A DNA stretch of 64,000 nt from Vicinamibacterales bacterium. Its GTDB lineage: Bacteria > Acidobacteriota > Vicinamibacteria > Vicinamibacterales > 2-12-FULL-66-21. This document shows positions 1 to 64,000 of this stretch, in pieces (position 1 is the first letter of the stretch; each line of letters begins with the position of its first letter). A program made the translations under genes and the position numbers. Below the pieces are notes generated by a model, which ran no database searches, was not told the DNA's origin, and saw only the letters and a list, made by a program, of their open reading frames with translations. The DNA is taken from contig DASSPH010000108.1 of assembly GCA_035699745.1 (NCBI GenBank), positions 1 to 64,000 on the forward strand, written 5' to 3'.

Positions 1-151
1 CGGGCCATCGGGCCATCGGGCCATCGGGCCATCGGGCCATCGGGCCATCGGGTGATCGGGCCATCGGGTGATCGAGGGATCGAGCTCGTCGGACCGCCCG
101 ATCACCGCGATCGCCCGATCACCGCGATCGCCCGATCACCCGATCGCCCGA

Positions 152-160
<9 letters not shown>
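1..160. repeat. 8-bp tandem array with inverted second half
   Basis: Positions 1-49 are six near-perfect copies of GGGCCATC, followed by GGGTGATC and GAGGGATC variants to about 80. From about 105 to 160 the same 8-mers recur in the opposite orientation (CGATCACC, CGATCGCC), so the two halves could pair as a long hairpin. The array continues off the left edge. It overlaps the last codons of clpB. It has no spacer diversity, so it is not CRISPR. Confidence 0.85.
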
Positions 161-2785
<2,625 letters not shown>

Positions 2786-2812
2786 GGTCAGTCGGGCTTG
2801 CTGGTTGAAGTA

Positions 2813-3835
2813 CTAATTACGACTCTCGGTTCGTCGGATCTGTTCCCACGCCTGCCGCTGATCCTTGGAGAGCGCGCGGGGGAGCTGGATGTCGGCGGTC
2901 GCGTAGAGATCTCCCTTCTGATCCGTCCGGCCGACGATCGGCATCCCGTGCCCCTTCAGCCGGAAGATCTGCCCCGGCTGCGTCGTCTCGGGGATCCTGA
3001 GGCGGACGGAGCCGGTGATCGTCGGCACCTGCGCCTCGCCGCCGAGGACGGCCGTGGTCACGGGCAGCGACACCTTGGTGTAGAGGTCATCCCCCTTGCG
3101 CTCGAACACCGGGTGCGGCTTGATGCGGACGCGCAGGAACAGGTCCCCCGACGCGGCGCCGCTCGTACCGGCCTCGCCTTCCCCGGACGCGCGGACGCGC
3201 GATCCGTCCTTGACGCCCGCCGGGATCCGCACGTCGACGCTTCGCGCGCTGCCGCCGAGGGTGATCGAGATGCGGCGCATCGCGCCGTGGTACGCCTCCT
3301 CGAGTGTCAGCTCGGCCTCCGACTCGATGTCGCGCCCCTTCTGCGCCCGCGGCGCGCGCCCGCTGCGGCCGCGCGTCTCGCCGCCGCCTCCGCCGCCGAA
3401 GAACGTGCGGAAGAAGTCCGAGAACGGATCCTCCGTTCCGAACATGTCGCGCATCTCTTCTTCGGTCATGGTGCGCGTGCCGCCGGGGCCGCCCATGTTG
3501 ATCGTCCACGCGCCCCCTTCGCCGCCGCCGCCGCCGCCGAATCCGCCGCCGAACCCGCCGAAGGGGGAGCCGCCGGGGAAGGGCTGGCCCTGCTGCTGCG
3601 CCTGCTCGTACATCCGCCAGTTCGCGCCGAGCTCGTCGTACTTGCGGCGCTTGTCGGGATCGCCGAGCACTTCGTACGCCTCGTTGATCTCCTTGAACTT
3701 CGCTTCGGCCGCCTTGTCGCCCGGGTTGACGTCCGGGTGATGCTTGCGCGCCAGCTTCCGGTATGCCTGTTTGAGCTCCCTGTCGGTCGCCGTCTTCGAC
3801 ACTCCGAGCGTGGCGTAGTAGTCCTTAAACTCCAT
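2813..3835 (-). CDS. DnaJ-class co-chaperone (CbpA-like, no zinc finger)
   Basis: J-domain co-chaperone that stimulates the ATPase of DnaK; cytoplasmic. Residues 1-70 form the J-domain with the HPD motif in KHHPDVNPGD. A Gly/Phe-rich linker follows (about 75-150, with runs of glycine). Two C-terminal beta-sandwich substrate-binding domains finish the protein, with VDVRIPAGVKDGSRVRASG typical of the DnaJ C-terminal fold. The four CxxCxGxG zinc motifs of classical DnaJ are absent, so this is the CbpA/DjlA-independent class B type. A GTG one codon upstream is possible, but the ATG at 3835 is chosen because it starts MEFKDYYATLG. First gene of the pair with clpB. Confidence 0.93.
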   Translation of the reverse strand: MEFKDYYATLGVSKTATDRELKQAYRKLARKHHPDVNPGDKAAEAKFKEINEAYEVLGDPDKRRKYDELGANWRMYEQAQQQGQPFPGGSPFGGFGGGFGGGGGGEGGAWTINMGGPGGTRTMTEEEMRDMFGTEDPFSDFFRTFFGGGGGGETRGRSGRAPRAQKGRDIESEAELTLEEAYHGAMRRISITLGGSARSVDVRIPAGVKDGSRVRASGEGEAGTSGAASGDLFLRVRIKPHPVFERKGDDLYTKVSLPVTTAVLGGEAQVPTITGSVRLRIPETTQPGQIFRLKGHGMPIVGRTDQKGDLYATADIQLPRALSKDQRQAWEQIRRTESRN

Positions 3836-3838
3836 CAC

Positions 3839-3854
3839 TTACTTGATAAAGTAA
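3839..3854. promoter_or_regulatory. palindrome in the dnaJ-like/terC-like divergent gap
   Basis: TTACTT-GATA-AAGTAA is a perfect 6+6 inverted repeat. It occupies half of the 31-bp gap between the divergent starts at 3835 and 3867, so it could be an operator for both directions. It matches neither the CIRCE nor the full HAIR consensus as I know them. Confidence 0.4.
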
Positions 3855-3866
3855 TCCGGTCGCCAC

Positions 3867-4604
3867 ATGGACGTCCAATTCTCCGACTTCCTGACAATCG
3901 GCTTGCTCGTCCTGCTCGAAGGGCTTCTCAGCGCCGACAACGCTCTGGTTCTTGCAATCCTGGTGCTCGGACTGCCGCGCCGGCAGCAGCGCAAAGCGCT
4001 GCGCTACGGCATCCTCGGCGCGTTTGCGTTCCGGATCCTTGCCGTTCTGCTGGCGGTGCACCTGATTCAGATCGCGTGGGTGAAGCTGATCGGCGCGCTC
4101 TATCTTCTGTACTTGTCGGCGGCGCATTTTCTCGCGGCCGGCGGCGCGCAAGCTCGACGGCAGGTCAAGCCGGCCACGCCATGGATGGGCTTGACCGCGT
4201 TCTGGGCGACGGTGGTGAAGGTCGAATTGACCGACATCGTGTTCGCGGTCGACTCGATCCTGGTCGCGGTAGCGATGTCGCCGAAGACGTGGGTGGTGAT
4301 CACCGGCGGCATCCTCGGAATCATCACGATGCGGCTGGTGATCGGCAAGCTGCTGGCGCTGGTGCGGCGCTATCCCGCGCTCGTGGACGGCGCCTTCATC
4401 ATCATCGCGTGGGTCGGCGTGAAACTGCTGCTGGAGTACCTGTCGACCTCGGGAATCATCCATCTCGAGATCAACAAGTGGTTCTCGTTCGCGCTGATCG
4501 TGACGATCTTCCTGATCTCGTACGTCTACGCCCGGCGGCAGGGTCCGGCGGAAACCGACGATCCGGAGGACGAAGCCGCCGAGCTGCTCAACAAGGTGAG
4601 CTGA
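3867..4604 (+). CDS. TerC-family integral membrane protein
   Basis: Polytopic inner-membrane protein of 245 residues with about seven hydrophobic segments. It carries the conserved acidic intramembrane motifs of the TerC family: LLSADNALVLAIL near residue 25 and KVELTDIVFAVDSI near 118. Members are linked to tellurite resistance and to metal (manganese) export or loading of secreted metalloproteins; the substrate here cannot be told from sequence. The last 25 residues are acidic and cytoplasmic. It is transcribed away from the heat-shock pair and ends 13 bp from the convergent gene at 4618. The ATG at 3867 begins directly before the first hydrophobic segment. Confidence 0.9.
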   Translation: MDVQFSDFLTIGLLVLLEGLLSADNALVLAILVLGLPRRQQRKALRYGILGAFAFRILAVLLAVHLIQIAWVKLIGALYLLYLSAAHFLAAGGAQARRQVKPATPWMGLTAFWATVVKVELTDIVFAVDSILVAVAMSPKTWVVITGGILGIITMRLVIGKLLALVRRYPALVDGAFIIIAWVGVKLLLEYLSTSGIIHLEINKWFSFALIVTIFLISYVYARRQGPAETDDPEDEAAELLNKVS

Positions 4605-4617
4605 GTAGCTCGACCGA

Positions 4618-6462
4618 TCAGGACCCCGACAGCTTCAGGTCGAGCGTCTTCGCCGCCCCTTCCTCGAGCGTCACCCGCGTCGCGTTCTTCGCCGCCCGCG
4701 CCAGCCATTCCGGATCCGTCCATTCGCCCGAGGCCACGTACTCGACCGCGATCGCGTGATAGCTGCCGGGCGGCAGGTTGGTGAACCGGAACCGCCCCTC
4801 CTGATCCGGCCGGGCGGACGCCGTCCAGCGGTTCATCGGCAGCACCCACTTCGACGGGTCCTCAGGGAAGATCACCACCGTGTAGTCCTTCAGCGCCTCG
4901 CCGCGCGCGCTGGTGACGGCGCCGCTGATGGTCGTGGAGCGGTTGGTCAGCTCGATCTCGATGCCGCTGACCTCCTCGCCGGGCTTGAACTCCACGCCCT
5001 TGTCCGTCACGTCCTCGCCGTTGTGGACGACGCGCTTCAGGAACCAGCCCTTCGGCAGATTGGCGGCGCGGAAGATGCGTCCGCCGATCAGCCCCTCGAT
5101 TTCGAACGCGCCGGTGTCCTTCACGCTCGACGCGCCGAAGGTCGGCATCGGCATCGCGTCGACGTCGGCGGGCGGCGCGGTCACGCGAATCGCGGTGGCC
5201 CCCTCCGGCTTCATGCCTCCTTCGAACGCGATCGTGCCGATCGCCTTCGCCCCGCGCGATCCCACCACCACCATGCCGCTGATGTCTTCGCCGGCGACCG
5301 TGACGTTGGCCATCGCGAACTCCCGCTCCTGCTGCCCGGGGGCGCCGCCGGCCGGGCCGCGGTCGGCGGTGGAGAACACGAAGCGCATCGCATCGCCGGA
5401 GGCCGCCGTGAAGACGCCGCCGGACGACTGGACCTGCAGCGAGTAGTCTCCGGGAGTCACGCCGCTCAGCGTGAATTGCCCGTCGCTGTTCGTGCGCGCC
5501 GAGGAGCCGGGCAGGATCATGACCGAATCGGTCATCTTCGGCATCAGCATGACCATGGCGTTCGCCATCGGCTTGCCGTCGGACCCCACCGCGCTGCCGG
5601 AGATCTTGGCGAGCCGCACCGGCTGAAGCTGGATGTCGACGCTGGCCAGTTCCTGACCGACCGCGACCGAGACGCGCTGCGCTTCGGCGGGATTCGGCGT
5701 GCCCGGATAGTAGGTCGACGCGTAGCCGGTGTTCTGGTTCGAGCCCTGCGGACCGCCCGGGCCGCCGCCGAGCAGATCGACGACGAGCGCGTTCATGTTG
5801 CGGAGCGACGCGGTGACGTAGTACTCGCCGGGCGGGAGGCCGTAAATGCGGAACTGGCCGAGATCGTTGGTCGTGCCCATGCGGCCCGACGGCGTCAGCC
5901 GGCGCCTGCCGTTCTGGAACTGCAGCCGCATCGCCTGCACTTCGGCGTCCGCCACCGCTTCGCCGAATTCGTCGGCGACGCGTCCGGCGAGCACGCTGCC
6001 GCGCGGCAACGAGATGTCAGCCCGGTCCATCGCCTGCCCCTCGGCGAGGTCGATCGACTTGCCCTGCTCGAACGGCCGCGTCTGTCCGTACTGCATCGTC
6101 ACGTAGCCGGCTTTGGCGACGGTGACGGTGAAGCGGCCGGCGGGGAGGTCGCGGAACTCGAAGCGGCCCTGCGCGTCGGTCATCGCGGTTTTGGTCCCGA
6201 TGTCGGGGCCGCTGATCCGGACCTGCGCCCTGCGGACCGCGGTGCCCGTATCGGCCGCCGCGACGCGTCCGCGAAGCCGTGAGGTGCCGGTCTTCGCCTG
6301 CCGCCCCGGCGGCAGGATCTGGAACGGTCCCGTGTCGCCGCCGGCGCCGGTGATCTGAATCTGCTGACGGATTTCCTGCGCCGCGGCGGGGGAGGGGACT
6401 GCGGCCGCCGCCGCGAGCGCCCACACGACGGAGAGAGCGGTGGTTCGGAGCATACGTGGCAT
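4618..6462 (-). CDS. secreted carboxypeptidase-regulatory-like repeat protein (paralogue A)
   Basis: Predicted exported protein of about 614 residues with a signal peptide (MPRMLRTTAL... to AAAQE). It is built of immunoglobulin-like carboxypeptidase regulatory domains: one near residues 45-130 (GRVAAADTGTAVRRAQVRISG, ending in MQYGQTRPFEQGK), others around 140-220, 280-350 and 490-590. The repeated FxxxxLPPGxYY pattern is characteristic. No peptidase catalytic domain is present, so the role is probably binding or surface architecture. It is the second gene after a close paralogue at 6507-8327, 44 bp apart. The reading frame extends upstream to 6612, but the start at 6462 puts the signal peptide at the N-terminus. 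Confidence 0.85.
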   Translation of the reverse strand: MPRMLRTTALSVVWALAAAAAVPSPAAAQEIRQQIQITGAGGDTGPFQILPPGRQAKTGTSRLRGRVAAADTGTAVRRAQVRISGPDIGTKTAMTDAQGRFEFRDLPAGRFTVTVAKAGYVTMQYGQTRPFEQGKSIDLAEGQAMDRADISLPRGSVLAGRVADEFGEAVADAEVQAMRLQFQNGRRRLTPSGRMGTTNDLGQFRIYGLPPGEYYVTASLRNMNALVVDLLGGGPGGPQGSNQNTGYASTYYPGTPNPAEAQRVSVAVGQELASVDIQLQPVRLAKISGSAVGSDGKPMANAMVMLMPKMTDSVMILPGSSARTNSDGQFTLSGVTPGDYSLQVQSSGGVFTAASGDAMRFVFSTADRGPAGGAPGQQEREFAMANVTVAGEDISGMVVVGSRGAKAIGTIAFEGGMKPEGATAIRVTAPPADVDAMPMPTFGASSVKDTGAFEIEGLIGGRIFRAANLPKGWFLKRVVHNGEDVTDKGVEFKPGEEVSGIEIELTNRSTTISGAVTSARGEALKDYTVVIFPEDPSKWVLPMNRWTASARPDQEGRFRFTNLPPGSYHAIAVEYVASGEWTDPEWLARAAKNATRVTLEEGAAKTLDLKLSGS

Positions 6463-6506
6463 TTTGGACGAGTTTGCCCCGGAACCGGTTGATCGCGTGT
6501 GACTTT

Positions 6507-8327
6507 TTACGATTTTAACAACTTCAGATCGATCGTCGCCGACGCCCCCTCGTCCAGCGTCACCCTGGTGGCGTTCCTGGCGGCGCGTGCCAGCCACTCG
6601 GGATCGTTCCATTCACCCTGCGCGACGTACTCGACCGCCACGGCGAGGTACTTGCCCGCGGGCAGCGAGCGCAGCTCGAACCTGCCGTCCTGATCCGGAC
6701 GCGCCGACGCGATCCAGCGGTTCGACGGCAGCGTCCACTTGGCCTGGTCTTCGGGGAACGCGACCACCGTGTACTCCTTCACCGGATCGCCGCTCTCGGA
6801 GGTCACGCGGCCGGTGAGCCGCTGCGTCCGCTGCGTCATCGTGATCTCGAAGCCGTCCACTTCCTCGCCCGGCTTGAAGTCGTGCCCCCTGTCGGTGATG
6901 TCTTCCCCGTCGTGCGTGACGCGCTTCAGGAACCAGCCCTTCGGCGGATTCATGAACTGGAACAGCCGTCCGCCCGCGAGCCCGTCGATCTCGAACGTGC
7001 CGTTCTCTTTGACGCTCGCCATCCCGAAGGCCGACGCGCCCGCCCCCATGTTGTCGGCATCGCTCGGGACCGCGATCAGGCGCAGTGAAGTGATCGGTTC
7101 GGCCGGCTTCTGATCCCCTTCGAAGACGACCCTGCCGGTCGCCCGCGCGCCGCGCGTCCCGGTCACGACCAGGCCGGAGATATCCTCGCCGGCGACGGTG
7201 ACGCTGGCGACGGCGAACTCGCGCTCCATCGGCTTGGACGCGGGCGGCGGATCCTTCGCGTCGCCGCCGCCCATCATCGACATCACCTGCGTGGCCGCGT
7301 TCATCAGCGCGACGAGCGACTGCACCTGCAGCGTGTAGTCGCCGGGGGCGACGTTGCTGATCGTGAAGTTGCCGTCCTTGTCGGTGCGCGACGTGCCGCC
7401 CGGGATCATCGCGACCGCATCCTTCATCGCCGGGATCAGCATCACCATGGCGTTGCTCATCGGCTTGCCGTCCGAGCTCGCCGCCGTGCCGGTGATCTTC
7501 GCCAGCCGGACCGGCTGCATCTGCAGGTCCAGCTGCATCTCCTGCCCGACGACGAGCGACAGCCGCTGGGCTTCGGCGGGATTCGTCGTGCCCGGGTAGT
7601 ACGTGGCGGCATAGCCGGAGTTGCTGTTCGAGCCGGTGGGCCCGCCGGCGGCGCCGCCGCCGATCAGGTCCATCACCATCGAGTCCAGCGTCCGCACCGT
7701 CGCCGTGAGGTAGTAGTCGCCGGGCGGCAGGCCGAAGACGCGGAAGTAGCCGAGATCGTTCGTCGTCGACGCGCGTCCCGACGGCACCAGCCGCCGCCTG
7801 CCGGAGGCGTACTGCAGGCGCATCGCGTTGACGCTCGCGTCCGCCACCGGCTCGCCGAACTCGTCGAGGATGCGGCCGGACACGGCGCTGCCGCGGGGCA
7901 GCGACACGTCCGCTTTCTCCATCACCTGTGCGTCCGCCAGCTCGATCTGCTTGCCCGACTCGAACGGCCGGCTCTGGCCGTACTGCATGGTGACGAACCC
8001 GGACTTCGACACGCTCAGGTTGAAGCGGCCGGCGGGGAGGTCGCGGAACTCGTAGCGCCCCTGCGCATCGGTGAAGGCCGTCTTGCTCCCGATGTCCTGG
8101 CCGCTGATCCGCACCTGCGCGCGGCGGACGATCGCGCCGGTGTCCGCGGCGGTGATCCGGCCGCGGAGCCGTCCGGTGCCGGTCTTCGGGACCCGCCCCG
8201 GCGGCAGGATCATGGGGAACTCGGCCTGCCCGCCGCCCGGACCGACGCCGACCAGCTGTCGCGCGTCCGCGGTGGACGGGGTGAAGAGGAGCGCAACGGC
8301 GAAGAAGAGGACGGCAACTCTACGCAT
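6507..8327 (-). CDS. secreted carboxypeptidase-regulatory-like repeat protein (paralogue B)
   Basis: Exported protein of 606 residues with signal peptide MRRVAVLFFAVALLF...ADA and a purine-rich Shine-Dalgarno (AAGGAAGGG) just before the ATG at 8327. It aligns end to end with the next gene: both contain ADTGxxVRRAQVRISGxDIG, MQYGQxRPFExGK, YAxTYYPGTxNPAEAQR and GWFLKRVxHxGEDxTD. They are therefore a tandem duplication. Repeated carboxypeptidase regulatory (prealbumin-like) domains make up the whole chain and no enzyme domain is visible. Such proteins are strongly expanded in acidobacteria; their ligand is unknown. Confidence 0.88.
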   Translation of the reverse strand: MRRVAVLFFAVALLFTPSTADARQLVGVGPGGGQAEFPMILPPGRVPKTGTGRLRGRITAADTGAIVRRAQVRISGQDIGSKTAFTDAQGRYEFRDLPAGRFNLSVSKSGFVTMQYGQSRPFESGKQIELADAQVMEKADVSLPRGSAVSGRILDEFGEPVADASVNAMRLQYASGRRRLVPSGRASTTNDLGYFRVFGLPPGDYYLTATVRTLDSMVMDLIGGGAAGGPTGSNSNSGYAATYYPGTTNPAEAQRLSLVVGQEMQLDLQMQPVRLAKITGTAASSDGKPMSNAMVMLIPAMKDAVAMIPGGTSRTDKDGNFTISNVAPGDYTLQVQSLVALMNAATQVMSMMGGGDAKDPPPASKPMEREFAVASVTVAGEDISGLVVTGTRGARATGRVVFEGDQKPAEPITSLRLIAVPSDADNMGAGASAFGMASVKENGTFEIDGLAGGRLFQFMNPPKGWFLKRVTHDGEDITDRGHDFKPGEEVDGFEITMTQRTQRLTGRVTSESGDPVKEYTVVAFPEDQAKWTLPSNRWIASARPDQDGRFELRSLPAGKYLAVAVEYVAQGEWNDPEWLARAARNATRVTLDEGASATIDLKLLKS

Positions 8328-8356
8328 GACCCTTCCTTTTCAGATCTCCACGGCAG

Positions 8357-9337
8357 CTACACCGCTGCAGCCAACGCCAGGGGACGTCCGCCCCGATACC
8401 GCCCGTATGTCCCGGCGACGGCATCGGCGAGCGCCTCGATGAAGGCGGGGTGCACGTTCACCGCCTCGGCGCGCGCCATCGCGATCCCGGTCTCGCGGCA
8501 CACTGCCGCGGCCTCGACGTCGAGGTCGTAGAGCACTTCCACGTGGTCGCAGAGGAAGCCGACGGGGCACAGGACCGCGGCGTCCAGGCCGGCCGCCCGC
8601 TCCCGGCGCAAATAGTCGCATATATCGGGCTCGAGCCACGGATCTTCGGGGCGGCCGCTTCGGCTCTGGTACACGAGCGTCCAGTCGGCGCGGCCGGCGG
8701 CCTGGGCAATCAGCCTGGCGGACGCCTGCAGCTGCGCTTCGTAGGGATAGCGGCGGGCCATCGGCGTCGGGATGCTGTGGGCGGTGAAGATCAGGCGCGC
8801 GCGGTCGCGAACGCCGGGGGAGAGCGCTTCGTACGCGCGCCGCACGTGGTCCGCATGGGCGGCGATGAACCCTGGATGCTCGTGCCAGTCGCCCACGTAG
8901 ACGATCTCGGGCGCGGGCGCCCCCGCCTGCCGCACCACGGCGCGGGCGTCGCGCACGTTCTCGCGATACTGCAGGCAGCCCGAATAGCTTCGCTGCGCCG
9001 CCGCGAGGATGCCGATGGCGCGCCTGACGCCTCGCGCCGACATCTCCGTCAGCGTGTCGGCGAGGAACGGATGCCAGTTCCGCATCCCGACGTGCACGGG
9101 GAGCGGCAGCCCGCGCGCCGCCAGCGTCGACTCCAGGGCGCGCGCCTGTTTCATCGTCAGGTCGGTCAGCGGCGACACGCCGCCGAACCGCTCGTAGTGG
9201 TGGGCGACTTCTTCCACCCGTTCGGGGCTGACGCGGCGTCCGCGCAGCACGTTGGCCAGGAACGGGCGGACGTCGTCCGGCCCTTGCGGTCCTCCGAACG
9301 CGACGAACAGAACCGCATCGAACGGCGCCATGGCCAT
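8357..9337 (-). CDS. hemH: ferrochelatase HemH
   Basis: Inserts iron into a porphyrin at the end of haem synthesis; cytoplasmic or membrane-associated. The protein is about 326 residues, normal for the bacterial family. Visible signatures are VLFVAFGGPQGPDDVRPFL at the N-terminus, QRSYSGCLQYRENV, the catalytic-histidine motif LIFTAHSIPTPMA, and CPVGFLCDHVEVLYDLD with the conserved His and Glu. No further haem gene is adjacent. Start choice is uncertain: ATG codons at 9337 and 9331 are both good, while one at 9370 would overlap the divergent transporter and adds a non-homologous tail. The 23-bp gap to that transporter must hold both promoters. Confidence 0.92.
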   Translation of the reverse strand: MAMAPFDAVLFVAFGGPQGPDDVRPFLANVLRGRRVSPERVEEVAHHYERFGGVSPLTDLTMKQARALESTLAARGLPLPVHVGMRNWHPFLADTLTEMSARGVRRAIGILAAAQRSYSGCLQYRENVRDARAVVRQAGAPAPEIVYVGDWHEHPGFIAAHADHVRRAYEALSPGVRDRARLIFTAHSIPTPMARRYPYEAQLQASARLIAQAAGRADWTLVYQSRSGRPEDPWLEPDICDYLRRERAAGLDAAVLCPVGFLCDHVEVLYDLDVEAAAVCRETGIAMARAEAVNVHPAFIEALADAVAGTYGRYRGGRPLALAAAV

Positions 9338-9360
9338 GATTATGGTCCAATGGACGGATC

Positions 9361-10659
9361 GTGCAGGCACCGTACGGCCAGGATCCCTCCGGCAATCCGC
9401 TCGATCGCTACGGTCTCTCCAGGCCGGTCTGGCTCCTCGGGTGGGTGAGTTTCTTCACCGACATGGCCACGGAGATGATCTACCCGCTGCTGCCGTTGTT
9501 CCTGACGCGGACGCTGGGCGGCACGGCGATGTCGCTCGGCGTGATCGAAGGCGTCGCCGAGGCGGCGAACAGCGCGCTGAAGATCTTCTCGGGATGGCTG
9601 ACGGATCGATCCGGGCAGCCGAAGACGCTGGTGCTTGCCGGCTACGGACTGTCGTCGGCGGTGCGGCCGCTGATCGGTCTGGTGACGTCGTGGCCGCAGG
9701 TGCTCGCGCTGCGCTTCACCGATCGGCTCGGCAAGGGGATCCGCTCCTCGCCGCGCGATGCCATGCTCGCGCGGTTCGCGCCGCCTGGGACGCGGGGGCG
9801 GGTCTATGGCTTCCATCGCGCGATGGATCACGCCGGCGCGGTGGCGGGCCCGCTGATCGCGACGGCGTATCTGTATTTCTATCCGGACGCGTACCGTTCG
9901 CTGTTCGCGTGGACGCTGGTGCCGGGGATCGTGGTGATCCTGCTGATCCTGCGCCTGCCCGCCCCGCCGAAAACGGGGACTGTCACCGTTTCCGCAGAAA
10001 AAGCCCCGCCAAAAATGCGGGATCCGCAGTTTTCCCAAGAAAATCGCTCCGCCGCGCGGGGAAAAGGGGACAGTCCCCGTTTTTGGCGCGGCGGACTGCC
10101 TCGGCGCTTCTACCTCGCGATGGCGATCATCACGGTCTTCGCCCTCGGCAATGCGAGCGACGCCTTCATCCTGCTGCGGCTCACCGATCTCGGGATCGCG
10201 CCGGTCTGGATCCCGCTGCTCTGGTCCGCGCTCCACGTCGTCAAGATGAGCGCCTCCGTGATCGGCGGCACGCTGTCCGACCGGTTCGGCCGCCGCGCGC
10301 TGATCATCGGCGGCTATCTCTGGTACGCCGCCATCTACGCCGCGTTCGCGTGGACCACCTCCGTGCCGATCGTGATCGCCATCTTCCTCGCCTACGGCAT
10401 CTACTTCGGCTTCACCGAAGGCGTCGAGAAGGCCTGGGTCGCCGACATGGCGCCCGCCTCCGCGCGCGGCATCGCCTTCGGGATCTACAACGGCGCGCTC
10501 GGCGCCGGCGGCCTCGCCGCGAGCCTGATCTTCGGCGCCATCTGGACGCGCGTCTCGCCCGCCGCCGCGTTTCTCACCGGCGCCAGCCTCGCCCTCGCCG
10601 CGAGCGTGCTGTTATACTTGGCGTTTTCACATGCCCAGGATCCTGGTCACCAACGATGA
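9361..10659 (+). CDS. MFS transporter with an in-frame palindromic insertion
   Basis: Twelve-helix major facilitator (432 residues) of the inner membrane. The N-terminal half shows FTDMATEMIYPLLPLFLT and the A-motif-like GWLTDRSGQPKTL; the C-terminal half repeats the A-motif as GGTLSDRFGRRAL. The substrate is unknown. The central cytoplasmic loop (about residues 202-243) is expanded by a Pro/Lys/Arg-rich stretch encoded by a palindromic repeat element (9966-10087). Without it the length would be about 390, typical of the family. The insertion keeps frame and sits where MFS proteins tolerate it, so the gene may still work. Start is GTG at 9361. The 3' end overlaps surE by 29 bp. Confidence 0.88.
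   Translation: MQAPYGQDPSGNPLDRYGLSRPVWLLGWVSFFTDMATEMIYPLLPLFLTRTLGGTAMSLGVIEGVAEAANSALKIFSGWLTDRSGQPKTLVLAGYGLSSAVRPLIGLVTSWPQVLALRFTDRLGKGIRSSPRDAMLARFAPPGTRGRVYGFHRAMDHAGAVAGPLIATAYLYFYPDAYRSLFAWTLVPGIVVILLILRLPAPPKTGTVTVSAEKAPPKMRDPQFSQENRSAARGKGDSPRFWRGGLPRRFYLAMAIITVFALGNASDAFILLRLTDLGIAPVWIPLLWSALHVVKMSASVIGGTLSDRFGRRALIIGGYLWYAAIYAAFAWTTSVPIVIAIFLAYGIYFGFTEGVEKAWVADMAPASARGIAFGIYNGALGAGGLAASLIFGAIWTRVSPAAAFLTGASLALAASVLLYLAFSHAQDPGHQR
9966..10087. repeat. REP/BIME-like element inside the MFS gene
   Basis: The 19-bp arms at 9966-9984 and 10069-10087 are inverted repeats with one mismatch (core GACAGTCCCCGTTTT). They enclose about 84 bp with a further imperfect palindrome around TGCGGGATCCGCA (10015-10027). 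The length is compatible with an in-frame insertion of about 40 codons. The ends resemble GGGGACAGTCCCC-type palindromes that I associate with REP sequences mobilised by Y1/RAYT transposases; no such transposase is in the window. Confidence 0.75.
10613..10618 (+). promoter_or_regulatory. candidate -10 of surE (TATACT)
   Basis: TATACT lies 12 bases before the surE ATG, inside the end of the MFS gene. Transcription from it would start within a few bases of the ATG, giving an almost leaderless mRNA. No clear -35 is seen. Confidence 0.45.
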
Positions 10660-11392
10660 CGGCGTCCATTCGGACGGGCTCCACGTGCTCGCGGACGCGC
10701 TGCGCCCGCTCGGCGACGTCACCGTGGTCGCGCCGCACATCGAAGCGAGCGCCATCGGCCACGCGCTGACGCTCCGCCGCCCCCTGCGCCTCGAGCAGCT
10801 GCGCGCCGGCGTCTACGAAGTGGACGGCACGCCCACCGACTGCGTCAACATCGCCTTCACCAAGCTCTTCGACGCGCCGCCGGACGTCGTCGTCTCCGGC
10901 ATCAACAAGGGACTCAACATCGGCGACGACGTGACGTATTCGGGGACGGTGTCGGGCGCGATGGAGGCCTCGCTGCTGGGCGTGCCCGGAATCGCGGTGT
11001 CGCTGGCGCGCACGCAGGGGAGTTACGACTTCGGTCCCGCAGCGGCCGCGGCGGCGACGATCGCCTCGCTGGTCCTCCGCGTCGGTCTCGCGCCGCGCAC
11101 CTTCCTGAGCATCAACGTCCCCACGGGCACGCCGAAAGGCTTCCGCCTGACGGTCCAGGGCAAGCGCAACCACGTCACGATCGTGGACGAGCGCTGCGAT
11201 CCGCGCGGACGGCCGTATTACTGGATCGAGGAAGGGCAGAACGACTGGGAGCCGCACGATCGGTCGGACTTCCAGGCGGTGCACGACGGCTACATCTCGG
11301 TCACCCCGCTGCAGCCCGACCTCACGGACTACACCGCGCTCGAACGTCTCGAAACGCTCGAGATCGACTCCACGCCGCTGCGCACCGCCTAG
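10631..11392 (+). CDS. surE: 5'/3'-nucleotidase SurE
   Basis: Divalent-metal-dependent phosphatase that removes phosphate from nucleoside 5'- and 3'-monophosphates; cytoplasmic survival protein. The 253 residues match the family. The metal-binding N-terminus reads MPRILVTNDDGVHSDG (Asp8, Asp9). Further family blocks are APHIEASAIGHALTL (normally APxxxxSGxGxxxT), YEVDGTPTDCVNIA and VSGINKGLNIGDDVTYSGTVSGAMEA. It overlaps the transporter upstream by 29 bp and the convergent gene downstream by 4 bp (TAG shared on both strands). No pcm, nlpD or rpoS neighbour is present, unlike in enterobacteria. Confidence 0.96.
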   Translation: MPRILVTNDDGVHSDGLHVLADALRPLGDVTVVAPHIEASAIGHALTLRRPLRLEQLRAGVYEVDGTPTDCVNIAFTKLFDAPPDVVVSGINKGLNIGDDVTYSGTVSGAMEASLLGVPGIAVSLARTQGSYDFGPAAAAAATIASLVLRVGLAPRTFLSINVPTGTPKGFRLTVQGKRNHVTIVDERCDPRGRPYYWIEEGQNDWEPHDRSDFQAVHDGYISVTPLQPDLTDYTALERLETLEIDSTPLRTA

Positions 11393-12345
11393 CGGATCCG
11401 GAACTGCACGTCGTTCGCGTGCGTGAATCCGTCGGCATCCACCGCCTGGACCTGCAAGCGAACCGGCGCGTCGGCATCGCGGCGCAGCGCCGCCATCACC
11501 GCTGAGACGTCCGCCGCGACGATCGCGCCGTCGGCAATCCTGAACAGCGGCGTGAGCGCCTGCGCGACGCCCCCGGAATGATCCAGAAGATCGATCTGCA
11601 CGCCGCTTCGAAGCGCCACCGGTCCGGCGTCGGAGACGAAACGCAAGGTCAGTGATGTCGCGCCCGCGGCAACCACGCCGTCGCGCGCTTCCGCGAGCAC
11701 CAGGTCCGTCTCCTCGATCACGTCACGGTCGCCGTCCAGCCCGATCGACGCGCTGCTCGATCCGCCGGGCTCGACCGTCACCACGCTGCGCCCTTCGGCC
11801 GTCGAGGGGACGACGGCCGTGAGGCGCACCGATCCGGCCGGGACCTCGACTCGCAGCGTTCCGCCTGCTTTCGTACGGCCGACGCCGACGTCGTCGACGC
11901 GGATGTAGATGCCCGCGCCGTCCCTGGCCCCCATGGCATCGAGTGTCCCGCCGTCCAGGCGGAAGACGCGGACGTCCACCGTCGCCAGTGCCGGCGGGGT
12001 CGCGGTCGACACGCACTTCCGGAGCGACGACAGGGCGGCGGTCATCCGGGCGGCGCGGCGGGCGAACAGACTCGGGTGGGCCTGAAGATCCCGCGCCGCG
12101 GCGTCGACCTGCCGGAGCGCGTCGGGCCGCTTGTGCAGACGGAAGAGGACCAGCGCCCGATCGATGCGCCGCCTCATCGATCTGACGCCGGGATCGTTCG
12201 CGTCGCCGGTTGCCCGGAGCATCCCGGCGCGCTCGCGCTCGCACGGCGGCGCAGCCGGCTGCCGGGAGGCGGCGTCCACTGCGTCCACGCCCGCCGCGGC
12301 GGCGCCGATGAGTGCGGCGAGCAGCGCCGCGCGGACAGGCTTCAT
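11389..12345 (-). CDS. secreted protein sharing a domain with the upstream IPT/TIG protein
   Basis: Exported protein of 318 residues with signal peptide MKPVRAALLAALIGAAAAG. An Arg-rich helical segment follows (about 45-115). Residues about 130-318 form a beta-rich domain: GRTKAGGTLRVEVPAGSV, TAVVPSTAEGRSVVTV and the terminal DADGFTHANDVQFRI. The same order of motifs occurs in the upstream 1270-residue protein (GRTAADGTLSVDVAPGE, TATVPSTSQGNAIATV, DADGFTHESSVEFSL), so the two share a homologous domain. Its ATG overlaps the upstream stop (ATGA), so translation is coupled and the two products probably work together. Function is not recognised. Confidence 0.75.
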   Translation of the reverse strand: MKPVRAALLAALIGAAAAGVDAVDAASRQPAAPPCERERAGMLRATGDANDPGVRSMRRRIDRALVLFRLHKRPDALRQVDAAARDLQAHPSLFARRAARMTAALSSLRKCVSTATPPALATVDVRVFRLDGGTLDAMGARDGAGIYIRVDDVGVGRTKAGGTLRVEVPAGSVRLTAVVPSTAEGRSVVTVEPGGSSSASIGLDGDRDVIEETDLVLAEARDGVVAAGATSLTLRFVSDAGPVALRSGVQIDLLDHSGGVAQALTPLFRIADGAIVAADVSAVMAALRRDADAPVRLQVQAVDADGFTHANDVQFRIR

Positions 12346-15300
12346 TTCAACAGCTTCGAATCGTCGAGCGACACGTGGACGTGCGAGTTGTGAATCGTGT
12401 TGTACAGGAACTTGGAGCTGTTCGCCTTGTTCCAGGCGCCCGTACCTGTATCGAGCGTCAGTTGGCTCGCCGTCAGTGTGCCGGTCTTGATCAGGGTCGC
12501 CGCCCATCCCTCGGGCAGCGTGATCGCCCCCTCGGTCCGGCTGTTCCCGACGGCGTAAATGACATTGGTCACATCCGCCAGATCCATCAAGGCGCCAAGC
12601 CCGGTGCGCGATTCCGACACCCACGACGTGACGGCCGTCTTCGCCGCGGCGCTGCCGTTGAGCGCGGCGAACACGTTGTCGCGCAGCAGTTCGTAATTCT
12701 GCTGGCCGCTCTTGTTGGCGTCGAAGACATAGAAGTGGAACATGTCGATGTCGACGCCGCGCGCGTGCCCCTGATGCCCGAGATCGAGCGCGTGCTCCCC
12801 GGAGATGTCGTTGATCCGGCGCATCAGTCCGGAGTGCTTCGTCAGCCAGTCGAACGCGCCGCGCGACGCCCAGTCGTCCAGGCCGGTCTCGCGCTTCGAA
12901 TACCGGCCGAAGATCTGCGGCATCCGCCAGAGCGCGTGCATCTCGGGCGACTCCTTCGGATCCGACTCCACCGGGTCGCCGTCGGCCGTGCCCTTGACCA
13001 CGAACTCGTAGCGCAGGTAATGCGTCGCCGGCGGGATCGTCGGCACGGTCGACGAGACGGTGTGCATCGACGCGCGCACCTTGATCTTGCGTCCTTCGTC
13101 CTCGAACTGGACGTTCGCTCCCGGAGCTTCGTCGTTGAGCAGCGTCTGCAGCGTGGTCCCGGCCGCGTCCTTCAGCTTGAGCGTGACGCGCTCGACCGTC
13201 GTGTTCTCGGGCTTCTGTACGGTCAACGTGAACCACCGCTCGTAGACGTTCGTCGTGCCCGTCGGGATACTGTAGTACGTCGAGTCGCCTTTCGTCTGCT
13301 TCACGTCCGGATCGACGATGCTCGCCGGCTGCGGCTTGGCGACGTCCTTGTCGGCTTTCCGGATCGCCAGTTTGGGCTCGGCGCCCAGCACCGCGCTCAC
13401 CGACGTCGGGAACAGATGATCCTTGATGTTGGTGGCGCTGGCGCGCAGCGTGAGCTCGACGTCCTGCGTCGTCGTCAGAGCTTCGACGTTGAGCTCCTCC
13501 TGGATTTCGCCCGTGCTGCCGTTGGCCTGCCACGCCGGATCGCCCGTGAGCTGCGCGTTGACCTGACGGCGGATGTTGAACAGACGCTGCCGTCCGGCGA
13601 ACACGTCGATCACCCACACGTCGTCGTACGGGCTCTTCTGGCGCACCCATTCCGGATACTCGGCGCTGGTCACGGTGTACTTGAGCGTCACCTTCTTCGT
13701 GCCCTGCGGCACCGTCAGCGGCGCGCTCTGTTCAACCGGCTCACCCTGGCCGTCGGAGGTCACGAGCACCGACGCCGTCGGTCCCTCGGCCGCCGCGGTC
13801 AACGCGACAGCCGGCTGGCGGAACGCAGACGCACCGGACGAGGCGGCGCTCCTGGCGCTCGCCTCAGCCGGCGTCGCCAGTGACACCAGGGCGCTTGGCG
13901 GCACTTCGAGCGGCGGCACGCCGTTGCGAATGTCGGTCACGCTGCGCATGACGAGCGTCACCGACGAGTCCTCGGTGAGCGCCATCACGCCTTCACCGTA
14001 GTAGAAGTCGCCGGCCGCCTGCTTCTCGGCGTCGAGGCTGACGGTCGCGTACGGCATCAGCGGCAGCGTGATGCGTCCCTGCGAGTCGGTCGTCCGCTGC
14101 ATCTGGATCGCCGTGCCCGCGACCGACACGGTCACATCGATATTCGACACCGCCAGAGCCGGGTTGGACGGCGGGGGAGCGACGGTCACATTCAACGCGA
14201 GCTGCCCGAGGCTGAACTCGACGCTGCTCTCGTGAGTGAACCCATCCGCATCCAGCGCGCGGACGCGGAGCACCGCCGGTTCGACGTTCGGCAGCCAGAC
14301 GAAGAACCATGCGGGGTCCTGCGCGACCATCCGCCCGCTCGAGAGCACGAACATGCTGCTCAGCTCGAACTCGATGTTGCCGGCGCGATTGATCAGCTCG
14401 ACCTGCTCCAGCTTCGCGACCGGGAGCAGCGTGCCGCCGCGCATGAACGACATCGTGAACGTCGGCGAGGTCACCGGGACGATGCCGTCGACGACTTCGC
14501 CGACGACCAGCGGCGTGGACTCCGCCACGTCCCCGGAGTCGGTCAGGATGACGGTCGCGATGGCGGTCTGACCGGCCACGACGGTGGCGATCGCGTTGCC
14601 TTGCGACGTGGACGGCACCGTGGCGGTCACGACCTTCTCGCCAGGGGCGACGTCTACCGACAAGGTACCGTCCGCCGCGGTCCGGCCTGCTGGCACACCG
14701 TCGATCGCGACGTACACGTCGGCGCCCGCCGGTGATCCCTGGTGGCCCGGAGCGCTCTCGTCGTACACGTAGGTCCGTATCGTCAGCGTCCCGGTGGTTG
14801 GCGGCGTGAGGACGGTGAACGGCAGCGCATTGCTCGATTGTCCGTTGGCGATCACGACGACGGGCCCCGACGTCGCCTGTGCCGGCACGGAGGTCACAAT
14901 CGTGGTCGCCGTCGCGGACGTCACCGCGGCGGCAATGCCATTGAACGTCACCGACGAGCCTTCCGGCGCGAAACCGCTGCCCGAGATCGTCACCGGATCG
15001 CCTGGATATCCCGAGGAAGGCTGGAGGGCCGCCAGCGTCGGCGGCGGAATGACGGTGAACGGCGAACCGTTGCTCGTCAGTCCGTTCACCGTGACCACCA
15101 CAGGCCCCGTCGTGGCACCCGCAGGCACGGTGGTGACGATCGATCCGCCGCTCCAACTCGTCGGCGTCGCGTCGACGCCGTTGAATCGCACGGTACTGCT
15201 GCCCTGCGCGCTGCCGAAGTTCGCGCCGGTGATCGTGACCTGCTGTCCGGCGATGCCCGACGTCGGATTCAACGCGCTGATCGTCGGCGGCTGGATGACG

Positions 15301-16154
15301 GTGAAGGTGACACCGTTGCTGCTCGTGCCGTTCACGGTCACGACGACCGGCCCGCTGGTCGCGCCCGACGGCACCTCGGCCACGATTCTCGTGTTGCTCC
15401 AACTCGTCACCGTGGCGGGCGTGCCGTTGAAGGTGGCGCTGCTGCTGCCTTGCGACGCCCCGAAGTTCTGGCCGTCGATCGTCACCGCCTGTCCGGCCGG
15501 GCCGGACGCCGGCGCGATGGCGGAGATGGCGGGCGCGACCGGCAGCGGCACGACGATCGTCGAATCGTAGTTGCCGTTGAGCACGCCTTCGATGCCCAGT
15601 TCGACCTGGACGCTCTTCCTGGCCGGCGCCGAATCGACCCACGCGCCGATCTCGGCGTAGAAGCGATCGCTGCTCGCCATCGCGCGATCGGTGGGAATCG
15701 TGCAGCTGAACGTGTACCTGGTGAACGTCGTCGTCAGCTTCGGGAGCGTCGTGTCCGGTCCCTGGCCGGCGCCGCAGAGGCCGAGGACCGGTCCCCAGTA
15801 CTGATTGAAGTGGAGGACGGCCGTCGGATGAAAGATCCCTTCGACCGTGGTCTTTCGCAGCCAGACCGAAAACGTCACCACCGAGTTTGCCGGGATGGTT
15901 CCCGACAGGTTCGGCACGCCGGCCTGCGTCTCGAAGTAATCGAGCACGAGGAACCAGTTGGAGCTGGATCCTTTCAAGTCCGGCGAGCGCCGTACGACCG
16001 CCGCGACATCGGGAGGCGCGGCTTTCAACTGCTTCGCGGCGTTGATCGTCGACGCTTCGTTGTGCAGGCGATAGGTGACCGTCGCTTGCGCCTCCGCGGC
16101 GTACGGCAGGAGGCCGACGAACGCGAGGGCGAGTGCGGAGATTCGAGCCAGCAT
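12342..16154 (-). CDS. large secreted IPT/TIG-repeat protein with putative LAS-type metallopeptidase C-terminus
   Basis: Exported protein of 1270 residues with signal peptide MLARISALALAFVGLLPYAAEA. After a beta-rich N-terminal region come three IPT/TIG immunoglobulin-like repeats (about 205-455, each with GxxGxxVTIxGxxFG and GPVVVxxNGxxSN). A domain shared with the downstream gene follows (about 456-660), then more beta-rich segments. The last 145 residues contain GHARGVDIDM (His1130, Asp1135, Asp1137) and SHVHVSL (His1258, His1260). That spacing and His-x(n)-Asp ... His-x-His order resemble LAS-superfamily zinc peptidases (M15/M74). If so the protein may bind and cut cell-wall peptides or another surface polymer. 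The peptidase call is inference from motifs only. Confidence 0.72.
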   Translation of the reverse strand: MLARISALALAFVGLLPYAAEAQATVTYRLHNEASTINAAKQLKAAPPDVAAVVRRSPDLKGSSSNWFLVLDYFETQAGVPNLSGTIPANSVVTFSVWLRKTTVEGIFHPTAVLHFNQYWGPVLGLCGAGQGPDTTLPKLTTTFTRYTFSCTIPTDRAMASSDRFYAEIGAWVDSAPARKSVQVELGIEGVLNGNYDSTIVVPLPVAPAISAIAPASGPAGQAVTIDGQNFGASQGSSSATFNGTPATVTSWSNTRIVAEVPSGATSGPVVVTVNGTSSNGVTFTVIQPPTISALNPTSGIAGQQVTITGANFGSAQGSSTVRFNGVDATPTSWSGGSIVTTVPAGATTGPVVVTVNGLTSNGSPFTVIPPPTLAALQPSSGYPGDPVTISGSGFAPEGSSVTFNGIAAAVTSATATTIVTSVPAQATSGPVVVIANGQSSNALPFTVLTPPTTGTLTIRTYVYDESAPGHQGSPAGADVYVAIDGVPAGRTAADGTLSVDVAPGEKVVTATVPSTSQGNAIATVVAGQTAIATVILTDSGDVAESTPLVVGEVVDGIVPVTSPTFTMSFMRGGTLLPVAKLEQVELINRAGNIEFELSSMFVLSSGRMVAQDPAWFFVWLPNVEPAVLRVRALDADGFTHESSVEFSLGQLALNVTVAPPPSNPALAVSNIDVTVSVAGTAIQMQRTTDSQGRITLPLMPYATVSLDAEKQAAGDFYYGEGVMALTEDSSVTLVMRSVTDIRNGVPPLEVPPSALVSLATPAEASARSAASSGASAFRQPAVALTAAAEGPTASVLVTSDGQGEPVEQSAPLTVPQGTKKVTLKYTVTSAEYPEWVRQKSPYDDVWVIDVFAGRQRLFNIRRQVNAQLTGDPAWQANGSTGEIQEELNVEALTTTQDVELTLRASATNIKDHLFPTSVSAVLGAEPKLAIRKADKDVAKPQPASIVDPDVKQTKGDSTYYSIPTGTTNVYERWFTLTVQKPENTTVERVTLKLKDAAGTTLQTLLNDEAPGANVQFEDEGRKIKVRASMHTVSSTVPTIPPATHYLRYEFVVKGTADGDPVESDPKESPEMHALWRMPQIFGRYSKRETGLDDWASRGAFDWLTKHSGLMRRINDISGEHALDLGHQGHARGVDIDMFHFYVFDANKSGQQNYELLRDNVFAALNGSAAAKTAVTSWVSESRTGLGALMDLADVTNVIYAVGNSRTEGAITLPEGWAATLIKTGTLTASQLTLDTGTGAWNKANSSKFLYNTIHNSHVHVSLDDSKLLK

Positions 16155-16456
16155 GATCGGACTCCTGGCGGCGGCGTGGCCGGCGACCTGAGATCAGTTG
16201 CGAAGAAGTGAGTGGAGAGTGGGCAGCAATGTGGATGCCGCGCCCGGGAGCGATGATTCCGGCGTGAATATGCGAAGGAGCGAGGCGTGGTGCGGCCATT
16301 CGATTGGCCGCCGGCCAACGGATTGGCCGACAGCCGAGGATCGAGGTTCGAGGGGCGAGGGTCGGTCTGCCCCCAGGGGGTGGGGCTCGTCCCGCACCGT
16401 CGAACGCTCGTCACCGAATCTCCCTGCGGGGCAGGGGCGCCGGTACACTGCGCTGC
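16155..16456. other. intergenic region between divergent secreted-protein genes
   Basis: About 300 bp with no convincing gene. It contains short GC-rich inverted and direct repeats of ATTGGCC/CCGGCC type near 16297-16330 and an imperfect GAGGNTCGAGG purine run near 16336-16360. It must hold the promoter for the leftward IPT/TIG gene. Confidence 0.6.
16444..16449 (+). promoter_or_regulatory. candidate -10 (TACACT) 7 bases before the start
   Basis: GGTACACTGC precedes the ATG at 16457 so closely that the transcript would be leaderless. The same GGTACACTGC string precedes the ATG at 27596. Confidence 0.4.
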
Positions 16457-17590
16457 ATGATTCGCCCAGCCGCGCTCCTTTCGTGTGTTCTGTCTGCGCC
16501 CGTCATGGCCGCGGCGCAGCAGCCGCCGTATGCCTTTCCGCCGCCGGCGCCGGGGATCACGGTCTCGGGGGACGTGGAGTACGCGAAGAGCGGAACGACC
16601 GTGCTCGCGATGGACGTCTACAGGCCGCCGGCGGCGGCAGCCAGGCGCCGGCCGGCGCTGATCTTCTTCAATCGCGCCGCGGGCGCCGATCGCAAGTGGG
16701 ATTTCTACGCAGCCTGGGCGCGGACCGCCGCGTCAAAGGGGATCGTCGGGATCGTGCCCGACCTTCGCGGCGGGAGCGAAGCGGCGGACTTCACGCTGCT
16801 GCTCGCGCACCTGGAGCAGAAGGCCGCCGAGTACGGCATCGACAGCATCGCCGTCTACGCCGCGTCGGGGAACGTGTCGGCGGCCCTGCCGGCGCTGCAG
16901 GATCCGTCGCTGACCGCGGTGAAGGCGGCGGTCATTTACTACGGCGCCGCCACCATCCAGCGGTTCCGGCTCGACCTGCCGATCCTCTACGTCCGCGCCG
17001 GACTCGATCGCCCGCCGCTCAACGAACTGATCGGCACGCTGGCGTCGCGCGCCGTCGCGCAGAATGCGCCGTTGACGCTGCTGAATTACGCCGGCGGGCA
17101 CCACGGCTTCGAGGCGCTGGACGACAACGATCTGACGCGGCGCGTCATCGACGAGACGCTCGAGTTCGTGATGGCGGCCACGTCGGCGCCGTACCAGTCG
17201 GCGCTCCGCGGCTCGCTCGGCGAGGCCACCGCCGCCGGCTACGCGCAGTCGGGGAAGTTCAAGGAGGCGGCCACCGAGTACGCGCGTCTCGTCGCCGCGC
17301 GGCCCGACGATCACCGCATGCGGCTGGCCTACGGCGAAGCCCTGCTGGGCGACAAGCAGTACGCCGCCGCCTGCGCGGAACTGGAGCAGCTGAAAGGGAA
17401 GGGGCTCGGCCCGCGCGATCTCGGCCTCCCCGCAGCGCACGCGTGCCTCATGAAAGGGGACCCCGCGGCTGCCGTGGCCTGGCTGAACACGATCCCGGCG
17501 CGGTATCTGCCGGCCGCCATCGCGGAAGATCCGCGCTTTGCCCCGCTGAAGGATCGCGAAGATTTCCGCGCCCTGTTCAGCCGCAAGTAG
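16457..17590 (+). CDS. secreted alpha/beta-hydrolase with TPR-like C-terminus
   Basis: About 377 residues, signal peptide MIRPAALLSCVLSAPVMAAAQ. Residues about 30-255 look like a dienelactone-hydrolase-type alpha/beta-hydrolase: a strand leading to RRPALIFFNRA, the nucleophile elbow YAASGN (Ser in A-x-S-G-N rather than the usual G-x-S-x-G), an acid in VRAGLDRP and the catalytic His in AGGHHGFE. Residues about 260-377 form TPR-like helical repeats (YAQSGKFKEAATEYARLVAARPDDH, LAYGEALLGDKQYAAACAEL). The substrate is unknown and the altered elbow makes activity uncertain. An in-frame upstream extension to 16304 is rejected because the signal peptide begins at 16457. Confidence 0.78.
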   Translation: MIRPAALLSCVLSAPVMAAAQQPPYAFPPPAPGITVSGDVEYAKSGTTVLAMDVYRPPAAAARRRPALIFFNRAAGADRKWDFYAAWARTAASKGIVGIVPDLRGGSEAADFTLLLAHLEQKAAEYGIDSIAVYAASGNVSAALPALQDPSLTAVKAAVIYYGAATIQRFRLDLPILYVRAGLDRPPLNELIGTLASRAVAQNAPLTLLNYAGGHHGFEALDDNDLTRRVIDETLEFVMAATSAPYQSALRGSLGEATAAGYAQSGKFKEAATEYARLVAARPDDHRMRLAYGEALLGDKQYAAACAELEQLKGKGLGPRDLGLPAAHACLMKGDPAAAVAWLNTIPARYLPAAIAEDPRFAPLKDREDFRALFSRK

Positions 17591-17648
17591 CGCAATTCCC
17601 CGGCGGCCTGGCTGCAACCCCGCGCGCGGCGCGGTCCGTCTAACCGGC

Positions 17649-20099
17649 ATGGCCGACATCCTCTTCGATCTGCGCGATGCCTGGCGCGGGCTGCGCCGGG
17701 ACCCGCTGTATGCCGCCGCCGTGATCGGGACGCTGGCGCTGACGCTGGGCGCCGCCACCGCCGTGTTCTCGATCGTGAACGGGGTGCTGCTGCGTCCGCT
17801 CGCGTATCCCGACCCGGAGGCGCTCGTCTCGATCCGCGAGATCATGCCGGGCGTCGCGCATCGCTATCCAACGCTGGCCGTGACGCCGCGCCACTTCGAC
17901 GTCTGGCGGACCCGCGCGGCCTCGTTCACGGCGATGGCGCAGATGGACTGGCGGACCTCGACGCTGACCGGCGTCGCCGATGCGGCGCAGGTGCGCGTGC
18001 TTCGCACCTCCGGGACGCTCTTCGACGTGCTGCAGACGCCGGTCGCGCTCGGACGCGGGTTGACGCTCGATGACGAGCGCCCCGATCGGCCGCGCGTGAC
18101 GGTCATCGGCGATGCGCTCTGGCGCGACCGGCTCGGCGCCGATCCTGCCGTGCTCGGCCGGGTGCTGACGCTCGGCGGCACGCAGTACACGATCGTCGGC
18201 GTGCTGCCGCGCGGCTCCGCGCTCCCCGCGCTCGCGACGCTGAACCCGTCCGGCACGCTGTCGACGACCGTCGACGCGATCGTCCCGTTCCGTATCTCGC
18301 TCTCCGACTTCGACTGGATAGGACAGTTCAACTACGGCGTCGTCGCGCGGCTGAAACCGGGCGTCACGCTGGCGCAGGCGCGGGCGGAGATGGACGTGCT
18401 CCAAGGCACTGTCGCCGAGATCGCGCGCCGCGAAACACGTGAGGCGGCGGAACTGCGCGCGTGGGTGATGCCGCTCACCGAGACCATCGTCGGCTCGTCG
18501 CGCCGCGGCCTCCTCCTGCTCCTCGGCGCGATCGGCGGCGTGCTGCTCATCGCGTGCGCCAACCTGGCGAACCTCACGCTCACGCGCGCCGCGGCGCGGA
18601 AGCGGGATGTCGCCGTGCGCGGCGCGCTCGGCGCGGCGCGCTGGCGGCTCGTGCGCGCGGTCATCGTCGAGCAGCTTGGGCTGGCGGCGATCGGCGCCGC
18701 GGCAGGCGTCGGCGTCGCGGTCCTCTGCTTGCGCGTGTTCGTCACCACCGCCCCCCGGGCGCTGCCGCGCGTGCAGGACGTCTCGATCGACGCCCGCGTC
18801 CTCGCGTTCGCCGGGCTCGCGGCCGGGCTCGCCGCGCTGGCTGTGGCGCTGCTCCCGGCGCTCGAGATCGGCGGCGGCACGCTTGAGTCGGCGCTGCGCG
18901 CCGGCGGGCGGACCAGCGATCGCGGCGGACGACGCGCGCGCGCGGCGCTGCTCAGCGCGCAGGTCGCGTTGTCGGTGATGCTGCTCGCGGTGAGCGGCCT
19001 GTTCGTGTCGAGCCTCACGCGGCTGCTTCGCGTCGACGCCGGCTTCTCCCCGGAGGGGGCGGTGACGATCGACATCGCGCCGGTCTCGGCGCGCTATCCG
19101 GGCATCGCGGCTCGGGCTGCGCTCTACGATCGCATTTACGATCGCGTGCGCGAGATCCCGGGCGTCACCAGCGCGGCGTGGACCTCGGCGCTGCCGCTCA
19201 CGGGCGAGACGTGGGTGGACGTGATGGTGCGTCCCGATCGTCCCACCGCCGGCGCGGCGCGGCCGAGCGCGAACTACCGGTTCGTCGGTCCGGAGTACTT
19301 CCGCGCGATCGGGATGCCGCTGCTTCGCGGGCGGGCGATCGATCCCTCCGATCGGACGTCAACCGTACCGCCGGCGGTGATCTCGATGCGGGCGTCGCAG
19401 ACGCTCTGGCCGGGGGAGGACGCGGTCGGCCGCGAGTTCGCTCGCGCCGACCCGGCCGTCCGCTACCGCGTCGTCGGGGTCGTGGGCGACGGCCGCGTGA
19501 CGGCGCTCGAGACCCAGTCCCCGCTCATGGTTTACATTCCCTACTGGTCGAACAACGAAGGCAGGTCCGTGCTGGTCGTCCGCGTCGACGGGGACACGGG
19601 TGCCGTCGTCGCCGCCGTGCGGCGGGCCATCCGCGACATCGATCCGGAGGTGGCGATTGCCGCCGTCGCGCCGCTGCGGCAGGTCGTCGACACGGCCGTC
19701 GAGGGGCGCCGCTACCAGGCGTCGCTCTTCAGCGCCTTCGGCGGGGCAGCGCTGCTGATCGCGGTCCTCGGCGTCTATGCGACGACGGCCTATGGGGTCT
19801 TGCGGCGGCGCCGCGAGATCAACATCCGTGTGGCGCTCGGCGCGCGGGGACGGCAGGTGCTCGGTCTCGTGCTGCGTCAGAGCCTCGCGGCGATCGGCGG
19901 CGGCCTCGCCGTGGGACTGGCGGGGGCCGCCGCCACAGGCGGGGTGATCGCGAGTCTGCTGTTCGAGGTGCGTCCGCGCGATCCGGTGGTGCTGGGATTC
20001 GTCGCCGCCGGCGTCGGGCTGACCGGGATGCTGGCGGCGTTCGCGGCGGCGCGCGCCGGGCTGCGCGTGGATCCCGCGGCGGCGCTGCGCGACGAGTGA
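17649..20099 (+). CDS. ADOP-type FtsX/MacB-like permease
   Basis: Inner-membrane protein of 816 residues with two repeats of a MacB periplasmic core plus FtsX permease domain, the layout of the acidobacterial duplicated orphan permease family. The N-terminus (DLRDAWRGLRRDPLYAAAVIGTLALTLG) is the usual opening of this family. The first FtsX domain is around residues 285-400 (IACANLANLTLTRAAARKRD), the second core follows TM at about 435, and the final FtsX domain is around 690-805 (RRREINIRVALGARGRQVL). No ABC ATPase gene is adjacent, as expected for orphan members. Likely role is export or mechanotransmission in the envelope; cargo unknown. Confidence 0.9.
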   Translation: MADILFDLRDAWRGLRRDPLYAAAVIGTLALTLGAATAVFSIVNGVLLRPLAYPDPEALVSIREIMPGVAHRYPTLAVTPRHFDVWRTRAASFTAMAQMDWRTSTLTGVADAAQVRVLRTSGTLFDVLQTPVALGRGLTLDDERPDRPRVTVIGDALWRDRLGADPAVLGRVLTLGGTQYTIVGVLPRGSALPALATLNPSGTLSTTVDAIVPFRISLSDFDWIGQFNYGVVARLKPGVTLAQARAEMDVLQGTVAEIARRETREAAELRAWVMPLTETIVGSSRRGLLLLLGAIGGVLLIACANLANLTLTRAAARKRDVAVRGALGAARWRLVRAVIVEQLGLAAIGAAAGVGVAVLCLRVFVTTAPRALPRVQDVSIDARVLAFAGLAAGLAALAVALLPALEIGGGTLESALRAGGRTSDRGGRRARAALLSAQVALSVMLLAVSGLFVSSLTRLLRVDAGFSPEGAVTIDIAPVSARYPGIAARAALYDRIYDRVREIPGVTSAAWTSALPLTGETWVDVMVRPDRPTAGAARPSANYRFVGPEYFRAIGMPLLRGRAIDPSDRTSTVPPAVISMRASQTLWPGEDAVGREFARADPAVRYRVVGVVGDGRVTALETQSPLMVYIPYWSNNEGRSVLVVRVDGDTGAVVAAVRRAIRDIDPEVAIAAVAPLRQVVDTAVEGRRYQASLFSAFGGAALLIAVLGVYATTAYGVLRRRREINIRVALGARGRQVLGLVLRQSLAAIGGGLAVGLAGAAATGGVIASLLFEVRPRDPVVLGFVAAGVGLTGMLAAFAAARAGLRVDPAAALRDE

Positions 20100-20168
20100 G
20101 ATCCGGGCGGCTGCCGCGGGCGGGGCGGGGCGTGAAGTTGTGTTAGGATCGTGATTCACGCTTGGTGT

Positions 20169-20245
20169 CGGGGCGTGGCTCAGCCTGGTAGAGCACTCGG
20201 TTCGGGACCGAGGGGTCGGTGGTTCGAATCCACTCGCCCCGACCA
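20169..20245 (+). tRNA. tRNA-Pro (anticodon CGG)
   Basis: A complete cloverleaf with an encoded CCA end (20243-20245). The acceptor stem CGGGGCG pairs with CGCCCCG, with the C1-G72 pair typical of bacterial tRNA-Pro. The D-arm is GCTC..GAGC, the anticodon stem CTCGG/CCGAG closes the loop TTCGGGA (anticodon CGG at 20203-20205), and the T-arm contains GGTTCGAATC. Its 3' half from 20201 is the integration site of the element to the right. Confidence 0.97.
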
Positions 20246-20252
20246 CTTCTCC
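20201..20252 (+). repeat. attL-type direct repeat (tRNA-Pro 3' half)
   Basis: Identical over 52 bp to 27145-27196. Identity begins exactly at the anticodon loop (TTCGGGA) and runs 7 bp past the CCA. Beyond it the two ends stay similar but diverged for about another 40 bp. Confidence 0.92.
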
Positions 20253-20358
20253 GAAATCCCTAATAATTTCGAACGTCATGCTCGGTCATCATCGGGCATG
20301 AAGGGCTCAGACCGGGGTGTTTTGCCTCGGGATGTTGCTCCTATGTAACTCGAAATCA

Positions 20359-20390
20359 CGGTCCGCCAGCGCCGGCGGACCGTTTGTTTT
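20359..20390 (+). terminator. Rho-independent terminator-like hairpin
   Basis: A perfect 9-bp stem CGGTCCGCC/GGCGGACCG (20359-20367, 20374-20382) with a 6-base loop, followed by TTTGTTTT. It probably ends tRNA-Pro read-through before the island genes. Confidence 0.75.
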
Positions 20391-20579
20391 GTACGGGTTG
20401 AATCAACCCGACGGCCGCCAACGACCACCGATTGGAGGCTGTCATGACCTGCTTCGACGTCGCATTCCCGCCGCGCATGCGTTCCACAGCGCACGCACCA
20501 ACACCGCTCCGCATCGACAGTGTCGGTCCCGCTGCAGACGCGATCGAGCCCACGCCGTACCGTCGGCGTGAGCAGACCC

Positions 20580-20789
20580 ATGATGAAACCAGCGGATCCC
20601 ACCCCGAAAATCGCCGTCTGGGTCACGCCGCGCGAAGCGGCGGAGTACCTGAAGGTCGGCGTCGACATCATCTACGACGGCTGCGCGTCCGGCGGCCTGA
20701 AGCACACGCGGCTCGGCCATCGCACGATTCGTCTACGCCGCGAATGGCTCGATGCCTGGGCGGAGGCTCACACACGCATCGCGAAGTGA
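20580..20789 (+). CDS. excisionase-like small HTH protein
   Basis: 69-residue DNA-binding protein with the MerR/excisionase-type winged HTH pattern: WVTPREAAEYLKVGVDIIYDG followed by GLKHTRLGHRTIRLRREWLDAW. In integrative elements such proteins direct excision by the neighbouring integrase. It ends 9 bp before the integrase gene, consistent with co-transcription. The start could be ATG 20580 or 20583; longer upstream extensions carry no homology-like features. Confidence 0.8.
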   Translation: MMKPADPTPKIAVWVTPREAAEYLKVGVDIIYDGCASGGLKHTRLGHRTIRLRREWLDAWAEAHTRIAK

Positions 20790-20798
20790 GGTGCGGCC

Positions 20799-22235
20799 GT
20801 GCCTAGGCGTGGGCGCAGCGGCGTCAAGAACCTCTACAAGAAGCACAGCGCGATCTGCCGCAACCGCGATCCCCTGAAGTGCGACTGCCCGTGGTACGCC
20901 AAGTACAAGCACGTAAACGTAAACCTGGCGAACTGGTCGGGACAGTACGTCGATCCGCGGCGGCGTCAGCATGCCGTTGTCGTCCTGAACCGGCTGCGAG
21001 CCGCCGTCGACGAGCACTTCTTCCGCCCGGACGGCGAGTACGAAGTGCTCGGGGGCAAGCAGACGCTGCGCTCGTTCATCGCCGAATGGAAGGAGCATTA
21101 CGCGAAGGTCCACGACCTCGACTTCGCATCTTTGACGTCGATGCTCCGTGCGATCGATCGTGAGTTCGGCTCGTACACGCTCGAGTACCTCGAGAACGCC
21201 TCGTTGCAGATTGAGCGCTGGCTCAACGAGCTCGGACGCCAACGACGCTGGGCGGACAACACCTGGAACCGCTACTACCAGATGCTCAATTCGCTCTTCG
21301 TGCGCGCGATTAAGTGGAAGAACGGCACGGTCGTGCGCATGAAGGTCAACCCGATGGCGTCCATCGAGCGCCGCACTGGGTGCAAGCGCCGGTTCCGCGT
21401 CCGGCTCGAGGAAGGGATTGAGGATCGGCTCTTCGCGGCGTGCGATCGCTTGGATGACGTGGCGCCAACCCCGTGGTCGAAGCTGGATTGGCACAAGGCC
21501 GAAGACATTCGTCGTCGCGCGGCGGCGGGGGAGTCGCAGCTGGCGATCGCGGCCGACTTCAAGATCTCGCCGTCCCTGTGCTGCGAAGTGATCGCCGGCC
21601 TGGTCTGGAATCCGGCGACACGTGTTCGCCGGCAGGGGACGATGATGCGCCTTCGTTTGATGATGGCGCTCGACACTGGTGTGCGCCGCGAAGAGCTCAT
21701 GAAGATTCAGCTGAAGCACGTCGATTTCAATCCGGTGACCGTCACCATCGACGGCGAATCCCGCGACGTCATGGTGATCGAGGTTCAGTCAAAAGGGGAG
21801 AAGTTCACCGGCGAGAAGGAGCGCGTCTACGCGGGAACCGAGCGGCTCATCGCCGCCCTTCGCGCGAGACGGGACGCGCTGCAGAACAATCCCGACGCGT
21901 ACGTGTTCGGAACCGCGTCGGGGTTCCGGCAGCAGCATTTCCAGTGGCACCGGCTGTTCAGGCTGGCGGGCATCAACCTCGGTCGGAACAAAGGCGTCGT
22001 CTGGCATTCGCTGCGCCACGAGTTCTGCTCGAGGACGGCCGAGAATACGGGCGATCCCGTGGTCGCGCAGGAGCTCGCGCGGCACAAGGATCTGCGCACC
22101 ACGCAGGGCTACCTGCACGCACGCCGCGCGCGCATCCTAGCGGGGGCCGTGTCGCTCGATCGGAGTCGTCGAACAACACAGAGTTCGCCGGTCGCCGGAT
22201 CCAGTGGCGCGGCACCAGCGAGGACATCTACGTGA
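20799..22235 (+). CDS. tyrosine-type site-specific integrase with an extra internal HTH
   Basis: 478 residues; catalyses recombination between the tRNA-Pro 3' end and the element. The N-terminal DNA-binding region has a Cys cluster (CRNRDPLKCDCPW, about 25-37) and a SAM-like core-binding domain (about 85-200). The catalytic domain shows the first Arg in LDTGVRREEL, a Lys in VQSKGEKF, the HxxR box in WHSLRHEF, then ARHKDLRTTQGYLH with the third His/Trp position and the nucleophile Tyr. Unusually, about 40 residues (about 227-268) between the core-binding domain and the first catalytic Arg read as a second HTH (HKAEDIRRRAAAGESQLAIA...SPSLCCEVIAGLVW). Start ATG at 20799 is not certain, since GTG-type codons also exist. 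Confidence 0.93.
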   Translation: MPRRGRSGVKNLYKKHSAICRNRDPLKCDCPWYAKYKHVNVNLANWSGQYVDPRRRQHAVVVLNRLRAAVDEHFFRPDGEYEVLGGKQTLRSFIAEWKEHYAKVHDLDFASLTSMLRAIDREFGSYTLEYLENASLQIERWLNELGRQRRWADNTWNRYYQMLNSLFVRAIKWKNGTVVRMKVNPMASIERRTGCKRRFRVRLEEGIEDRLFAACDRLDDVAPTPWSKLDWHKAEDIRRRAAAGESQLAIAADFKISPSLCCEVIAGLVWNPATRVRRQGTMMRLRLMMALDTGVRREELMKIQLKHVDFNPVTVTIDGESRDVMVIEVQSKGEKFTGEKERVYAGTERLIAALRARRDALQNNPDAYVFGTASGFRQQHFQWHRLFRLAGINLGRNKGVVWHSLRHEFCSRTAENTGDPVVAQELARHKDLRTTQGYLHARRARILAGAVSLDRSRRTTQSSPVAGSSGAAPARTST

Positions 22236-22300
22236 TCGGCGCGTGGCGCGGTCTGGACACGACCGAGGTCCTGGGTCCGCTCCGATAACGGCCAGAGACA

Positions 22301-22379
22301 CGGAAGCGCGGAGGTCACGTCAAGGCCGCGCCAGCGGCGAGCGCAGCGAGCGAAGCCTTGACGTGACCGAGCACTTCCG
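22301..22379. repeat. long hairpin downstream of the integrase
   Basis: The arms GGTCACGTCAAGGC (22313-22326) and GCCTTGACGTGACC (22355-22368) are perfectly complementary over 14 bp. The outer arms CGGAAG/CTTCCG extend the pairing. The 28-base loop is GCGAGC-rich. No T-run follows, so a simple terminator is unlikely. Confidence 0.7.
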
Positions 22380-22464
22380 CATGCTCTGGCGTCGGAGCGG
22401 CCGCGTCGCAGCCGCGGCATGATGCCGTCACCGAAGCAGGTGAGGCGATGCGTCCATGGTACGA

Positions 22465-22534
22465 GGGGGGAGCGACCCCCGGCGGGGGCGGGCTGGGGTC
22501 AAGGCCCACCCGAAATGAGGGGGTCGCTCCCCCC
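22465..22534. repeat. 16-bp perfect inverted repeat
   Basis: GGGGGGAGCGACCCCC (22465-22480) and its exact reverse complement (22519-22534) are separated by 38 bases. It lies in the gene-poor stretch after the integrase. Apart from two hairpins and a toxin remnant I see little else between 22236 and 23235. Confidence 0.7.
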
Positions 22535-22785
22535 CAGTCGCGACCCCGGAGGCGGCCCAGCGGCGTCACACCGCGAGCCAGCCGCGACACAGGCCGCGGA
22601 CGTCGATTCGATTGAGCGCATTCGGGTTCCCCAAGGCTTTTACGTCAGTCAGCGTCTCTTCGTGCATCACGGGAAGGGCTAGCGTAGGGGCCAACGTGGG
22701 GGCCACCGCACTGTTAGAGCGATAGCCCCCAGATTGCGCCGGGCAATCATGTGTTCTAGGCTTGCCGTCCTGACGGTTGTCCGCC

Positions 22786-22905
22786 AGCCGCGACCGATGA
22801 CCGGCATCGGACGCGATGCTGGCATATTGAGACGTTCGCCACGCTGGAGCCGACGCAGCAGCGCTCCGGCCTCGACCCGCGCTTCCGCCGAGCAAATGGT
22901 GGTGT
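22786..22905 (-). pseudogene. remnant of a Gp49/RelE-like toxin gene
   Basis: The leftward frame encodes CSAEARVEAGALLRRLQRGE followed by a conserved-looking SRPMPVIG. This is the N-terminal block of phage Gp49-like (RelE/HigB-type) toxins. The match stops abruptly and the frame then runs into unrelated sequence, so only about 40 codons survive. It is closely related to the broken copy at 28737-28981. Confidence 0.6.
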
Positions 22906-23111
22906 TTCTGCGGTCCTTGGACTCAGGCGGGTTCGGGATCACTAACGACGAGCCAGGGTTGGCCGTTCCCAGGGGAAGTTACGATCCAGCCATCGTCTTT
23001 CTCATTCAGGACGGCCACATTCAACGTACGCCGCCGAATTTCTCCAGGTACGTCGGAATGCCGATTGACGCCTTTCTTGGTGAATTGCGGGCTCTTCCGC
23101 GCGGCAAATAG
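22896..23111 (+). CDS. small hypothetical protein (tentative)
   Basis: 71 residues from ATG 22896, beginning MVVFLRSLDSGGFG and ending PPNFSRYVGMPIDAFLGELRAL. The composition looks protein-like, but there is no clear Shine-Dalgarno and its start overlaps the toxin remnant on the other strand. It may be a decayed fragment rather than a live gene. No function can be assigned. Confidence 0.3.
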   Translation: MVVFLRSLDSGGFGITNDEPGLAVPRGSYDPAIVFLIQDGHIQRTPPNFSRYVGMPIDAFLGELRALPRGK

Positions 23112-23235
23112 ACAGCGCGGTCGCGAGCGCGTCGAGCGTTGCCGTGCTCGTCGAGGCAGATCCACGACCTAGGCGAGGAAAGTGCTGCTCAAGAGGGCGA
23201 GACCCTGGAGAGTAGTAGGTCAACACTCAAGGATT

Positions 23236-24642
23236 TCATCGCTCCTGCCTCGGGCGATCGCGCTTCACCGCGGGCTGCAGTGCGATGCGAACGCCATCGA
23301 CCGGTTTCGTCACGGGGATTCGGGTGTGGCCTTCCTGATAGCCAGTGTCTGTCCGGACGAAGGCTCGGATTACGTAGTTTGCACCGGCGATAACTCGGAG
23401 CCGGAATGTTCCGTCCCGCCCGGACGTGGCGGACGATACGCTGCGCCCGTCCCCCTCAGCGACCGCCACCGACACAGTCGCACCCGAAATAGGGCGGTCG
23501 TTGAAGACAACCCGTCCTGAAACGGTAGTCTCTGGCAGCGACGTCACGCGAAACGTGATGTGCTCCTTGCGCTCGCCCTCGCGCACGTCGATGGCCTGAG
23601 CTTGCTGTCGCGCGCCAGTTGGATAGAACGCCGTCGCGAAAACCGGTGAGGGGTCGTAATGCGGGCGCGGATTGACCGCGAGCAGGTATTGTCCGGGGGG
23701 CAGGAGCTCGATCGTGAACCGCCCCAGATCATCCGTGAATGTCGTGGGCGTAAGATTTCCACTGACCGGACGAACATTCTCAGGTACGTCGGCCGGGATG
23801 ACACCCACTCGGACCCGGCGAACGGGACTGCCGTCCTGTCGGATCACACGTCCCTCGATGGCCCCATTGCTCATCAAGGAGAAGTGAACCGGTACACACC
23901 CTCGCTCACGCGCGATGATGCGTTCGGGGACGAGGCGCCGCGCGCCCTTGGGCACCCGAGGCGCGACGATGTACGCGCCGGGTGCAAGAGGCAGCTCAAA
24001 TTTCCCATCCGCATCCGTCGCCACCGTGACGCTTGACGATGCGCTGTTGATAGAAACCTTGACGTTCGGTGCAGGGACGCCGATCAACGACGCCCGATTC
24101 TTCGGATCTCTGACGGAACGTTCGATGCGACCGATCAGGCGGGCCGGCGAGTTGACCGCTGGCAGACCCGCGATAAAATCGAGATCCGCCCGCGCCTCAC
24201 TCAGCTGCTTCGTTCCGTCGCATTCAGACGTCGTCCATCGTCCGTCAGTGAGGCGCCTGGCGTACACCAAGTACTCGCGCCCCACGACAAACACGTAGTC
24301 GCAGCTAGTTCGGCCCGACCACATTTCGCCAGGACGAGCGGCGGCGATTTCCTCGGCATCGGGGCCTCCTCCCGCAGGCATCATCGTGACCGAGGCGGGC
24401 ACCGTCCCCAGGAGCGTTTTCGTGACCGTCAACCTGGGTAACGTCCACTGGAGGTTCCCGCCGACGTTCTCCCGGACCCGCTCGGTGACGGTGGCCACGA
24501 ATACCGCATCTGCGGCCCCGACCGCGTCGCACCGGCTGATGGGCGGACAGAAGCATGCCTCCGCTCTCTGTAGCGTCGCGGGACTCAGTGACAGCAGGAG
24601 TACTAAAACGGCACGAACGCGGCGTCTGGCGAAGGTGTCCAT
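23236..24642 (-). CDS. secreted TIMP-like plus carboxypeptidase-regulatory-like protein
   Basis: 468 residues with a signal peptide (about 1-29) leading straight into ACFCPPISRCDAVGAADAVFVATV. That Cys-x-Cys-Pro opening with later cysteines (SGRTSCDYVF, TTSECDGT) resembles the NTR/TIMP-like fold seen in bacterial proteins. Three carboxypeptidase regulatory-like domains follow, about 190-265, 270-365 and 370-460 (for example GKFELPLAPGAYIV, GRFTIELLPPGQYLLAV, GRDGTFRLRVIAGANYVIRA). The function is unknown; binding or inhibition of a protease is possible by analogy only. It is the only clearly secreted product in the island. A Shine-Dalgarno-like GAGGAGAG precedes the ATG. Confidence 0.82.
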   Translation of the reverse strand: MDTFARRRVRAVLVLLLSLSPATLQRAEACFCPPISRCDAVGAADAVFVATVTERVRENVGGNLQWTLPRLTVTKTLLGTVPASVTMMPAGGGPDAEEIAAARPGEMWSGRTSCDYVFVVGREYLVYARRLTDGRWTTSECDGTKQLSEARADLDFIAGLPAVNSPARLIGRIERSVRDPKNRASLIGVPAPNVKVSINSASSSVTVATDADGKFELPLAPGAYIVAPRVPKGARRLVPERIIARERGCVPVHFSLMSNGAIEGRVIRQDGSPVRRVRVGVIPADVPENVRPVSGNLTPTTFTDDLGRFTIELLPPGQYLLAVNPRPHYDPSPVFATAFYPTGARQQAQAIDVREGERKEHITFRVTSLPETTVSGRVVFNDRPISGATVSVAVAEGDGRSVSSATSGRDGTFRLRVIAGANYVIRAFVRTDTGYQEGHTRIPVTKPVDGVRIALQPAVKRDRPRQER

Positions 24643-24685
24643 GCCCTCTCTCCTCGAACCATGGAAAAGCTCGGCACCAGAGCCG

Positions 24686-24691
24686 AGTATA
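24686..24691 (-). promoter_or_regulatory. candidate -10 (TATACT) for the leftward TIMP-like gene
   Basis: TATACT on the minus strand gives a leader of roughly 40 bases that begins with a CTCGGC/GCCGAG hairpin (24669-24687). No good -35 at 17 bp is visible. Confidence 0.4.
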
Positions 24692-24801
24692 ACGGCGGCT
24701 TTGGGCGTAGCCGGTCAGCCCGGGGCAGATCGCCCGATGAGTGCTGCCCCAACATCTAGGAACTCCGAGTAACTGCCTGCCCATTAGTAGGGGCTTAGCC
24801 C

Positions 24802-24833
24802 TTGACTTCAGTTGCTATGGCGCGCACTATACT
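24802..24833 (+). promoter_or_regulatory. candidate promoter of the nuclease genes
   Basis: TTGACT (24802-24807) and TATACT (24828-24833) are good hexamers, but the spacer is 20 bp, longer than the usual 17. It lies in the 332-bp gap 24643-24974, where no gene is seen. Confidence 0.35.
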
Positions 24834-24974
24834 CCCGGGCCAGTTCTGGCCCACAAGACCGAGAGTCAAAGGGAAGTCGGCGCTCGCCCGTCCCCGTCTA
24901 GCGTTGCCCACCCGCTAGTCCCTCTGCCCTTTCGACTCGTCGTTCTGGTGAAAACGTGGAAGGAGTGTCGGCGT

Positions 24975-25850
24975 ATGGCTGATTCGCGTGTCGTGCCGTT
25001 CCCCGAAGAAGAAGATCCGCCCGTTGGCGTGAAGCGTTGGCTGATCTCGTGTGACGAGACCGGACTGCACGGCGCCCGCTACTACGGTTTCGGTTCGCTT
25101 TGGATGGCATGGCAGCGCCGCGGCAACTTTCAGGACTGGATTCGCGAAATTCGAGCGGACCATCCCGAGTTCAAGAACTCAGAGTTCAAGTGGGAGCACG
25201 TCAACCGCCACACGCTTCGGACGTTCAAAGATCTCGTTGAGCTGTTCTTCCGGCGCGCACCGCTCTGCTTCCATTGCCTGCTCGTTGAGAAGGCCGCCAT
25301 CGACAAGGAACTCCACAAGGGCGACTACGACCTGGCCCGCCGGAAGTTCTTCACGAAGTTGCTCACGCACAAGATCGGAAACGCGCTCCGGCTTCGGCAG
25401 GATCGTGATCAAACATTCCGTGTGTGGGTGGACCCGATCGCGTCACGCTACCCGAAGGCCGACGAGGTTGTCGAGATCGTCTCAAACTACGTCCTCACGA
25501 AAGCTGCACGCCAAGGTCGGACCAGGCCGGTCGTGGACGGCGTGAAGGAGCACGACTCGAAGGACACGCCGAGCATCCAGTTGTGCGATGTCTTACTCGG
25601 CGCCGTGGCGGCGGCCTGGCAGAAGGAAGAGGTGACCGGGCCGAAGCTGGAGCTTCAGCGCTTCATCGCTCAGCACATCGGCTGGCCAGAATTGCGGTGG
25701 GACACCTGGTCAACTGAGCGCAAGTTCAACATCTGGATTTTTCACGACCCGACGCGTCAGCGGCGTCGGGTGACCGCACGCGATGTCGTGCTTAAGTATC
25801 CTCTGCCGCCTCTGCCTCCTATGCGCCCGAAGCGCCGGCTCGCGGCGTAG
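24975..25850 (+). CDS. DUF3800-family protein (predicted RNase H-like nuclease)
   Basis: 291 residues, cytoplasmic. The N-terminus has the family hallmark WLISCDETG (Asp27, Glu28) followed by YYGFGSLWM. The C-terminal part has a second conserved acid in IQLCDVLLGAVAAAW. DUF3800 proteins have an RNase H-like fold and occur often in accessory regions; their substrate is not established. The start at ATG 24975 is supported by AGGAG nine bases upstream. It is followed after 66 bp by a PIN-domain gene on the same strand, so the two may be one cargo operon. Confidence 0.82.
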   Translation: MADSRVVPFPEEEDPPVGVKRWLISCDETGLHGARYYGFGSLWMAWQRRGNFQDWIREIRADHPEFKNSEFKWEHVNRHTLRTFKDLVELFFRRAPLCFHCLLVEKAAIDKELHKGDYDLARRKFFTKLLTHKIGNALRLRQDRDQTFRVWVDPIASRYPKADEVVEIVSNYVLTKAARQGRTRPVVDGVKEHDSKDTPSIQLCDVLLGAVAAAWQKEEVTGPKLELQRFIAQHIGWPELRWDTWSTERKFNIWIFHDPTRQRRRVTARDVVLKYPLPPLPPMRPKRRLAA

Positions 25851-25916
25851 TTCCACCAAGAGGCTGGAACGCAAAGAACGCAAGTCCGAAGTCGAGCCTC
25901 GCAGCGGGACCTAACG

Positions 25917-26906
25917 GTGCATCTGTTCATCGACACAAACGTCTACTTATCGTTCTTTCATTTCTCGAGCGACGATCTGGAGGAGCTGCGCAAATTGGCA
26001 GTCCTCGTGCGAAACGGAACAATTACGCTCCTCGTGCCGGATCAGGTTCGCTCGGAGTTCAGGCGCAACCGAGATGGAACTATCGCTGATGCTCTCAAAC
26101 GGCTTCGCGAGCTGAAATTTGCCGTCCAATTTCCTCAACTCTGCAAAGAGTACGAACAGTACGAAGCGTACCGAGCCGCGTTGCGTGCGGCAGAGGCGGC
26201 AAAGTCGCAGCTACTCGAAGTTCTCGAAGCCGACGTCGAACACAGTCGCTTGAAGGCCGACGGCGTGATCGCAGAATTGTTTAGGCATGCCCGACGAGTG
26301 GCTGAGACGGACGCTCTACTCGCTCGGGCTCGAGATCGCATGGTCCGGGGCAATCCTCCGGGCAAGAAGAAGACACACGGCGATGCGCTGAACTGGGAGT
26401 CGCTTATTGAAACCGTGGATAACAGGACTGATTTGTTCTTCGTCTCCGGCGACGGAGACTGGGTATCGCCTCTGAACGACGAACTGTTCGACTCTTTTTT
26501 GACGCACGAATGGGAAGAGAAGAAAGGCAGCTCGCTTCGGTTCTATCGCCGATTGTCAGCATTTCTGCGTGAACATTTTCGAGACATCAACTTGGCGACG
26601 GAAGAGGAAAAGGACCACCTGATTCAGGACCTCTCGACAAGTGGGAATTTCGCCCGATCCCGCAGGCTCTTGCCGCAATTAGTCGGGCACGGGGACTTCA
26701 CCCCTGTGCAGCTTAACGGTATCGCTCGAGCAGCGACCACCAATAATCAAATCTATTGGATTATGAGTGACCCGGATATTGCGAGATATATTCGAGCGCT
26801 GTTGGGTCCAGGTGCGCAGCACCTCGAAGCGGATCTGCTAGCGGAGGTGGAGCGTCTCCTCGGCGGGCAGTTGAACGAGGCCGATGGCATACAGCGGCCT
26901 GCCTGA
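25917..26906 (+). CDS. PIN-domain protein (DUF4935-like, predicted ribonuclease)
   Basis: 329 residues. The first about 190 form a PIN-like nuclease domain: HLFIDTNVYLSF (Asp6), an acid in LVPDQVRSEF (Glu about 45), GDALNWESLI and FVSGDGDWVS supply the usual set of acidic metal ligands. A helical C-terminal region of about 130 residues has no recognised domain. The start is GTG at 25917. Base composition is visibly more AT-rich than the chromosomal genes. The absence of an adjacent antitoxin argues against a simple VapBC toxin and for an effector paired with the DUF3800 gene. Confidence 0.82.
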   Translation: MHLFIDTNVYLSFFHFSSDDLEELRKLAVLVRNGTITLLVPDQVRSEFRRNRDGTIADALKRLRELKFAVQFPQLCKEYEQYEAYRAALRAAEAAKSQLLEVLEADVEHSRLKADGVIAELFRHARRVAETDALLARARDRMVRGNPPGKKKTHGDALNWESLIETVDNRTDLFFVSGDGDWVSPLNDELFDSFLTHEWEEKKGSSLRFYRRLSAFLREHFRDINLATEEEKDHLIQDLSTSGNFARSRRLLPQLVGHGDFTPVQLNGIARAATTNNQIYWIMSDPDIARYIRALLGPGAQHLEADLLAEVERLLGGQLNEADGIQRPA

Positions 26907-27144
26907 TTCGACGTACGCTTGGCGTAGGTCGCTGCCCGTTACTCTCAAACCAAATTTACGGCGGGCTTTGATGACGTCGAGGCGTTAGCGATTTGCCACG
27001 TTAAATTCGGCGCTGCGGCGCGGGCGAAACAGCAGCAGCCCGAACGGGCGACAACACCGAGCGGCTTACGCGAATGTGCTTCTTGGTTGCGCAAGGTCGT
27101 AATGGCGTTACAATGCGCATCGACGCTCGCGGCGCCGTGGGCAT

Positions 27145-27196
27145 TTCGGGACCGAGGGGTCGGTGGTTCGAATCCACTCGCCCCGACCACTTCTCC
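27145..27196 (+). repeat. attR-type direct repeat (truncated tRNA-Pro copy)
   Basis: Exact copy of 20201-20252. Only the anticodon loop to 3' end of tRNA-Pro is present, so it is not a functional tRNA. It marks the right end of the element. The 240 bp before it (26907-27144) hold no convincing gene. Confidence 0.92.
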
Positions 27197-27595
27197 CAAA
27201 TTCCCTAAAGATTTCGATCGTCATGCTCGGTATGAATCGGGCGTCCATCACCCACATACAGACGCAAATGGCGCGAGCTCGGGCAAGTGCTTACCGCAAT
27301 CGCCACGGCAACGCCCGATCTTCGTAACGATCAGCAGTGGAGACGGCTTCGACGGATTGCGGACCGGGCATGGGCTCCGTAGCGAGGAACCGCCGTCGCC
27401 TGTAGATTCTTTCATCGTCACCGTTGAAGACAGCCGCTCTCGCGGGCCGAAGCACAGTTGTGGGCGTTGTTGGAGGAGGTCCTGCGAACGTGGCGACCGC
27501 CTAAGACGGCCAGGAGGCCCGGCCGTCGATGTCCGCGATGTATGGCTGCCGCTTCACCATTCGACACCCTCCGACTACGGTACACTGCCGCCGCC
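27197..27595. other. gene-poor flank right of attR
   Basis: About 400 bp without a supportable gene. The first 45 bp are a diverged version of the sequence that follows the tRNA at the left end. TACACT at 27581-27586, nine bases before the next ATG, is a candidate -10. Confidence 0.6.
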
Positions 27596-28279
27596 ATGAA
27601 TCCGGACTGGCTGACCCGTGGCGCGTTCACCGACGTCGCCGTCACGCGCCCCTCCACCATGATGCAGATCCGCGATGCGCTTGAGCAGCAGTTGGGCGGA
27701 GAACAACGCAAGCTCCGCCTCGTTTACTTTCCGCCCTACCAGACACTGCGGCATGTTTATTGGTGGCGCCAAGGCGCGGAGCGCTTCGTCGAAGCGCAGT
27801 TCGTGGCCGAACTCTCCAGAATCCACGCAGTGCTCTCGCTTGGATTGTCGGTGGAGAAGGGACGCGAGGAGATGGATGCGCGGTGGGACTGGCATCGGTT
27901 TCTGAAGCAGCTGCCGGTGATTCTCAACCACGATCTGCCCAAAGTCGCGCGAGTTCTCCGCGCGCCGATCGAATTTCGCGTGCGGAGCCGTCGCGACGTG
28001 CGCGGCGCGTCCGACGCCTGGGAGATTCGGTCGTTCTGCTTGGCCGATAAGCGGTGGTTCCACCGCCACTACGGCGACACGACGGTCACAAAAATCTGCG
28101 ACTACCTTCGAGAGCTGGGCGAGCGGGAAGACACGTGGGTGATCGTGCACTGCGTGCGCGACTATTTCCCCGACGACGTGAAGAATTTGAATGTGCTGGA
28201 GGCGGCCTCGACGCTGGCCGCGTTTGATGGCATTCGGCAGCGGATCAGGCCGCGGACGCGGCGCGGCCGGCGCACCTGA
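27596..28279 (+). CDS. hypothetical protein
   Basis: 227 residues, soluble, rich in Arg, Trp and aromatic residues; no signal peptide or membrane segment and no domain that I recognise. Notable stretches are RLVYFPPYQTLRHVYWW, AELSRIHAVLSLGLSVEKGREEMDARWDWHRFL and a strongly basic tail (IRPRTRRGRRT) that could bind nucleic acid. It starts at ATG 27596 shortly after a TACACT box. Its position between an element end and a toxin-antitoxin remnant suggests accessory origin. Confidence 0.6.
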   Translation: MNPDWLTRGAFTDVAVTRPSTMMQIRDALEQQLGGEQRKLRLVYFPPYQTLRHVYWWRQGAERFVEAQFVAELSRIHAVLSLGLSVEKGREEMDARWDWHRFLKQLPVILNHDLPKVARVLRAPIEFRVRSRRDVRGASDAWEIRSFCLADKRWFHRHYGDTTVTKICDYLRELGEREDTWVIVHCVRDYFPDDVKNLNVLEAASTLAAFDGIRQRIRPRTRRGRRT

Positions 28280-28405
28280 GCGGAGAACGAACATGACATT
28301 CTGTGCTTCGGGCTGGCAAGGTGCCTGATCTGGAGCGTCAAGTTCACCCTGCTGCTCATCGCAGGACGTCACGGGATCGATCGCCGCATCGGATGCGCGC
28401 TCGCC

Positions 28406-28735
28406 TCAGGCGGCCGTCCCTGTCCGGCGCTGCAGGGCCCGGCCGACGTCGCGTGGCTTCGCGCCAAGAGAAAACAGCGCTTTCACCAGCAAGTCCACAG
28501 AGACCGTCTTGTCGCCGGCCTCCATCTTTGCGACTCGAGACTGGCTGGATTTCAACCGACGCGCGAGCTCGCCTTGTGTCAGGCCGTGGGCGACGCGCCT
28601 CGAGCGCAGCGCCTGGCTGAGTGCCAGACGCGTCTCGACCAAGGCCGCCTCTTCGGCACTCAACCCTAGGAACGCCTTCGCCGACCCAACCCGCCACCCT
28701 CGCGCTTCGAGCCGCGTGCGCTTCGTCTTCTTCAT
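28406..28735 (-). CDS. XRE-family HTH regulator (HigA-like antitoxin)
   Basis: 109 residues. The central HTH reads LRSRRVAHGLTQGELARRL followed by KSSQSRVAKMEAGD, a classic XRE/HTH_37 fold. The flanks are basic at the N-terminus (MKKTKRTRLEARGW) and helical at the C-terminus. Such proteins are the antitoxins of Gp49/HigB-type toxins, and the toxin gene lies directly upstream with one base between its stop and this ATG. Because that toxin gene is broken, this regulator is now an orphan. It probably binds the palindrome at 28982-29003. Confidence 0.85.
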   Translation of the reverse strand: MKKTKRTRLEARGWRVGSAKAFLGLSAEEAALVETRLALSQALRSRRVAHGLTQGELARRLKSSQSRVAKMEAGDKTVSVDLLVKALFSLGAKPRDVGRALQRRTGTAA

Positions 28736-28736
28736 G

Positions 28737-28981
28737 TCATCCCTTCACCGCGTCGTCGTAATGCCGCAGTCTCGCCTTGGACACGTCAATGACGGTCGTT
28801 GGCGTCGTGGTCGTCTTCTTGGAGAAGACGTCCGCGATGATCACGGGCTGAGACGTTCGCCGCGCTGCAGCCGGCGCAAGAGCGTGCCGGCTTCGATACG
28901 CGCCTCCGTCGAGAAGGGCGGCGTCCTGACCTCGCCGTGCAGCCAGACGAGCGGCTTGTCGGCGTGCGCCGTAGAATCCAT
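28737..28981 (-). pseudogene. broken Gp49/RelE-like toxin gene
   Basis: From ATG 28981 the frame gives 47 residues typical of the family N-terminus (KPLVWLHGEVRTPPFS then EARIEAGTLLRRLQRGERLS) and stops. The family C-terminus (VIIADVFSKKTTTTPTTVID, KARLRHYDDA) continues in another frame to 28737. The middle block that normally joins them, roughly 35-40 residues, is missing. An internal out-of-frame deletion therefore removed the core while the downstream antitoxin stayed intact. Confidence 0.8.
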
Positions 28982-29003
28982 AATATGTCATTACTGACAT
29001 ATT
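28982..29003. promoter_or_regulatory. toxin-antitoxin operator palindrome
   Basis: AATATGTCA-TTAC-TGACATATT is a perfect 9+9 inverted repeat directly before the toxin start codon. Its position is that of an autoregulatory operator of a higBA-type operon. Confidence 0.75.
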
Positions 29004-29213
29004 CCGCAAGCGGCGGTGTATTCCGGTCACATGGGTGACGGTGAATCCTCACGACAGTTCAGCGTCATGCTCGGGAGCAGCCGCACCTGAGCAATACCCT
29101 CGGACGCAGCGTCTCCGCATCGCCGACGGCTACGTCGATACCTTGTCCGAGTTGTGGACGCGCGACGTGAACGCAGACGCCTGATAAGATGCTCCAGGCC
29201 ACTTGCCGCTGTC

Positions 29214-29537
29214 ATGGCGCGGTTCCAGATTCAGCTGACGTCTCGCCGAACCCGATTGGCGCGTCCTCTCCGCCGGCCGGGCTTCGCTTATCGTCTCCGC
29301 GCGATGCTGGCGGCGATCGTGGTCATCTCGCTCGCCGGGGGAGTCCTGCTCGTCGCCCTCGTCTTCGGAGTCATCCTCGCGGTCGGAGTGACTGCGCTCG
29401 CGCTGGTCCTGGCGACAGTGACACGAGTCGCGCTCGCGATTCGGCGCAGAAAGACAGCCCGCAAGCACCCGGGCTACGCCGTGCAGCAGTCGCGCTCGAC
29501 CGCTGCCAGCGGAGACGTGCGCAGGATCCGAACCTGA
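29214..29537 (+). CDS. small membrane protein, hypothetical
   Basis: 107 residues from ATG 29214. A basic N-terminal segment (about 1-30, many Arg) is followed by two adjacent hydrophobic stretches (about 32-52 and 54-72, LAAIVVISLAGGVLLVALVFGVILAVG) and a basic tail. It is probably a small inner-membrane protein; no family is recognised. Its last 64 bp overlap the end of the convergent giant gene at 29474. Confidence 0.5.
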   Translation: MARFQIQLTSRRTRLARPLRRPGFAYRLRAMLAAIVVISLAGGVLLVALVFGVILAVGVTALALVLATVTRVALAIRRRKTARKHPGYAVQQSRSTAASGDVRRIRT

Positions 29538-32500
29538 CCCAAATCACCGGCCAGCGGATCGGCGAAGCTGCCGTTCGGCTCGGGTAGCACTTCCACCGCC
29601 AGCGCGCTGATCGGCGTGCCCAAGGGAATCCCGGCGGTAATCAGGGCATTGCGGACTTCGTCCCCCGTCCATCTCGCTTCTCCCTCGACGAACAGCCGCT
29701 TGGTCTCTCCTGGCCGCCGGCGCGGTGTCCGCAGCTGGCGCAGCCCAATCTGGATATTGCGCCTGGTGCTCGCATCGGCCTGCATCACCCTGGCATACAG
29801 GACGACCCAGATTTCGGTGTTCGGCGGATTCGGCAGCACGCTGCGCAATCCGACGTAGGGGGTGGCGTACGGAGCGCGAACCCGAATCGCGCCCTCCGGT
29901 TCCGCGAAGACCGAGCACGTGAGCTCCGGTCCCGGATGCTGGACGCCTTCCAGCACCAGCGACTCGCCAAAGCGTCCCTGCGCGGTGGACCACAACGGAT
30001 TTGCGGGCGGCCCCTGATCGTGCCCGCAGCGGATGTCGTAGGTGTAGAACGAAAACAGTTCGGGCGAGGCCGGATCCGTATTCGGCGGCAGCGACACGAG
30101 GAAATGGCGGTCGCTGGTCGAACTCGGTTCCAGCCGCTGCATCGTCGCCAGCCCTGCCAGATCCTGAACCTGACCCGGAGTGATGACGCGCACCAGTTCC
30201 GGATCGAGCGCCACGCCTTCGACTTCGATGGGATCCGCCACCGGTTCCGTGTTCGGCAGCAGCATCGGATCGGGGGTGATCGTCAGCGGCTTCACGAACC
30301 AGGCATCGCGCGGGTCCGCGAGCGGCTCGGCGAACTCTATCCACAGCCGCTTGACGCGCGACGCCGTTTCCGCGTACTCCGAATCGCGTTCGTAGGGCGT
30401 CAGCGCGATTCCGGCGGCGACGACTTTCGGCACCTGTTTCGGCGGCGTGACGATGGGCAGCAGCGTCTCGATCGATCGATCGACGTGCCCGCCCCCCTCG
30501 AGCCGCACGCGCACGTCGTAGGTCACCGCCATTTCGTAGGGGAAGCCGTCCGGACCCAGCCGCGGCGGCAGCGCATCGATGAAGATCAGCCGCGTGAACG
30601 AGCGCTCAGGTCTGGTCCGGGCCTGAACGTTGATGCAGTTCATCAGCTCGATCGTTCCGACTGTCGTGGTCTGGACCGGCGCGCCGGCCGCGTCCGGCAG
30701 CGTCACGGCACGCGTGACCGTCACGGTCGGCGAGCCGGCGCCGCGCCAGGTCCAGTCGCGATCGATGACGACCTGCACCGCGTTGATCCACTGGCCGGCG
30801 AGCTCCGCCGGGTCGGCGAACTCCACGCTCGAGCCATCCGGCGCGAGGTGATGAGCCAAGCCGGCGCAGCCGAACACGACACGATCACCGACCCGCCCCA
30901 ACAGCATTGGCCCGGTCGCGACGAGGTCGAGCGCGGAGGCGAGGCGTCCGAGCAGCGCCGGCGTCGGCTCGTTCTGCGAGACCACGGCGTGCACGGCTGC
31001 CCGCGCGCCGCTGGGGTCGGGGCGAAGGAACACGGACCGCAGCGTGTCGGACGGGGGCAGCGTGCTGAGCAGATCCGCCTCCGCCGCCTCCGCCGCAATC
31101 GCGTGCAAATCGACCACCTTGACGATGCCGAGGCGTGCCTTCGAGTTGGCGAAGTACGAGAGATCGTTGCGTCCGATTGCCCGGAGCTCCAGGCGGATGT
31201 CACGAGCGGTCGCCAGCGTGAGCGAGCCGGTGATCGTCCCCTCCGCGCCGAGCTGCGCCGACACGTCGATGTCGCGGTAGTCTGCGGCGTTCTGCCACGA
31301 GACGGCGACGTCGACGTGCTGCGTCGGATCGCTCGGGAACGAACGCGCGGTGGTGTACCAGTGGACGAAGCCATCCTGGTCGGCCGAGGGATCGAATGCC
31401 GGTGGCCGCACCAGCACGCGGATCTGCAGAAACGCCGTGTCGGGGTCGTGGATCGTCGGCGCCACGGCGTCGGCCGGCAGGCCGGCATCGTTGGCCGCGA
31501 TCTGCGCAAGGAGGGAAGCGCGCGCCGCCGCTCCCGCGGCAAACACCGCCTCGGGGTAGCCGAGCCTTGGCCGTCGAACCCTGATGCTGGACACCGTGCC
31601 GTCGGCGGCAGGCGCGATCGTATCCATATCCAGCGCGCTGGGCGGGCGATGCCGCTTCATGTGGACGATCGTCGTCGGCGATTCACCGGCGCGGCTCGGT
31701 GCGGCGTCGGCGGCCGGCCCGCCCCCGGTCGTATCGGCAAGCCGTACCCGGAATTCGTAGCGGCGCCCGTACCGCAGCTCGACGGCGTCGGCATCGACCG
31801 GAACCAGGGAGACGGGCCGTCCTGGCGGGACGTTCATCAGCCGCTGATCGTCGGTCGTCGAGACGACCAGCGAACCGCCCCGCCAGTTCACGTACCAGGC
31901 CGGCAGCCACAGCTGATTGCTGTGCGTGGTTGGGGCGACTTCGGACCAGCGCTCCTCGAGGGCGACGCCGAGATCGACGCCGATCTTGAGCGGAGCATTC
32001 ACCTTCGAAAGAGACGTCCAGGCGGCGCCGCCTGCCGGGCGCACGTCGACCCTGTAGCCGAACACTCCGCGCGGCGCCAGCACTGGATCCTCGCCGTCGG
32101 GCGGGGCGCCGAGCGCCCGATTCTGGCCCTCCAGAATGTCCTCGTCGTCCCACGCGAGCTGGATCCCCTCGTCGCGTCCGATCGGCGGACCGTTGCCCTC
32201 CTCGTCGAGGATGTCGGCACTGAGCGGCTGGCGCGCGTGGACGATCTTCGAGAAGCCATCGTCGAAACGGATCGCTTCGACGAACACCTTGTCGAAATTG
32301 CCGAGCGCGGCTGCCGCGGCGGCGTTGTCCGAGACCGGAAAGATCACGGGGGTGAAAATCGGGCGCGTCGCATCGACGGCCAGTTCCGGGACCCGGGTGG
32401 CAAACGAGCGCAGGAATCCGGGCGTCGCCGTCTGGGCGAAGAAGTCGCTGGCCGCGGCCAGCTCCACCCAGAGCCAGCCGCCCTGCTCCAGGCGCGGCGC

Positions 32501-33094
32501 GGGATCGAGCGGAACGTTCAGGTTGTAGATCAGGCCCAGGGCTTCCGCCAGCCGCGGCTGGCGCATCGCGAACGCCAGCGCCTCGCCCCAGCCAATCACC
32601 ATGGGCGGCCGCGGCGGTTCCGGGTCGGGCGGACACTTCATCAGACAGTGGTAGGTGCTGTCGGTCACCGCCAGCGACGTTCTGGGCTTGACGAACGCAA
32701 ACGCCTGCCGATAGGTCCGAGGCAGATACTTCCTCAACTGCCTCCCCGGATCGCGGGCCTGCGGCGAGAACGTGTCGGCGGCCGCGGAGTCCGGAATGGC
32801 GAGCACCTCCTTGATCCTGGTGAAGATCGCCCGCGCGTTCGGACTGCTCACCGCCGGCGTGACGGTGGTCTGATCCACCAGCGTCCGCTGCGGCAGTCCG
32901 CTGACGGCGTCCGAGATGTTCACCGAGAACGCCAGCGTCGCGTCGGCGAACGCCGGCACGCCGGGAGGCGGAGCGATCAGCGGCTCCAGCGGATTCCCAG
33001 CGGGAACGACCAGCACCCGGATTGACAGCGTACGGGTCGCGAAATCCCAGCGCTGGAGATACGGTACGAGTGTCAGCTTGAACGACGTGGCCAT
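29474..33094 (-). CDS. giant unrecognised protein (1206 residues)
   Basis: No signal peptide, membrane segment or family that I recognise. The N-terminus (FKLTLVPYLQRWDFATRTLSIRVLVVP) is beta-like. A short cysteine pair (YHCLMKCPPDPEP) occurs near residue 150. The rest is a long mosaic of beta-rich, Pro/Asp-rich segments resembling fibronectin-like structural modules (for example YRVDVRPAGG, YEFRVRLADTTGG, IRLELRAIG). It follows the 1612-residue gene by 16 bp on the same strand with a GGAG in the gap, so they are co-transcribed. A structural or delivery role alongside its partner is inference. Confidence 0.75.
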   Translation of the reverse strand: MATSFKLTLVPYLQRWDFATRTLSIRVLVVPAGNPLEPLIAPPPGVPAFADATLAFSVNISDAVSGLPQRTLVDQTTVTPAVSSPNARAIFTRIKEVLAIPDSAAADTFSPQARDPGRQLRKYLPRTYRQAFAFVKPRTSLAVTDSTYHCLMKCPPDPEPPRPPMVIGWGEALAFAMRQPRLAEALGLIYNLNVPLDPAPRLEQGGWLWVELAAASDFFAQTATPGFLRSFATRVPELAVDATRPIFTPVIFPVSDNAAAAAALGNFDKVFVEAIRFDDGFSKIVHARQPLSADILDEEGNGPPIGRDEGIQLAWDDEDILEGQNRALGAPPDGEDPVLAPRGVFGYRVDVRPAGGAAWTSLSKVNAPLKIGVDLGVALEERWSEVAPTTHSNQLWLPAWYVNWRGGSLVVSTTDDQRLMNVPPGRPVSLVPVDADAVELRYGRRYEFRVRLADTTGGGPAADAAPSRAGESPTTIVHMKRHRPPSALDMDTIAPAADGTVSSIRVRRPRLGYPEAVFAAGAAARASLLAQIAANDAGLPADAVAPTIHDPDTAFLQIRVLVRPPAFDPSADQDGFVHWYTTARSFPSDPTQHVDVAVSWQNAADYRDIDVSAQLGAEGTITGSLTLATARDIRLELRAIGRNDLSYFANSKARLGIVKVVDLHAIAAEAAEADLLSTLPPSDTLRSVFLRPDPSGARAAVHAVVSQNEPTPALLGRLASALDLVATGPMLLGRVGDRVVFGCAGLAHHLAPDGSSVEFADPAELAGQWINAVQVVIDRDWTWRGAGSPTVTVTRAVTLPDAAGAPVQTTTVGTIELMNCINVQARTRPERSFTRLIFIDALPPRLGPDGFPYEMAVTYDVRVRLEGGGHVDRSIETLLPIVTPPKQVPKVVAAGIALTPYERDSEYAETASRVKRLWIEFAEPLADPRDAWFVKPLTITPDPMLLPNTEPVADPIEVEGVALDPELVRVITPGQVQDLAGLATMQRLEPSSTSDRHFLVSLPPNTDPASPELFSFYTYDIRCGHDQGPPANPLWSTAQGRFGESLVLEGVQHPGPELTCSVFAEPEGAIRVRAPYATPYVGLRSVLPNPPNTEIWVVLYARVMQADASTRRNIQIGLRQLRTPRRRPGETKRLFVEGEARWTGDEVRNALITAGIPLGTPISALAVEVLPEPNGSFADPLAGDLGQVRILRTSPLAAVERDCCTA

Positions 33095-33110
33095 GACTCA
33101 ACTCCGTCGG

Positions 33111-36100
33111 CTAGAGAGCTACCGTCTCAGTGACCTCGTAGCTTGCGCTAATCGAGATGATGAGAAAGATTTCTACTTCGATCTCGACCGACCCGCCGTA
33201 ATCGCACATCGTCGTGCCCGCATCGTCGTAGACGAGGCCCTTCAGCTCCGCCCGGATCTTGACTTCGACGATCTTCAGGTCGACGCCGGCTTCGAGCGCG
33301 ACGAGTCCGCCGTACTTCGTCACGCTCGACACGGCGTCGTACTCGAGGACGAATCCGATGCCCAGGAACGCGTAGGCCTCGAACGGTCCGATCTGCCCTT
33401 CGACGCCGACGCCGGCGAACGCCATCAGTTCCAGCGTCTCTTCGGTCACCGAACCGGACACGGACGTGATACTGAAATTGACCTCGCCGGCAATGATCAC
33501 GAAGACGGTCGCGACCCCGACCGAAAGGACGGGTATCTTGCCTTCCAGCGCCGCGCCGAATTCGGCGGCGACTTCGACGCCCCCAGTGGCGAGATCGAAA
33601 CCGGAGTTCGCCGCTGCCGAGAGCGTCAGCTCGACTCCGCTGCCGGCGGGGAACGTCGCGGTGACCTCGGGCGGTGGAATCGTGACCTTGAAGCCGATCT
33701 CGAGCTTGGCCTCGTGCGTGGCGTTGCTGGCGCCCAGGTCGATCGGTCCCTGAATGCCGCGCTGGCCAAAGATCGGGATGTACTGCAGAATGGCGTCGAT
33801 CTCCTCGAGCAGCAGGGTCCGGATTTCAGCGATCTGCGGACGCTGCTCCGTGGACCCCACCACACGCATCTCGGATCCGCTCAGCCGCTGGAGTCCGACG
33901 ATGTCGGACCAGAACTGCAAGCCGGTGAACTCAGCCTGCCAACGGTCTTCTTCGAGATTCAGGTTGAGCGTTGCCGAATCGTAGAGGAGCGCCGTGCCAT
34001 GCCCCGTCGTTCCCGCGATCTGCAGCGGCGTCGGATGTCCGACGATCGAGATCGGCGACGACAAGGCCAGCCGGCCGCTGCTGCCCACATTGAAATGCAG
34101 CGAACCCGGCGCCATCTCGATCGTGTTGGTGGCCGGTGGGAACGCACCCTTCGACGTCGAGCGCGCGAAGAGATCGGCCAGCGCCGCTTTGTGCCCGCTC
34201 CGGATGGTCGGCGCACCGACGGACGGCGTGAACGGCCTCGGGAAGAGGAACGCGTGGGTCGGCGTGCTTTGCAGGAGCCCGTACTCATTCACCGGCGCGG
34301 CCGGCGTGAGGAGATCCGCGGCGTCCGCGAAGCGATAGTCTCCGGCGACGCCGGAGAGCGGCGGCGCGGTGAACACGGCGTCGCTGCCCGCGGGATACTG
34401 GATCGGATACCTGCGGATGAGCGGCACGCCGCGCTGCTCGGCGACCGTGACTGCTTCGCCGCCGTCGACCGGCACGCTGGCCACCGGCCGCGTGACGACG
34501 GACCAGGCGCCGGTCTCCGGCAGACGAGGAACGCCTCGCACCGTCGCGACGAAGAGCGGCGTGCCGGCATCGAGGGCCAGTCCCACTTCGACGCGCTGCG
34601 CACGGAAAGGAAGGCCGCTGCCGCCGAACGTCATCCAGGTGTCGATCGGCCCGCCGATCGGTCCCTGCGCGTCAATCAGCGCCTGTAGCGCGTCGGCGCC
34701 CGCCGGTACGCCGTTGGGCGCGATTTGCAGGTAGCCGAGCACGCCGATCGCCGCGGTTCTGCCCGGCACGCCTTCGAGCGCAACGTCCGCGTCGAAGTAA
34801 TAGGGAACCAGCTGCGCCGTACCGTGCGAGAAGACCGTCCCGGGCGCGGGACGGATCGTGCGCACGTTGAACAGCCCGCGGAACACGCCGGCATCGAACG
34901 CGTAGGGCGCAACGACGATGTCTCCGACCCCGGTGTCGAAGTAGCGATAGTCGAAGAGGCCCGGCGTGAACGCCTGCCAGCCGCTGTCGCGGCGAATGAT
35001 GCCGCCGCCAGGACGGCGCTCGATCGTCACCGAGCGCGTGACGCGGATCCCCCAGGGATGCAGCACGCTGTTGACCTTGATGACCTCGAGCAGCGTTCTC
35101 CCGATCATCACGCGGAACTGCACCTTGGCCGCCTCGGCGAACGCGGCGAACGGATTGTTCCAGTCGCTGAAGTTGGACCCGCCGTATCCGGACAGATCCA
35201 CGCGTGACACCGGCACGCGGGGACGCGCCGCCATGTCGTTGTTGAAGACCGTCTCCACGCTGCCGGCCGGCTGAAGGGTCTCCCCCAGCACGGAGATCCC
35301 GAGCGGCGCTCCGGTTGGCAGATCGACGCCATTCAGCAACTGGCGCATCCTCCCGGCGAACATCGGCGAGATGCCGCCATCGTCCGGCCGTCCACCTTCG
35401 GCGTGGGCCGTCACTTGAATGCCGCCGCGTGACTGCTCGGCCGGGAACAGCGGCCGGGTGAGCTCGTAGAGATCCGCCTTGCGCTGCGGCGTGTCGGCCG
35501 GTTGCAGCTGGATGCCCGCAATCAGGCCGAACGGGAAGGTGGTGCGGATGCCTACGGCGACGCCGTCCCGGTACGCATCGAAGGTCCCGCGGAGCGCGTC
35601 GGCCGGGATGATCGGCATCAATCGCTGCGATCGCGCGCCGATCCGGGTCGCGCCGCCATCCGTCGCGGACGCGAGCGGCGTCGGAAACCAGCCCATCGTC
35701 ATGATGTTCTGATCGGCGTCGAGCGTTCGGACCGGTTCCCACTGCACTTGCGGCAGCGCGATGACATTCATGTCGGCGACCTGAGAGTGAACCGCCAGGT
35801 CGGAAACAATGAAACCTCCAGGCGACAGGACGACACCCCTCGCGCTTTGAAGCGATTGGCCCACCGCGACACCGAGCAGATCCTGGTTCGTCGAAACGTC
35901 GAGCAGCAGGAGGCTGGGCGACGGGCCGATCACCTCCCTCATGAATCCGTCGATCATCCCGACGCTCTTGGCGTTCTCCTGCGTGGCAATCGTCGTGCGC
36001 TCGCGCCTGCCGTGCTGTTCGGTCTTCTGCGCCGCCTCCCACGCGATGGCTGACGGGCGATCGAATGTGCGCTGCTGCTGCTGCACCTGCGTCTCACCGA

Positions 36101-37949
36101 CGTCCGCATGACCGTCACTGCGCCGGGCCGGCCGCGGCTCGCCGGTAGAGACTTGACGCCGCGTCAGCGCGGGCCCGCCGGCCAGCGTGCCGTGGAACGT
36201 GAGCGTGACGTGCGCCGGATCGACCCAGGCGATGAGCGCGGCCAGTATGCTCCGGATGACGCCTCGGCCATCGCGCGGGCCCTGCACGAAGCCGTTCGCC
36301 ACGTACGGATCGGGCAAGCTCGGAGCCCACGCGAAGACACCAAAGAAGAGCAGCGCCATGCCCGCGTCAATCCGGGTGCCGCTGGAGAGCGCCCCGCGGA
36401 CGACAATCAACGCCGGGGCAGTGGTCCAGACGAGAGCGTTCCGCAGCGCGAACTGCTGAATGGACTGTTGGAGATTGCCTGTCGCGCCCAGCGTGCCGGT
36501 GATGACACCGTTGAATTTGTTCAGCAGGATGACGCTGCTCGTCACCGGCGTCGCGACCGGCACGCCGTCGGTGGTGACGGGTCGATCGAGGGCGACGACC
36601 GCGCCGCCATTGACCATGAGGCTTTCACCGTTGACGACGTGACAGCTGTAGAACAGGGAGAAGGCCTGCTCATAGGTTTGCCGCCACGACAGCCGCCTGT
36701 CAGTGCCACCGGCGAGGGACCACAAGCGGTAATCGTGAGTCACGGCGGGGGTGAACGTCGCGATCTGCTCGGCTGCGATCACGCCGCCGAAGGCTGATAT
36801 CCCGCACCACAGGTTCTCCAGGACGTGAGCGCGCGGATCCGGCTCGTACCACCGAGCCGTGAGCCGGTCCACCAGGAGGAACCACCCAGCCGCGTGGGCC
36901 GCTTCGCCGAGGATCGACGGGTCGGCGGCCGCCACCACGGGTAACCCGAGACCTCCCTTGACGACGTTTCCCGTCCCCTCGAAGTGGACGAGGTCGTCGC
37001 CAATCGGATCGGCGTCGAACGATGTCGGACTGACGGTGTGTTCGAGGACAACCGTCCACAGACGCTCGACGAACGTCCATGACGTGGCAGACAGTGGCGC
37101 AAACTCGAAGCGCTGGCCCCAGGCTTCGGCTGCGCCGGCGGCGCTCTCTACCGTCGAGGATCCGGAACTGAACTTGAACGTCAGGGCGCTCGGCAGCTCC
37201 AGCGTGGCGTTGGATTCCGAACAGGCGCCGGCGACCGGAGTGACGGCGTCTGGCGCGAGATCCAGTCGGAGCGTGCCTTTGAGGGGCGCGGTGATGGTGA
37301 CGACGTTGCCGCTGAATGCCGACGTTTGCGACAGCGTCAGCGTGCCGCCCGACACTTTGATTCCGGCGAACGCCGATGCGGGAAGACCGCCGGCGAGGAG
37401 GCTCCCATCGATCCAGACAGTGCCAGGCTCGATGTCGATGGTGATCTTCGACGCGGTGATCCTGGGAGGGCGCGCTGACGACAACACGAGGTTCGGAACG
37501 GCGACGCCGTTCTGTTTCACCTCTATGCGTCTGGCGGCAAAAAAGACATCGAACCAGATGTCGAGGCCGCCGTAGGTCCGGAATGGACCGAGACGTTCGC
37601 TCGGCGCGAGACCAGTCAGGCCGTCGATGAGACTGCCTGACAGCAGCATCTCCCGCTCGCCGCGCCGGACGAGCCTGCGAACCTCACCCGGCAGATCCGC
37701 GGGTTCACCTGCCTCGAGACGTTCAGCCAGTTCCGCAGCAACCGCTTCGGGTGCCTCTGCTCGTAAGGATGCCGGACTTCGCGGCAGATCCTTGATCGAG
37801 CGCTTCTCGCGAAGATGTGCGCGTAAGGCGGAGGCCGTAACGGCGCGTAATCGTTTCGCGTCAGCTTCATTCGGAGCCTGGGTGATATCTGCAATGAGAG
37901 CACCGAACGCATCGACAATCTCGCGATCGTCATTAGCAGAATCTGACAT
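33111..37949 (-). CDS. giant unrecognised protein (1612 residues)
   Basis: Starts at ATG 37949 with a strong Shine-Dalgarno (GGAGGTCCTC). There is no signal peptide. Residues 1-120 are helical and charged (TASALRAHLREKRSIKDLP). The long centre is beta-rich. A basic, Gln-rich linker (GETQVQQQQRTFDRPSAIAW) lies near residue 635. The last about 220 residues are Gly/Val-rich alternating strands (FAGVGVEGQIGPFEAYAFLG, then ALEAGVDLKIVEVKIRAEL) that could form a beta-barrel or stacked sheet. No catalytic motif is evident. It lies 61 bp downstream of a secreted zinc protease in a four-gene operon. I cannot assign a family. Confidence 0.78.
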   Translation of the reverse strand: MSDSANDDREIVDAFGALIADITQAPNEADAKRLRAVTASALRAHLREKRSIKDLPRSPASLRAEAPEAVAAELAERLEAGEPADLPGEVRRLVRRGEREMLLSGSLIDGLTGLAPSERLGPFRTYGGLDIWFDVFFAARRIEVKQNGVAVPNLVLSSARPPRITASKITIDIEPGTVWIDGSLLAGGLPASAFAGIKVSGGTLTLSQTSAFSGNVVTITAPLKGTLRLDLAPDAVTPVAGACSESNATLELPSALTFKFSSGSSTVESAAGAAEAWGQRFEFAPLSATSWTFVERLWTVVLEHTVSPTSFDADPIGDDLVHFEGTGNVVKGGLGLPVVAAADPSILGEAAHAAGWFLLVDRLTARWYEPDPRAHVLENLWCGISAFGGVIAAEQIATFTPAVTHDYRLWSLAGGTDRRLSWRQTYEQAFSLFYSCHVVNGESLMVNGGAVVALDRPVTTDGVPVATPVTSSVILLNKFNGVITGTLGATGNLQQSIQQFALRNALVWTTAPALIVVRGALSSGTRIDAGMALLFFGVFAWAPSLPDPYVANGFVQGPRDGRGVIRSILAALIAWVDPAHVTLTFHGTLAGGPALTRRQVSTGEPRPARRSDGHADVGETQVQQQQRTFDRPSAIAWEAAQKTEQHGRRERTTIATQENAKSVGMIDGFMREVIGPSPSLLLLDVSTNQDLLGVAVGQSLQSARGVVLSPGGFIVSDLAVHSQVADMNVIALPQVQWEPVRTLDADQNIMTMGWFPTPLASATDGGATRIGARSQRLMPIIPADALRGTFDAYRDGVAVGIRTTFPFGLIAGIQLQPADTPQRKADLYELTRPLFPAEQSRGGIQVTAHAEGGRPDDGGISPMFAGRMRQLLNGVDLPTGAPLGISVLGETLQPAGSVETVFNNDMAARPRVPVSRVDLSGYGGSNFSDWNNPFAAFAEAAKVQFRVMIGRTLLEVIKVNSVLHPWGIRVTRSVTIERRPGGGIIRRDSGWQAFTPGLFDYRYFDTGVGDIVVAPYAFDAGVFRGLFNVRTIRPAPGTVFSHGTAQLVPYYFDADVALEGVPGRTAAIGVLGYLQIAPNGVPAGADALQALIDAQGPIGGPIDTWMTFGGSGLPFRAQRVEVGLALDAGTPLFVATVRGVPRLPETGAWSVVTRPVASVPVDGGEAVTVAEQRGVPLIRRYPIQYPAGSDAVFTAPPLSGVAGDYRFADAADLLTPAAPVNEYGLLQSTPTHAFLFPRPFTPSVGAPTIRSGHKAALADLFARSTSKGAFPPATNTIEMAPGSLHFNVGSSGRLALSSPISIVGHPTPLQIAGTTGHGTALLYDSATLNLNLEEDRWQAEFTGLQFWSDIVGLQRLSGSEMRVVGSTEQRPQIAEIRTLLLEEIDAILQYIPIFGQRGIQGPIDLGASNATHEAKLEIGFKVTIPPPEVTATFPAGSGVELTLSAAANSGFDLATGGVEVAAEFGAALEGKIPVLSVGVATVFVIIAGEVNFSITSVSGSVTEETLELMAFAGVGVEGQIGPFEAYAFLGIGFVLEYDAVSSVTKYGGLVALEAGVDLKIVEVKIRAELKGLVYDDAGTTMCDYGGSVEIEVEIFLIISISASYEVTETVAL

Positions 37950-38011
37950 GAGGACCTCCGATCATCGCGGCGCCGACGCCGGCCTGCGGCTGCCGGCGTT
38001 CACTTCGCGGT

Positions 38012-40324
38012 CTATTCCTCTTTGCGGGCCGGCACGCGCGGCGCCGGCGTCGGCTCGATGCGCTGCACGTCCATCGTCCGGACGCCGCCGGCGCGCCCCA
38101 GCCACGTGAGTGGGGCCGCGGTGTGGACGCTCGTGACGTCGAGCCGCTGGCGGCTCCGTACCACCAGCCAGGCATCGACGAACGGCGTCGGCAGGCTGCT
38201 GCCGAACACGCGGCGCATGATGTCTTCGCAATCGGCGACGAGGCCGGCCGTCGGAGCGAGCTCGTCCTCCGAGAACGGGAGCACCTCACCCTGGCGCTGA
38301 TCTCTGACCAGCACCAGTTCTTTGGTAATCGTCAACGGATCCGGACCGGGATTCCGGATGTTCACGATCGTGCGGTAGGCGCCGCGCGCGAGGCGCAGAT
38401 CGCTGCGGCTCCGCTGGACGCCGCAGACCAGCTTGGCCGCATACTCGAAGGGGCGGTTTTCCGCCTCGCCCGGGTCCTTCGGCGGTTGCGGTCCGCCGCG
38501 GACGTTCGCGGTGCAGTCCGCGGTCAAGGCCGTATTGTCGGTGCCCACCGTCATCAGGTGCAGTCCGTCGGCGGCCCACGCCGGGACGGACGTGGAGATC
38601 GATACGGATCCGGAGGCGTCGGCAAAGCCGTTGGCCACGTGGCGGTGCCCGAAGATCAGGTGCACGCCCCGGTTCGGCAGCAGACCGCTGGACTGGACGG
38701 TGATGGCGCCGAGCCGCTGCGCCGCCGCCGGCGTCACCGAACAGACTGGAAACGTCGGCGAGCGCCACCGGAACGCCCGCCCTGGCTTTGTCGGATCCTC
38801 GTCGAGCAGGTCGAGCACCTGCGGCTGGGCGGCGACCGTGACAACGGCGGCCTGCAGGCGGAAGTTCGAAACGCCCGCGCCGAAGATGCTGGTCGGCAGC
38901 TCGATCGTGATCTGATCGGTCAGATGCTTGTTGCCTCGCTGGCTGGTGGCGGTGATGGGGAAGCCATACGCCCGGATCCGGCGGTCCGTGACTTCCTGAA
39001 ACGCGCCGCCGGTGAACCGCCAGACCGTGCCGGCGAAGCCGAAGCCCTGCGCGCCGAGCGAGGTGACGCGCACGCGCGTCGCGATTTCGGCGCCGGCAAA
39101 GTCTACCGGTGCGTTCAGCGACTTGGCGTCGCCGCCCGTCGCCGGGTTGGAATCCTGATCGATGAACGAGTAGTAGTCGATTGACTGGTCGTGCCTGTCC
39201 GTCAGGACGCCGGCCGCCGCGACCGGCCGGACGGCGGCCGTCGAAGCCGCCAGGCGCGGATCCACCACCCCGACGACGTCGCGCACCCGGCGGAGCGGTC
39301 CCATCGGCTCGTGAACCAGCTTGACCGTCTCGCCGGCGCGGGACGCGGTGAACGTCGACAGGTCGACGAAGTCGACGGCCGCATCCCTGATCCGATCGGC
39401 GCGGACGTCGCTGTGCGAGGTGCAGTCCGTGTCGGTGCCGGCGATCTTGCACCCGGGGACGGCCTGCGCCGCGTTGCGCAGCAACTGAATCTGATTCACC
39501 ACGGCCGTGGTGTCATTGCCGCCGGCGCACTCGTCGCCGATGCCGTCGATCACATGCGCGATCGATGCGCTGAGATGGATATTGTCGACCAGCGCGTCCC
39601 CATTCGTATCGATCCGCCGGTTGCTCATCACGTTCTGATTGCTGCAGGTATGACGCAGACCGGCGAGCGCATGGCCCATCTCGTGGGCAAAGTGCTTGTC
39701 CACGTGATCGCTGACCGGAAACGTGTTCAGCGATGACCCCGGCAGCTGGTAGGCGTTGTCACGAAGCAGCATCCGGCGGCCGCTCAGGATCGCCACGCCC
39801 GGCTCCGAGTCACCCGCCAAGGTCCGCATGTTGTTCGCGTTGATCACGACGACGCCGATGTCTTCCACCATGTGAACGTCGCTCCAGGCAGCGACGCACG
39901 CGTTGTGCGCGGCGTTCCACTCGAACGCGGAGTCGTTCGGATGAAGGATGTCGCCGTACTGCCAGAATGCGTCCCCGGTCGGGTTCGGGTCGGGATCCGG
40001 AATGATCGGAAATCGCAGCGCCGAGCTTTCCACGATGTTGTACAGCGCCGAGCGGAACGTGATGTTCGCTTCGGGAATGAAGATGCTGTCGGTGGGACGC
40101 TCGTGCCGCCGCCAGAGCACGTTGTCTGCGTCCACTTCGCCGACGGTCCCGGGGGTGGTGAATGCCGGCGCCCCCAGCTCGCCCGGGTCGACGGTGCCGT
40201 TGCCATTCGCGTCGTCGCCGATGACGCACCAGCGCACGGGGACGGAGAACGTCTGGGCCGCGGCCCCCGGCGCGCATCCCAGAATGAACGCGAACGCGAA
40301 GCCGCATCGAATGAAGGACATCAT
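38012..40324 (-). CDS. secreted zinc metalloprotease (metzincin-like)
   Basis: 770 residues with signal peptide MMSFIRCGFAFAFILGCAPGAAAQ. An EF-hand/dockerin-like calcium loop DDANGNGTVDPGE lies at 37-49 and a second (DTNGDALVD) near 236. The zinc site is HEMGHALAGLRH (His214, Glu215, His218, His225), followed by a Met-turn candidate NQNVMSNR. The spacing to the third His is one residue longer than the canonical HExxHxxGxxH. The C-terminal 400 residues are beta-rich without a recognised domain. The ATG overlaps the upstream stop (ATGA) and has a strong GGAGGAGG Shine-Dalgarno, so it is coupled to the haloperoxidase-like gene. It may process the operon's other products or act outside the cell. 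Confidence 0.82.
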   Translation of the reverse strand: MMSFIRCGFAFAFILGCAPGAAAQTFSVPVRWCVIGDDANGNGTVDPGELGAPAFTTPGTVGEVDADNVLWRRHERPTDSIFIPEANITFRSALYNIVESSALRFPIIPDPDPNPTGDAFWQYGDILHPNDSAFEWNAAHNACVAAWSDVHMVEDIGVVVINANNMRTLAGDSEPGVAILSGRRMLLRDNAYQLPGSSLNTFPVSDHVDKHFAHEMGHALAGLRHTCSNQNVMSNRRIDTNGDALVDNIHLSASIAHVIDGIGDECAGGNDTTAVVNQIQLLRNAAQAVPGCKIAGTDTDCTSHSDVRADRIRDAAVDFVDLSTFTASRAGETVKLVHEPMGPLRRVRDVVGVVDPRLAASTAAVRPVAAAGVLTDRHDQSIDYYSFIDQDSNPATGGDAKSLNAPVDFAGAEIATRVRVTSLGAQGFGFAGTVWRFTGGAFQEVTDRRIRAYGFPITATSQRGNKHLTDQITIELPTSIFGAGVSNFRLQAAVVTVAAQPQVLDLLDEDPTKPGRAFRWRSPTFPVCSVTPAAAQRLGAITVQSSGLLPNRGVHLIFGHRHVANGFADASGSVSISTSVPAWAADGLHLMTVGTDNTALTADCTANVRGGPQPPKDPGEAENRPFEYAAKLVCGVQRSRSDLRLARGAYRTIVNIRNPGPDPLTITKELVLVRDQRQGEVLPFSEDELAPTAGLVADCEDIMRRVFGSSLPTPFVDAWLVVRSRQRLDVTSVHTAAPLTWLGRAGGVRTMDVQRIEPTPAPRVPARKEE

Positions 40325-41589
40325 CCTCCTCCTTCTCGTGTCGCTGGTGCCGTTCGAGCGCGTGGTGAGAACAGCGCACCGCCGGCCTGGTACAGGGCAA
40401 TCGCGAGATCTCCGAGGTATCGCCCTTGACGGAGGCCCTCGGCCGAATCAAACGGGTAGTGAATGCCGGCTACTACCCGTGATTCGGCGGCTTCTTCCGC
40501 CAGTTCCACCAGCCTCCGCGCCTCGTCCGGGAAGCGGTACGCCAGGAAGGCAGACGCCGCGCCCGAGAACGCGGCGTGTCCGGACGGATACGACGGAAAG
40601 TTCGGCGGCGGGATCGTCGGAACCACGTTGCGATCCGCCTGGGACGGCCGGGGGTACCAGAATTCGAATTTCGTCCGCCAGCAAACGATGCTCGCGTCGA
40701 ACAGCGCCATGTTCATCACCGCCAGCACCCGCGCCGCTTCCACGTCGTCGAGCCCGTATGTACGAATGAGCTCCGTGGCGATGGCGTTCCAGTGGCCCGG
40801 TGGTGTGTCGGTGCCCGGACCATCGGCCCACTTGCGAACCAACGCGTCCTGGCGCGCCGAGCCGACCCGGGTGTACGCGCGCACGGTGGCGAGCGCCGCG
40901 GTGAATTCAGGAGAGTCGGGCGCCGGCGGCGGCCGCAATGAGATCGATGCCGCGTCGCGCATGAGCACGGGACGCACGCGGCCCCAGTCCGGGCGCAGCG
41001 GCGGTCGTCCCTCCAGGCTGATCCAGGCGCCGCTCGCGGAGGGGCGGTCGGCCGCTTCCAGGCTGACCGCGCCATCCGTCGCGCGCTCGGCAATCACCCG
41101 ACGTGCGATCGAGTCCGCCGTGGCGATCGCGGCCGCCAGCGCCGGCCCGGACACCCGCTGGCGCAGGGACTCCAGATCGATCTGCAGGTCCGCCGCGACA
41201 CGCGGCACCTCGTGCGGATAGAGCGCCGCGAGCACCGTCGCAGAACTCGCGGTGACGGCCGCCGCGACGAGCGCCTCTCCGTCCCCGCCGTTGTGGTTGG
41301 CGGATGACGCCACGGCCAGGGCCGCGTCGTGTTGGGCCATGCTGACCAGCGCATACGTCCGAACCGCCCAGAGCGGATCGACGTAGCCGCGGCGAACCAG
41401 CGAGCGCGCCACGTCGTTCCATCGAACGGCTGCGCAGACGTGGGATGCGCGAGGCGCTGCTCCGGTCTGTGCGGTGCCGCGCAGGTCGGCGACCCAGCCC
41501 GCAGCCATGATCGCGAGGAGGAGTACGACTGTCGAGGGCCTGCCAATCTGTCCGGGTGGACGCGCGAGCACGATGCGCCCTCCTTGCAT
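40321..41589 (-). CDS. secreted PAP2 / vanadium-dependent haloperoxidase-like protein
   Basis: About 423 residues with an N-terminal hydrophobic export signal (RPSTVVLLLAIMAAGWVADL). The C-terminal half carries all three signatures of the PAP2/vanadium haloperoxidase fold: KFEFWYPRP (K-x6-RP), PSYPSGHAAFSGA and SRVVAGIHYPFD (SR-x5-H-x3-D). These residues bind phosphate or vanadate. Members are either phosphatases or haloperoxidases and sequence alone does not decide; the all-helical N-terminal half favours the bacterial vanadium-haloperoxidase type. First gene of the operon with the zinc protease and the two giant proteins. The frame is open to 41715; the start at 41589 is chosen to place the signal near the N-terminus and is uncertain. 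Confidence 0.85.
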   Translation of the reverse strand: MQGGRIVLARPPGQIGRPSTVVLLLAIMAAGWVADLRGTAQTGAAPRASHVCAAVRWNDVARSLVRRGYVDPLWAVRTYALVSMAQHDAALAVASSANHNGGDGEALVAAAVTASSATVLAALYPHEVPRVAADLQIDLESLRQRVSGPALAAAIATADSIARRVIAERATDGAVSLEAADRPSASGAWISLEGRPPLRPDWGRVRPVLMRDAASISLRPPPAPDSPEFTAALATVRAYTRVGSARQDALVRKWADGPGTDTPPGHWNAIATELIRTYGLDDVEAARVLAVMNMALFDASIVCWRTKFEFWYPRPSQADRNVVPTIPPPNFPSYPSGHAAFSGAASAFLAYRFPDEARRLVELAEEAAESRVVAGIHYPFDSAEGLRQGRYLGDLAIALYQAGGALFSPRARTAPATREGGG

Positions 41590-41907
41590 GCCGAGAAGCC
41601 GACGTGAACGGCGATCGCTGATCTGCGGTGGGTGGCGGTCAGTGCGACCGGCCGTCATGCTACACCCGTGAGTCGTCGACGAAGCATCCCATCTGTCACG
41701 CGTCATGCGGAACACCGACGGCCGTCGCGTGTGAATAAAGTTCCCGTCGAGAAGAGGGTCGCCGCGACGCGCCGTGCTGTATAACGCGCGTCAGCGGTGA
41801 AGCGAACAGCGCTGCTGTTCGCGAGAAGGCGTGGCGCGGAATCGCATCGATTCGGCCGGCGGTGTGTTGCGGCGAGGGGACGGGGTTGGGCGTAGAATCA
41901 CGGCTGC
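41590..41907. other. divergent promoter region
   Basis: About 320 bp between the haloperoxidase-like operon and the SRPBCC gene. It contains the perfect 12-bp palindrome CGACGGCCGTCG (41716-41727). TAGAAT at 41893-41898, nine bases before the GTG start at 41908, is a candidate -10 giving an almost leaderless transcript. The left part may instead code for an N-terminal extension of the haloperoxidase-like protein. Confidence 0.5.
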
Positions 41908-42408
41908 GTGAGGTTCGATCCCGCCGTTCACCGCCGGAAGACGCGACCGAGGCACGTCTACACATACAGGCGCTCTGTACGGATCGAACAGCCCCGCGAG
42001 CGTGTCTTCACCTTCTGCCTGGATGGAGAGAACTTCCAGAGAATCTCGCCCAATCGCGTCGAGCCGGTGAAGGAAACCGACGAAACCATCGTCAGGCTGA
42101 ACCACGTGTATCCCTTCCGGCAGTACACCGCCGGCGTCCCGATGCGCTGGACCATGCACGTCGTGGAGCTCGAGCCGTACGATCGCTTCGTCGACGAGTT
42201 ACTGCAGGGACCGATGCGCTACGTGCGTCACACCCATCTCTTCGAGGCGCTGTCACCGACCGCGACGCTGTACACCGACATACTCGAATACCGCCCGTAC
42301 GGAGGCGCGGTGGCGCAGCAGATCTTCGTCAAGAGCGAGATGGCGCGGACGTTCGAGCACCGCCAGCGCGAAATGAAGCGGCTGCTGGAGCACCAACCCG
42401 GACAGTAG
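41908..42408 (+). CDS. SRPBCC-fold protein (polyketide cyclase/START-like)
   Basis: 166 residues from GTG 41908. The pattern RSVRIEQPRERVFTFCLDGENFQRISPNRV at the N-terminus, then WTMHVVELEPYDRFVDELLQGPMRYVRHTHLFE and a long C-terminal helix (FVKSEMARTFEHRQREMKRLLEH), is that of single-domain SRPBCC proteins that hold a hydrophobic ligand in a deep pocket. The ligand is unknown. It converges on the UbiB-like gene, with 9 bp between their ends. Such proteins are often found near quinone or lipid metabolism, which fits the neighbouring UbiB pair, but that link is inference. Confidence 0.8.
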   Translation: MRFDPAVHRRKTRPRHVYTYRRSVRIEQPRERVFTFCLDGENFQRISPNRVEPVKETDETIVRLNHVYPFRQYTAGVPMRWTMHVVELEPYDRFVDELLQGPMRYVRHTHLFEALSPTATLYTDILEYRPYGGAVAQQIFVKSEMARTFEHRQREMKRLLEHQPGQ

Positions 42409-42417
42409 CAATCCGAG

Positions 42418-44040
42418 CTAGTCTGCGTTCCCGCCGGAGCGCCATCGAATCAGGCTGTAGAACGTCATTACGCCGAGGGCGGTCGCCGCCACCAGGCCGT
42501 GACCCGTGTCGGGCGCCAGCCGCCACGCCGCGGCCCCGAGCAGACTGATGGCGAGCAGCCGCGCGCGATCGTTCCGCGTCGTCAGATCCGCGCGCGCGCG
42601 CCTGCGGCGTACGCGCACGACGCGCCGGCCGTCGCGAATGCGTTGGTGAACCTCCGCGATCTGCCGCGGGCCGCGGATGAACAATCCCTGTGCCGCCTCC
42701 ACGCGCCGCCGATCGAAGCCGGCATCGATGATGCGTTCTTCGAGCGTGGGGCGAATGCTCGTGAAGAACTCGCCCAGCAGCTGCGCCAGGTCGAAGTGCG
42801 GCATCAGCTGCAGCACGGTGGCGTCGAGCACGATGATCGTGCGCCAGAACAGCAGCGTGTCGAGATCGAGCGTCACGTGATGCTGGTAGAGCAGCTGCGC
42901 CTTCTGGTCCGCAAGGTAGCCGACGTGGCGCTGCCAGACCGGCGCCGACGGATCGGTGACCGCCCGGCGCCACGCGGTCATCTCTTGCAGCACGGCCCGC
43001 TTGAAGGCTCGTCGGTCGCTCAGCGGAGAGAAATGAACCAGGTTCTCGTAATGGCGGTAGGCGACCTCCAGGCTGCCGACGGCGAGCTGCTCCACGTAGA
43101 CGCTCAACGATTCGCGCTGATCCGGACCGAGGCGGCCGAAGATGCCGAAGTCGACCAGCGCCGTCAGCCCGTTGGCGCCGACGAGAATGTTGCCGGGATG
43201 CGGATCGGCGTGGAAGAAACCGGTGACGAACAGCTGGCTGAGCGTCGCGTACCCGAGCCGCCGGATCGCGTCGGGCAGATCGAATCCCGGCAGGATCGTG
43301 TCGACGGCCTCCGGCGCGTTCACCATCAGCTCGTGCAGCCGGGCCAGACTGATGCCCTCGATGAACGTCATCGTCAGCACGCGGCGCGTCGAGAGCTGCC
43401 AGACCACCTCCGGCGTCACGACATCGTGTACGGTGCCGCGGATGCGCTCGGCGGTCTCACCCTCGAGGAGGAAGTCGACTTCGCGCAGCGTGTACTCGGC
43501 GAACTCGTCGACCGCGCCGGTCAGCCTGATGGCCCGCGTCAGTCCCATCGCGTCGCCGATCACGGCGAGACGGCGCAGGTTGCGCAGGTCCGCGGCAATG
43601 ATCCGATCCACTCCGGGCCGCTGAACCTTGACGGCGACGACGCGCCCGTCGCGAGTCGTCGCGCGATGAACCTGCGCGATGGAGGCGGCCGCGATCGGCT
43701 GGGGGCTGAACTCCGCAAACAGTGCGTCGAGCGGGGCGCCCAGCTCGCGCGCGAGATGCGCCTCGATCGCGTCGAACGGCACTGGCCGGACACGCTCGAA
43801 GAGATCCGCGAGCTCGCGGGCCACGTCGGCGGGGACCAGATCGTAGCGAAGCGCCAGGTACTGCCCGAGCTTCAGGTAGGTCGAGCCCATCGACTCGAGG
43901 AACCGGCGCAGCGCGACCGCAAACACGGGTCCGCGCCGGCGGCGCAGCACGGCCAGCAGCAGAGGGACGAGCACGTGCTGCGTCAGCCGTGCCGTGAACG
44001 CCGCCGCTCGGCGGAGGTCGAGCCCTATCCTCGCGAACAT
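42418..44040 (-). CDS. UbiB/ABC1-family atypical kinase (copy 1)
   Basis: 540 residues. Conserved ABC1 motifs: KLGQYLALRYD (KxGQ helix), QPIAAASIAQVH (Ala-rich loop replacing the kinase P-loop), VAVKVQRPG (catalytic Lys), FFHADPHPGNILV and ALVDFGIFG (metal binding). Two hydrophobic helices near the C-terminus (LLAISLLGAAAWRLA, LVAATALGVMTFYSLI) anchor it in the membrane. The family supports ubiquinone synthesis or lipid homeostasis through an ATPase activity. The start at ATG 44040 lies 30 bp from a divergent second UbiB gene; the upstream in-frame extension would run into that gene and is rejected. Confidence 0.9.
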   Translation of the reverse strand: MFARIGLDLRRAAAFTARLTQHVLVPLLLAVLRRRRGPVFAVALRRFLESMGSTYLKLGQYLALRYDLVPADVARELADLFERVRPVPFDAIEAHLARELGAPLDALFAEFSPQPIAAASIAQVHRATTRDGRVVAVKVQRPGVDRIIAADLRNLRRLAVIGDAMGLTRAIRLTGAVDEFAEYTLREVDFLLEGETAERIRGTVHDVVTPEVVWQLSTRRVLTMTFIEGISLARLHELMVNAPEAVDTILPGFDLPDAIRRLGYATLSQLFVTGFFHADPHPGNILVGANGLTALVDFGIFGRLGPDQRESLSVYVEQLAVGSLEVAYRHYENLVHFSPLSDRRAFKRAVLQEMTAWRRAVTDPSAPVWQRHVGYLADQKAQLLYQHHVTLDLDTLLFWRTIIVLDATVLQLMPHFDLAQLLGEFFTSIRPTLEERIIDAGFDRRRVEAAQGLFIRGPRQIAEVHQRIRDGRRVVRVRRRRARADLTTRNDRARLLAISLLGAAAWRLAPDTGHGLVAATALGVMTFYSLIRWRSGGNAD

Positions 44041-44052
44041 GTCGCCATCGCT

Positions 44053-44058
44053 TACAAT
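44053..44058 (+). promoter_or_regulatory. candidate -10 (TACAAT) of the second UbiB-like gene
   Basis: TACAAT sits 12 bases before the ATG at 44071 within the 30-bp divergent gap, again implying a very short leader. Confidence 0.4.
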
Positions 44059-44070
44059 GCGGCCATCGTC

Positions 44071-45666
44071 ATGCCGGGCACATCCACCAGCGAGCGCGGC
44101 ACCGAACCCCGGCGGCGCCGACCGGGGATGATGAGTCCCGCCCGCCTGCACGCGCTCCTGCTCCGGCAAGGACCGACCTTCGTCAAGATTGGCCAGTTCC
44201 TCGCGCTGCGCCCCGACATCCTGCCCAAAGAATACTGCGACGAGCTGTTGAAGCTCGTCGATCGGGTGCCGCCGTTTCCGTCCGCGGCCGCCACGACGAT
44301 CATCGCCGCGGACCTCGGTCGCTCGATCGAGGAGCTGTTCGACTGGTTCAACCCGCAGCCGATCGCGGCCGGGTCACTGGCGCAGGTTCACGAGGCCGTA
44401 CTGGCCGACGGGCGCCGCGTGGCGGTCAAGGTCCAGCGGCCGCAGATCCGCGAACGGGTCGAGCGGGATCTGCGCCGGCTGGGACGCCTGGTGCGCCTCC
44501 TCCGCCTCGCCGGAGTCGTCACCGTCGTCGACAGCGCCGATCTGCTCGCGGAGCTGCGGCGATGGATGGGGGACGAGCTCGACATGCGCCGCGAGCTGGC
44601 CAACGTCGAGCGGCTGTATCGATTGAACGCGGACAATCCGCGGTTGCGGATTCCAGCGGCGTTCCCGAACCTCTCAGGCGATCGGGTCGTCACCACTGAG
44701 TTCCTCCCCGGCGTTCCGTTCAGCGAACTGCTGCAGCACATCAACCGGGGCGACGCCAACGCCGTCGCGGCTCTGGGATTCTCGCGCGAGCAGCTCAGCG
44801 AGAACCTGCTCTGGAGCGTGCTGCAACAGATCTTCCGCAACGAATTCTTTCACGCCGATACCCACCCCGGAAACCTGCTCGCGCTGCCCGGCGACGTCGT
44901 CGGGTTCGTCGATTTCGGCTTCGCGGAAACCATCGACCCCACCGTGCGGGCCAAGCACGTCCAGTATCTGGCGGCGCTCTACCTCGGCGAACCGGAGACG
45001 GTGTATCGCGGCGTGCTCGAGATCCTCGAGCTCACCCCGCAAAGCGACGTCGACGGCTTCCGTCGCGACTTCATGGCGCTGACCCGCGCGTGGAACCGCG
45101 ACAAGGATCTCCCCCTCGAGCGCCCCGGCGCGCACTCGCCGTTGTCCGCGTACATGGTCGGGCTCATGCGGTCGGCCCGCGATCGGCGGCTGGGCGTCCC
45201 GCCCGAGGTGTTGTCGATGTACCGCAGCCTGCTGACGGGGGAGACCGTTGCGCACCAGCTGGGGGGCAGCGCCGATCTCCGCTCCGTCGGCGCGGCGTTC
45301 TTCGCGTCGCTGCAGTACGACCAGCTGTTTCAGTTGATCCAGCCGGCGGCGTACCAGGCGCTGTTTCTCGACGTGCTCGGGCTGCTGCGCCACGGACCGG
45401 GCGACCTGCAGCGGATTCTCTCGGACCTCGCCGCCGAACGGCTCACGCTCCACGTCAAGACGGAAGAGGAACGTGAGGATCGACGGCAGGCCAACGCCCG
45501 CTCGGGCCTGATCAGCGCGGCGGTGATCTTTCTGGGACTCGCGGTGCTCGTGAGCGGCGGCGACGACGTGCGATTGTTCGCGCAGGTCCGGCTCGCGCAC
45601 GTGCTGTGGGCGGCGATGGGTCTCGCGGCGGCTTTCCTGCTGATTCTCTGGAGGCGGTTGTCATGA
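44071..45666 (+). CDS. UbiB/ABC1-family atypical kinase (copy 2)
   Basis: 531 residues with the same family motifs as its divergent neighbour: FVKIGQFLALRPD, QPIAAGSLAQVHEA, VAVKVQRPQ, FFHADTHPGNLLALP and GFVDFGFAE. Two hydrophobic C-terminal helices are present (LISAAVIFLGLAVLV, LWAAMGLAAAFLLILW). The two copies differ clearly between the motifs, so they are not a recent duplication. It may form a hetero-complex with copy 1. The ATG at 44071 follows a TACAAT box; the frame is open further upstream but only as antisense of copy 1. Its stop overlaps the next start (ATGA). Confidence 0.9.
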   Translation: MPGTSTSERGTEPRRRRPGMMSPARLHALLLRQGPTFVKIGQFLALRPDILPKEYCDELLKLVDRVPPFPSAAATTIIAADLGRSIEELFDWFNPQPIAAGSLAQVHEAVLADGRRVAVKVQRPQIRERVERDLRRLGRLVRLLRLAGVVTVVDSADLLAELRRWMGDELDMRRELANVERLYRLNADNPRLRIPAAFPNLSGDRVVTTEFLPGVPFSELLQHINRGDANAVAALGFSREQLSENLLWSVLQQIFRNEFFHADTHPGNLLALPGDVVGFVDFGFAETIDPTVRAKHVQYLAALYLGEPETVYRGVLEILELTPQSDVDGFRRDFMALTRAWNRDKDLPLERPGAHSPLSAYMVGLMRSARDRRLGVPPEVLSMYRSLLTGETVAHQLGGSADLRSVGAAFFASLQYDQLFQLIQPAAYQALFLDVLGLLRHGPGDLQRILSDLAAERLTLHVKTEEEREDRRQANARSGLISAAVIFLGLAVLVSGGDDVRLFAQVRLAHVLWAAMGLAAAFLLILWRRLS

Positions 45667-46595
45667 TGTTCGGGTGCTTCCCCTGGCATTCAATGAGCGC
45701 ATGGCCACCGCCGCCGCTGCCCGTCGTCGAAGTGGCGGCAGGCCGTCCACCCCGCTATCCACCGACGCTGGTGCTGTGGCGGCTGAAGCGCGCGTTCGAG
45801 AGCGCCGCCGGCCACCCGGTCGAGGGCGGACTGGTCGCGCTGCTGCGTCGCCTGGGCGATCTCGACGAACCGGTCCGGTCGTCGATCCTGAACGCCGTGC
45901 GGACGCTCGAAATGCTGGTCCAGGCCGCGGAACAGCGCCATGCGGGTGAGCGCGGGCGCGGCGCCGACAAGAAGCGCGAAGTCGTGGCCGCCGCGACGCG
46001 GTTGATCGGCCAGCCCTTTCCTGACGTGATCCACGGCGCCGATCCCGGGCTGCGCCGGATCGTCGAAGCGTTCTGCGGCATGGTCGTCGATCTGATTGTG
46101 GGTCTATTGAACGCGAACGGGCTGTGGACGATCCCTCCTGCCGCCCCCGCACCCGTGTCCGTCGTCACGCGCTTTCTGCGCTGGCTGCTCGGGTGGATGA
46201 TTCGCGCCCTATCGTTCCTGCTGGCTCTGGCCGTCCGGGCCCGTCTGCGCCTCGCCGGCTTCGATGACGAACTGCTCCGCGGAATTCCAGCGGAACTCGT
46301 GCGCGCGCTGCAACGGTCGCTGACTGCGCTCCGCGCGATGCTCGCCGAACTCTCCGCGCATCAGCGCGAGCTGGCCGGCTTCATCCAGGCGGTAGCGGTC
46401 GCCGTTCAGGAGGCGGAAACGTGGGTGGGAACGCCCGGCATCGAAAAACAGGCGCACGCGAGGCGGCTGATCGCGCTGTTCCTGCACGAACTCCGTGTGC
46501 CGGCGCCGGCACCGCTGATCGAAATCGCGATCGACGCCGTTGTGGACATCTTCAACCGGCGGGGCTTCTTCGTTCACCGCAGCCTGACGGCATAG
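45663..46595 (+). CDS. hypothetical protein coupled to a UbiB-like kinase
   Basis: 310 residues. The N-terminus is Pro-rich (SAWPPPPLPVVEVAAGRPP). The rest is largely helical, with one strong hydrophobic segment (about 165-195, VVTRFLRWLLGWMIRALSFLLALAVRA) and amphipathic helices after it. No family is recognised. Its ATG overlaps the stop of the upstream UbiB-like gene by ATGA, so it is translationally coupled and probably acts with it at the membrane. Its last 44 bp overlap the convergent SDR gene. Confidence 0.7.
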   Translation: MMFGCFPWHSMSAWPPPPLPVVEVAAGRPPRYPPTLVLWRLKRAFESAAGHPVEGGLVALLRRLGDLDEPVRSSILNAVRTLEMLVQAAEQRHAGERGRGADKKREVVAAATRLIGQPFPDVIHGADPGLRRIVEAFCGMVVDLIVGLLNANGLWTIPPAAPAPVSVVTRFLRWLLGWMIRALSFLLALAVRARLRLAGFDDELLRGIPAELVRALQRSLTALRAMLAELSAHQRELAGFIQAVAVAVQEAETWVGTPGIEKQAHARRLIALFLHELRVPAPAPLIEIAIDAVVDIFNRRGFFVHRSLTA

Positions 46596-47598
46596 CCGGG
46601 CGCCGTCCGGTCGCGGACGACCACCACGCATAAACGTCCTCGATGGCGACGCGCAGCGGCGTCTGCGACAGCCCGAGCTCGCGAACGGCCTTCGCCTGAT
46701 CGTAGTAGACGCGTCGTGTCAGCAGCGGTACCGATTCCCACGTCAGGAGCGAACACGTCATGGGGTCGCGGCGCAGCGCGTTCATCAGACTGTTGGCGGC
46801 ACCAGCAAGGCGCAGCAGCGGCTGCGGCGCGAGCCCGTGCGGCGGCCTGCCGCCGACGACGTCCGCGATGAGCGTCACGAGCTCGCGATAGGTGACGTTC
46901 ACCGTGTTCAGGACGTAGCGTTCACCAATCCTCCCGCGCGCCATCGCACGCAGGTGGCCGTCGACCATGTCGCGTTCGGTCACGATGGCAACGCCGCCGG
47001 AGGGCACGAACGGGAGGCGCCGGCGCGCGACCGCGGCAACCACGCCGCCCCAGCTCACGCGCACGTCTCCGCCCGGCGCCATGACGGCGGTCGGATTCAC
47101 GATCACGGCGGGAAGGCCGCGCGCCACGTACTCCAGCAGCGCTTCTTCGGCCTTGCGCTTCGAGTGCATGTAGCTGAAGTCGAACCGGTCGCCGTTGTAC
47201 GTGAATTGCTCGGTCGCGATCGTTCCGTCGTCAGGAATGCCGACGGTGGAGGACGACGAGGTGTAGACCAGGCGCTCGACGCCGTGAGCCAGCGCCGCCG
47301 CCGCCAGGGTGGCGGTGCCCGCGACGTTCACGTCGAACATCTGGCGCCGCAGCCGGTTCAGCGGGACGGCGATGCCCGCCAGATGGTAGACGTGCGTCAC
47401 GCCTTTCAATGCCGCGCGGACGGCTTCGGCACGGCGAATGTCGCCCACTCGCCAGTCGATCCGGTCCGCCAGCGGCGCCAGCGCCGCCGGCGGCGGCGTC
47501 GACGGCAGCCGCAGCGCCGCGATTCGAGTGCCGTCCGCGACCAACGCCCTGACGATGGCCGAACCGAGGCACCCGGTTGCGCCGGTGACGAGAATCAT
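46552..47598 (-). CDS. NAD-dependent epimerase/dehydratase (extended SDR)
   Basis: 348 residues. The Rossmann start ILVTGATGCLGSAIVRAL, then VYHLAGIAVPLNR, YTSSSSTVG and the catalytic pair in YMHSK (Tyr-x3-Lys) are those of extended SDRs in the 3-beta-HSD/dihydroflavonol-reductase group. It would reduce a ketone or aldehyde or epimerise a sugar-like substrate with NAD(P)H. It is the last gene of the leftward operon, 6 bp after the aminotransferase. In the cluster it could reduce a keto intermediate; the substrate is not deducible. Its C-terminal codons overlap the convergent hypothetical gene. Confidence 0.88.
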   Translation of the reverse strand: MILVTGATGCLGSAIVRALVADGTRIAALRLPSTPPPAALAPLADRIDWRVGDIRRAEAVRAALKGVTHVYHLAGIAVPLNRLRRQMFDVNVAGTATLAAAALAHGVERLVYTSSSSTVGIPDDGTIATEQFTYNGDRFDFSYMHSKRKAEEALLEYVARGLPAVIVNPTAVMAPGGDVRVSWGGVVAAVARRRLPFVPSGGVAIVTERDMVDGHLRAMARGRIGERYVLNTVNVTYRELVTLIADVVGGRPPHGLAPQPLLRLAGAANSLMNALRRDPMTCSLLTWESVPLLTRRVYYDQAKAVRELGLSQTPLRVAIEDVYAWWSSATGRRPAMPSGCGERRSPAG

Positions 47599-47604
47599 GA
47601 TCCG

Positions 47605-49014
47605 CTACGCTCCCGCCTGCGATCGGACCAGGCGCGGCACGACGTCGAGCAGCACCTGGTCATAGCGCCCGACCGACGCACAGATCTGATCGAGGGCTTC
47701 GACGAAATAGTCGATCTGCTGCCGCGTCACCGCCAGCACGGGATAGACACGAAGCAGGTATTCGTCGGTCAGGCTCGGCGGCACGATGATCCGATGCTCG
47801 TTGAGCAGGCGCGACGCCAGATACGCGGTGACGATCTTCGGCGAGATGGCATCGATGAGCACATGGGACAGGCCGCTCAGCGGGTTCCAGCTCGCCAGAT
47901 CGAAGACGATGCCGATCATCAGTCCACGGCCGCGCACCTCCTTGATGCAGTGGTGGCGGGACTTCAGTTCCGCGAGGCGCGCGAAGAAGTACCGTCCCTG
48001 CTCGGCCGCGCGCTCGGGAAGCCGCTCCTCGAGGATGGCTTCGAGCGCGGCCAGACCGGCGACGCACGCGAGCGTGTTGCCGCTGAACGTCGAGCCGTGC
48101 AGGACGAAGCGCTTCAACGTGCCGTAGGCCTTGGTCCAGAGACGCTCCGACGTCGTGATCGCCGACAGCGGCATCAGGCCGCCGCCGAGCGACTTCGAGG
48201 TCAGCAGCACGTCAGGCACAGCGCCGACGTGCTCGAAGGCGAACAACCGTCCGGTTCTGCCGAATCCGGTCTGGACCTCGTCGAAGACGAGGAGCGTGCC
48301 GTGGCGCGAACACAGCTCGCGCGCGCGTGTGAGGTAGCTGTCCGCGGGCACGTGGACGCCGCCTTGCCCTTGAATCGGCTCGAGAACGAGGGCGGCGACG
48401 TCGCCGCGGGCGAGGCGCCGCTCGATCGCCGACGTGTCACCGAATGGGAGCTGCTCGGCTCCGGGCAGCAGCGGCTCGAACGGCTGAGTGTATTGGGGCA
48501 TCCCGGTGAGCGACAGCGCGCCCAGCGTACGCCCGTGGTAGGCGTTGCACGTCGACACGATGGCGCGGCGGCCGGTGGCGAGGCGAGCCAGCTTGATCGC
48601 CGCCTCCACCGCCTCCGACCCGCTGTTCTGGAAGTACGAGACGCTGAGCTCCTGCGGCAGCACCGCGGCGAGATTGTGCGCCAGTGCCGCTTCATAGGCG
48701 GACGGCGACAGCTGATGGATCATCGGCAGGCTGCCGTCGAGCGCCTCGCGAAGGGCGGCCACCACTCGGGGATGGTTGTGGCCAAGGTTGAGGCAGCCGA
48801 AGCCGTTGAAGAAATCGTGGTAGCGCTCACCGGCGTCGTCCCACAAGTACATGCCTTCGGCGCGCACATAGCGCCGCAGCAGCTTCAGCGGCTCCGCGGA
48901 TCGCGGAAAGATGCTGTTGATGTGCGCCGCATGGAGATCCGTGGTGCGGCGCGCGGACAGTGCGGCCACCTCGGCCAGGGGAATGGGCAGGGACTCCGTG
49001 GTGTTGATGGGCAT
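47605..49014 (-). CDS. class III PLP-dependent aminotransferase
   Basis: 469 residues. Motifs in order: YHDFFNGFGCLNLGHNHP, NSGSEAVEAAIKLAR (cofactor phosphate), CNAYHGRTLG, FDEVQTGFGRTG and LLTSKSLGGG with the PLP-binding Lys. This is the ornithine/putrescine/acetylornithine-type fold that moves amino groups to aldehydes or ketones. In this operon a natural substrate would be an aldehyde released by the thioester reductase encoded at 56588. The start at ATG 49014 follows GTGAGG at a good distance; upstream in-frame sequence belongs to the hydrolase gene on another frame. Confidence 0.93.
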   Translation of the reverse strand: MPINTTESLPIPLAEVAALSARRTTDLHAAHINSIFPRSAEPLKLLRRYVRAEGMYLWDDAGERYHDFFNGFGCLNLGHNHPRVVAALREALDGSLPMIHQLSPSAYEAALAHNLAAVLPQELSVSYFQNSGSEAVEAAIKLARLATGRRAIVSTCNAYHGRTLGALSLTGMPQYTQPFEPLLPGAEQLPFGDTSAIERRLARGDVAALVLEPIQGQGGVHVPADSYLTRARELCSRHGTLLVFDEVQTGFGRTGRLFAFEHVGAVPDVLLTSKSLGGGLMPLSAITTSERLWTKAYGTLKRFVLHGSTFSGNTLACVAGLAALEAILEERLPERAAEQGRYFFARLAELKSRHHCIKEVRGRGLMIGIVFDLASWNPLSGLSHVLIDAISPKIVTAYLASRLLNEHRIIVPPSLTDEYLLRVYPVLAVTRQQIDYFVEALDQICASVGRYDQVLLDVVPRLVRSQAGA

Positions 49015-49022
49015 GCTCTGCC

Positions 49023-49862
49023 TCACGAGGATGAATGCGACGCGATCCAGCCGGCGACGTCCGCGGCGATCGGGTAGCGGTCGCATTCGAACATCAAGGC
49101 GTGTTCCGCATCGGCGTAGACGCGTTCGGCGTACAGTCCTTCCGACAACGCTCCGCGAAGCAGCTGACGGTTGCGCGCGTTGTCGCAGATGGCATCCTGG
49201 CCGGCGATCAGATGCAGTACTGGCGTGCGCAACCGCGCCGCGTGCCGCGCGAAGGTGCGCTCGAGGATCCATGAGTGCATCAGGAGTCGCGCGGTCACCC
49301 TGGACAGTCGGCGTGGATCCGCCCGGATGTAGGCGAGCGCCGCCGCGCGTGTGGTGAAGCACTCGTCGTGCGTCACCGGCGTGGGCACCTGCGCGGCGGG
49401 CCGGCACAGCGCGCCGGCCAGCACCGCGGCGCGCCGCCACGCCGGGTAGGGATCGCGCAGGCAGAGTCCCGGCGCCATCACGATCAGTCCATGCGACTCG
49501 GCGGGGCAGGTGACGGCCTGCGCCAGCGCCCAGCGAGCGCCCCAGGAGAAACCGAGCACGAACGTCGGCAGCGAGGGCGTCACCTCGCAGAGGACCGTGC
49601 GCAGCTGCGCGAACAGACCGCGCGTTCCTGTCAGATCGCCGCGGCGTCCGTCGCTGCGGCCGGCGCCGGCCCGATCCACCGCGACGACCGCGTAGCCGAA
49701 CGCCGCGAGCCGCGCACCAAAGTCGTCGAACCAGCCGCTGTGGCTTTCGAGTCCGTGCAGCAGAACGACCCGCGCCCGCGGCGTACCGTTGTTCCAGAGC
49801 TGGTAATAGAGCCGCGCTCCGGGCGCGCCGAGATATCCCGCCGTCGCGGCCGCCGCCGTCAT
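49023..49862 (-). CDS. alpha/beta-hydrolase (lysophospholipase/monoglyceride-lipase type)
   Basis: 279 residues, no signal peptide. The oxyanion region VVLLHGLESHSGWFDDF, nucleophile elbow GFSWG (Ser), an acid in HLIAGQDAI and the catalytic His in DAEHALMFE form the full triad of the serine-aminopeptidase S33/monoglyceride lipase group. It would hydrolyse an ester or thioester. Its ATG region overlaps the stop of the upstream enolase-like gene by 4 bp. In the cluster it could act as an editing thioesterase or release an acyl group. Confidence 0.88.
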   Translation of the reverse strand: MTAAAATAGYLGAPGARLYYQLWNNGTPRARVVLLHGLESHSGWFDDFGARLAAFGYAVVAVDRAGAGRSDGRRGDLTGTRGLFAQLRTVLCEVTPSLPTFVLGFSWGARWALAQAVTCPAESHGLIVMAPGLCLRDPYPAWRRAAVLAGALCRPAAQVPTPVTHDECFTTRAAALAYIRADPRRLSRVTARLLMHSWILERTFARHAARLRTPVLHLIAGQDAICDNARNRQLLRGALSEGLYAERVYADAEHALMFECDRYPIAADVAGWIASHSSS

Positions 49863-51004
49863 TGCGGCTGCTCCTGCAGGAACTGACGCGCATCGGCACG
49901 CGCATGGCGCGCGACGCGTGACGCGACGACGGCAACGCCGAGTCCCGCGCCGGGCAGCCGAGTGGCGGCGCCGTTCCTCCCGAAGCGAACCGACGGATCG
50001 GTAATGTCCTCCGACAGCAGCAGGTCGCCAAACGATCCTTCCGTCGTCCCCGGTTCGGTCATCAGCGCCAGCTGCCGTCCGGCGGCCGCGAGGATGCCGG
50101 TCTCACCGACCAGGGCGCCGACGTGATAGCGCAGGCCGCGCTCACGCGCGAAATCGTAGAGCCGAAGCGCGTTGCGCAGCCCGCCGACTTTGCTGACGCG
50201 AACGCTGAAGCCGTGGCCGAGATGGTTTGCGCAGGCGTCTTCCGCCTCGGCGATCGAACAGACCGATTCGTCGAGCACCACGGGAATCGCCGAGCGCGCC
50301 GCCACCGCCGCGGCGCCGGCGCGATCCCCGCGGGCGGTCGGCTGCTCGACGAAGGCAACGTTGAACGGCTGCATCTGGGCGATCGCGCTCAGCGCCTCGT
50401 CGGCCCGCCAGGCGCCGTTCGCGTCGACGCCGAGTACCGCGTCGGGGCCGAGCACGGCGCGGCAGTCGGCGAGCGCGGCGAGATCGGCCGCGCCGAAACC
50501 CACTTTGAGTTTCGCCGTGCCCAGCCCTGCGTCGCGCAGGCGGCGCAGCAGCAGACGCCGTGCCGTCCGGTTCATCCGGCCGACGACTCCGGCATACGTG
50601 GCGGTCTCGCGCTCCTGGCGCCCGAAGATCTCGCTGGCCCTGACGCCGAATGCCTTGCCGAACGCGTCGATCACCGCCAGTTCGACCAGACATCCGGCGG
50701 CTCCGCCGGCGTCCAGCGCGCCTCGATCGCTTCTCGTGATCAGCTCGGCGAGCGCGTCGCGATCGCGAAGGTCGAGCGCCGCGAGAAACGGCCGGCCTTC
50801 CCTGAAGAACCACTCCGCCACGGCGTCGGCGGTTTCCCCGGTCACGTACGAACGGGCCAGGCATTCGCCGTATCCGACGGTGCCGTTCTGAAGCGTGAGC
50901 TTCAGGATCAGGTTGTCGGAGCGCTGCCGCGTCGCGGCCGCGTGGGCAAACGAGAAGCGGAACGGGATGGCGAGCCGGACCAGCTCCGCGGCGACTACCC
51001 GCAT
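49859..51004 (-). CDS. enolase-superfamily enzyme (muconate-lactonizing/dipeptide-epimerase subgroup)
   Basis: 381 residues. Catalytic pattern of the MLE subgroup: TAKLKVGFG (K-x-K base), GVDANGAW, AFVEQPTA and VVLDESV (three metal-binding acids) and VRVSKVGGL (second Lys base). The subgroup includes dipeptide epimerases, N-succinylamino acid racemases and o-succinylbenzoate synthase. The setting among amide-forming and amino-acid enzymes favours epimerisation of an N-acyl amino acid or dipeptide, but this is inference. It overlaps the GH3 gene upstream by 10 bp. Confidence 0.88.
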   Translation of the reverse strand: MRVVAAELVRLAIPFRFSFAHAAATRQRSDNLILKLTLQNGTVGYGECLARSYVTGETADAVAEWFFREGRPFLAALDLRDRDALAELITRSDRGALDAGGAAGCLVELAVIDAFGKAFGVRASEIFGRQERETATYAGVVGRMNRTARRLLLRRLRDAGLGTAKLKVGFGAADLAALADCRAVLGPDAVLGVDANGAWRADEALSAIAQMQPFNVAFVEQPTARGDRAGAAAVAARSAIPVVLDESVCSIAEAEDACANHLGHGFSVRVSKVGGLRNALRLYDFARERGLRYHVGALVGETGILAAAGRQLALMTEPGTTEGSFGDLLLSEDITDPSVRFGRNGAATRLPGAGLGVAVVASRVARHARADARQFLQEQPQ

Positions 51005-52707
51005 ACAGGTGATCGGGTGTCGAACGCCGCCACCGTCTCGTGGAACAGGGCGTCCGGGTTCAGGTGCTTGAACTTGATCTGCGCATCCCGTTTCGTACGG
51101 TGTGTCGCCTCGCGATACTGCTCGAAGAACCCCGGCGGCAGGAACACCACCTGTGTCGACGCCAGCCGACGCGATTTCCGCTTGCCCTCGAACTCGACGT
51201 TCAGGCGCGACAGCTCGGCATCGATCGCACCGGCCAGCAGGTTCGCCGGCACGGACGTCCCTGACGCGGGGCCTTCTACCATCACGCGATAGTGCGGCGG
51301 CTCCCCGAAGATCGGCAGCGCCGTGAAGAAGGTGGGGGTCACCCCGTGGGCCGACGTCGCGGCGGTCACGGCAGCGATGATCTGCGCTTCCGTCAGCTTT
51401 TCGCCGGTGAACGAGTAGCTGTTCGTCCCCTTCTGCACGAAGCGCAGCGCCGGCGTCCGGTTGACGAAGCCGCGGACCTCGACGATGTCGTCGATGTGAT
51501 AGCGGTAGAGGCCGCCCGACGTGGTCATCACGATGAAGTAGCGATGGCCTTCCTCGAGCTCGTCGCACAGCCGCAGGGGACCGGCGCTGCCCACGGCGCC
51601 GTCGATCTCGTCCACGTCGCAGAACTCGAACAGGTGGCCGGTGATGGCGAGCACCTCGTCGCCGGCGCCGGCGAGACGGAACGTGCCGAGCCCCTCGCTC
51701 GCGGCGTAACCGAGGTTGTACACCGGCACGTCGCCGAGCGACGCTTCCAGCGCCGGCAGATACAGGGCCGCCGACGCGTCCCGCCAGCAGACTACGGCGC
51801 GCAGGCGCGGCCAGACGCGGACCGGCGGAAGCGTGCCGCCGTCGGCGTCGCGAATGCGCGCGAGTTCACGCGCGCGCTGCGGATTCGGGCGGAGGCGGCT
51901 CGCGAGGCGCCGGCGAACGTCCGGATCGATCGGCGCGGGGGCGGTGATGCGCCCGTCCGCGATGTCCTGGATCAGCGACTCGGCGTGCTGATTCAGCTCC
52001 TTGAGCAGCAGTCCGAGCGTGCTCGGATTGGCCATCAGAATCACCCGCAGGTCGCGCTCGACCGCCATGCGCAGGATGACGTAGTACTTGGCCGCAAAGT
52101 CCTTGATCGTGAAGGCGTCGTAGGGAACGGCGTAGAGCGTGCGGACGAGCGCGTTCTGACTGAGATACGTGAGGCCGGACGCCGCTCCGTACGGCACCCC
52201 CGCCGCCGTCCAGCCCTCGATCGCCGGACTGACCATCGACAGGATGCCGCCCGGCCGGAAGATGTCGGGATGCTGCCGGTACAGATAGTAGAACTGCAGC
52301 GGCGTGGCGTACTCGCGGCGAAACGATCGCGTCACCGGCACGTACTTCGGTTCGTTCGTCGACCCGCTCGTCAGCAGGTACTGATACGGCCGCTCGGCGG
52401 TGAGCACCCCTGGAGCGCCGTCCATCATCTTCTTGATGTGCGGCCGCACCTGATCGTAGGTCACGATCGGCACGCGCGTCTGGAAGTCGGCGATGGTCCT
52501 GATCGACGAGAAGCCGTAGCGGACGCCGTATTCGGTGGCGGCGTTCGTTCGCAGGATGCGGTGCAGCCGTGCCGCCTGCGCGGCGCGCGGATCCGCGGTC
52601 GCGGCAACGAACCGGCGATGCTGCGCGCCCACGGTGATCAGCATCATCCGGCGCATCGTTTCCGTCGTGGCGGCCAGCGCATGCCGTTTGACGATCGACG
52701 GTGTCAT
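50995..52707 (-). CDS. GH3-family acyl-acid amido synthetase
   Basis: 570 residues. It belongs to the adenylate-forming GH3 family, known from plant auxin and jasmonate conjugation and found sporadically in bacteria. Motifs are LLTSGSTNEPKYVP (ATP loop), YAASEGL (adenine side), YRYHIDDIVEVRGF and SFTGEKLTE (C-terminal hinge). The usual reaction is activation of a carboxylate as acyl-AMP followed by attack of an amine. It lies between a decarboxylase that can supply an amine and an enolase-type enzyme, with ATGA coupling to the decarboxylase gene. It is the likely amide-forming step of this cluster. Confidence 0.9.
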   Translation of the reverse strand: MTPSIVKRHALAATTETMRRMMLITVGAQHRRFVAATADPRAAQAARLHRILRTNAATEYGVRYGFSSIRTIADFQTRVPIVTYDQVRPHIKKMMDGAPGVLTAERPYQYLLTSGSTNEPKYVPVTRSFRREYATPLQFYYLYRQHPDIFRPGGILSMVSPAIEGWTAAGVPYGAASGLTYLSQNALVRTLYAVPYDAFTIKDFAAKYYVILRMAVERDLRVILMANPSTLGLLLKELNQHAESLIQDIADGRITAPAPIDPDVRRRLASRLRPNPQRARELARIRDADGGTLPPVRVWPRLRAVVCWRDASAALYLPALEASLGDVPVYNLGYAASEGLGTFRLAGAGDEVLAITGHLFEFCDVDEIDGAVGSAGPLRLCDELEEGHRYFIVMTTSGGLYRYHIDDIVEVRGFVNRTPALRFVQKGTNSYSFTGEKLTEAQIIAAVTAATSAHGVTPTFFTALPIFGEPPHYRVMVEGPASGTSVPANLLAGAIDAELSRLNVEFEGKRKSRRLASTQVVFLPPGFFEQYREATHRTKRDAQIKFKHLNPDALFHETVAAFDTRSPVCG

Positions 52708-54131
52708 GTGCCCACCTCCACCTGAATGGCTTCGCGTGCCAGCATGTCGTCGTACGTCTCGCGCCGGCGCACCAGGGTCGGCCTGCCGGCGGCGACGGCG
52801 ACGACCGCCGCGCGCGGAAAGCCGAAGTTGCCTTCGAACGGCAGGAAGTAGGCGCCGGCATCCATGATGGCCAGCACGTCTCCCTCGCTCAGCGGCGGCA
52901 GCCGGCGGTCGCGCGAGACGACGTCCGCCGCGTGACAGCCGGGACCGATCACGTCGACCGGCGGACCCGCCGGCGCGAGCGGCTGACGGCACGACAACAT
53001 CGCGTGATACTCGTAGAACGTCGGGAAATTGACCGTCATCTGCCCGCCGTCGGTGACGATCCACCGCCGGAGTCCGACCCGCTGCTTGGTGCGGAGCACG
53101 CGCAGCAGCAGCAGCTGATTCGGGCCGGTCAGGCACCGCCCCGGCTCCAGGACCAGCGTTGGCAGCGGCAGGGACCGTCGCCGGCAGTGGTCGACGATTG
53201 CACGCGTGATCACGGTGGCGAAATCCTCGAATGCGGCGACCCCGTCCGGCGGCGCGAGACGCGGCAGCCGGTGGCGGACGTGGTAGCGCAGGAACTCGAG
53301 CGCCGAGAACTCGCGCACCATCGGCGATCCGAACCCGCCGCCGACGTCGAGGCAGGCGATTGGCGCACCGGTCTCGCGCGCGATCCGCGCCGCGGTCTCG
53401 CAGAGCCGGGCGCAGGCCGGCGCGTAATCCGCTGCCTGTCGAATGCCGCTGCCGATGTGCATGTGCAGACCGCGGAACTCGAGGTGGCGCTGGCGCAGGC
53501 AGAAGCGGACCGCCGCGGTCAACTCCTCGCCGCGCCACTCCATGCCGAAGACGCTGCGGCGTGAACCGGTCGCCGTTCCCGGGTTCATGCCGCGCGGCAC
53601 GCAGTCCACGTTGACGCGCAGCAGCACACCGATCCGGCGCCCGGCCTCCGAGGCGATCGCCGCCAGATCGTGCAGCTCGATCGGCGAGTCGACTATCACC
53701 AGATGCACGTCGGCCTCGACGCAGTCTTCGAGCAGCTCGCGCGTCTTGGCCGGACCGTTGACGATGATCTGTTCAGGCGGGTAGCCGGCGGCGCGCGCCA
53801 GGCGCAGCTCGAACGACGTGAACACCTCGACCCGCAGTCCGGCGGCGCGCGCGAGCTCCAGCACGCCGCAGACGGCGTTCGCCTTCGCCGCCAGATACAC
53901 TTCGACGGGCCCGGGATAGCGGGAGGTGAACGCCTCGCCGAACGCCCGCGCGTCGCGATCGAATCGCGCCGCGTTCACGACGTGCAGCGGGGTCCCGAAG
54001 CGATCGGCGAGCGCCACCGCGCGCACGCCGTCGACGGCGAGTTCGCCGTCGGCGTCGACGTCGACGCCCCATTGCGCGCGCAGCGTCGCCGCGTCAACGC
54101 GCAGCGGCGAGCGCTTTCCGATAAATGCCAT
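52704..54131 (-). CDS. LysA-fold PLP-dependent amino acid decarboxylase
   Basis: 475 residues, fold type III PLP enzyme. VYLAAKANAV holds the PLP Lys, HMHIGSGI and CLDVGGGFG bind the cofactor phosphate, and VLEPGRCLTG is the usual late motif. Homologues decarboxylate meso-diaminopimelate, ornithine, arginine or related amino acids. The late Cys site is GPGCHAADVVSRD instead of the CESGD/CTPLD type, so the substrate may be unusual. It probably provides the amine used by the coupled GH3 enzyme. Its start overlaps the GNAT gene by 38 bp. Confidence 0.9.
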   Translation of the reverse strand: MAFIGKRSPLRVDAATLRAQWGVDVDADGELAVDGVRAVALADRFGTPLHVVNAARFDRDARAFGEAFTSRYPGPVEVYLAAKANAVCGVLELARAAGLRVEVFTSFELRLARAAGYPPEQIIVNGPAKTRELLEDCVEADVHLVIVDSPIELHDLAAIASEAGRRIGVLLRVNVDCVPRGMNPGTATGSRRSVFGMEWRGEELTAAVRFCLRQRHLEFRGLHMHIGSGIRQAADYAPACARLCETAARIARETGAPIACLDVGGGFGSPMVREFSALEFLRYHVRHRLPRLAPPDGVAAFEDFATVITRAIVDHCRRRSLPLPTLVLEPGRCLTGPNQLLLLRVLRTKQRVGLRRWIVTDGGQMTVNFPTFYEYHAMLSCRQPLAPAGPPVDVIGPGCHAADVVSRDRRLPPLSEGDVLAIMDAGAYFLPFEGNFGFPRAAVVAVAAGRPTLVRRRETYDDMLAREAIQVEVGT

Positions 54132-55227
54132 AACGCTTGTCCGGCCGCGAACGCCGAAAGCGCCGAATGCCCGACAGCATCGCGCCGTTCTGCTCGTCGA
54201 CCCACGTCGAGTGGAACCGCTCGTAGCCGGCGCCGAGCCCCTGCTTCAGCAGCTCGCCAAGGAGCACGCGTGACAGGCCCAGGCCGTGCGCCTCGCGGCG
54301 GGCGCCAATCAGCACGATCACCGCGGAGCGGATCGAGCGCAGCACCGCCCTGCGTTTCAGCAGCATCGGCAGCGTGATCCGGCCGCGGTACCGCAGCAGC
54401 ACCTCGTTGAAATTCGGGAGCGCGAGCACGAAGCCGACCGGCGCGCCGTCCCGCTCGGCGATCAGCACCAGCCGCGGATCGACGATGGCCTCGAGCGCGG
54501 CGGTCTGGAACCTGAACACCTCGTCTTCGATCGGCACCACGTCGCGATTGCGGCTGAACGCATCGTTGAACAGGGCGAGCAGGCGCGTGCGCTCCGCGTC
54601 CAGGCGGCTGCGGTCCAGCGGTCGAACCGTGAGGCCGTGGGCGCGGGCGACCCGTCTGCCTTGCTCGATCAGCGCTCCGGTCCGGTCTCGCAGGGCGTCG
54701 ACCTCGCCGGAGAACGTCTGGATCGTGAACGACCGCTCGTACCCCGCGTCGCGGATCAACCGCTCGTAATACGGCGGGTTGTAGGTCTGCAGCAGCGCGG
54801 GCGGGCCGTCGAAGCCCTCGACCAGCAGCCCGGCCTCCTGCGTCGGGCAGTACGAGTACGGTCCGGCCACCGTGTCGAGACCTCGCGCCGCGGCCCACTC
54901 CTCCACGGTACTCAGCAGCGCGCCGGCCACCTCGCCGTCGGGGACCGACTCGAAGAACCCGAAGAACGCGTGCCGCCGATCGAGGCAGCGGTTGTAGGCG
55001 TGATGCACGCATGCAGCAACGCGCCCGACCGCCCGGCCCCGCGCGTCGACCGCGAGGAAATGTTCGATCTCGGCGACGCGGAAGAACGGATTCCGACGGC
55101 GATCGAACGTCTCCGCCAGCTCCGGCCGGTACGGCGGCACCCAGCAGGGATCGCCGGCGTAGAGCTTCGCCGGCAGGTCGATGAACTCGCGCAACAGTCC
55201 GGGCGACGACGCAGAGACGACCGGCAT
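54094..55227 (-). CDS. GNAT-fold acyltransferase-like protein
   Basis: 377 residues from ATG 55227. The opening LREFIDLPAKLYAGDPCWVPPYRPE and the following RNPFFRVAEIEHFLAV, GRVAACVHHAYN are typical of a family of about 370-residue proteins with a duplicated GNAT-type fold. The second half has RLVLIAERDGAPVGFVLALPNFN and GARREAHGLGLSRVLLGELL, resembling the acetyl-CoA-binding motif A. The acyl donor and acceptor are unknown; N-acylation of an amine or amino acid fits the cluster. It is separated by 2 bp from the membrane-protein gene upstream. Confidence 0.8.
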   Translation of the reverse strand: MPVVSASSPGLLREFIDLPAKLYAGDPCWVPPYRPELAETFDRRRNPFFRVAEIEHFLAVDARGRAVGRVAACVHHAYNRCLDRRHAFFGFFESVPDGEVAGALLSTVEEWAAARGLDTVAGPYSYCPTQEAGLLVEGFDGPPALLQTYNPPYYERLIRDAGYERSFTIQTFSGEVDALRDRTGALIEQGRRVARAHGLTVRPLDRSRLDAERTRLLALFNDAFSRNRDVVPIEDEVFRFQTAALEAIVDPRLVLIAERDGAPVGFVLALPNFNEVLLRYRGRITLPMLLKRRAVLRSIRSAVIVLIGARREAHGLGLSRVLLGELLKQGLGAGYERFHSTWVDEQNGAMLSGIRRFRRSRPDKRYGIYRKALAAAR

Positions 55228-55229
55228 GG

Positions 55230-56297
55230 CTAGGCCGGACGTGCATCCGTCAGCCCCAGACCGACCTTCAGATCGGCGTTCGTCCCCGGTTTCCAGATCA
55301 GACCGTCGAAGTAGAAGTGGTGCAGGACAATGATCAACGGGATCAGTCCGTCGGCAAACAGCTCGAGGACGGCACACACGCCGCCGAGGACCAGCATGAA
55401 CGCCACGTACATCGGCAACGCTTCCCGCCGCGACAGGTACGCCAGCACCCTGGCCGATCGATCGTCGCCGCCGACGACGGTGCGGCGATGGTTGTACGAC
55501 CAGCAGATGGCGTGGTACTGCAGGCTGTGGACGGACGACGCGATGAGAATGGTCGCGTAGAGGTTCGAGACGAACAGATACGCCACGTTGTAGGACACGA
55601 CCGCCAGCGCGAGATTCGCGGCGGCGCCGGCCGCCATCGTCGGCTGCCCGCGGCGGGCCCGCAGCCACTGTTCCCTCAGCAGCAGCACCGTACACCCGGC
55701 CAGCAACGCGTACGCGAGGATCACGACGGGCCCCGACACCGGCGGCGTGGGAATGGTGAGGTTCGAGAACGGCAGCCGCCGGCCGAGGATGATGTACTCG
55801 TCGAACTGGAGCCCGGTCAGGAAGATGCGCGCCAGGATCGGGCTCACGCATCCGAGCCACAACGTATAGTCGGCCAGCGGCGAGGGGCTCCGGTAGCCAT
55901 TCTTGGCGTTGTAGATGCGTGTGATCCCGATGTGCTGCTTCAGCACGTGGAACGGCTGCCAGTAGATCCACACCGCGATGAGCAGGACCACTTCTCCCGC
56001 GGCATAGAGGTAGGTCGCACAGGCCGCGATCAGCGCCAGGCTGGTCAGGAAGCCGCGGCCATACACCTTGGCTTCCCGCGCGTCCATCCAGATACGGACG
56101 TAGGTCTGCATCACGTGCGGGAAATCGAGAACGATGGCGAACCCGACGGCGAGCACAGCGAAGCCAGAACCGAGCGCGACGAGCGCGAAACAGAGCGCCG
56201 ACACGAGCACCGCGCCAATCAGCACGAAGACGATGTCGAAGCGCTTGTTGACGAGCCATCGGGGATCGAGAACGGAAGGCGTGGCGGAGAGCGACAT
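55230..56297 (-). CDS. polytopic His-rich membrane protein
   Basis: 355 residues with about eight to nine membrane segments (first at about 23-60). Conserved-looking histidine groups lie at segment borders: FPHVMQTYVR, FHVLKQHIGITRIYN, HSLQYHAICWSYNHRR and LHHFYFDGLIWK. Such clusters suggest a membrane di-iron or other metal oxidase or hydroxylase, but the spacing is not that of the classical desaturase boxes, so the activity is uncertain. It is the first gene of the leftward operon; its ATG follows GGAG and it faces the FkbH fusion across a 290-bp divergent region. Confidence 0.72.
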   Translation of the reverse strand: MSLSATPSVLDPRWLVNKRFDIVFVLIGAVLVSALCFALVALGSGFAVLAVGFAIVLDFPHVMQTYVRIWMDAREAKVYGRGFLTSLALIAACATYLYAAGEVVLLIAVWIYWQPFHVLKQHIGITRIYNAKNGYRSPSPLADYTLWLGCVSPILARIFLTGLQFDEYIILGRRLPFSNLTIPTPPVSGPVVILAYALLAGCTVLLLREQWLRARRGQPTMAAGAAANLALAVVSYNVAYLFVSNLYATILIASSVHSLQYHAICWSYNHRRTVVGGDDRSARVLAYLSRREALPMYVAFMLVLGGVCAVLELFADGLIPLIIVLHHFYFDGLIWKPGTNADLKVGLGLTDARPA

Positions 56298-56587
56298 AAC
56301 GTACTCCAGTGAATCCAGCAGTGCGCTCGGAGCAGTCCGTCGTGAGTAGACGCGGATTCTGCGCTTGCCGTACGACGCATGTCAATGGTGAATCGAACGT
56401 GCGGGAGAAAAGATCGGAGCCGATGCGACTCGATCGTGCGATCGACGCGGGTATCACGTTCCCACAAGTAGCAACTACCCGCACCGCATGCTCAGCGTTA
56501 CTTTTTCGCTCGCCGACGATTTTTTTAAATCTCGTATTGAGCGCGCGCGCGGAATGAAGTACCGTGCCGTCCCTCACGAAGGATCGG
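56298..56587. other. divergent control region of the biosynthetic cluster
   Basis: 290 bp that must carry both operon promoters. It includes the only AT-rich patch nearby (GATTTTTTTAAATC around 56519-56532). No regulator gene is seen here or within the cluster, so control is probably by a distant factor. The exact hexamers cannot be called with confidence. Confidence 0.55.
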
Positions 56588-59500
56588 ATGCTGAACATGA
56601 ACTTCCGTTCCGACGAGACGGCGCGCATCGCCGCGCCATCGGCTGGTCTGGTGAACGCCGCCGACTCCGACGTGCGCGTCGCCGCGAACTTCACCGTCGA
56701 ACCGATCAAGTCCACGCTCGAGTTCTGGCTGCGCATGCTGTCGATTGCGGCGCCGATCACGTTCGCGCCGTACAACCAGGTGCTGCAGCAGCTGCTCGAT
56801 CCGGACAGCGCGCTGAATCGCGGCAGCTGCCTCTGCCGCGTCGTCCTGGTGCGGATCGCCGATTGGCTGCGTGATGCGCCGCGTGCGGGCGACGCCGAAC
56901 GCGCGCGCCTGTTGCACGACGTCACCGCGCAGTTCGTCGACGCGGTGTTCGCCGCCGCCGGCGGGGCGCCCCTGATCGTCGGCCTGTGTCCAAACCAGGC
57001 GCGGGTCGGGCCCGACGACGCGCGCTGTCACCGGCAGATCCACGCGCAGCTGGCGGCAGTGCCTGGGGTGGTCTGCGTCGATCTCGCCGAGACGGCCGCG
57101 CGCTACGGCGTCGCCGAGGTCGTGAACCCGCACGCTCAACACGAAGGTCACATTCCCTACACCTCTGCATTCTTCGTCGCGATCGGCACCCATGTCGCGC
57201 GGACGATCGCCGCGCTGCGGCGCCGGGCGCCCAAAGCGATCGCGGTCGACTGCGACAACACGCTGTGGCTGGGCAACTGCGGCGAGGACGGCGCCGACGG
57301 CGTCGTCGTGACGCCGTCGCATCGGCGCGTGCAGGCCCGGCTGCAGTCGCTGGCGCAGGGCGGCGTGCTGCTCTGTCTGTGCAGTAAGAACAGCGAAGCC
57401 AGCGTCGTGGACGTGTTTCGTCACACGCCGGGCATGGTGCTGCGGCTCGAAGACGTCGTCGCGCACCGCATCAACTGGCTGCCGAAATCGCGCAACCTCG
57501 CCGAGCTGGCGCGCGAGCTCGACATCGGGCTCGACACGTTCCTGTTCCTGGACGACAGCGCCAGCGAGCGCGCCGAGATCCGGGCCGAGTGCCCGGAGGT
57601 CCTGGTCGCTGAACCTCCGGACGACATCGACGAGTGGCCGGCGTTTCTCGACCACTTCTGGGTGCTGGATCGCATCAGCTACACCGAAGCCGACCGCACC
57701 CGCACCGAACAGTACCGCGTCCAGGCGATGCGGCGGCGCGTGCAGGCAACGTTTCCGTCGCTCGACGAGTTCCTCGCGCATCTCGCGCTGTCGGTCGACA
57801 CGCATCCACTCGACAGCGACGAGGTGGCGCGCGTCAGTCAGCTGACGGCGCGAACCAGCCAGTTCACGATCTCAGCCACGGCGTGTGGCGAGGCGGAACT
57901 CTGCCAATGGCTGGGTGACCCGCGGCGCGTCGTCGAAAGCGTACATGCGCGAGACCGCTACGGCGATTACGGCCTCATCGGCGCGATCGTCCTGCGGCTG
58001 GATCCCGGCGGCGCGGCGGCCGACCTGGAGCACTTCGTCCTGAGCTGCCGCGCGCTCGGCAAACGGGTCGAACACCGGATGTGGGACCGCGCCCGGGCGC
58101 TGGCCGCGCAGCACGGACGATCCGCCGTGCGCGTCCGGATCCGGCGAACGAGCCGGAATGCTCCGGCCCGTGAGTTCTTCGAACGGCTGGCGGCGGCGGC
58201 CGCGGCGGACACGAGTCAGGCGTGGTGCGACCTTCCCATCGATCTTGCCGCTCGCGACGGCCCGACGCGCGCGGTGGCCCCCGGCGCCACCGCCGGGTAC
58301 GAATCAGGGCGTGCCGACACGGACGTGTCGGTCGCGATCGGGCGCGAGCCCGCCGGGCTGATGAACCTGATCGCGCAGCGCTTCCGATCGGCGGCCGCCG
58401 TGTCGACGGCGATGCGCGCCGCGCACGCCGCGGGCGATCGCCCTCGCCCGGCGTCGGAGTCGCCGCTGCAGCAGGCGGTGGCCTGGCTCTGGGAAGATCT
58501 CCTCGGCGTGCGGTGCATTCGGCCGGACCAGCGATTCTTCGATCTCGGCGGCGACTCGCTGAGGCTGGCCGAGTTCGTGGCCCGGGTCCACGAGCTGTAC
58601 CGCGTCGGCATCTCACTCAGCGCGCTGCAAAACCCGAGCGTGGCGCAGGTCGCTGAACACATCGACGCGCTGCGGCGTCATCGCGAAACGCGCACCCGCG
58701 CGGAACCGGCGTTGGCGGCGGAAGTCGCGCTGGACCCCGCGATCGCGCGCACCGGACTCGCGGCGCCGGTCGTGCCAGCCCGCCGTGTGCTGCTGACCGG
58801 CGCCAACGGATTCCTGGGCAGTTTCCTGCTGGCCGAGCTGCTGCGCCGCTCTGATGCGATCGTCACCTGCATCATCCGCGCGCCGTCCGTCGCCGCCGCG
58901 AGCCGCCGCCTGGCGGACAGCCTGCGCCGCTACGGCCTTGCCATTCCGCCGACGCCGCGGCTCGAGGTGATCGCCGGCGATCTCGAGCAGCCCGACTTCG
59001 GCCTGCCCGCCGCGGAGGGGCAGCGGCTCGCGGAAGAGATCGAGTCGGTCGTGCACTGCGCGGCGCGCGTGAATTTCGTCTACGACTACCGCTCGCTGAA
59101 GCGCATGAACGTCGACAGCGCGGTCGACATGCTGCGGTTTGCCACGACCGGCCGGCTCAAGACGGTGCACTTCATGTCGACGCTCGGCATGCTGATGTCG
59201 ACGGAGCGGGCGTCAGGCTGCCGTGTGTATGAAGATGCGCCGCCCGCCTTCGAGCGCGGTCTTCCGAACGGCTACGAACAGTCCAAATGGGTGATCGACG
59301 CCATCATGCAGGCGGCGATCGGCCGGAATCTCCCGGTCACGATCTACCGACCGGGCATGCTGGTCGGCGAGGCGCGGACCGGGGCCTTCGCCAAGACCAA
59401 CGAATTCGCCGCGTGCATGATCAAGGGCTGCATCCAGATGGGAGCGGCGCCGGCAGTCGACACGGCGGTGGAGCTCGTGCCGATCGACTATGTGTCGCGG

Positions 59501-59878
59501 ATGATCGTCGAGATCGCCGCCCGGCCAGATTCGATCGGGCGCGTGTTCCACCTCGGCCATCCCGAACCGATTCATCTGTTCGATCTGCTCGCGGTACTCA
59601 GGGACGCCGGCTATGCCGTCGAGGCGATTCCCTTCAGCGACTGGAAGCGGCGCTTCTTCGATCTCGGCCCGGGCCTGCGCCAGAACGCGCTCTATCCCTT
59701 CGCCGACTTCATCCAGCAACTCGACGAGCTGCACTTGAGAATGCCGGACGTGGACGATGCCAACACGCGGCGCGTGGCCGGCGCCGCGGGAGTCTCCGCG
59801 GAGCCGATGGCGCTGGTCGTGCGCCGCATCCTCGGCTACTTCCAAGCCACAGGATTCCTCGCGCCGGTGTCGCGATGA
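56588..59878 (+). CDS. FkbH-like / ACP / thioester-reductase fusion
   Basis: About 1096 residues, start ATG 56588 after AAGGA (a GTG at 56564 is an alternative). Residues about 1-210 are an FkbH-type N-terminal region. Next is the HAD-IIIC phosphatase core with VDCDNTLW (Asp221, Asp223) and FLFLDDSASERAEI, followed by a GNAT-like segment (about 380-545, ARDRYGDYGLIGAIV). A carrier protein has FFDLGGDSL with the phosphopantetheine Ser657. The C-terminal NAD(P)H thioester reductase has LLTGANGFLGSFLLAELL (about 734) and catalytic YEQSK (Tyr896, Lys900). FkbH enzymes load a glyceryl unit from 1,3-bisphosphoglycerate on an ACP; the reductase would release it, or an acyl chain, as aldehyde or alcohol. 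I do not recall this exact domain order. Confidence 0.9.
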   Translation: MLNMNFRSDETARIAAPSAGLVNAADSDVRVAANFTVEPIKSTLEFWLRMLSIAAPITFAPYNQVLQQLLDPDSALNRGSCLCRVVLVRIADWLRDAPRAGDAERARLLHDVTAQFVDAVFAAAGGAPLIVGLCPNQARVGPDDARCHRQIHAQLAAVPGVVCVDLAETAARYGVAEVVNPHAQHEGHIPYTSAFFVAIGTHVARTIAALRRRAPKAIAVDCDNTLWLGNCGEDGADGVVVTPSHRRVQARLQSLAQGGVLLCLCSKNSEASVVDVFRHTPGMVLRLEDVVAHRINWLPKSRNLAELARELDIGLDTFLFLDDSASERAEIRAECPEVLVAEPPDDIDEWPAFLDHFWVLDRISYTEADRTRTEQYRVQAMRRRVQATFPSLDEFLAHLALSVDTHPLDSDEVARVSQLTARTSQFTISATACGEAELCQWLGDPRRVVESVHARDRYGDYGLIGAIVLRLDPGGAAADLEHFVLSCRALGKRVEHRMWDRARALAAQHGRSAVRVRIRRTSRNAPAREFFERLAAAAAADTSQAWCDLPIDLAARDGPTRAVAPGATAGYESGRADTDVSVAIGREPAGLMNLIAQRFRSAAAVSTAMRAAHAAGDRPRPASESPLQQAVAWLWEDLLGVRCIRPDQRFFDLGGDSLRLAEFVARVHELYRVGISLSALQNPSVAQVAEHIDALRRHRETRTRAEPALAAEVALDPAIARTGLAAPVVPARRVLLTGANGFLGSFLLAELLRRSDAIVTCIIRAPSVAAASRRLADSLRRYGLAIPPTPRLEVIAGDLEQPDFGLPAAEGQRLAEEIESVVHCAARVNFVYDYRSLKRMNVDSAVDMLRFATTGRLKTVHFMSTLGMLMSTERASGCRVYEDAPPAFERGLPNGYEQSKWVIDAIMQAAIGRNLPVTIYRPGMLVGEARTGAFAKTNEFAACMIKGCIQMGAAPAVDTAVELVPIDYVSRMIVEIAARPDSIGRVFHLGHPEPIHLFDLLAVLRDAGYAVEAIPFSDWKRRFFDLGPGLRQNALYPFADFIQQLDELHLRMPDVDDANTRRVAGAAGVSAEPMALVVRRILGYFQATGFLAPVSR

Positions 59879-60552
59879 CGAGCGTGACGCGCGCCTACCT
59901 CGCCCTGGCGGCCGTCGTCGTGCTGGCCGCGCAGTTCGCGTCGGCGGCCGTCTTCCTGGCGCTGAAAGGGCTGCCGATCCTGCTGCTGCTCGTCCTGCTG
60001 CAGCGATGGGGCGTCGCCGATGCCGGGGCACGCCGGCGGGTCGCCGGCCTGGTTCTGTCGCTGGCCGGCGGGCTGCTGATTGAAGTGTCGTTCATTGCCG
60101 GCACTGCGGTGTTCCTCCTGGCGCAGGCGGCGTACGCCTCGAGCGTGGCATGGCACCTGGCGGCCCGCCCGCGCCTGGCGGCCGGCGCGATGGCGGTCAC
60201 GCCGCTGACGATCGCGATCGTCGCGCTCTTCGCGATCGCCGTGCCGCAGCCGCTGCAGACGGTCGTGATTGCCTACGCGCTCGTCGAAACCGTGGTGATC
60301 GCCGGATCGCTCGCGACGTGGCTGTCGGCGCCGCGCGACCCGCGACTCCGCGACATGGCCGCAGGGACGTGGCTATTCGGCGTGTCGGATTCGGTACTTG
60401 CCGTCGCGCGATGGTGGACGCCGTTCGACGGCGCCGTGATCGTCGTTCAGTCGACGTATTTCGCCGGACAGTGGCTGATTGCCCGAAGCGCGCTGCGGCG
60501 CCAGGTGGAAGCGGTGGCGGACTTCGACCAGCGTGCCTGGCTTCAGGTGTGA
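59875..60552 (+). CDS. YhhN/TMEM86-family membrane protein (lysoplasmalogenase-like)
   Basis: 225 residues with about eight hydrophobic segments and little else. The pattern ASAAVFLALKGLPILLLLVLL, LSLAGGLLIEVSFIAG (conserved acid), FLLAQAAYASSVAW and LFGVSDSVLAVARW (conserved Asp near the C-terminus) is that of the YhhN family. Mammalian TMEM86B and some bacterial members cleave the vinyl-ether bond of lysoplasmalogens. Its ATG overlaps the fusion gene's stop (ATGA). The placement suggests that the cluster product or an intermediate is lipid-like, possibly with an ether or enol-ether bond; this is inference. Confidence 0.78.
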   Translation: MTSVTRAYLALAAVVVLAAQFASAAVFLALKGLPILLLLVLLQRWGVADAGARRRVAGLVLSLAGGLLIEVSFIAGTAVFLLAQAAYASSVAWHLAARPRLAAGAMAVTPLTIAIVALFAIAVPQPLQTVVIAYALVETVVIAGSLATWLSAPRDPRLRDMAAGTWLFGVSDSVLAVARWWTPFDGAVIVVQSTYFAGQWLIARSALRRQVEAVADFDQRAWLQV

Positions 60553-60562
60553 GCGTCCGACC

Positions 60563-62230
60563 ATGTGGAACACGTTTGCGGAGCTGCTCGCCTATCGCGC
60601 CTCCAGCGCGCCCGATCTGCGCGGCTACCGGTTTCTGCCAAGAACCGGCGACCCCCAGACGCTCGATTACCGCACGCTTTGCCGGCGCGCGGCCACGACG
60701 GCGGCGGCGCTTCTCGAGCACGCCAGGGTCGGCGATCGCGCGCTGATCCTGCTGCCCGCAGGCCTCGACTTCGTCGTCGCGACGTTCGGCTGCCTCCAGG
60801 CCGGCGTGATCGCCGTGCCGTCGACGATGCCCCATGTCGGCAGGACCGAACGGCGGTTCGACACCGTCGCGCGCATCGCCACCGACGCCCGGCCCTCGGT
60901 GGTGATGACGACACCGGCGCTCGTGCCCGTGCTTCGCGCGATGGACGGTCCCTGGCGGGACGTCCATTTCCTCACCGATCTCCAGTCGGCGGACGTCGAA
61001 GCCCCGCCCGCCGCGATCGATCCGCGTGCGCCGGCGATCATCCAGTACAGCTCCGGCTCGACGCGCACGCCGAAGGGGGTCGTCCTCAGCCAGCGGAACC
61101 TGCTCGCGAACATCGCGGCGGTGCACCGCAAGTTCCAGACGACACCGGCGAGCCACGGGGTGATCTGGCTGCCGCCGCACCACGACATGGGCCTGATCGG
61201 CGGCGTGCTCGGCCCGCTTTTCGGCGGGTTCGGCGTGACGCTCCTGTCGCCGGTTTCCTTCCTGCAGCAGCCCTTCCGATGGCTGAAGGCCATCTCCGAC
61301 GCGCGCGCGACGATCAGCGGCGGACCCGATTCCGCCTATCGCTGGTGCGTGGACCGGATCAGCGACGCGCAGCGGGCGTCGCTCGATCTCTCGAGCTGGG
61401 AGGTCGCGTTCAACGGGGCGGAGCCGATCCGGCCGGCGACGCTCGAGCGGTTTTCGGCCGCATTCGCCCCGTGCGGCTTTCGCAAGCACGCGTTCTATCC
61501 GTGCTACGGGCTGGCCGAGGCCACCTTGCTCGTGACCGGCCCTGATCGGACGTCGGGGTGCGCGCCGGCGGCGGCGCCGGACGGACGCATCGGCTGCGGC
61601 GGACCCGCTGACGGCCATGAGGTGCGCATCGTCCAGCCTGACTCGCTGCGCGAATGCCCCGACGGCGCGATCGGCGAGATCTGGGTGCGCGGTCCCAGCG
61701 TTGCCGCGGGCTACTGGAATGACGCTGCCGAAACCGCGCGCGCGTTCGGCTGGATGCTGGACGGGCGCGGGCCGTTCATGCGAACGGGAGATCTCGGCGC
61801 CGTCTCCGGCGGCTCGCTGTTCGTGACCGGCCGCCTGAAAGACGCCATCGTCATCGCCGGACGGAAGTACTGGGCCGAGGACGTCGAAGCCTCGCTCGAC
61901 GATCTGCATCCGGATCTGATGCACGGCGCCTGCGCGGCGTTCGCGGTCGATGTCGAGGGGCAGGAGCGGCTGGCGATCGTTCACGAAGTGAAGCGGCACG
62001 CGGCGCCGCAGCGTCACGACGATCTCGTCGACGCCATCCGGCGGCGCGTCGCCGATCAGTGGTCGCTCCCGGTTCACGCGATCAGGCTGCTCAAACCCGG
62101 CGCGCTGCCGCGGACCACCAGCGGCAAACCGCGACGGTTCGTCTGTCGCGCGGCGCTCGCCGCGTCCACCCTCGATGTCTGGACACCGACATCCGACCGT
62201 GCGTTTGAAGGGAGGGAGAGGGATGGCTAA
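60563..62230 (+). CDS. fatty acyl-AMP ligase (FAAL)
   Basis: 555 residues. Adenylation-enzyme motifs: QYSSGSTRTPKGVVLSQ (P-loop), WLPPHHDMGLIGGVLGPL (A4-like, with the HHDMGL block typical of FAALs), YGLAEATLLV and RTGDLGAV...VTGRLKDAIVIAGRKYWAEDVE. FAALs activate fatty acids as acyl-AMP and pass them to a carrier protein rather than to CoA. The acceptor is most likely the small ACP at 63158 or the carrier domain of the fusion. A 10-bp gap separates it from the YhhN gene and its end overlaps the desaturase gene by 8 bp. Confidence 0.93.
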   Translation: MWNTFAELLAYRASSAPDLRGYRFLPRTGDPQTLDYRTLCRRAATTAAALLEHARVGDRALILLPAGLDFVVATFGCLQAGVIAVPSTMPHVGRTERRFDTVARIATDARPSVVMTTPALVPVLRAMDGPWRDVHFLTDLQSADVEAPPAAIDPRAPAIIQYSSGSTRTPKGVVLSQRNLLANIAAVHRKFQTTPASHGVIWLPPHHDMGLIGGVLGPLFGGFGVTLLSPVSFLQQPFRWLKAISDARATISGGPDSAYRWCVDRISDAQRASLDLSSWEVAFNGAEPIRPATLERFSAAFAPCGFRKHAFYPCYGLAEATLLVTGPDRTSGCAPAAAPDGRIGCGGPADGHEVRIVQPDSLRECPDGAIGEIWVRGPSVAAGYWNDAAETARAFGWMLDGRGPFMRTGDLGAVSGGSLFVTGRLKDAIVIAGRKYWAEDVEASLDDLHPDLMHGACAAFAVDVEGQERLAIVHEVKRHAAPQRHDDLVDAIRRRVADQWSLPVHAIRLLKPGALPRTTSGKPRRFVCRAALAASTLDVWTPTSDRAFEGRERDG

Positions 62231-63161
62231 TCACAGCACCGTACCGGTAGTTTCCGGCATCGCCGCCGCCAACGCGCAGGCGTGGAGGACGGAACGGCGC
62301 ATCGCGCTGCTCGTCGTGATCGTTCCGTTCCTCTCGCTGATCGGCGCCATCGTTCTGCTCTGGGACAGGGGAATCCGGCCGGTCGATCTGACGATGCTGG
62401 TCGCCGGCTACGCGCTGACGGTGGTTGCCATTGGCGTGGGGTTCCACCGCCTGGTCTCGCACAAGGCGTTTTCGACGCCGCCGATCGTGCGGCTGGCGCT
62501 TTGCGCGCTCGGTTCCATGGCGGCACAAGGTCCGGTGTTGTACTGGGCCGCGATCCATCGGCGCCACCACGCGTGCGCCGACCGTCCGGGCGATCCGCAT
62601 TCGCCGTACCTCGCCGAACACGGCACGCTCGACTACGTGCAGGGATTCTGGCATGCGCACACGGGATGGCTGTTCAATCCCGATGTGACCGACTGGGTGC
62701 ACTACGTGCCGGACCTGCTCCGCGATCGCGCCCTGTTCCGCGTCAGCAGGATGTACGGCTGGCTCGTCGGCCTGGGGCTGCTCATCCCCGGCGCGATCGG
62801 TTTCGCCGTGACGCCCACGCCGTCCGGATTCCTGCTCGGGCTGTTGTGGGGTGGACTGGTCCGCATCGCGGTGACCCACCACACGACCTGGAGCGTCAAC
62901 TCGATCTGCCACATGTTCGGCACGCGGCCCTACCGGGTGCGCGATCAGAGCCGCAACAACTTTGTCATTGCGGTGTTCACGTTCGGTGAAGGGTGGCACA
63001 ACAATCACCATGCCTTCCCGAGCGCCGCGCTGCACGGCTTCAAGTGGTGGCAGGTGGACATCTCGGGCTACCTGATCCGCCTGCTGCGGCTCTGCCGGCT
63101 GGCCTGGGATCTGAAGCTGCCGCTGGCGGAGAAGATCGCCGGAAGGGGAGAACTGCGATGA
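62223..63161 (+). CDS. membrane fatty acyl desaturase (delta-9/SCD type)
   Basis: 312 residues from ATG 62223, preceded by GGAGGGAGAGGG. The three histidine boxes of the acyl-CoA/acyl-ACP desaturase family are present: HRLVSH, HRRHH and HNNHH (in EGWHNNHHAFPSAALHGFKWWQ). Two pairs of membrane segments separate them. It would put a double or, in some relatives, a triple bond into an acyl chain. Its position between FAAL and ACP genes is the order of JamABC-type cassettes, where the substrate is acyl-ACP. Confidence 0.92.
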   Translation: MANHSTVPVVSGIAAANAQAWRTERRIALLVVIVPFLSLIGAIVLLWDRGIRPVDLTMLVAGYALTVVAIGVGFHRLVSHKAFSTPPIVRLALCALGSMAAQGPVLYWAAIHRRHHACADRPGDPHSPYLAEHGTLDYVQGFWHAHTGWLFNPDVTDWVHYVPDLLRDRALFRVSRMYGWLVGLGLLIPGAIGFAVTPTPSGFLLGLLWGGLVRIAVTHHTTWSVNSICHMFGTRPYRVRDQSRNNFVIAVFTFGEGWHNNHHAFPSAALHGFKWWQVDISGYLIRLLRLCRLAWDLKLPLAEKIAGRGELR

Positions 63162-63463
63162 CCAAACAACAGGCCCGACTCGACGTGGATGAGGAAACGG
63201 TGCGTGCCTGGCTCTGCGCCGCGGTCGCACGGACGGCGGGTGTGGCTACGAATTCGATCGACTCGACAGCGACGTTCGCCTACTTCGGCTTGAACTCCCT
63301 CCAGTATGTGGATCTGACGGTGCAGCTCGAGTCGTGGCTGGGACGCGAGATTCCGCCAACCGCCGCCTACGATTTTCCGTCGATCGAGCTGCTCGCGCGC
63401 TATGTCGTGCATGCGCTTCCCGACGCGGCGCCCGCCGGGATCTCACCCGAGGCCTGGACCTGA
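63158..63463 (+). CDS. acyl carrier protein
   Basis: 101 residues. Helix 2 starts with the phosphopantetheine attachment site GLNSLQ (Ser47) in FAYFGLNSLQYVDLTVQLE, followed by the usual PPTAAYDFPSIELLARYV of type I/PKS-like carriers. Starting ATG overlaps the desaturase stop (ATGA). It probably carries the fatty acyl chain activated by the FAAL for the two flanking desaturases. The GxxS motif is asparagine-containing (GLNS) rather than the common GxDS, as is frequent in PKS/lipid carriers. Confidence 0.9.
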   Translation: MTKQQARLDVDEETVRAWLCAAVARTAGVATNSIDSTATFAYFGLNSLQYVDLTVQLESWLGREIPPTAAYDFPSIELLARYVVHALPDAAPAGISPEAWT

Positions 63464-63482
63464 CGCGGACGGAAAGGGAACC

Positions 63483-64000
63483 ATGGGCACCGAGCTTGCC
63501 GCTTCAGCGCCCGCTTCGCTGCGGACGGCCGTTCACGAGAAGATTCCACGCGACTGGTACGTACCCGACCGCCGGATCTACTGGACGGACCTCGTGGCGT
63601 CGGCGGCGATCGGCTGGGCCGCGCTGGCCGGCGCCGCGCTCAGCGACGCGATGCTGGTGCAGGCGGGGCTGGCGCTCGTGGCGACCTTCGCGCTCTACAG
63701 AGCGACGTCGTTCATCCATGAACTGACGCACGTCAACCGGCGTGAGCTTCCCTGGTTCGACGTCGCCTGGCACGCCGTCGCCGGCATTCCGCTGCTGGTG
63801 CCTCTGTTCCTGTATGAGGGCGTTCACCTCGATCACCACCGTCCGCGGCTCTACGGCACCGACGGCGATCCAGAATACCTGCCGTTCGCGCACCAGCCGG
63901 CGTGGATGATCGGTCTGTTCGCCGCGAGTGCGACGCTGCTCCCGATCGCCATGGTGCTGCGCTTCGCCGTGCTCGCGCCGATCTCGTGGCTCGTGCCGCC
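63483..64000 (+). CDS. second membrane fatty acid desaturase (3' end outside the window)
   Basis: 172 codons are visible and the frame is open at the window edge. ATG 63483 follows GGAAAGGGAACC. After a hydrophobic pair (about 35-70) come the histidine boxes HELTH and HLDHH typical of the FA_desaturase superfamily, then two further hydrophobic segments. It differs in box spacing from the first desaturase, so the two probably act at different positions of the chain. It lies 19 bp after the ACP gene. Confidence 0.85.
   Translation, partial: MGTELAASAPASLRTAVHEKIPRDWYVPDRRIYWTDLVASAAIGWAALAGAALSDAMLVQAGLALVATFALYRATSFIHELTHVNRRELPWFDVAWHAVAGIPLLVPLFLYEGVHLDHHRPRLYGTDGDPEYLPFAHQPAWMIGLFAASATLLPIAMVLRFAVLAPISWLVP

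Follow-up and report, generated by a model that had tools for sequence, protein, structure and literature searches.

A pair of divergent operons in the window (the whole 64,000-nucleotide stretch analysed) combines parts from several known lipid and amine pathways in an unusual way and probably yields a nitrogen-containing lipid with none of the usual enzymes for chain joining. Tentatively, and with somewhat less than even confidence, we read both operons as jointly encoding a pathway to an N-acylated amino lipid, a sphingolipid-like assembly without serine palmitoyltransferase (SPT) or ketosynthase. The cluster is a mosaic of a GH3-MR/MLE module, a GNAT-decarboxylase module, and FAAL, GNAT, and desaturase genes as found in sphingolipid loci (Table 1).

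Two gene sets diverge from a 266-bp gap, eight genes leftward (46552-56297) and eight rightward (56564 to contig position 67315), and the spacing within each ranges from -38 to +67 bp. Overlaps measure 4, 10, 4, and 38 bp among the leftward genes and 4, 8, and 4 bp among the rightward genes; the remaining in-window gaps between operon genes are 2, 6, 8, 10, and 19 bp. The first-pass annotation had described eight leftward and at least six rightward genes here, with 4- to 38-bp overlaps or tiny gaps, and our coordinates and distances agree. The phase-specific GC pattern agrees with the assigned genes. The contig, one of 110 in this draft assembly, reaches position 77119, 13.1 kb beyond the window. 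Past the window, desaturase 2 ends at 64550 and is followed on the same strand by one HSP20 gene and one radical SAM gene up to 67315, with a convergent gene 6 bp further on. Kinase-TPR genes are located downstream of the cluster.

Family models back every family that had been named from the letters alone (FAAL, GH3, two ACPs, thioester reductase, SDR, decarboxylase, aminotransferase, epimerisation, and desaturation): the decarboxylase is LysA-like, the aminotransferase is of class III, the epimerase-like protein belongs to the MR/MLE enolase superfamily, and there are two fatty acid desaturases. That list was incomplete, however, as it omitted the FkbH domain, the GNAT, the alpha/beta-hydrolase, the YhhN protein, and the membrane protein. 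Expected active-site motifs are present in the FkbH domain, both ACPs, the reductase, aminotransferase, GH3, MR/MLE protein, decarboxylase, FAAL, and desaturases.

Table 1. Features of the divergent cluster, with positions in the window
Feature	Position	Strand	Basis
NAD-dependent epimerase/dehydratase (extended SDR)	46552..47598	-	Nearest curated model HpnA, under cut-off
Class III aminotransferase	47605..49014	-	Nearest curated model PigE, 443.9 bits vs cut-off 850; SKSLGGG motif
Alpha/beta-hydrolase (Hydrolase_4)	49023..49862	-	Pfam match
MR/MLE enolase-superfamily protein	49859..51004	-	KxK and second-lysine motifs
GH3 acyl-amido synthetase	50995..52707	-	All three GH3 domains; nearest curated model OlsH
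PLP fold-III decarboxylase, LysA/DokD/BtrK group	52704..54131	-	Family models; departs from LysA at RPMMY and CESSD motifs
GNAT acyltransferase, bacterial ceramide synthase kind	54094..55227	-	Family match, related loci
Polytopic membrane protein	55230..56297	-	No family match
Divergent intergenic region, 266 bp	56298..56563		One putative promoter-like match, minus strand
FkbH-ACP-thioester reductase (TR) fusion; 1104 aa with GTG as start codon, possible ATG starts at 56588 or 56597	56564..59878	+	Profile models, motifs
YhhN family membrane protein	59875..60552	+	Pfam family match
Fatty acyl-AMP ligase (FAAL)	60563..62230	+	Best-scoring curated single-enzyme models are FAALs, all under cut-off
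Fatty acid desaturase 1	62223..63161	+	Three His boxes
Stand-alone acyl carrier protein (ACP)	63158..63463	+	GLNSL motif
Fatty acid desaturase family protein 2	63483..64000, on to contig position 64550	+	Family match

The cluster had been proposed to lack ketosynthase and condensation domains, and this was borne out: Pfam scans covering the cluster proteins plus 12 reading frames that extend past the window found neither, and a ketosynthase (PF00109) search of the contig gave no match, including in the sequence beyond 64000, to which the first-pass annotation had pointed as a check. The genome has 21 ketosynthase matches, 15 of which are on one other contig (C32). No amino-acid adenylation domains were found nearby, the sole PF00501 match on the cluster contig being the FAAL. 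The accompanying statement that the cluster is unlike NRPS/PKS logic goes too far, because loading of an ACP by FkbH and reductive release are assembly-line chemistry and the FkbH-ACP-TR order is also found at the end of a Niallia taxi PKS/NRPS protein. Likewise, no SPT was found in the draft genome. Its sole AOS match (contig C64) passes the glycine C-acetyltransferase model (493.9 vs 460) and stays under three SPT models (381.8/640, 311.8/500, and 260.8/670), and an SPT query (from locus L080) retrieved nothing in the cluster contig stretches. A canonical sphingolipid cluster was rejected, as SPT was not found.

The reductase protein carries an N-terminal FkbH domain (TIGR01686, 275.9 bits vs cut-off 146.65) that is complete, covering model positions 2-319 of 323 and containing DxDNT and CSKN, and the thioester reductase domain passes its model (TIGR01746, 273 bits, cut-off 213.35). 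None of 161 other genomes of the order, with at most four candidates scored per genome, has a full-length FkbH-ACP-TR relative, and a scan of genome contigs returned reductase or ACP-reductase parts only, in nine loci that are all cyanobacterial. Because the full-length protein was seen in no searched genome, neither was the whole cluster. We dropped the notion that the fusion is unique, as a plasmid search gave two distant proteins of the same domain order. Further along the same operon, which the FAAL and stand-alone ACP share, the FAAL shares 44% identity with its counterpart at a cyanobacterial PKS locus (L023) vs 31-38% with those of sphingolipid-type loci (33% in L141), and desaturase 2 is 51% identical to a desaturase that adjoins the GNAT of an SPT locus (L079).

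In all three other genomes that have the atypical decarboxylase, a GNAT gene is directly upstream of it, and all three loci keep a lipid kinase and a DUF3419 protein, the genes for which are absent from the cluster. The decarboxylase scores 284.9 against the lysA cut-off of 297.9 and carries FPTFY and CHAAD; its three GNAT-linked relatives have LPTFY or MPTFY together with CFASD, and the genome's own LysA (contig C83) has RPMMY and CESSD. In LysA, the Arg of RPxxY and the Glu of CESSD serve to recognise the substrate at its distal end. With a separate LysA in the genome and differing motifs, an identity as LysA was rejected. An argument for D-specificity, from D-ornithine/D-lysine and diaminopimelate decarboxylase relatives, was also dropped, as BtrK, named an L-glutamyl-ACP decarboxylase, belongs to the group as well.

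The cluster GNAT is 28-31% identical to the decarboxylase-linked GNATs and up to 38% identical to others; it shares 35.7% identity with a GNAT-like protein encoded in a sphingolipid-type locus from Roseomonas. On a Roseomonas marmotae plasmid, the family occurs in a sphingolipid-type locus with an ACP, a class I/II PLP enzyme, a FAAL, and an epimerase, and members are near an SPT-related AOS in seven of eleven examined loci (hand-picked, no random draw). Phylogenetically, the cluster GNAT groups with the decarboxylase-linked GNATs (support 96/96; 94/96 with the long Roseomonas branch removed). The AU test did not reject two of three other placements (p 0.133 and 0.071) and gave p 0.023 for the third, and the branches concerned are long; we regard a firm placement as weakened. 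The gene adjacency of GNAT and decarboxylase is independent of the tree, and the standing of the readings weighed below is unchanged.

The cluster GH3 scores 101.6 bits with the OlsH model, far under the cut-off of 620. A GH3 gene is paired with one for a racemase-type MR/MLE protein in eight of ten other examined GH3 loci, each time with an OlsE-like hydroxylase gene adjoining the pair; this companion is absent from the cluster. The cluster's MR/MLE protein resembles dipeptide epimerases, muconate cycloisomerases, and N-acylamino acid racemases. The first-pass annotation had assigned amide formation to GH3, which is indeed present; it need not be the sole enzyme for this, as a ceramide-synthase-like GNAT is encoded in the same operon. 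Scattering of the genes in relatives had been named as evidence against a cluster, and this applies in part, since the modules are found separately in relatives.

Among the other leftward proteins, the SDR has no tblastn match in a sphingolipid-type locus (L141) at E 1e-3, nothing above 60 bits in L080, and weak matches in L072 and L073. The best stretch of the aminotransferase covers only positions 376-730 of 837 in the PigE model. The alpha/beta-hydrolase is a candidate O-acyltransferase by analogy with OlsI (part of PMC12493201). The membrane protein has four His that are invariant across 27 aligned sequences; its first structure model had a pLDDT of 49, and prediction with the 27 sequences reached a pLDDT of 88.1 and a pTM of 0.87. 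The predicted fold has no significant PDB match (Foldseek best E 0.36, VIA-align best Z 6.3). Around five relatives of the protein from the order (L087-L091), no further gene of the cluster was found at E 1e-4.

We infer every catalytic step of the proposed pathway from protein families. The two ACPs would be loaded separately, by FAAL with a fatty acyl group and by FkbH probably with a glyceryl, in line with one loading enzyme per ACP. FAAL would adenylate a fatty acid and load the free-standing ACP, and the two desaturases would modify the chain, either while it is ACP-bound or once the lipid is finished. FkbH would take a glyceryl (three carbons) from 1,3-bisphosphoglycerate to the fused ACP, from which the fused thioester reductase would release an aldehyde; passing a fatty acyl group to this ACP for release as a fatty aldehyde would be less parsimonious. 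The PigE-like class III aminotransferase would turn the aldehyde into an amine, a step supported by the proven acyl-ACP to amine route of a reductase and a class III aminotransferase (TamA/TamH, part of PMC9594044). The ceramide-synthase-like GNAT would then N-acylate this amine or one from the atypical decarboxylase, its operon partner. A second building block, an N-acyl amino acid, would be formed by GH3 and epimerised by the racemase-type MR/MLE protein. The alpha/beta-hydrolase may connect the parts as an O-acyltransferase, like OlsI in ornithine lipids. A PLP decarboxylase requires a free alpha-amine, which makes an N-alpha-acyl amino acid from GH3 unsuitable as its substrate, so the GNAT/decarboxylase and GH3/MR/MLE steps would not form one line. 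A more specific version, in which FkbH-derived glycerate becomes glyceraldehyde on the ACP and then 3-amino-1,2-propanediol, is N-acylated by the GNAT with unsaturated acyl-ACP, and receives an N-acyl-amino-acid part through GH3, the MR/MLE protein, and the hydrolase, is quite unlikely. Were it true, a glycerate-derived amino-diol would replace the serine-derived sphingoid base, giving a further way to ceramide-like lipids.

The tightness of the operons and the expected active-site motifs in most enzymes argue for this reading, as do the relatives of the GNAT family and of desaturase 2 in SPT or sphingolipid-type loci, the sole AOS match being a glycine C-acetyltransferase by model, and the recurring GNAT-decarboxylase and GH3-MR/MLE pairs. 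Both operons occur together in no searched genome, so that a common product rests on their divergent adjacency. Against this reading stand the low identity of the GNAT and its less than firm placement, the missing OlsE-like, lipid kinase, and DUF3419 genes, an SDR that is not detectably CerR, the closer similarity of the FAAL to a PKS-locus FAAL, and the distance of GH3 from the OlsH cut-off.

The operons could instead serve two separate neighbouring pathways, with a leftward amino lipid (GH3, MR/MLE, GNAT, and decarboxylase) and a rightward product also derived from fatty acids. In relatives, the leftward GH3 module and GNAT-decarboxylase module are found with the rightward genes absent, and no searched genome keeps both gene sets, which speaks for such a split. 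We nevertheless consider it somewhat unlikely, as the aminotransferase for the reductase's aldehyde is leftward, the acyl-ACP supply for the GNAT is rightward, and FAAL, ACP, and GNAT stay together in a sphingolipid-type locus. We are similarly doubtful that FAAL loads the ACP of the fusion, so that the reductase yields a fatty aldehyde, the aminotransferase a long-chain amine, and GNAT or GH3 a secondary amide, with another or no role for FkbH. Such a route has an exact enzymatic precedent in tambjamine YP1, where a C12 acid becomes a C12 amine (part of PMC9594044), and another in prodigiosin PigE (part of PMC8341465), the nearest curated model of the aminotransferase. A distant Paenibacillus protein of the same domain order matches the FkbH model in its C-terminal half only, which implies that this order is possible without a full FkbH. 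The FkbH of the cluster is complete, however, and with a second ACP within the FAAL gene string it is less parsimonious for FAAL to load the other one.

It is very unlikely that the cluster is a GH3-type ornithine-lipid locus of the OlsH/OlsI kind with extra tailoring genes. GH3 and the alpha/beta-hydrolase do share an operon, as in Singulisphaera (part of PMC12493201), and relatives have the OlsE-like hydroxylase next to GH3; the poor OlsH score argues against it, the main text of the OlsH paper contains no occurrence of racemase, epimerase, or enolase (PMC12493201), and the bulk of the cluster would be left without explanation. A decayed or non-functional remnant, which would fit the absence of a full-length fusion relative from the order, is extremely improbable given open reading frames, strong phase-specific GC bias, and expected motifs.

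In literature searches, with most subscription journals outside their coverage, no paper united FkbH, thioester reductase, FAAL, aminotransferase, and desaturase in a gene cluster; PMC7901079 is the sole listed paper to contain both FkbH and thioester reductase, and neither aminopropanediol nor glyceryl-ACP was among the matches listed for ceramide or bacterial lipid. Genome searches for sphingolipid makers use SPT together with bCerS and CerR (part of PMC11334938), and they would overlook a locus in which the ceramide-synthase family works with no SPT. The two conserved pairs, GH3 with the racemase-type enolase-superfamily protein (by the OlsE-like hydroxylase) and GNAT with the LysA-like decarboxylase (by DUF3419), are compact testable units that could account for unassigned amino lipids. 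If the FkbH-ACP-TR protein feeds the transaminase, there would be a direct path from glycolysis to an amino-diol headgroup.

The bacterial ceramide genes of Caulobacter are spt, cerS, cerR, acpR, and aasR (part of PMC11324152). Like that system, the cluster has a GNAT of the sphingolipid-locus type, a FAAL, a stand-alone ACP, and an SDR, and its desaturase 2 has a 51% identical relative in an SPT locus; unlike that system, the genome has no SPT that we could find, the SDR is not detectably CerR, and FkbH-ACP-TR, aminotransferase, decarboxylase, GH3, and MR/MLE proteins are added. In the Singulisphaera OlsH/OlsI pathway, too, a single operon encodes a GH3 amide synthetase together with an alpha/beta-hydrolase (part of PMC12493201), whereas the cluster GH3 fails the OlsH model, its partners are the MR/MLE protein and decarboxylase, and no OlsG methyltransferase was seen.

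With tambjamine TamA/TamH and prodigiosin PigE, the cluster shares an ACP, a thioester reductase, and a PigE-like class III aminotransferase (parts of PMC9594044 and PMC8341465), yet here the reductase and the aminotransferase are encoded separately, one in each operon, the reductase is fused to FkbH-ACP, and a pyrrole product is not expected. As in the FkbH glyceryl-ACP systems for tetronate and methoxymalonate (part of PMC7489565), a complete FkbH has its own ACP; in contrast to these, no FabH-like, dehydrogenase, or PKS partners were seen, and a reductase follows the ACP. The plasmid proteins of Niallia taxi and Paenibacillus polymyxa have the same domain order over nearly their full length (25-28% identity), but in Niallia taxi it forms the C-terminal part of the PKS/NRPS protein, and the Paenibacillus polymyxa locus, with its half-matched FkbH, includes a ketosynthase-annotated gene. 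On Rhodococcus plasmids, FkbH ends one protein and the reductase is in the next, and a large protein is annotated as PKS in some records.

The cluster lies on a contig of 77,119 bases, whose bases 1-64,000 form the window, in a 6.3-Mb draft genome (110 contigs; computed completeness 100% and contamination 1.47%), and the 13.1 kb beyond the window were read and joined to it. Genes within the two divergent operons are spaced by -38 to +67 bp; frame, the GC pattern by codon phase, and the context of each candidate start guided the choice of start codons. On the minus strand of the 266 bp between the operons, a single site resembles a promoter, as a consensus match only. The GC content of the cluster (68.9%) is close to that of its left (67.3%) and right (68.0%) sides (20.8-kb windows: mean 67.6%, sd 1.1), so nothing in its composition points to recent import. 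Near the left end, ABC1 kinase-like domains at 42418-44373 (-) and 42499-45666 (+) apparently represent two divergent genes.

Features of the two operons and domains of the FkbH-ACP-thioester reductase protein (1104 aa)
Feature	Position	Strand	Details
Leftward operon	56297->46552	-	membrane protein, GNAT, decarboxylase, GH3, MR/MLE, alpha/beta-hydrolase, class III aminotransferase, SDR
Membrane protein	55230-56297	-	
GNAT	54094-55227	-	377 aa
Rightward operon, first part	from 56564	+	FkbH-ACP-thioester reductase, YhhN, FAAL, desaturase 1, ACP
Rightward operon, end	desaturase 2 to 64550; radical SAM 65363-67315	+	desaturase 2, HSP20, radical SAM with B12-binding domain
Amine-oxidase family protein	6 bp past rightward operon		convergent with it; nearest HpnE
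FkbH	residues 222-544		275.9 bits vs cut-off 146.65
PP-binding domain	residues 642-700		
Thioester reductase	residues 742-1098		273 bits vs cut-off 213.35

The families named in the first-pass annotation are present, but that gene list overlooked the FkbH domain, the GNAT (a ceramide-synthase-like acyltransferase), and the membrane protein, which matched no Pfam or NCBIfam model. An alignment of 27 sequences of the membrane protein shows six invariant residues (H61, H117, Q121, H257, Y261, and H327) and one, D331, that hardly varies; these residues may form a metal site. Its structure model is confident and has no significant fold match in the PDB.

Two modules of the leftward operon recur in other genomes. 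A decarboxylase search (E 1e-75) of 396 genomes of the phylum returned our own and three others (G463, G273, and G317), whose decarboxylases are 41-46% identical to that of the cluster and, as in the window, always have a GNAT directly upstream (3/3). These loci (L104 = G463:C58, L105 = G273:C52, L106 = G317:C12) come from three families of the phylum. The Arg of RPMMY and the Glu of CESSD in the genome's own LysA (diaminopimelate decarboxylase) are missing from all four GNAT-linked decarboxylases, which by sequence look like a separate group. The GNATs of the three loci share 28-31% identity with the cluster GNAT, which groups with them in a 16-row tree (96/96; 94/96 without the Roseomonas row); this is mild support only, since two of three other placements tested were not rejected. 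The three loci also have in common a lipid kinase (51-53% identity to L105), a PEMT-DUF3419 protein (59-60%), Aldolase_II (66-67%), an FtsX permease (64-71%), and an ABC ATPase (61-65%), all absent from the cluster; L104 and L106 gave no match to the Omp85 protein of L105. DUF3419 is the BtaA domain, which would furnish a lipid with a headgroup derived from an amino acid, and the three loci look like an amino-lipid pathway with export.

GNAT relatives (E 1e-40 or better) occur in 88 of the 396 genomes, our own included. Among 11 neighbourhoods picked by hand, seven (L072, L073, L075, L076, L077, L079, and L080) have a gene of the AOS family, related to serine palmitoyltransferase (SPT), near the GNAT, and four (L074, L078, L081, and L082) have none. 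The AOS of L080, the sole one scored against models, passes the SPT model NF047599 (520.6 over 500) and shares 70% identity with the AOS of L079; the desaturase adjoining the L079 GNAT is 51% identical to desaturase 2 of the cluster. The only AOS match in our draft genome is a glycine C-acetyltransferase by model, and model search of this genome found no SPT. Given these GNAT and desaturase relatives and this single AOS, the locus draws on parts of the sphingolipid type but lacks the condensing enzyme of that pathway. At L072:5611-7185 and L073:2949-4493, the SPT-related AOS carries, as we read the sequence, an ACP-like N-terminal stretch in the same frame, and FAAL and GNAT genes adjoin. The radical SAM gene at L080:12145-13548, which is of the HpnJ/PhpK kind, sits immediately beside the SPT gene; a B12-binding radical SAM gene also closes the cluster's rightward operon.

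The other recurrent module pairs GH3, an acyl-amido synthetase, with the racemase-type MR/MLE protein. GH3 relatives (E 1e-50 or better) were found in seven other genomes of the order and three more of the phylum sample. An MR/MLE gene adjoins GH3 in eight of ten neighbourhoods examined (L064-L069, L039, and L107; two of the ten share a genus, and two further G071 copies were left out), and is absent beside GH3 in L108 and L109 and at two weaker relatives (L070 and L071). All eight pairs have an OlsE-like hydroxylase gene beside them, truncated in L068 and L039 where the contig stops; no such gene was found in L108, L109, L070, L071, or the contig stretches of the window. The L066 hydroxylase fits the ornithine lipid hydroxylase OlsE best, below cut-off (176.9 vs 475). 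The relatives of the cluster MR/MLE protein include dipeptide epimerases, muconate cycloisomerases, and N-acylamino acid racemases, and its lysines are those expected of an enzyme that performs 1,1-proton transfer. OlsH produces N-acyl ornithine (PMC12493201), and by analogy the obvious reading is that the MR/MLE protein would racemise the GH3 product. On a Streptomyces sp. SGAir0924 plasmid (L145), type I PKS genes and a gene of the aspartate aminotransferase family lie near a GH3 gene, which hints at a further role for bacterial GH3 enzymes in making polyketides.

No standard PKS or NRPS had been expected beside the cluster, and this holds as far as the contig extends: a genome-wide search gave 21 ketosynthase (PF00109) matches, none on this contig, whose sole AMP-binding domain is the FAAL, and the frames past the window encode a desaturase, HSP20, radical SAM, amine oxidase, SnoaL, TetR, and two Ser/Thr kinases. 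Fifteen of the 21 matches fall on C32 of the same genome, in a large region (G000:C32:48706-155581) near which several AMP-binding domains lie within long reading frames. The FkbH-ACP-thioester reductase protein has partial matches (E 1e-60) in 11 of 161 other genomes of the order and no full-length relative there (at most four candidates scored per genome); a scan of genome contigs, covering close relatives only, gave nine loci, all cyanobacterial, that match in the reductase or ACP-reductase part. A search of 72,556 plasmid records yielded 251 matches, two of which cover at least 80%: in Niallia taxi, a PKS/NRPS protein terminates in FkbH-ACP-reductase, and in Paenibacillus polymyxa the match to the FkbH model is limited to positions 171-319 of 323. 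Rhodococcus plasmids encode FkbH and reductase in adjacent proteins. On these plasmid matches, the domain order is already known outside our genome, in assembly-line settings.

Both operons would serve one product, through putative catalytic steps in a putative order. For the amine, PMC9594044 describes a thioester reductase and a class III aminotransferase that convert acyl-ACP to amine in tambjamine biosynthesis; PigE is the nearest curated model of the cluster aminotransferase, and a search at E 1e-90 of 125 further genomes from the order gave no match to this enzyme. A Roseomonas marmotae plasmid encodes a GNAT relative (35.7% identity to the cluster GNAT) alongside an ACP, a class I/II PLP enzyme, a diacylglycerol kinase family protein, a FAAL, and an NAD-dependent epimerase, a set resembling the Caulobacter ceramide genes described in PMC11324152. 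We regard the cluster as a mosaic of known pathway parts.
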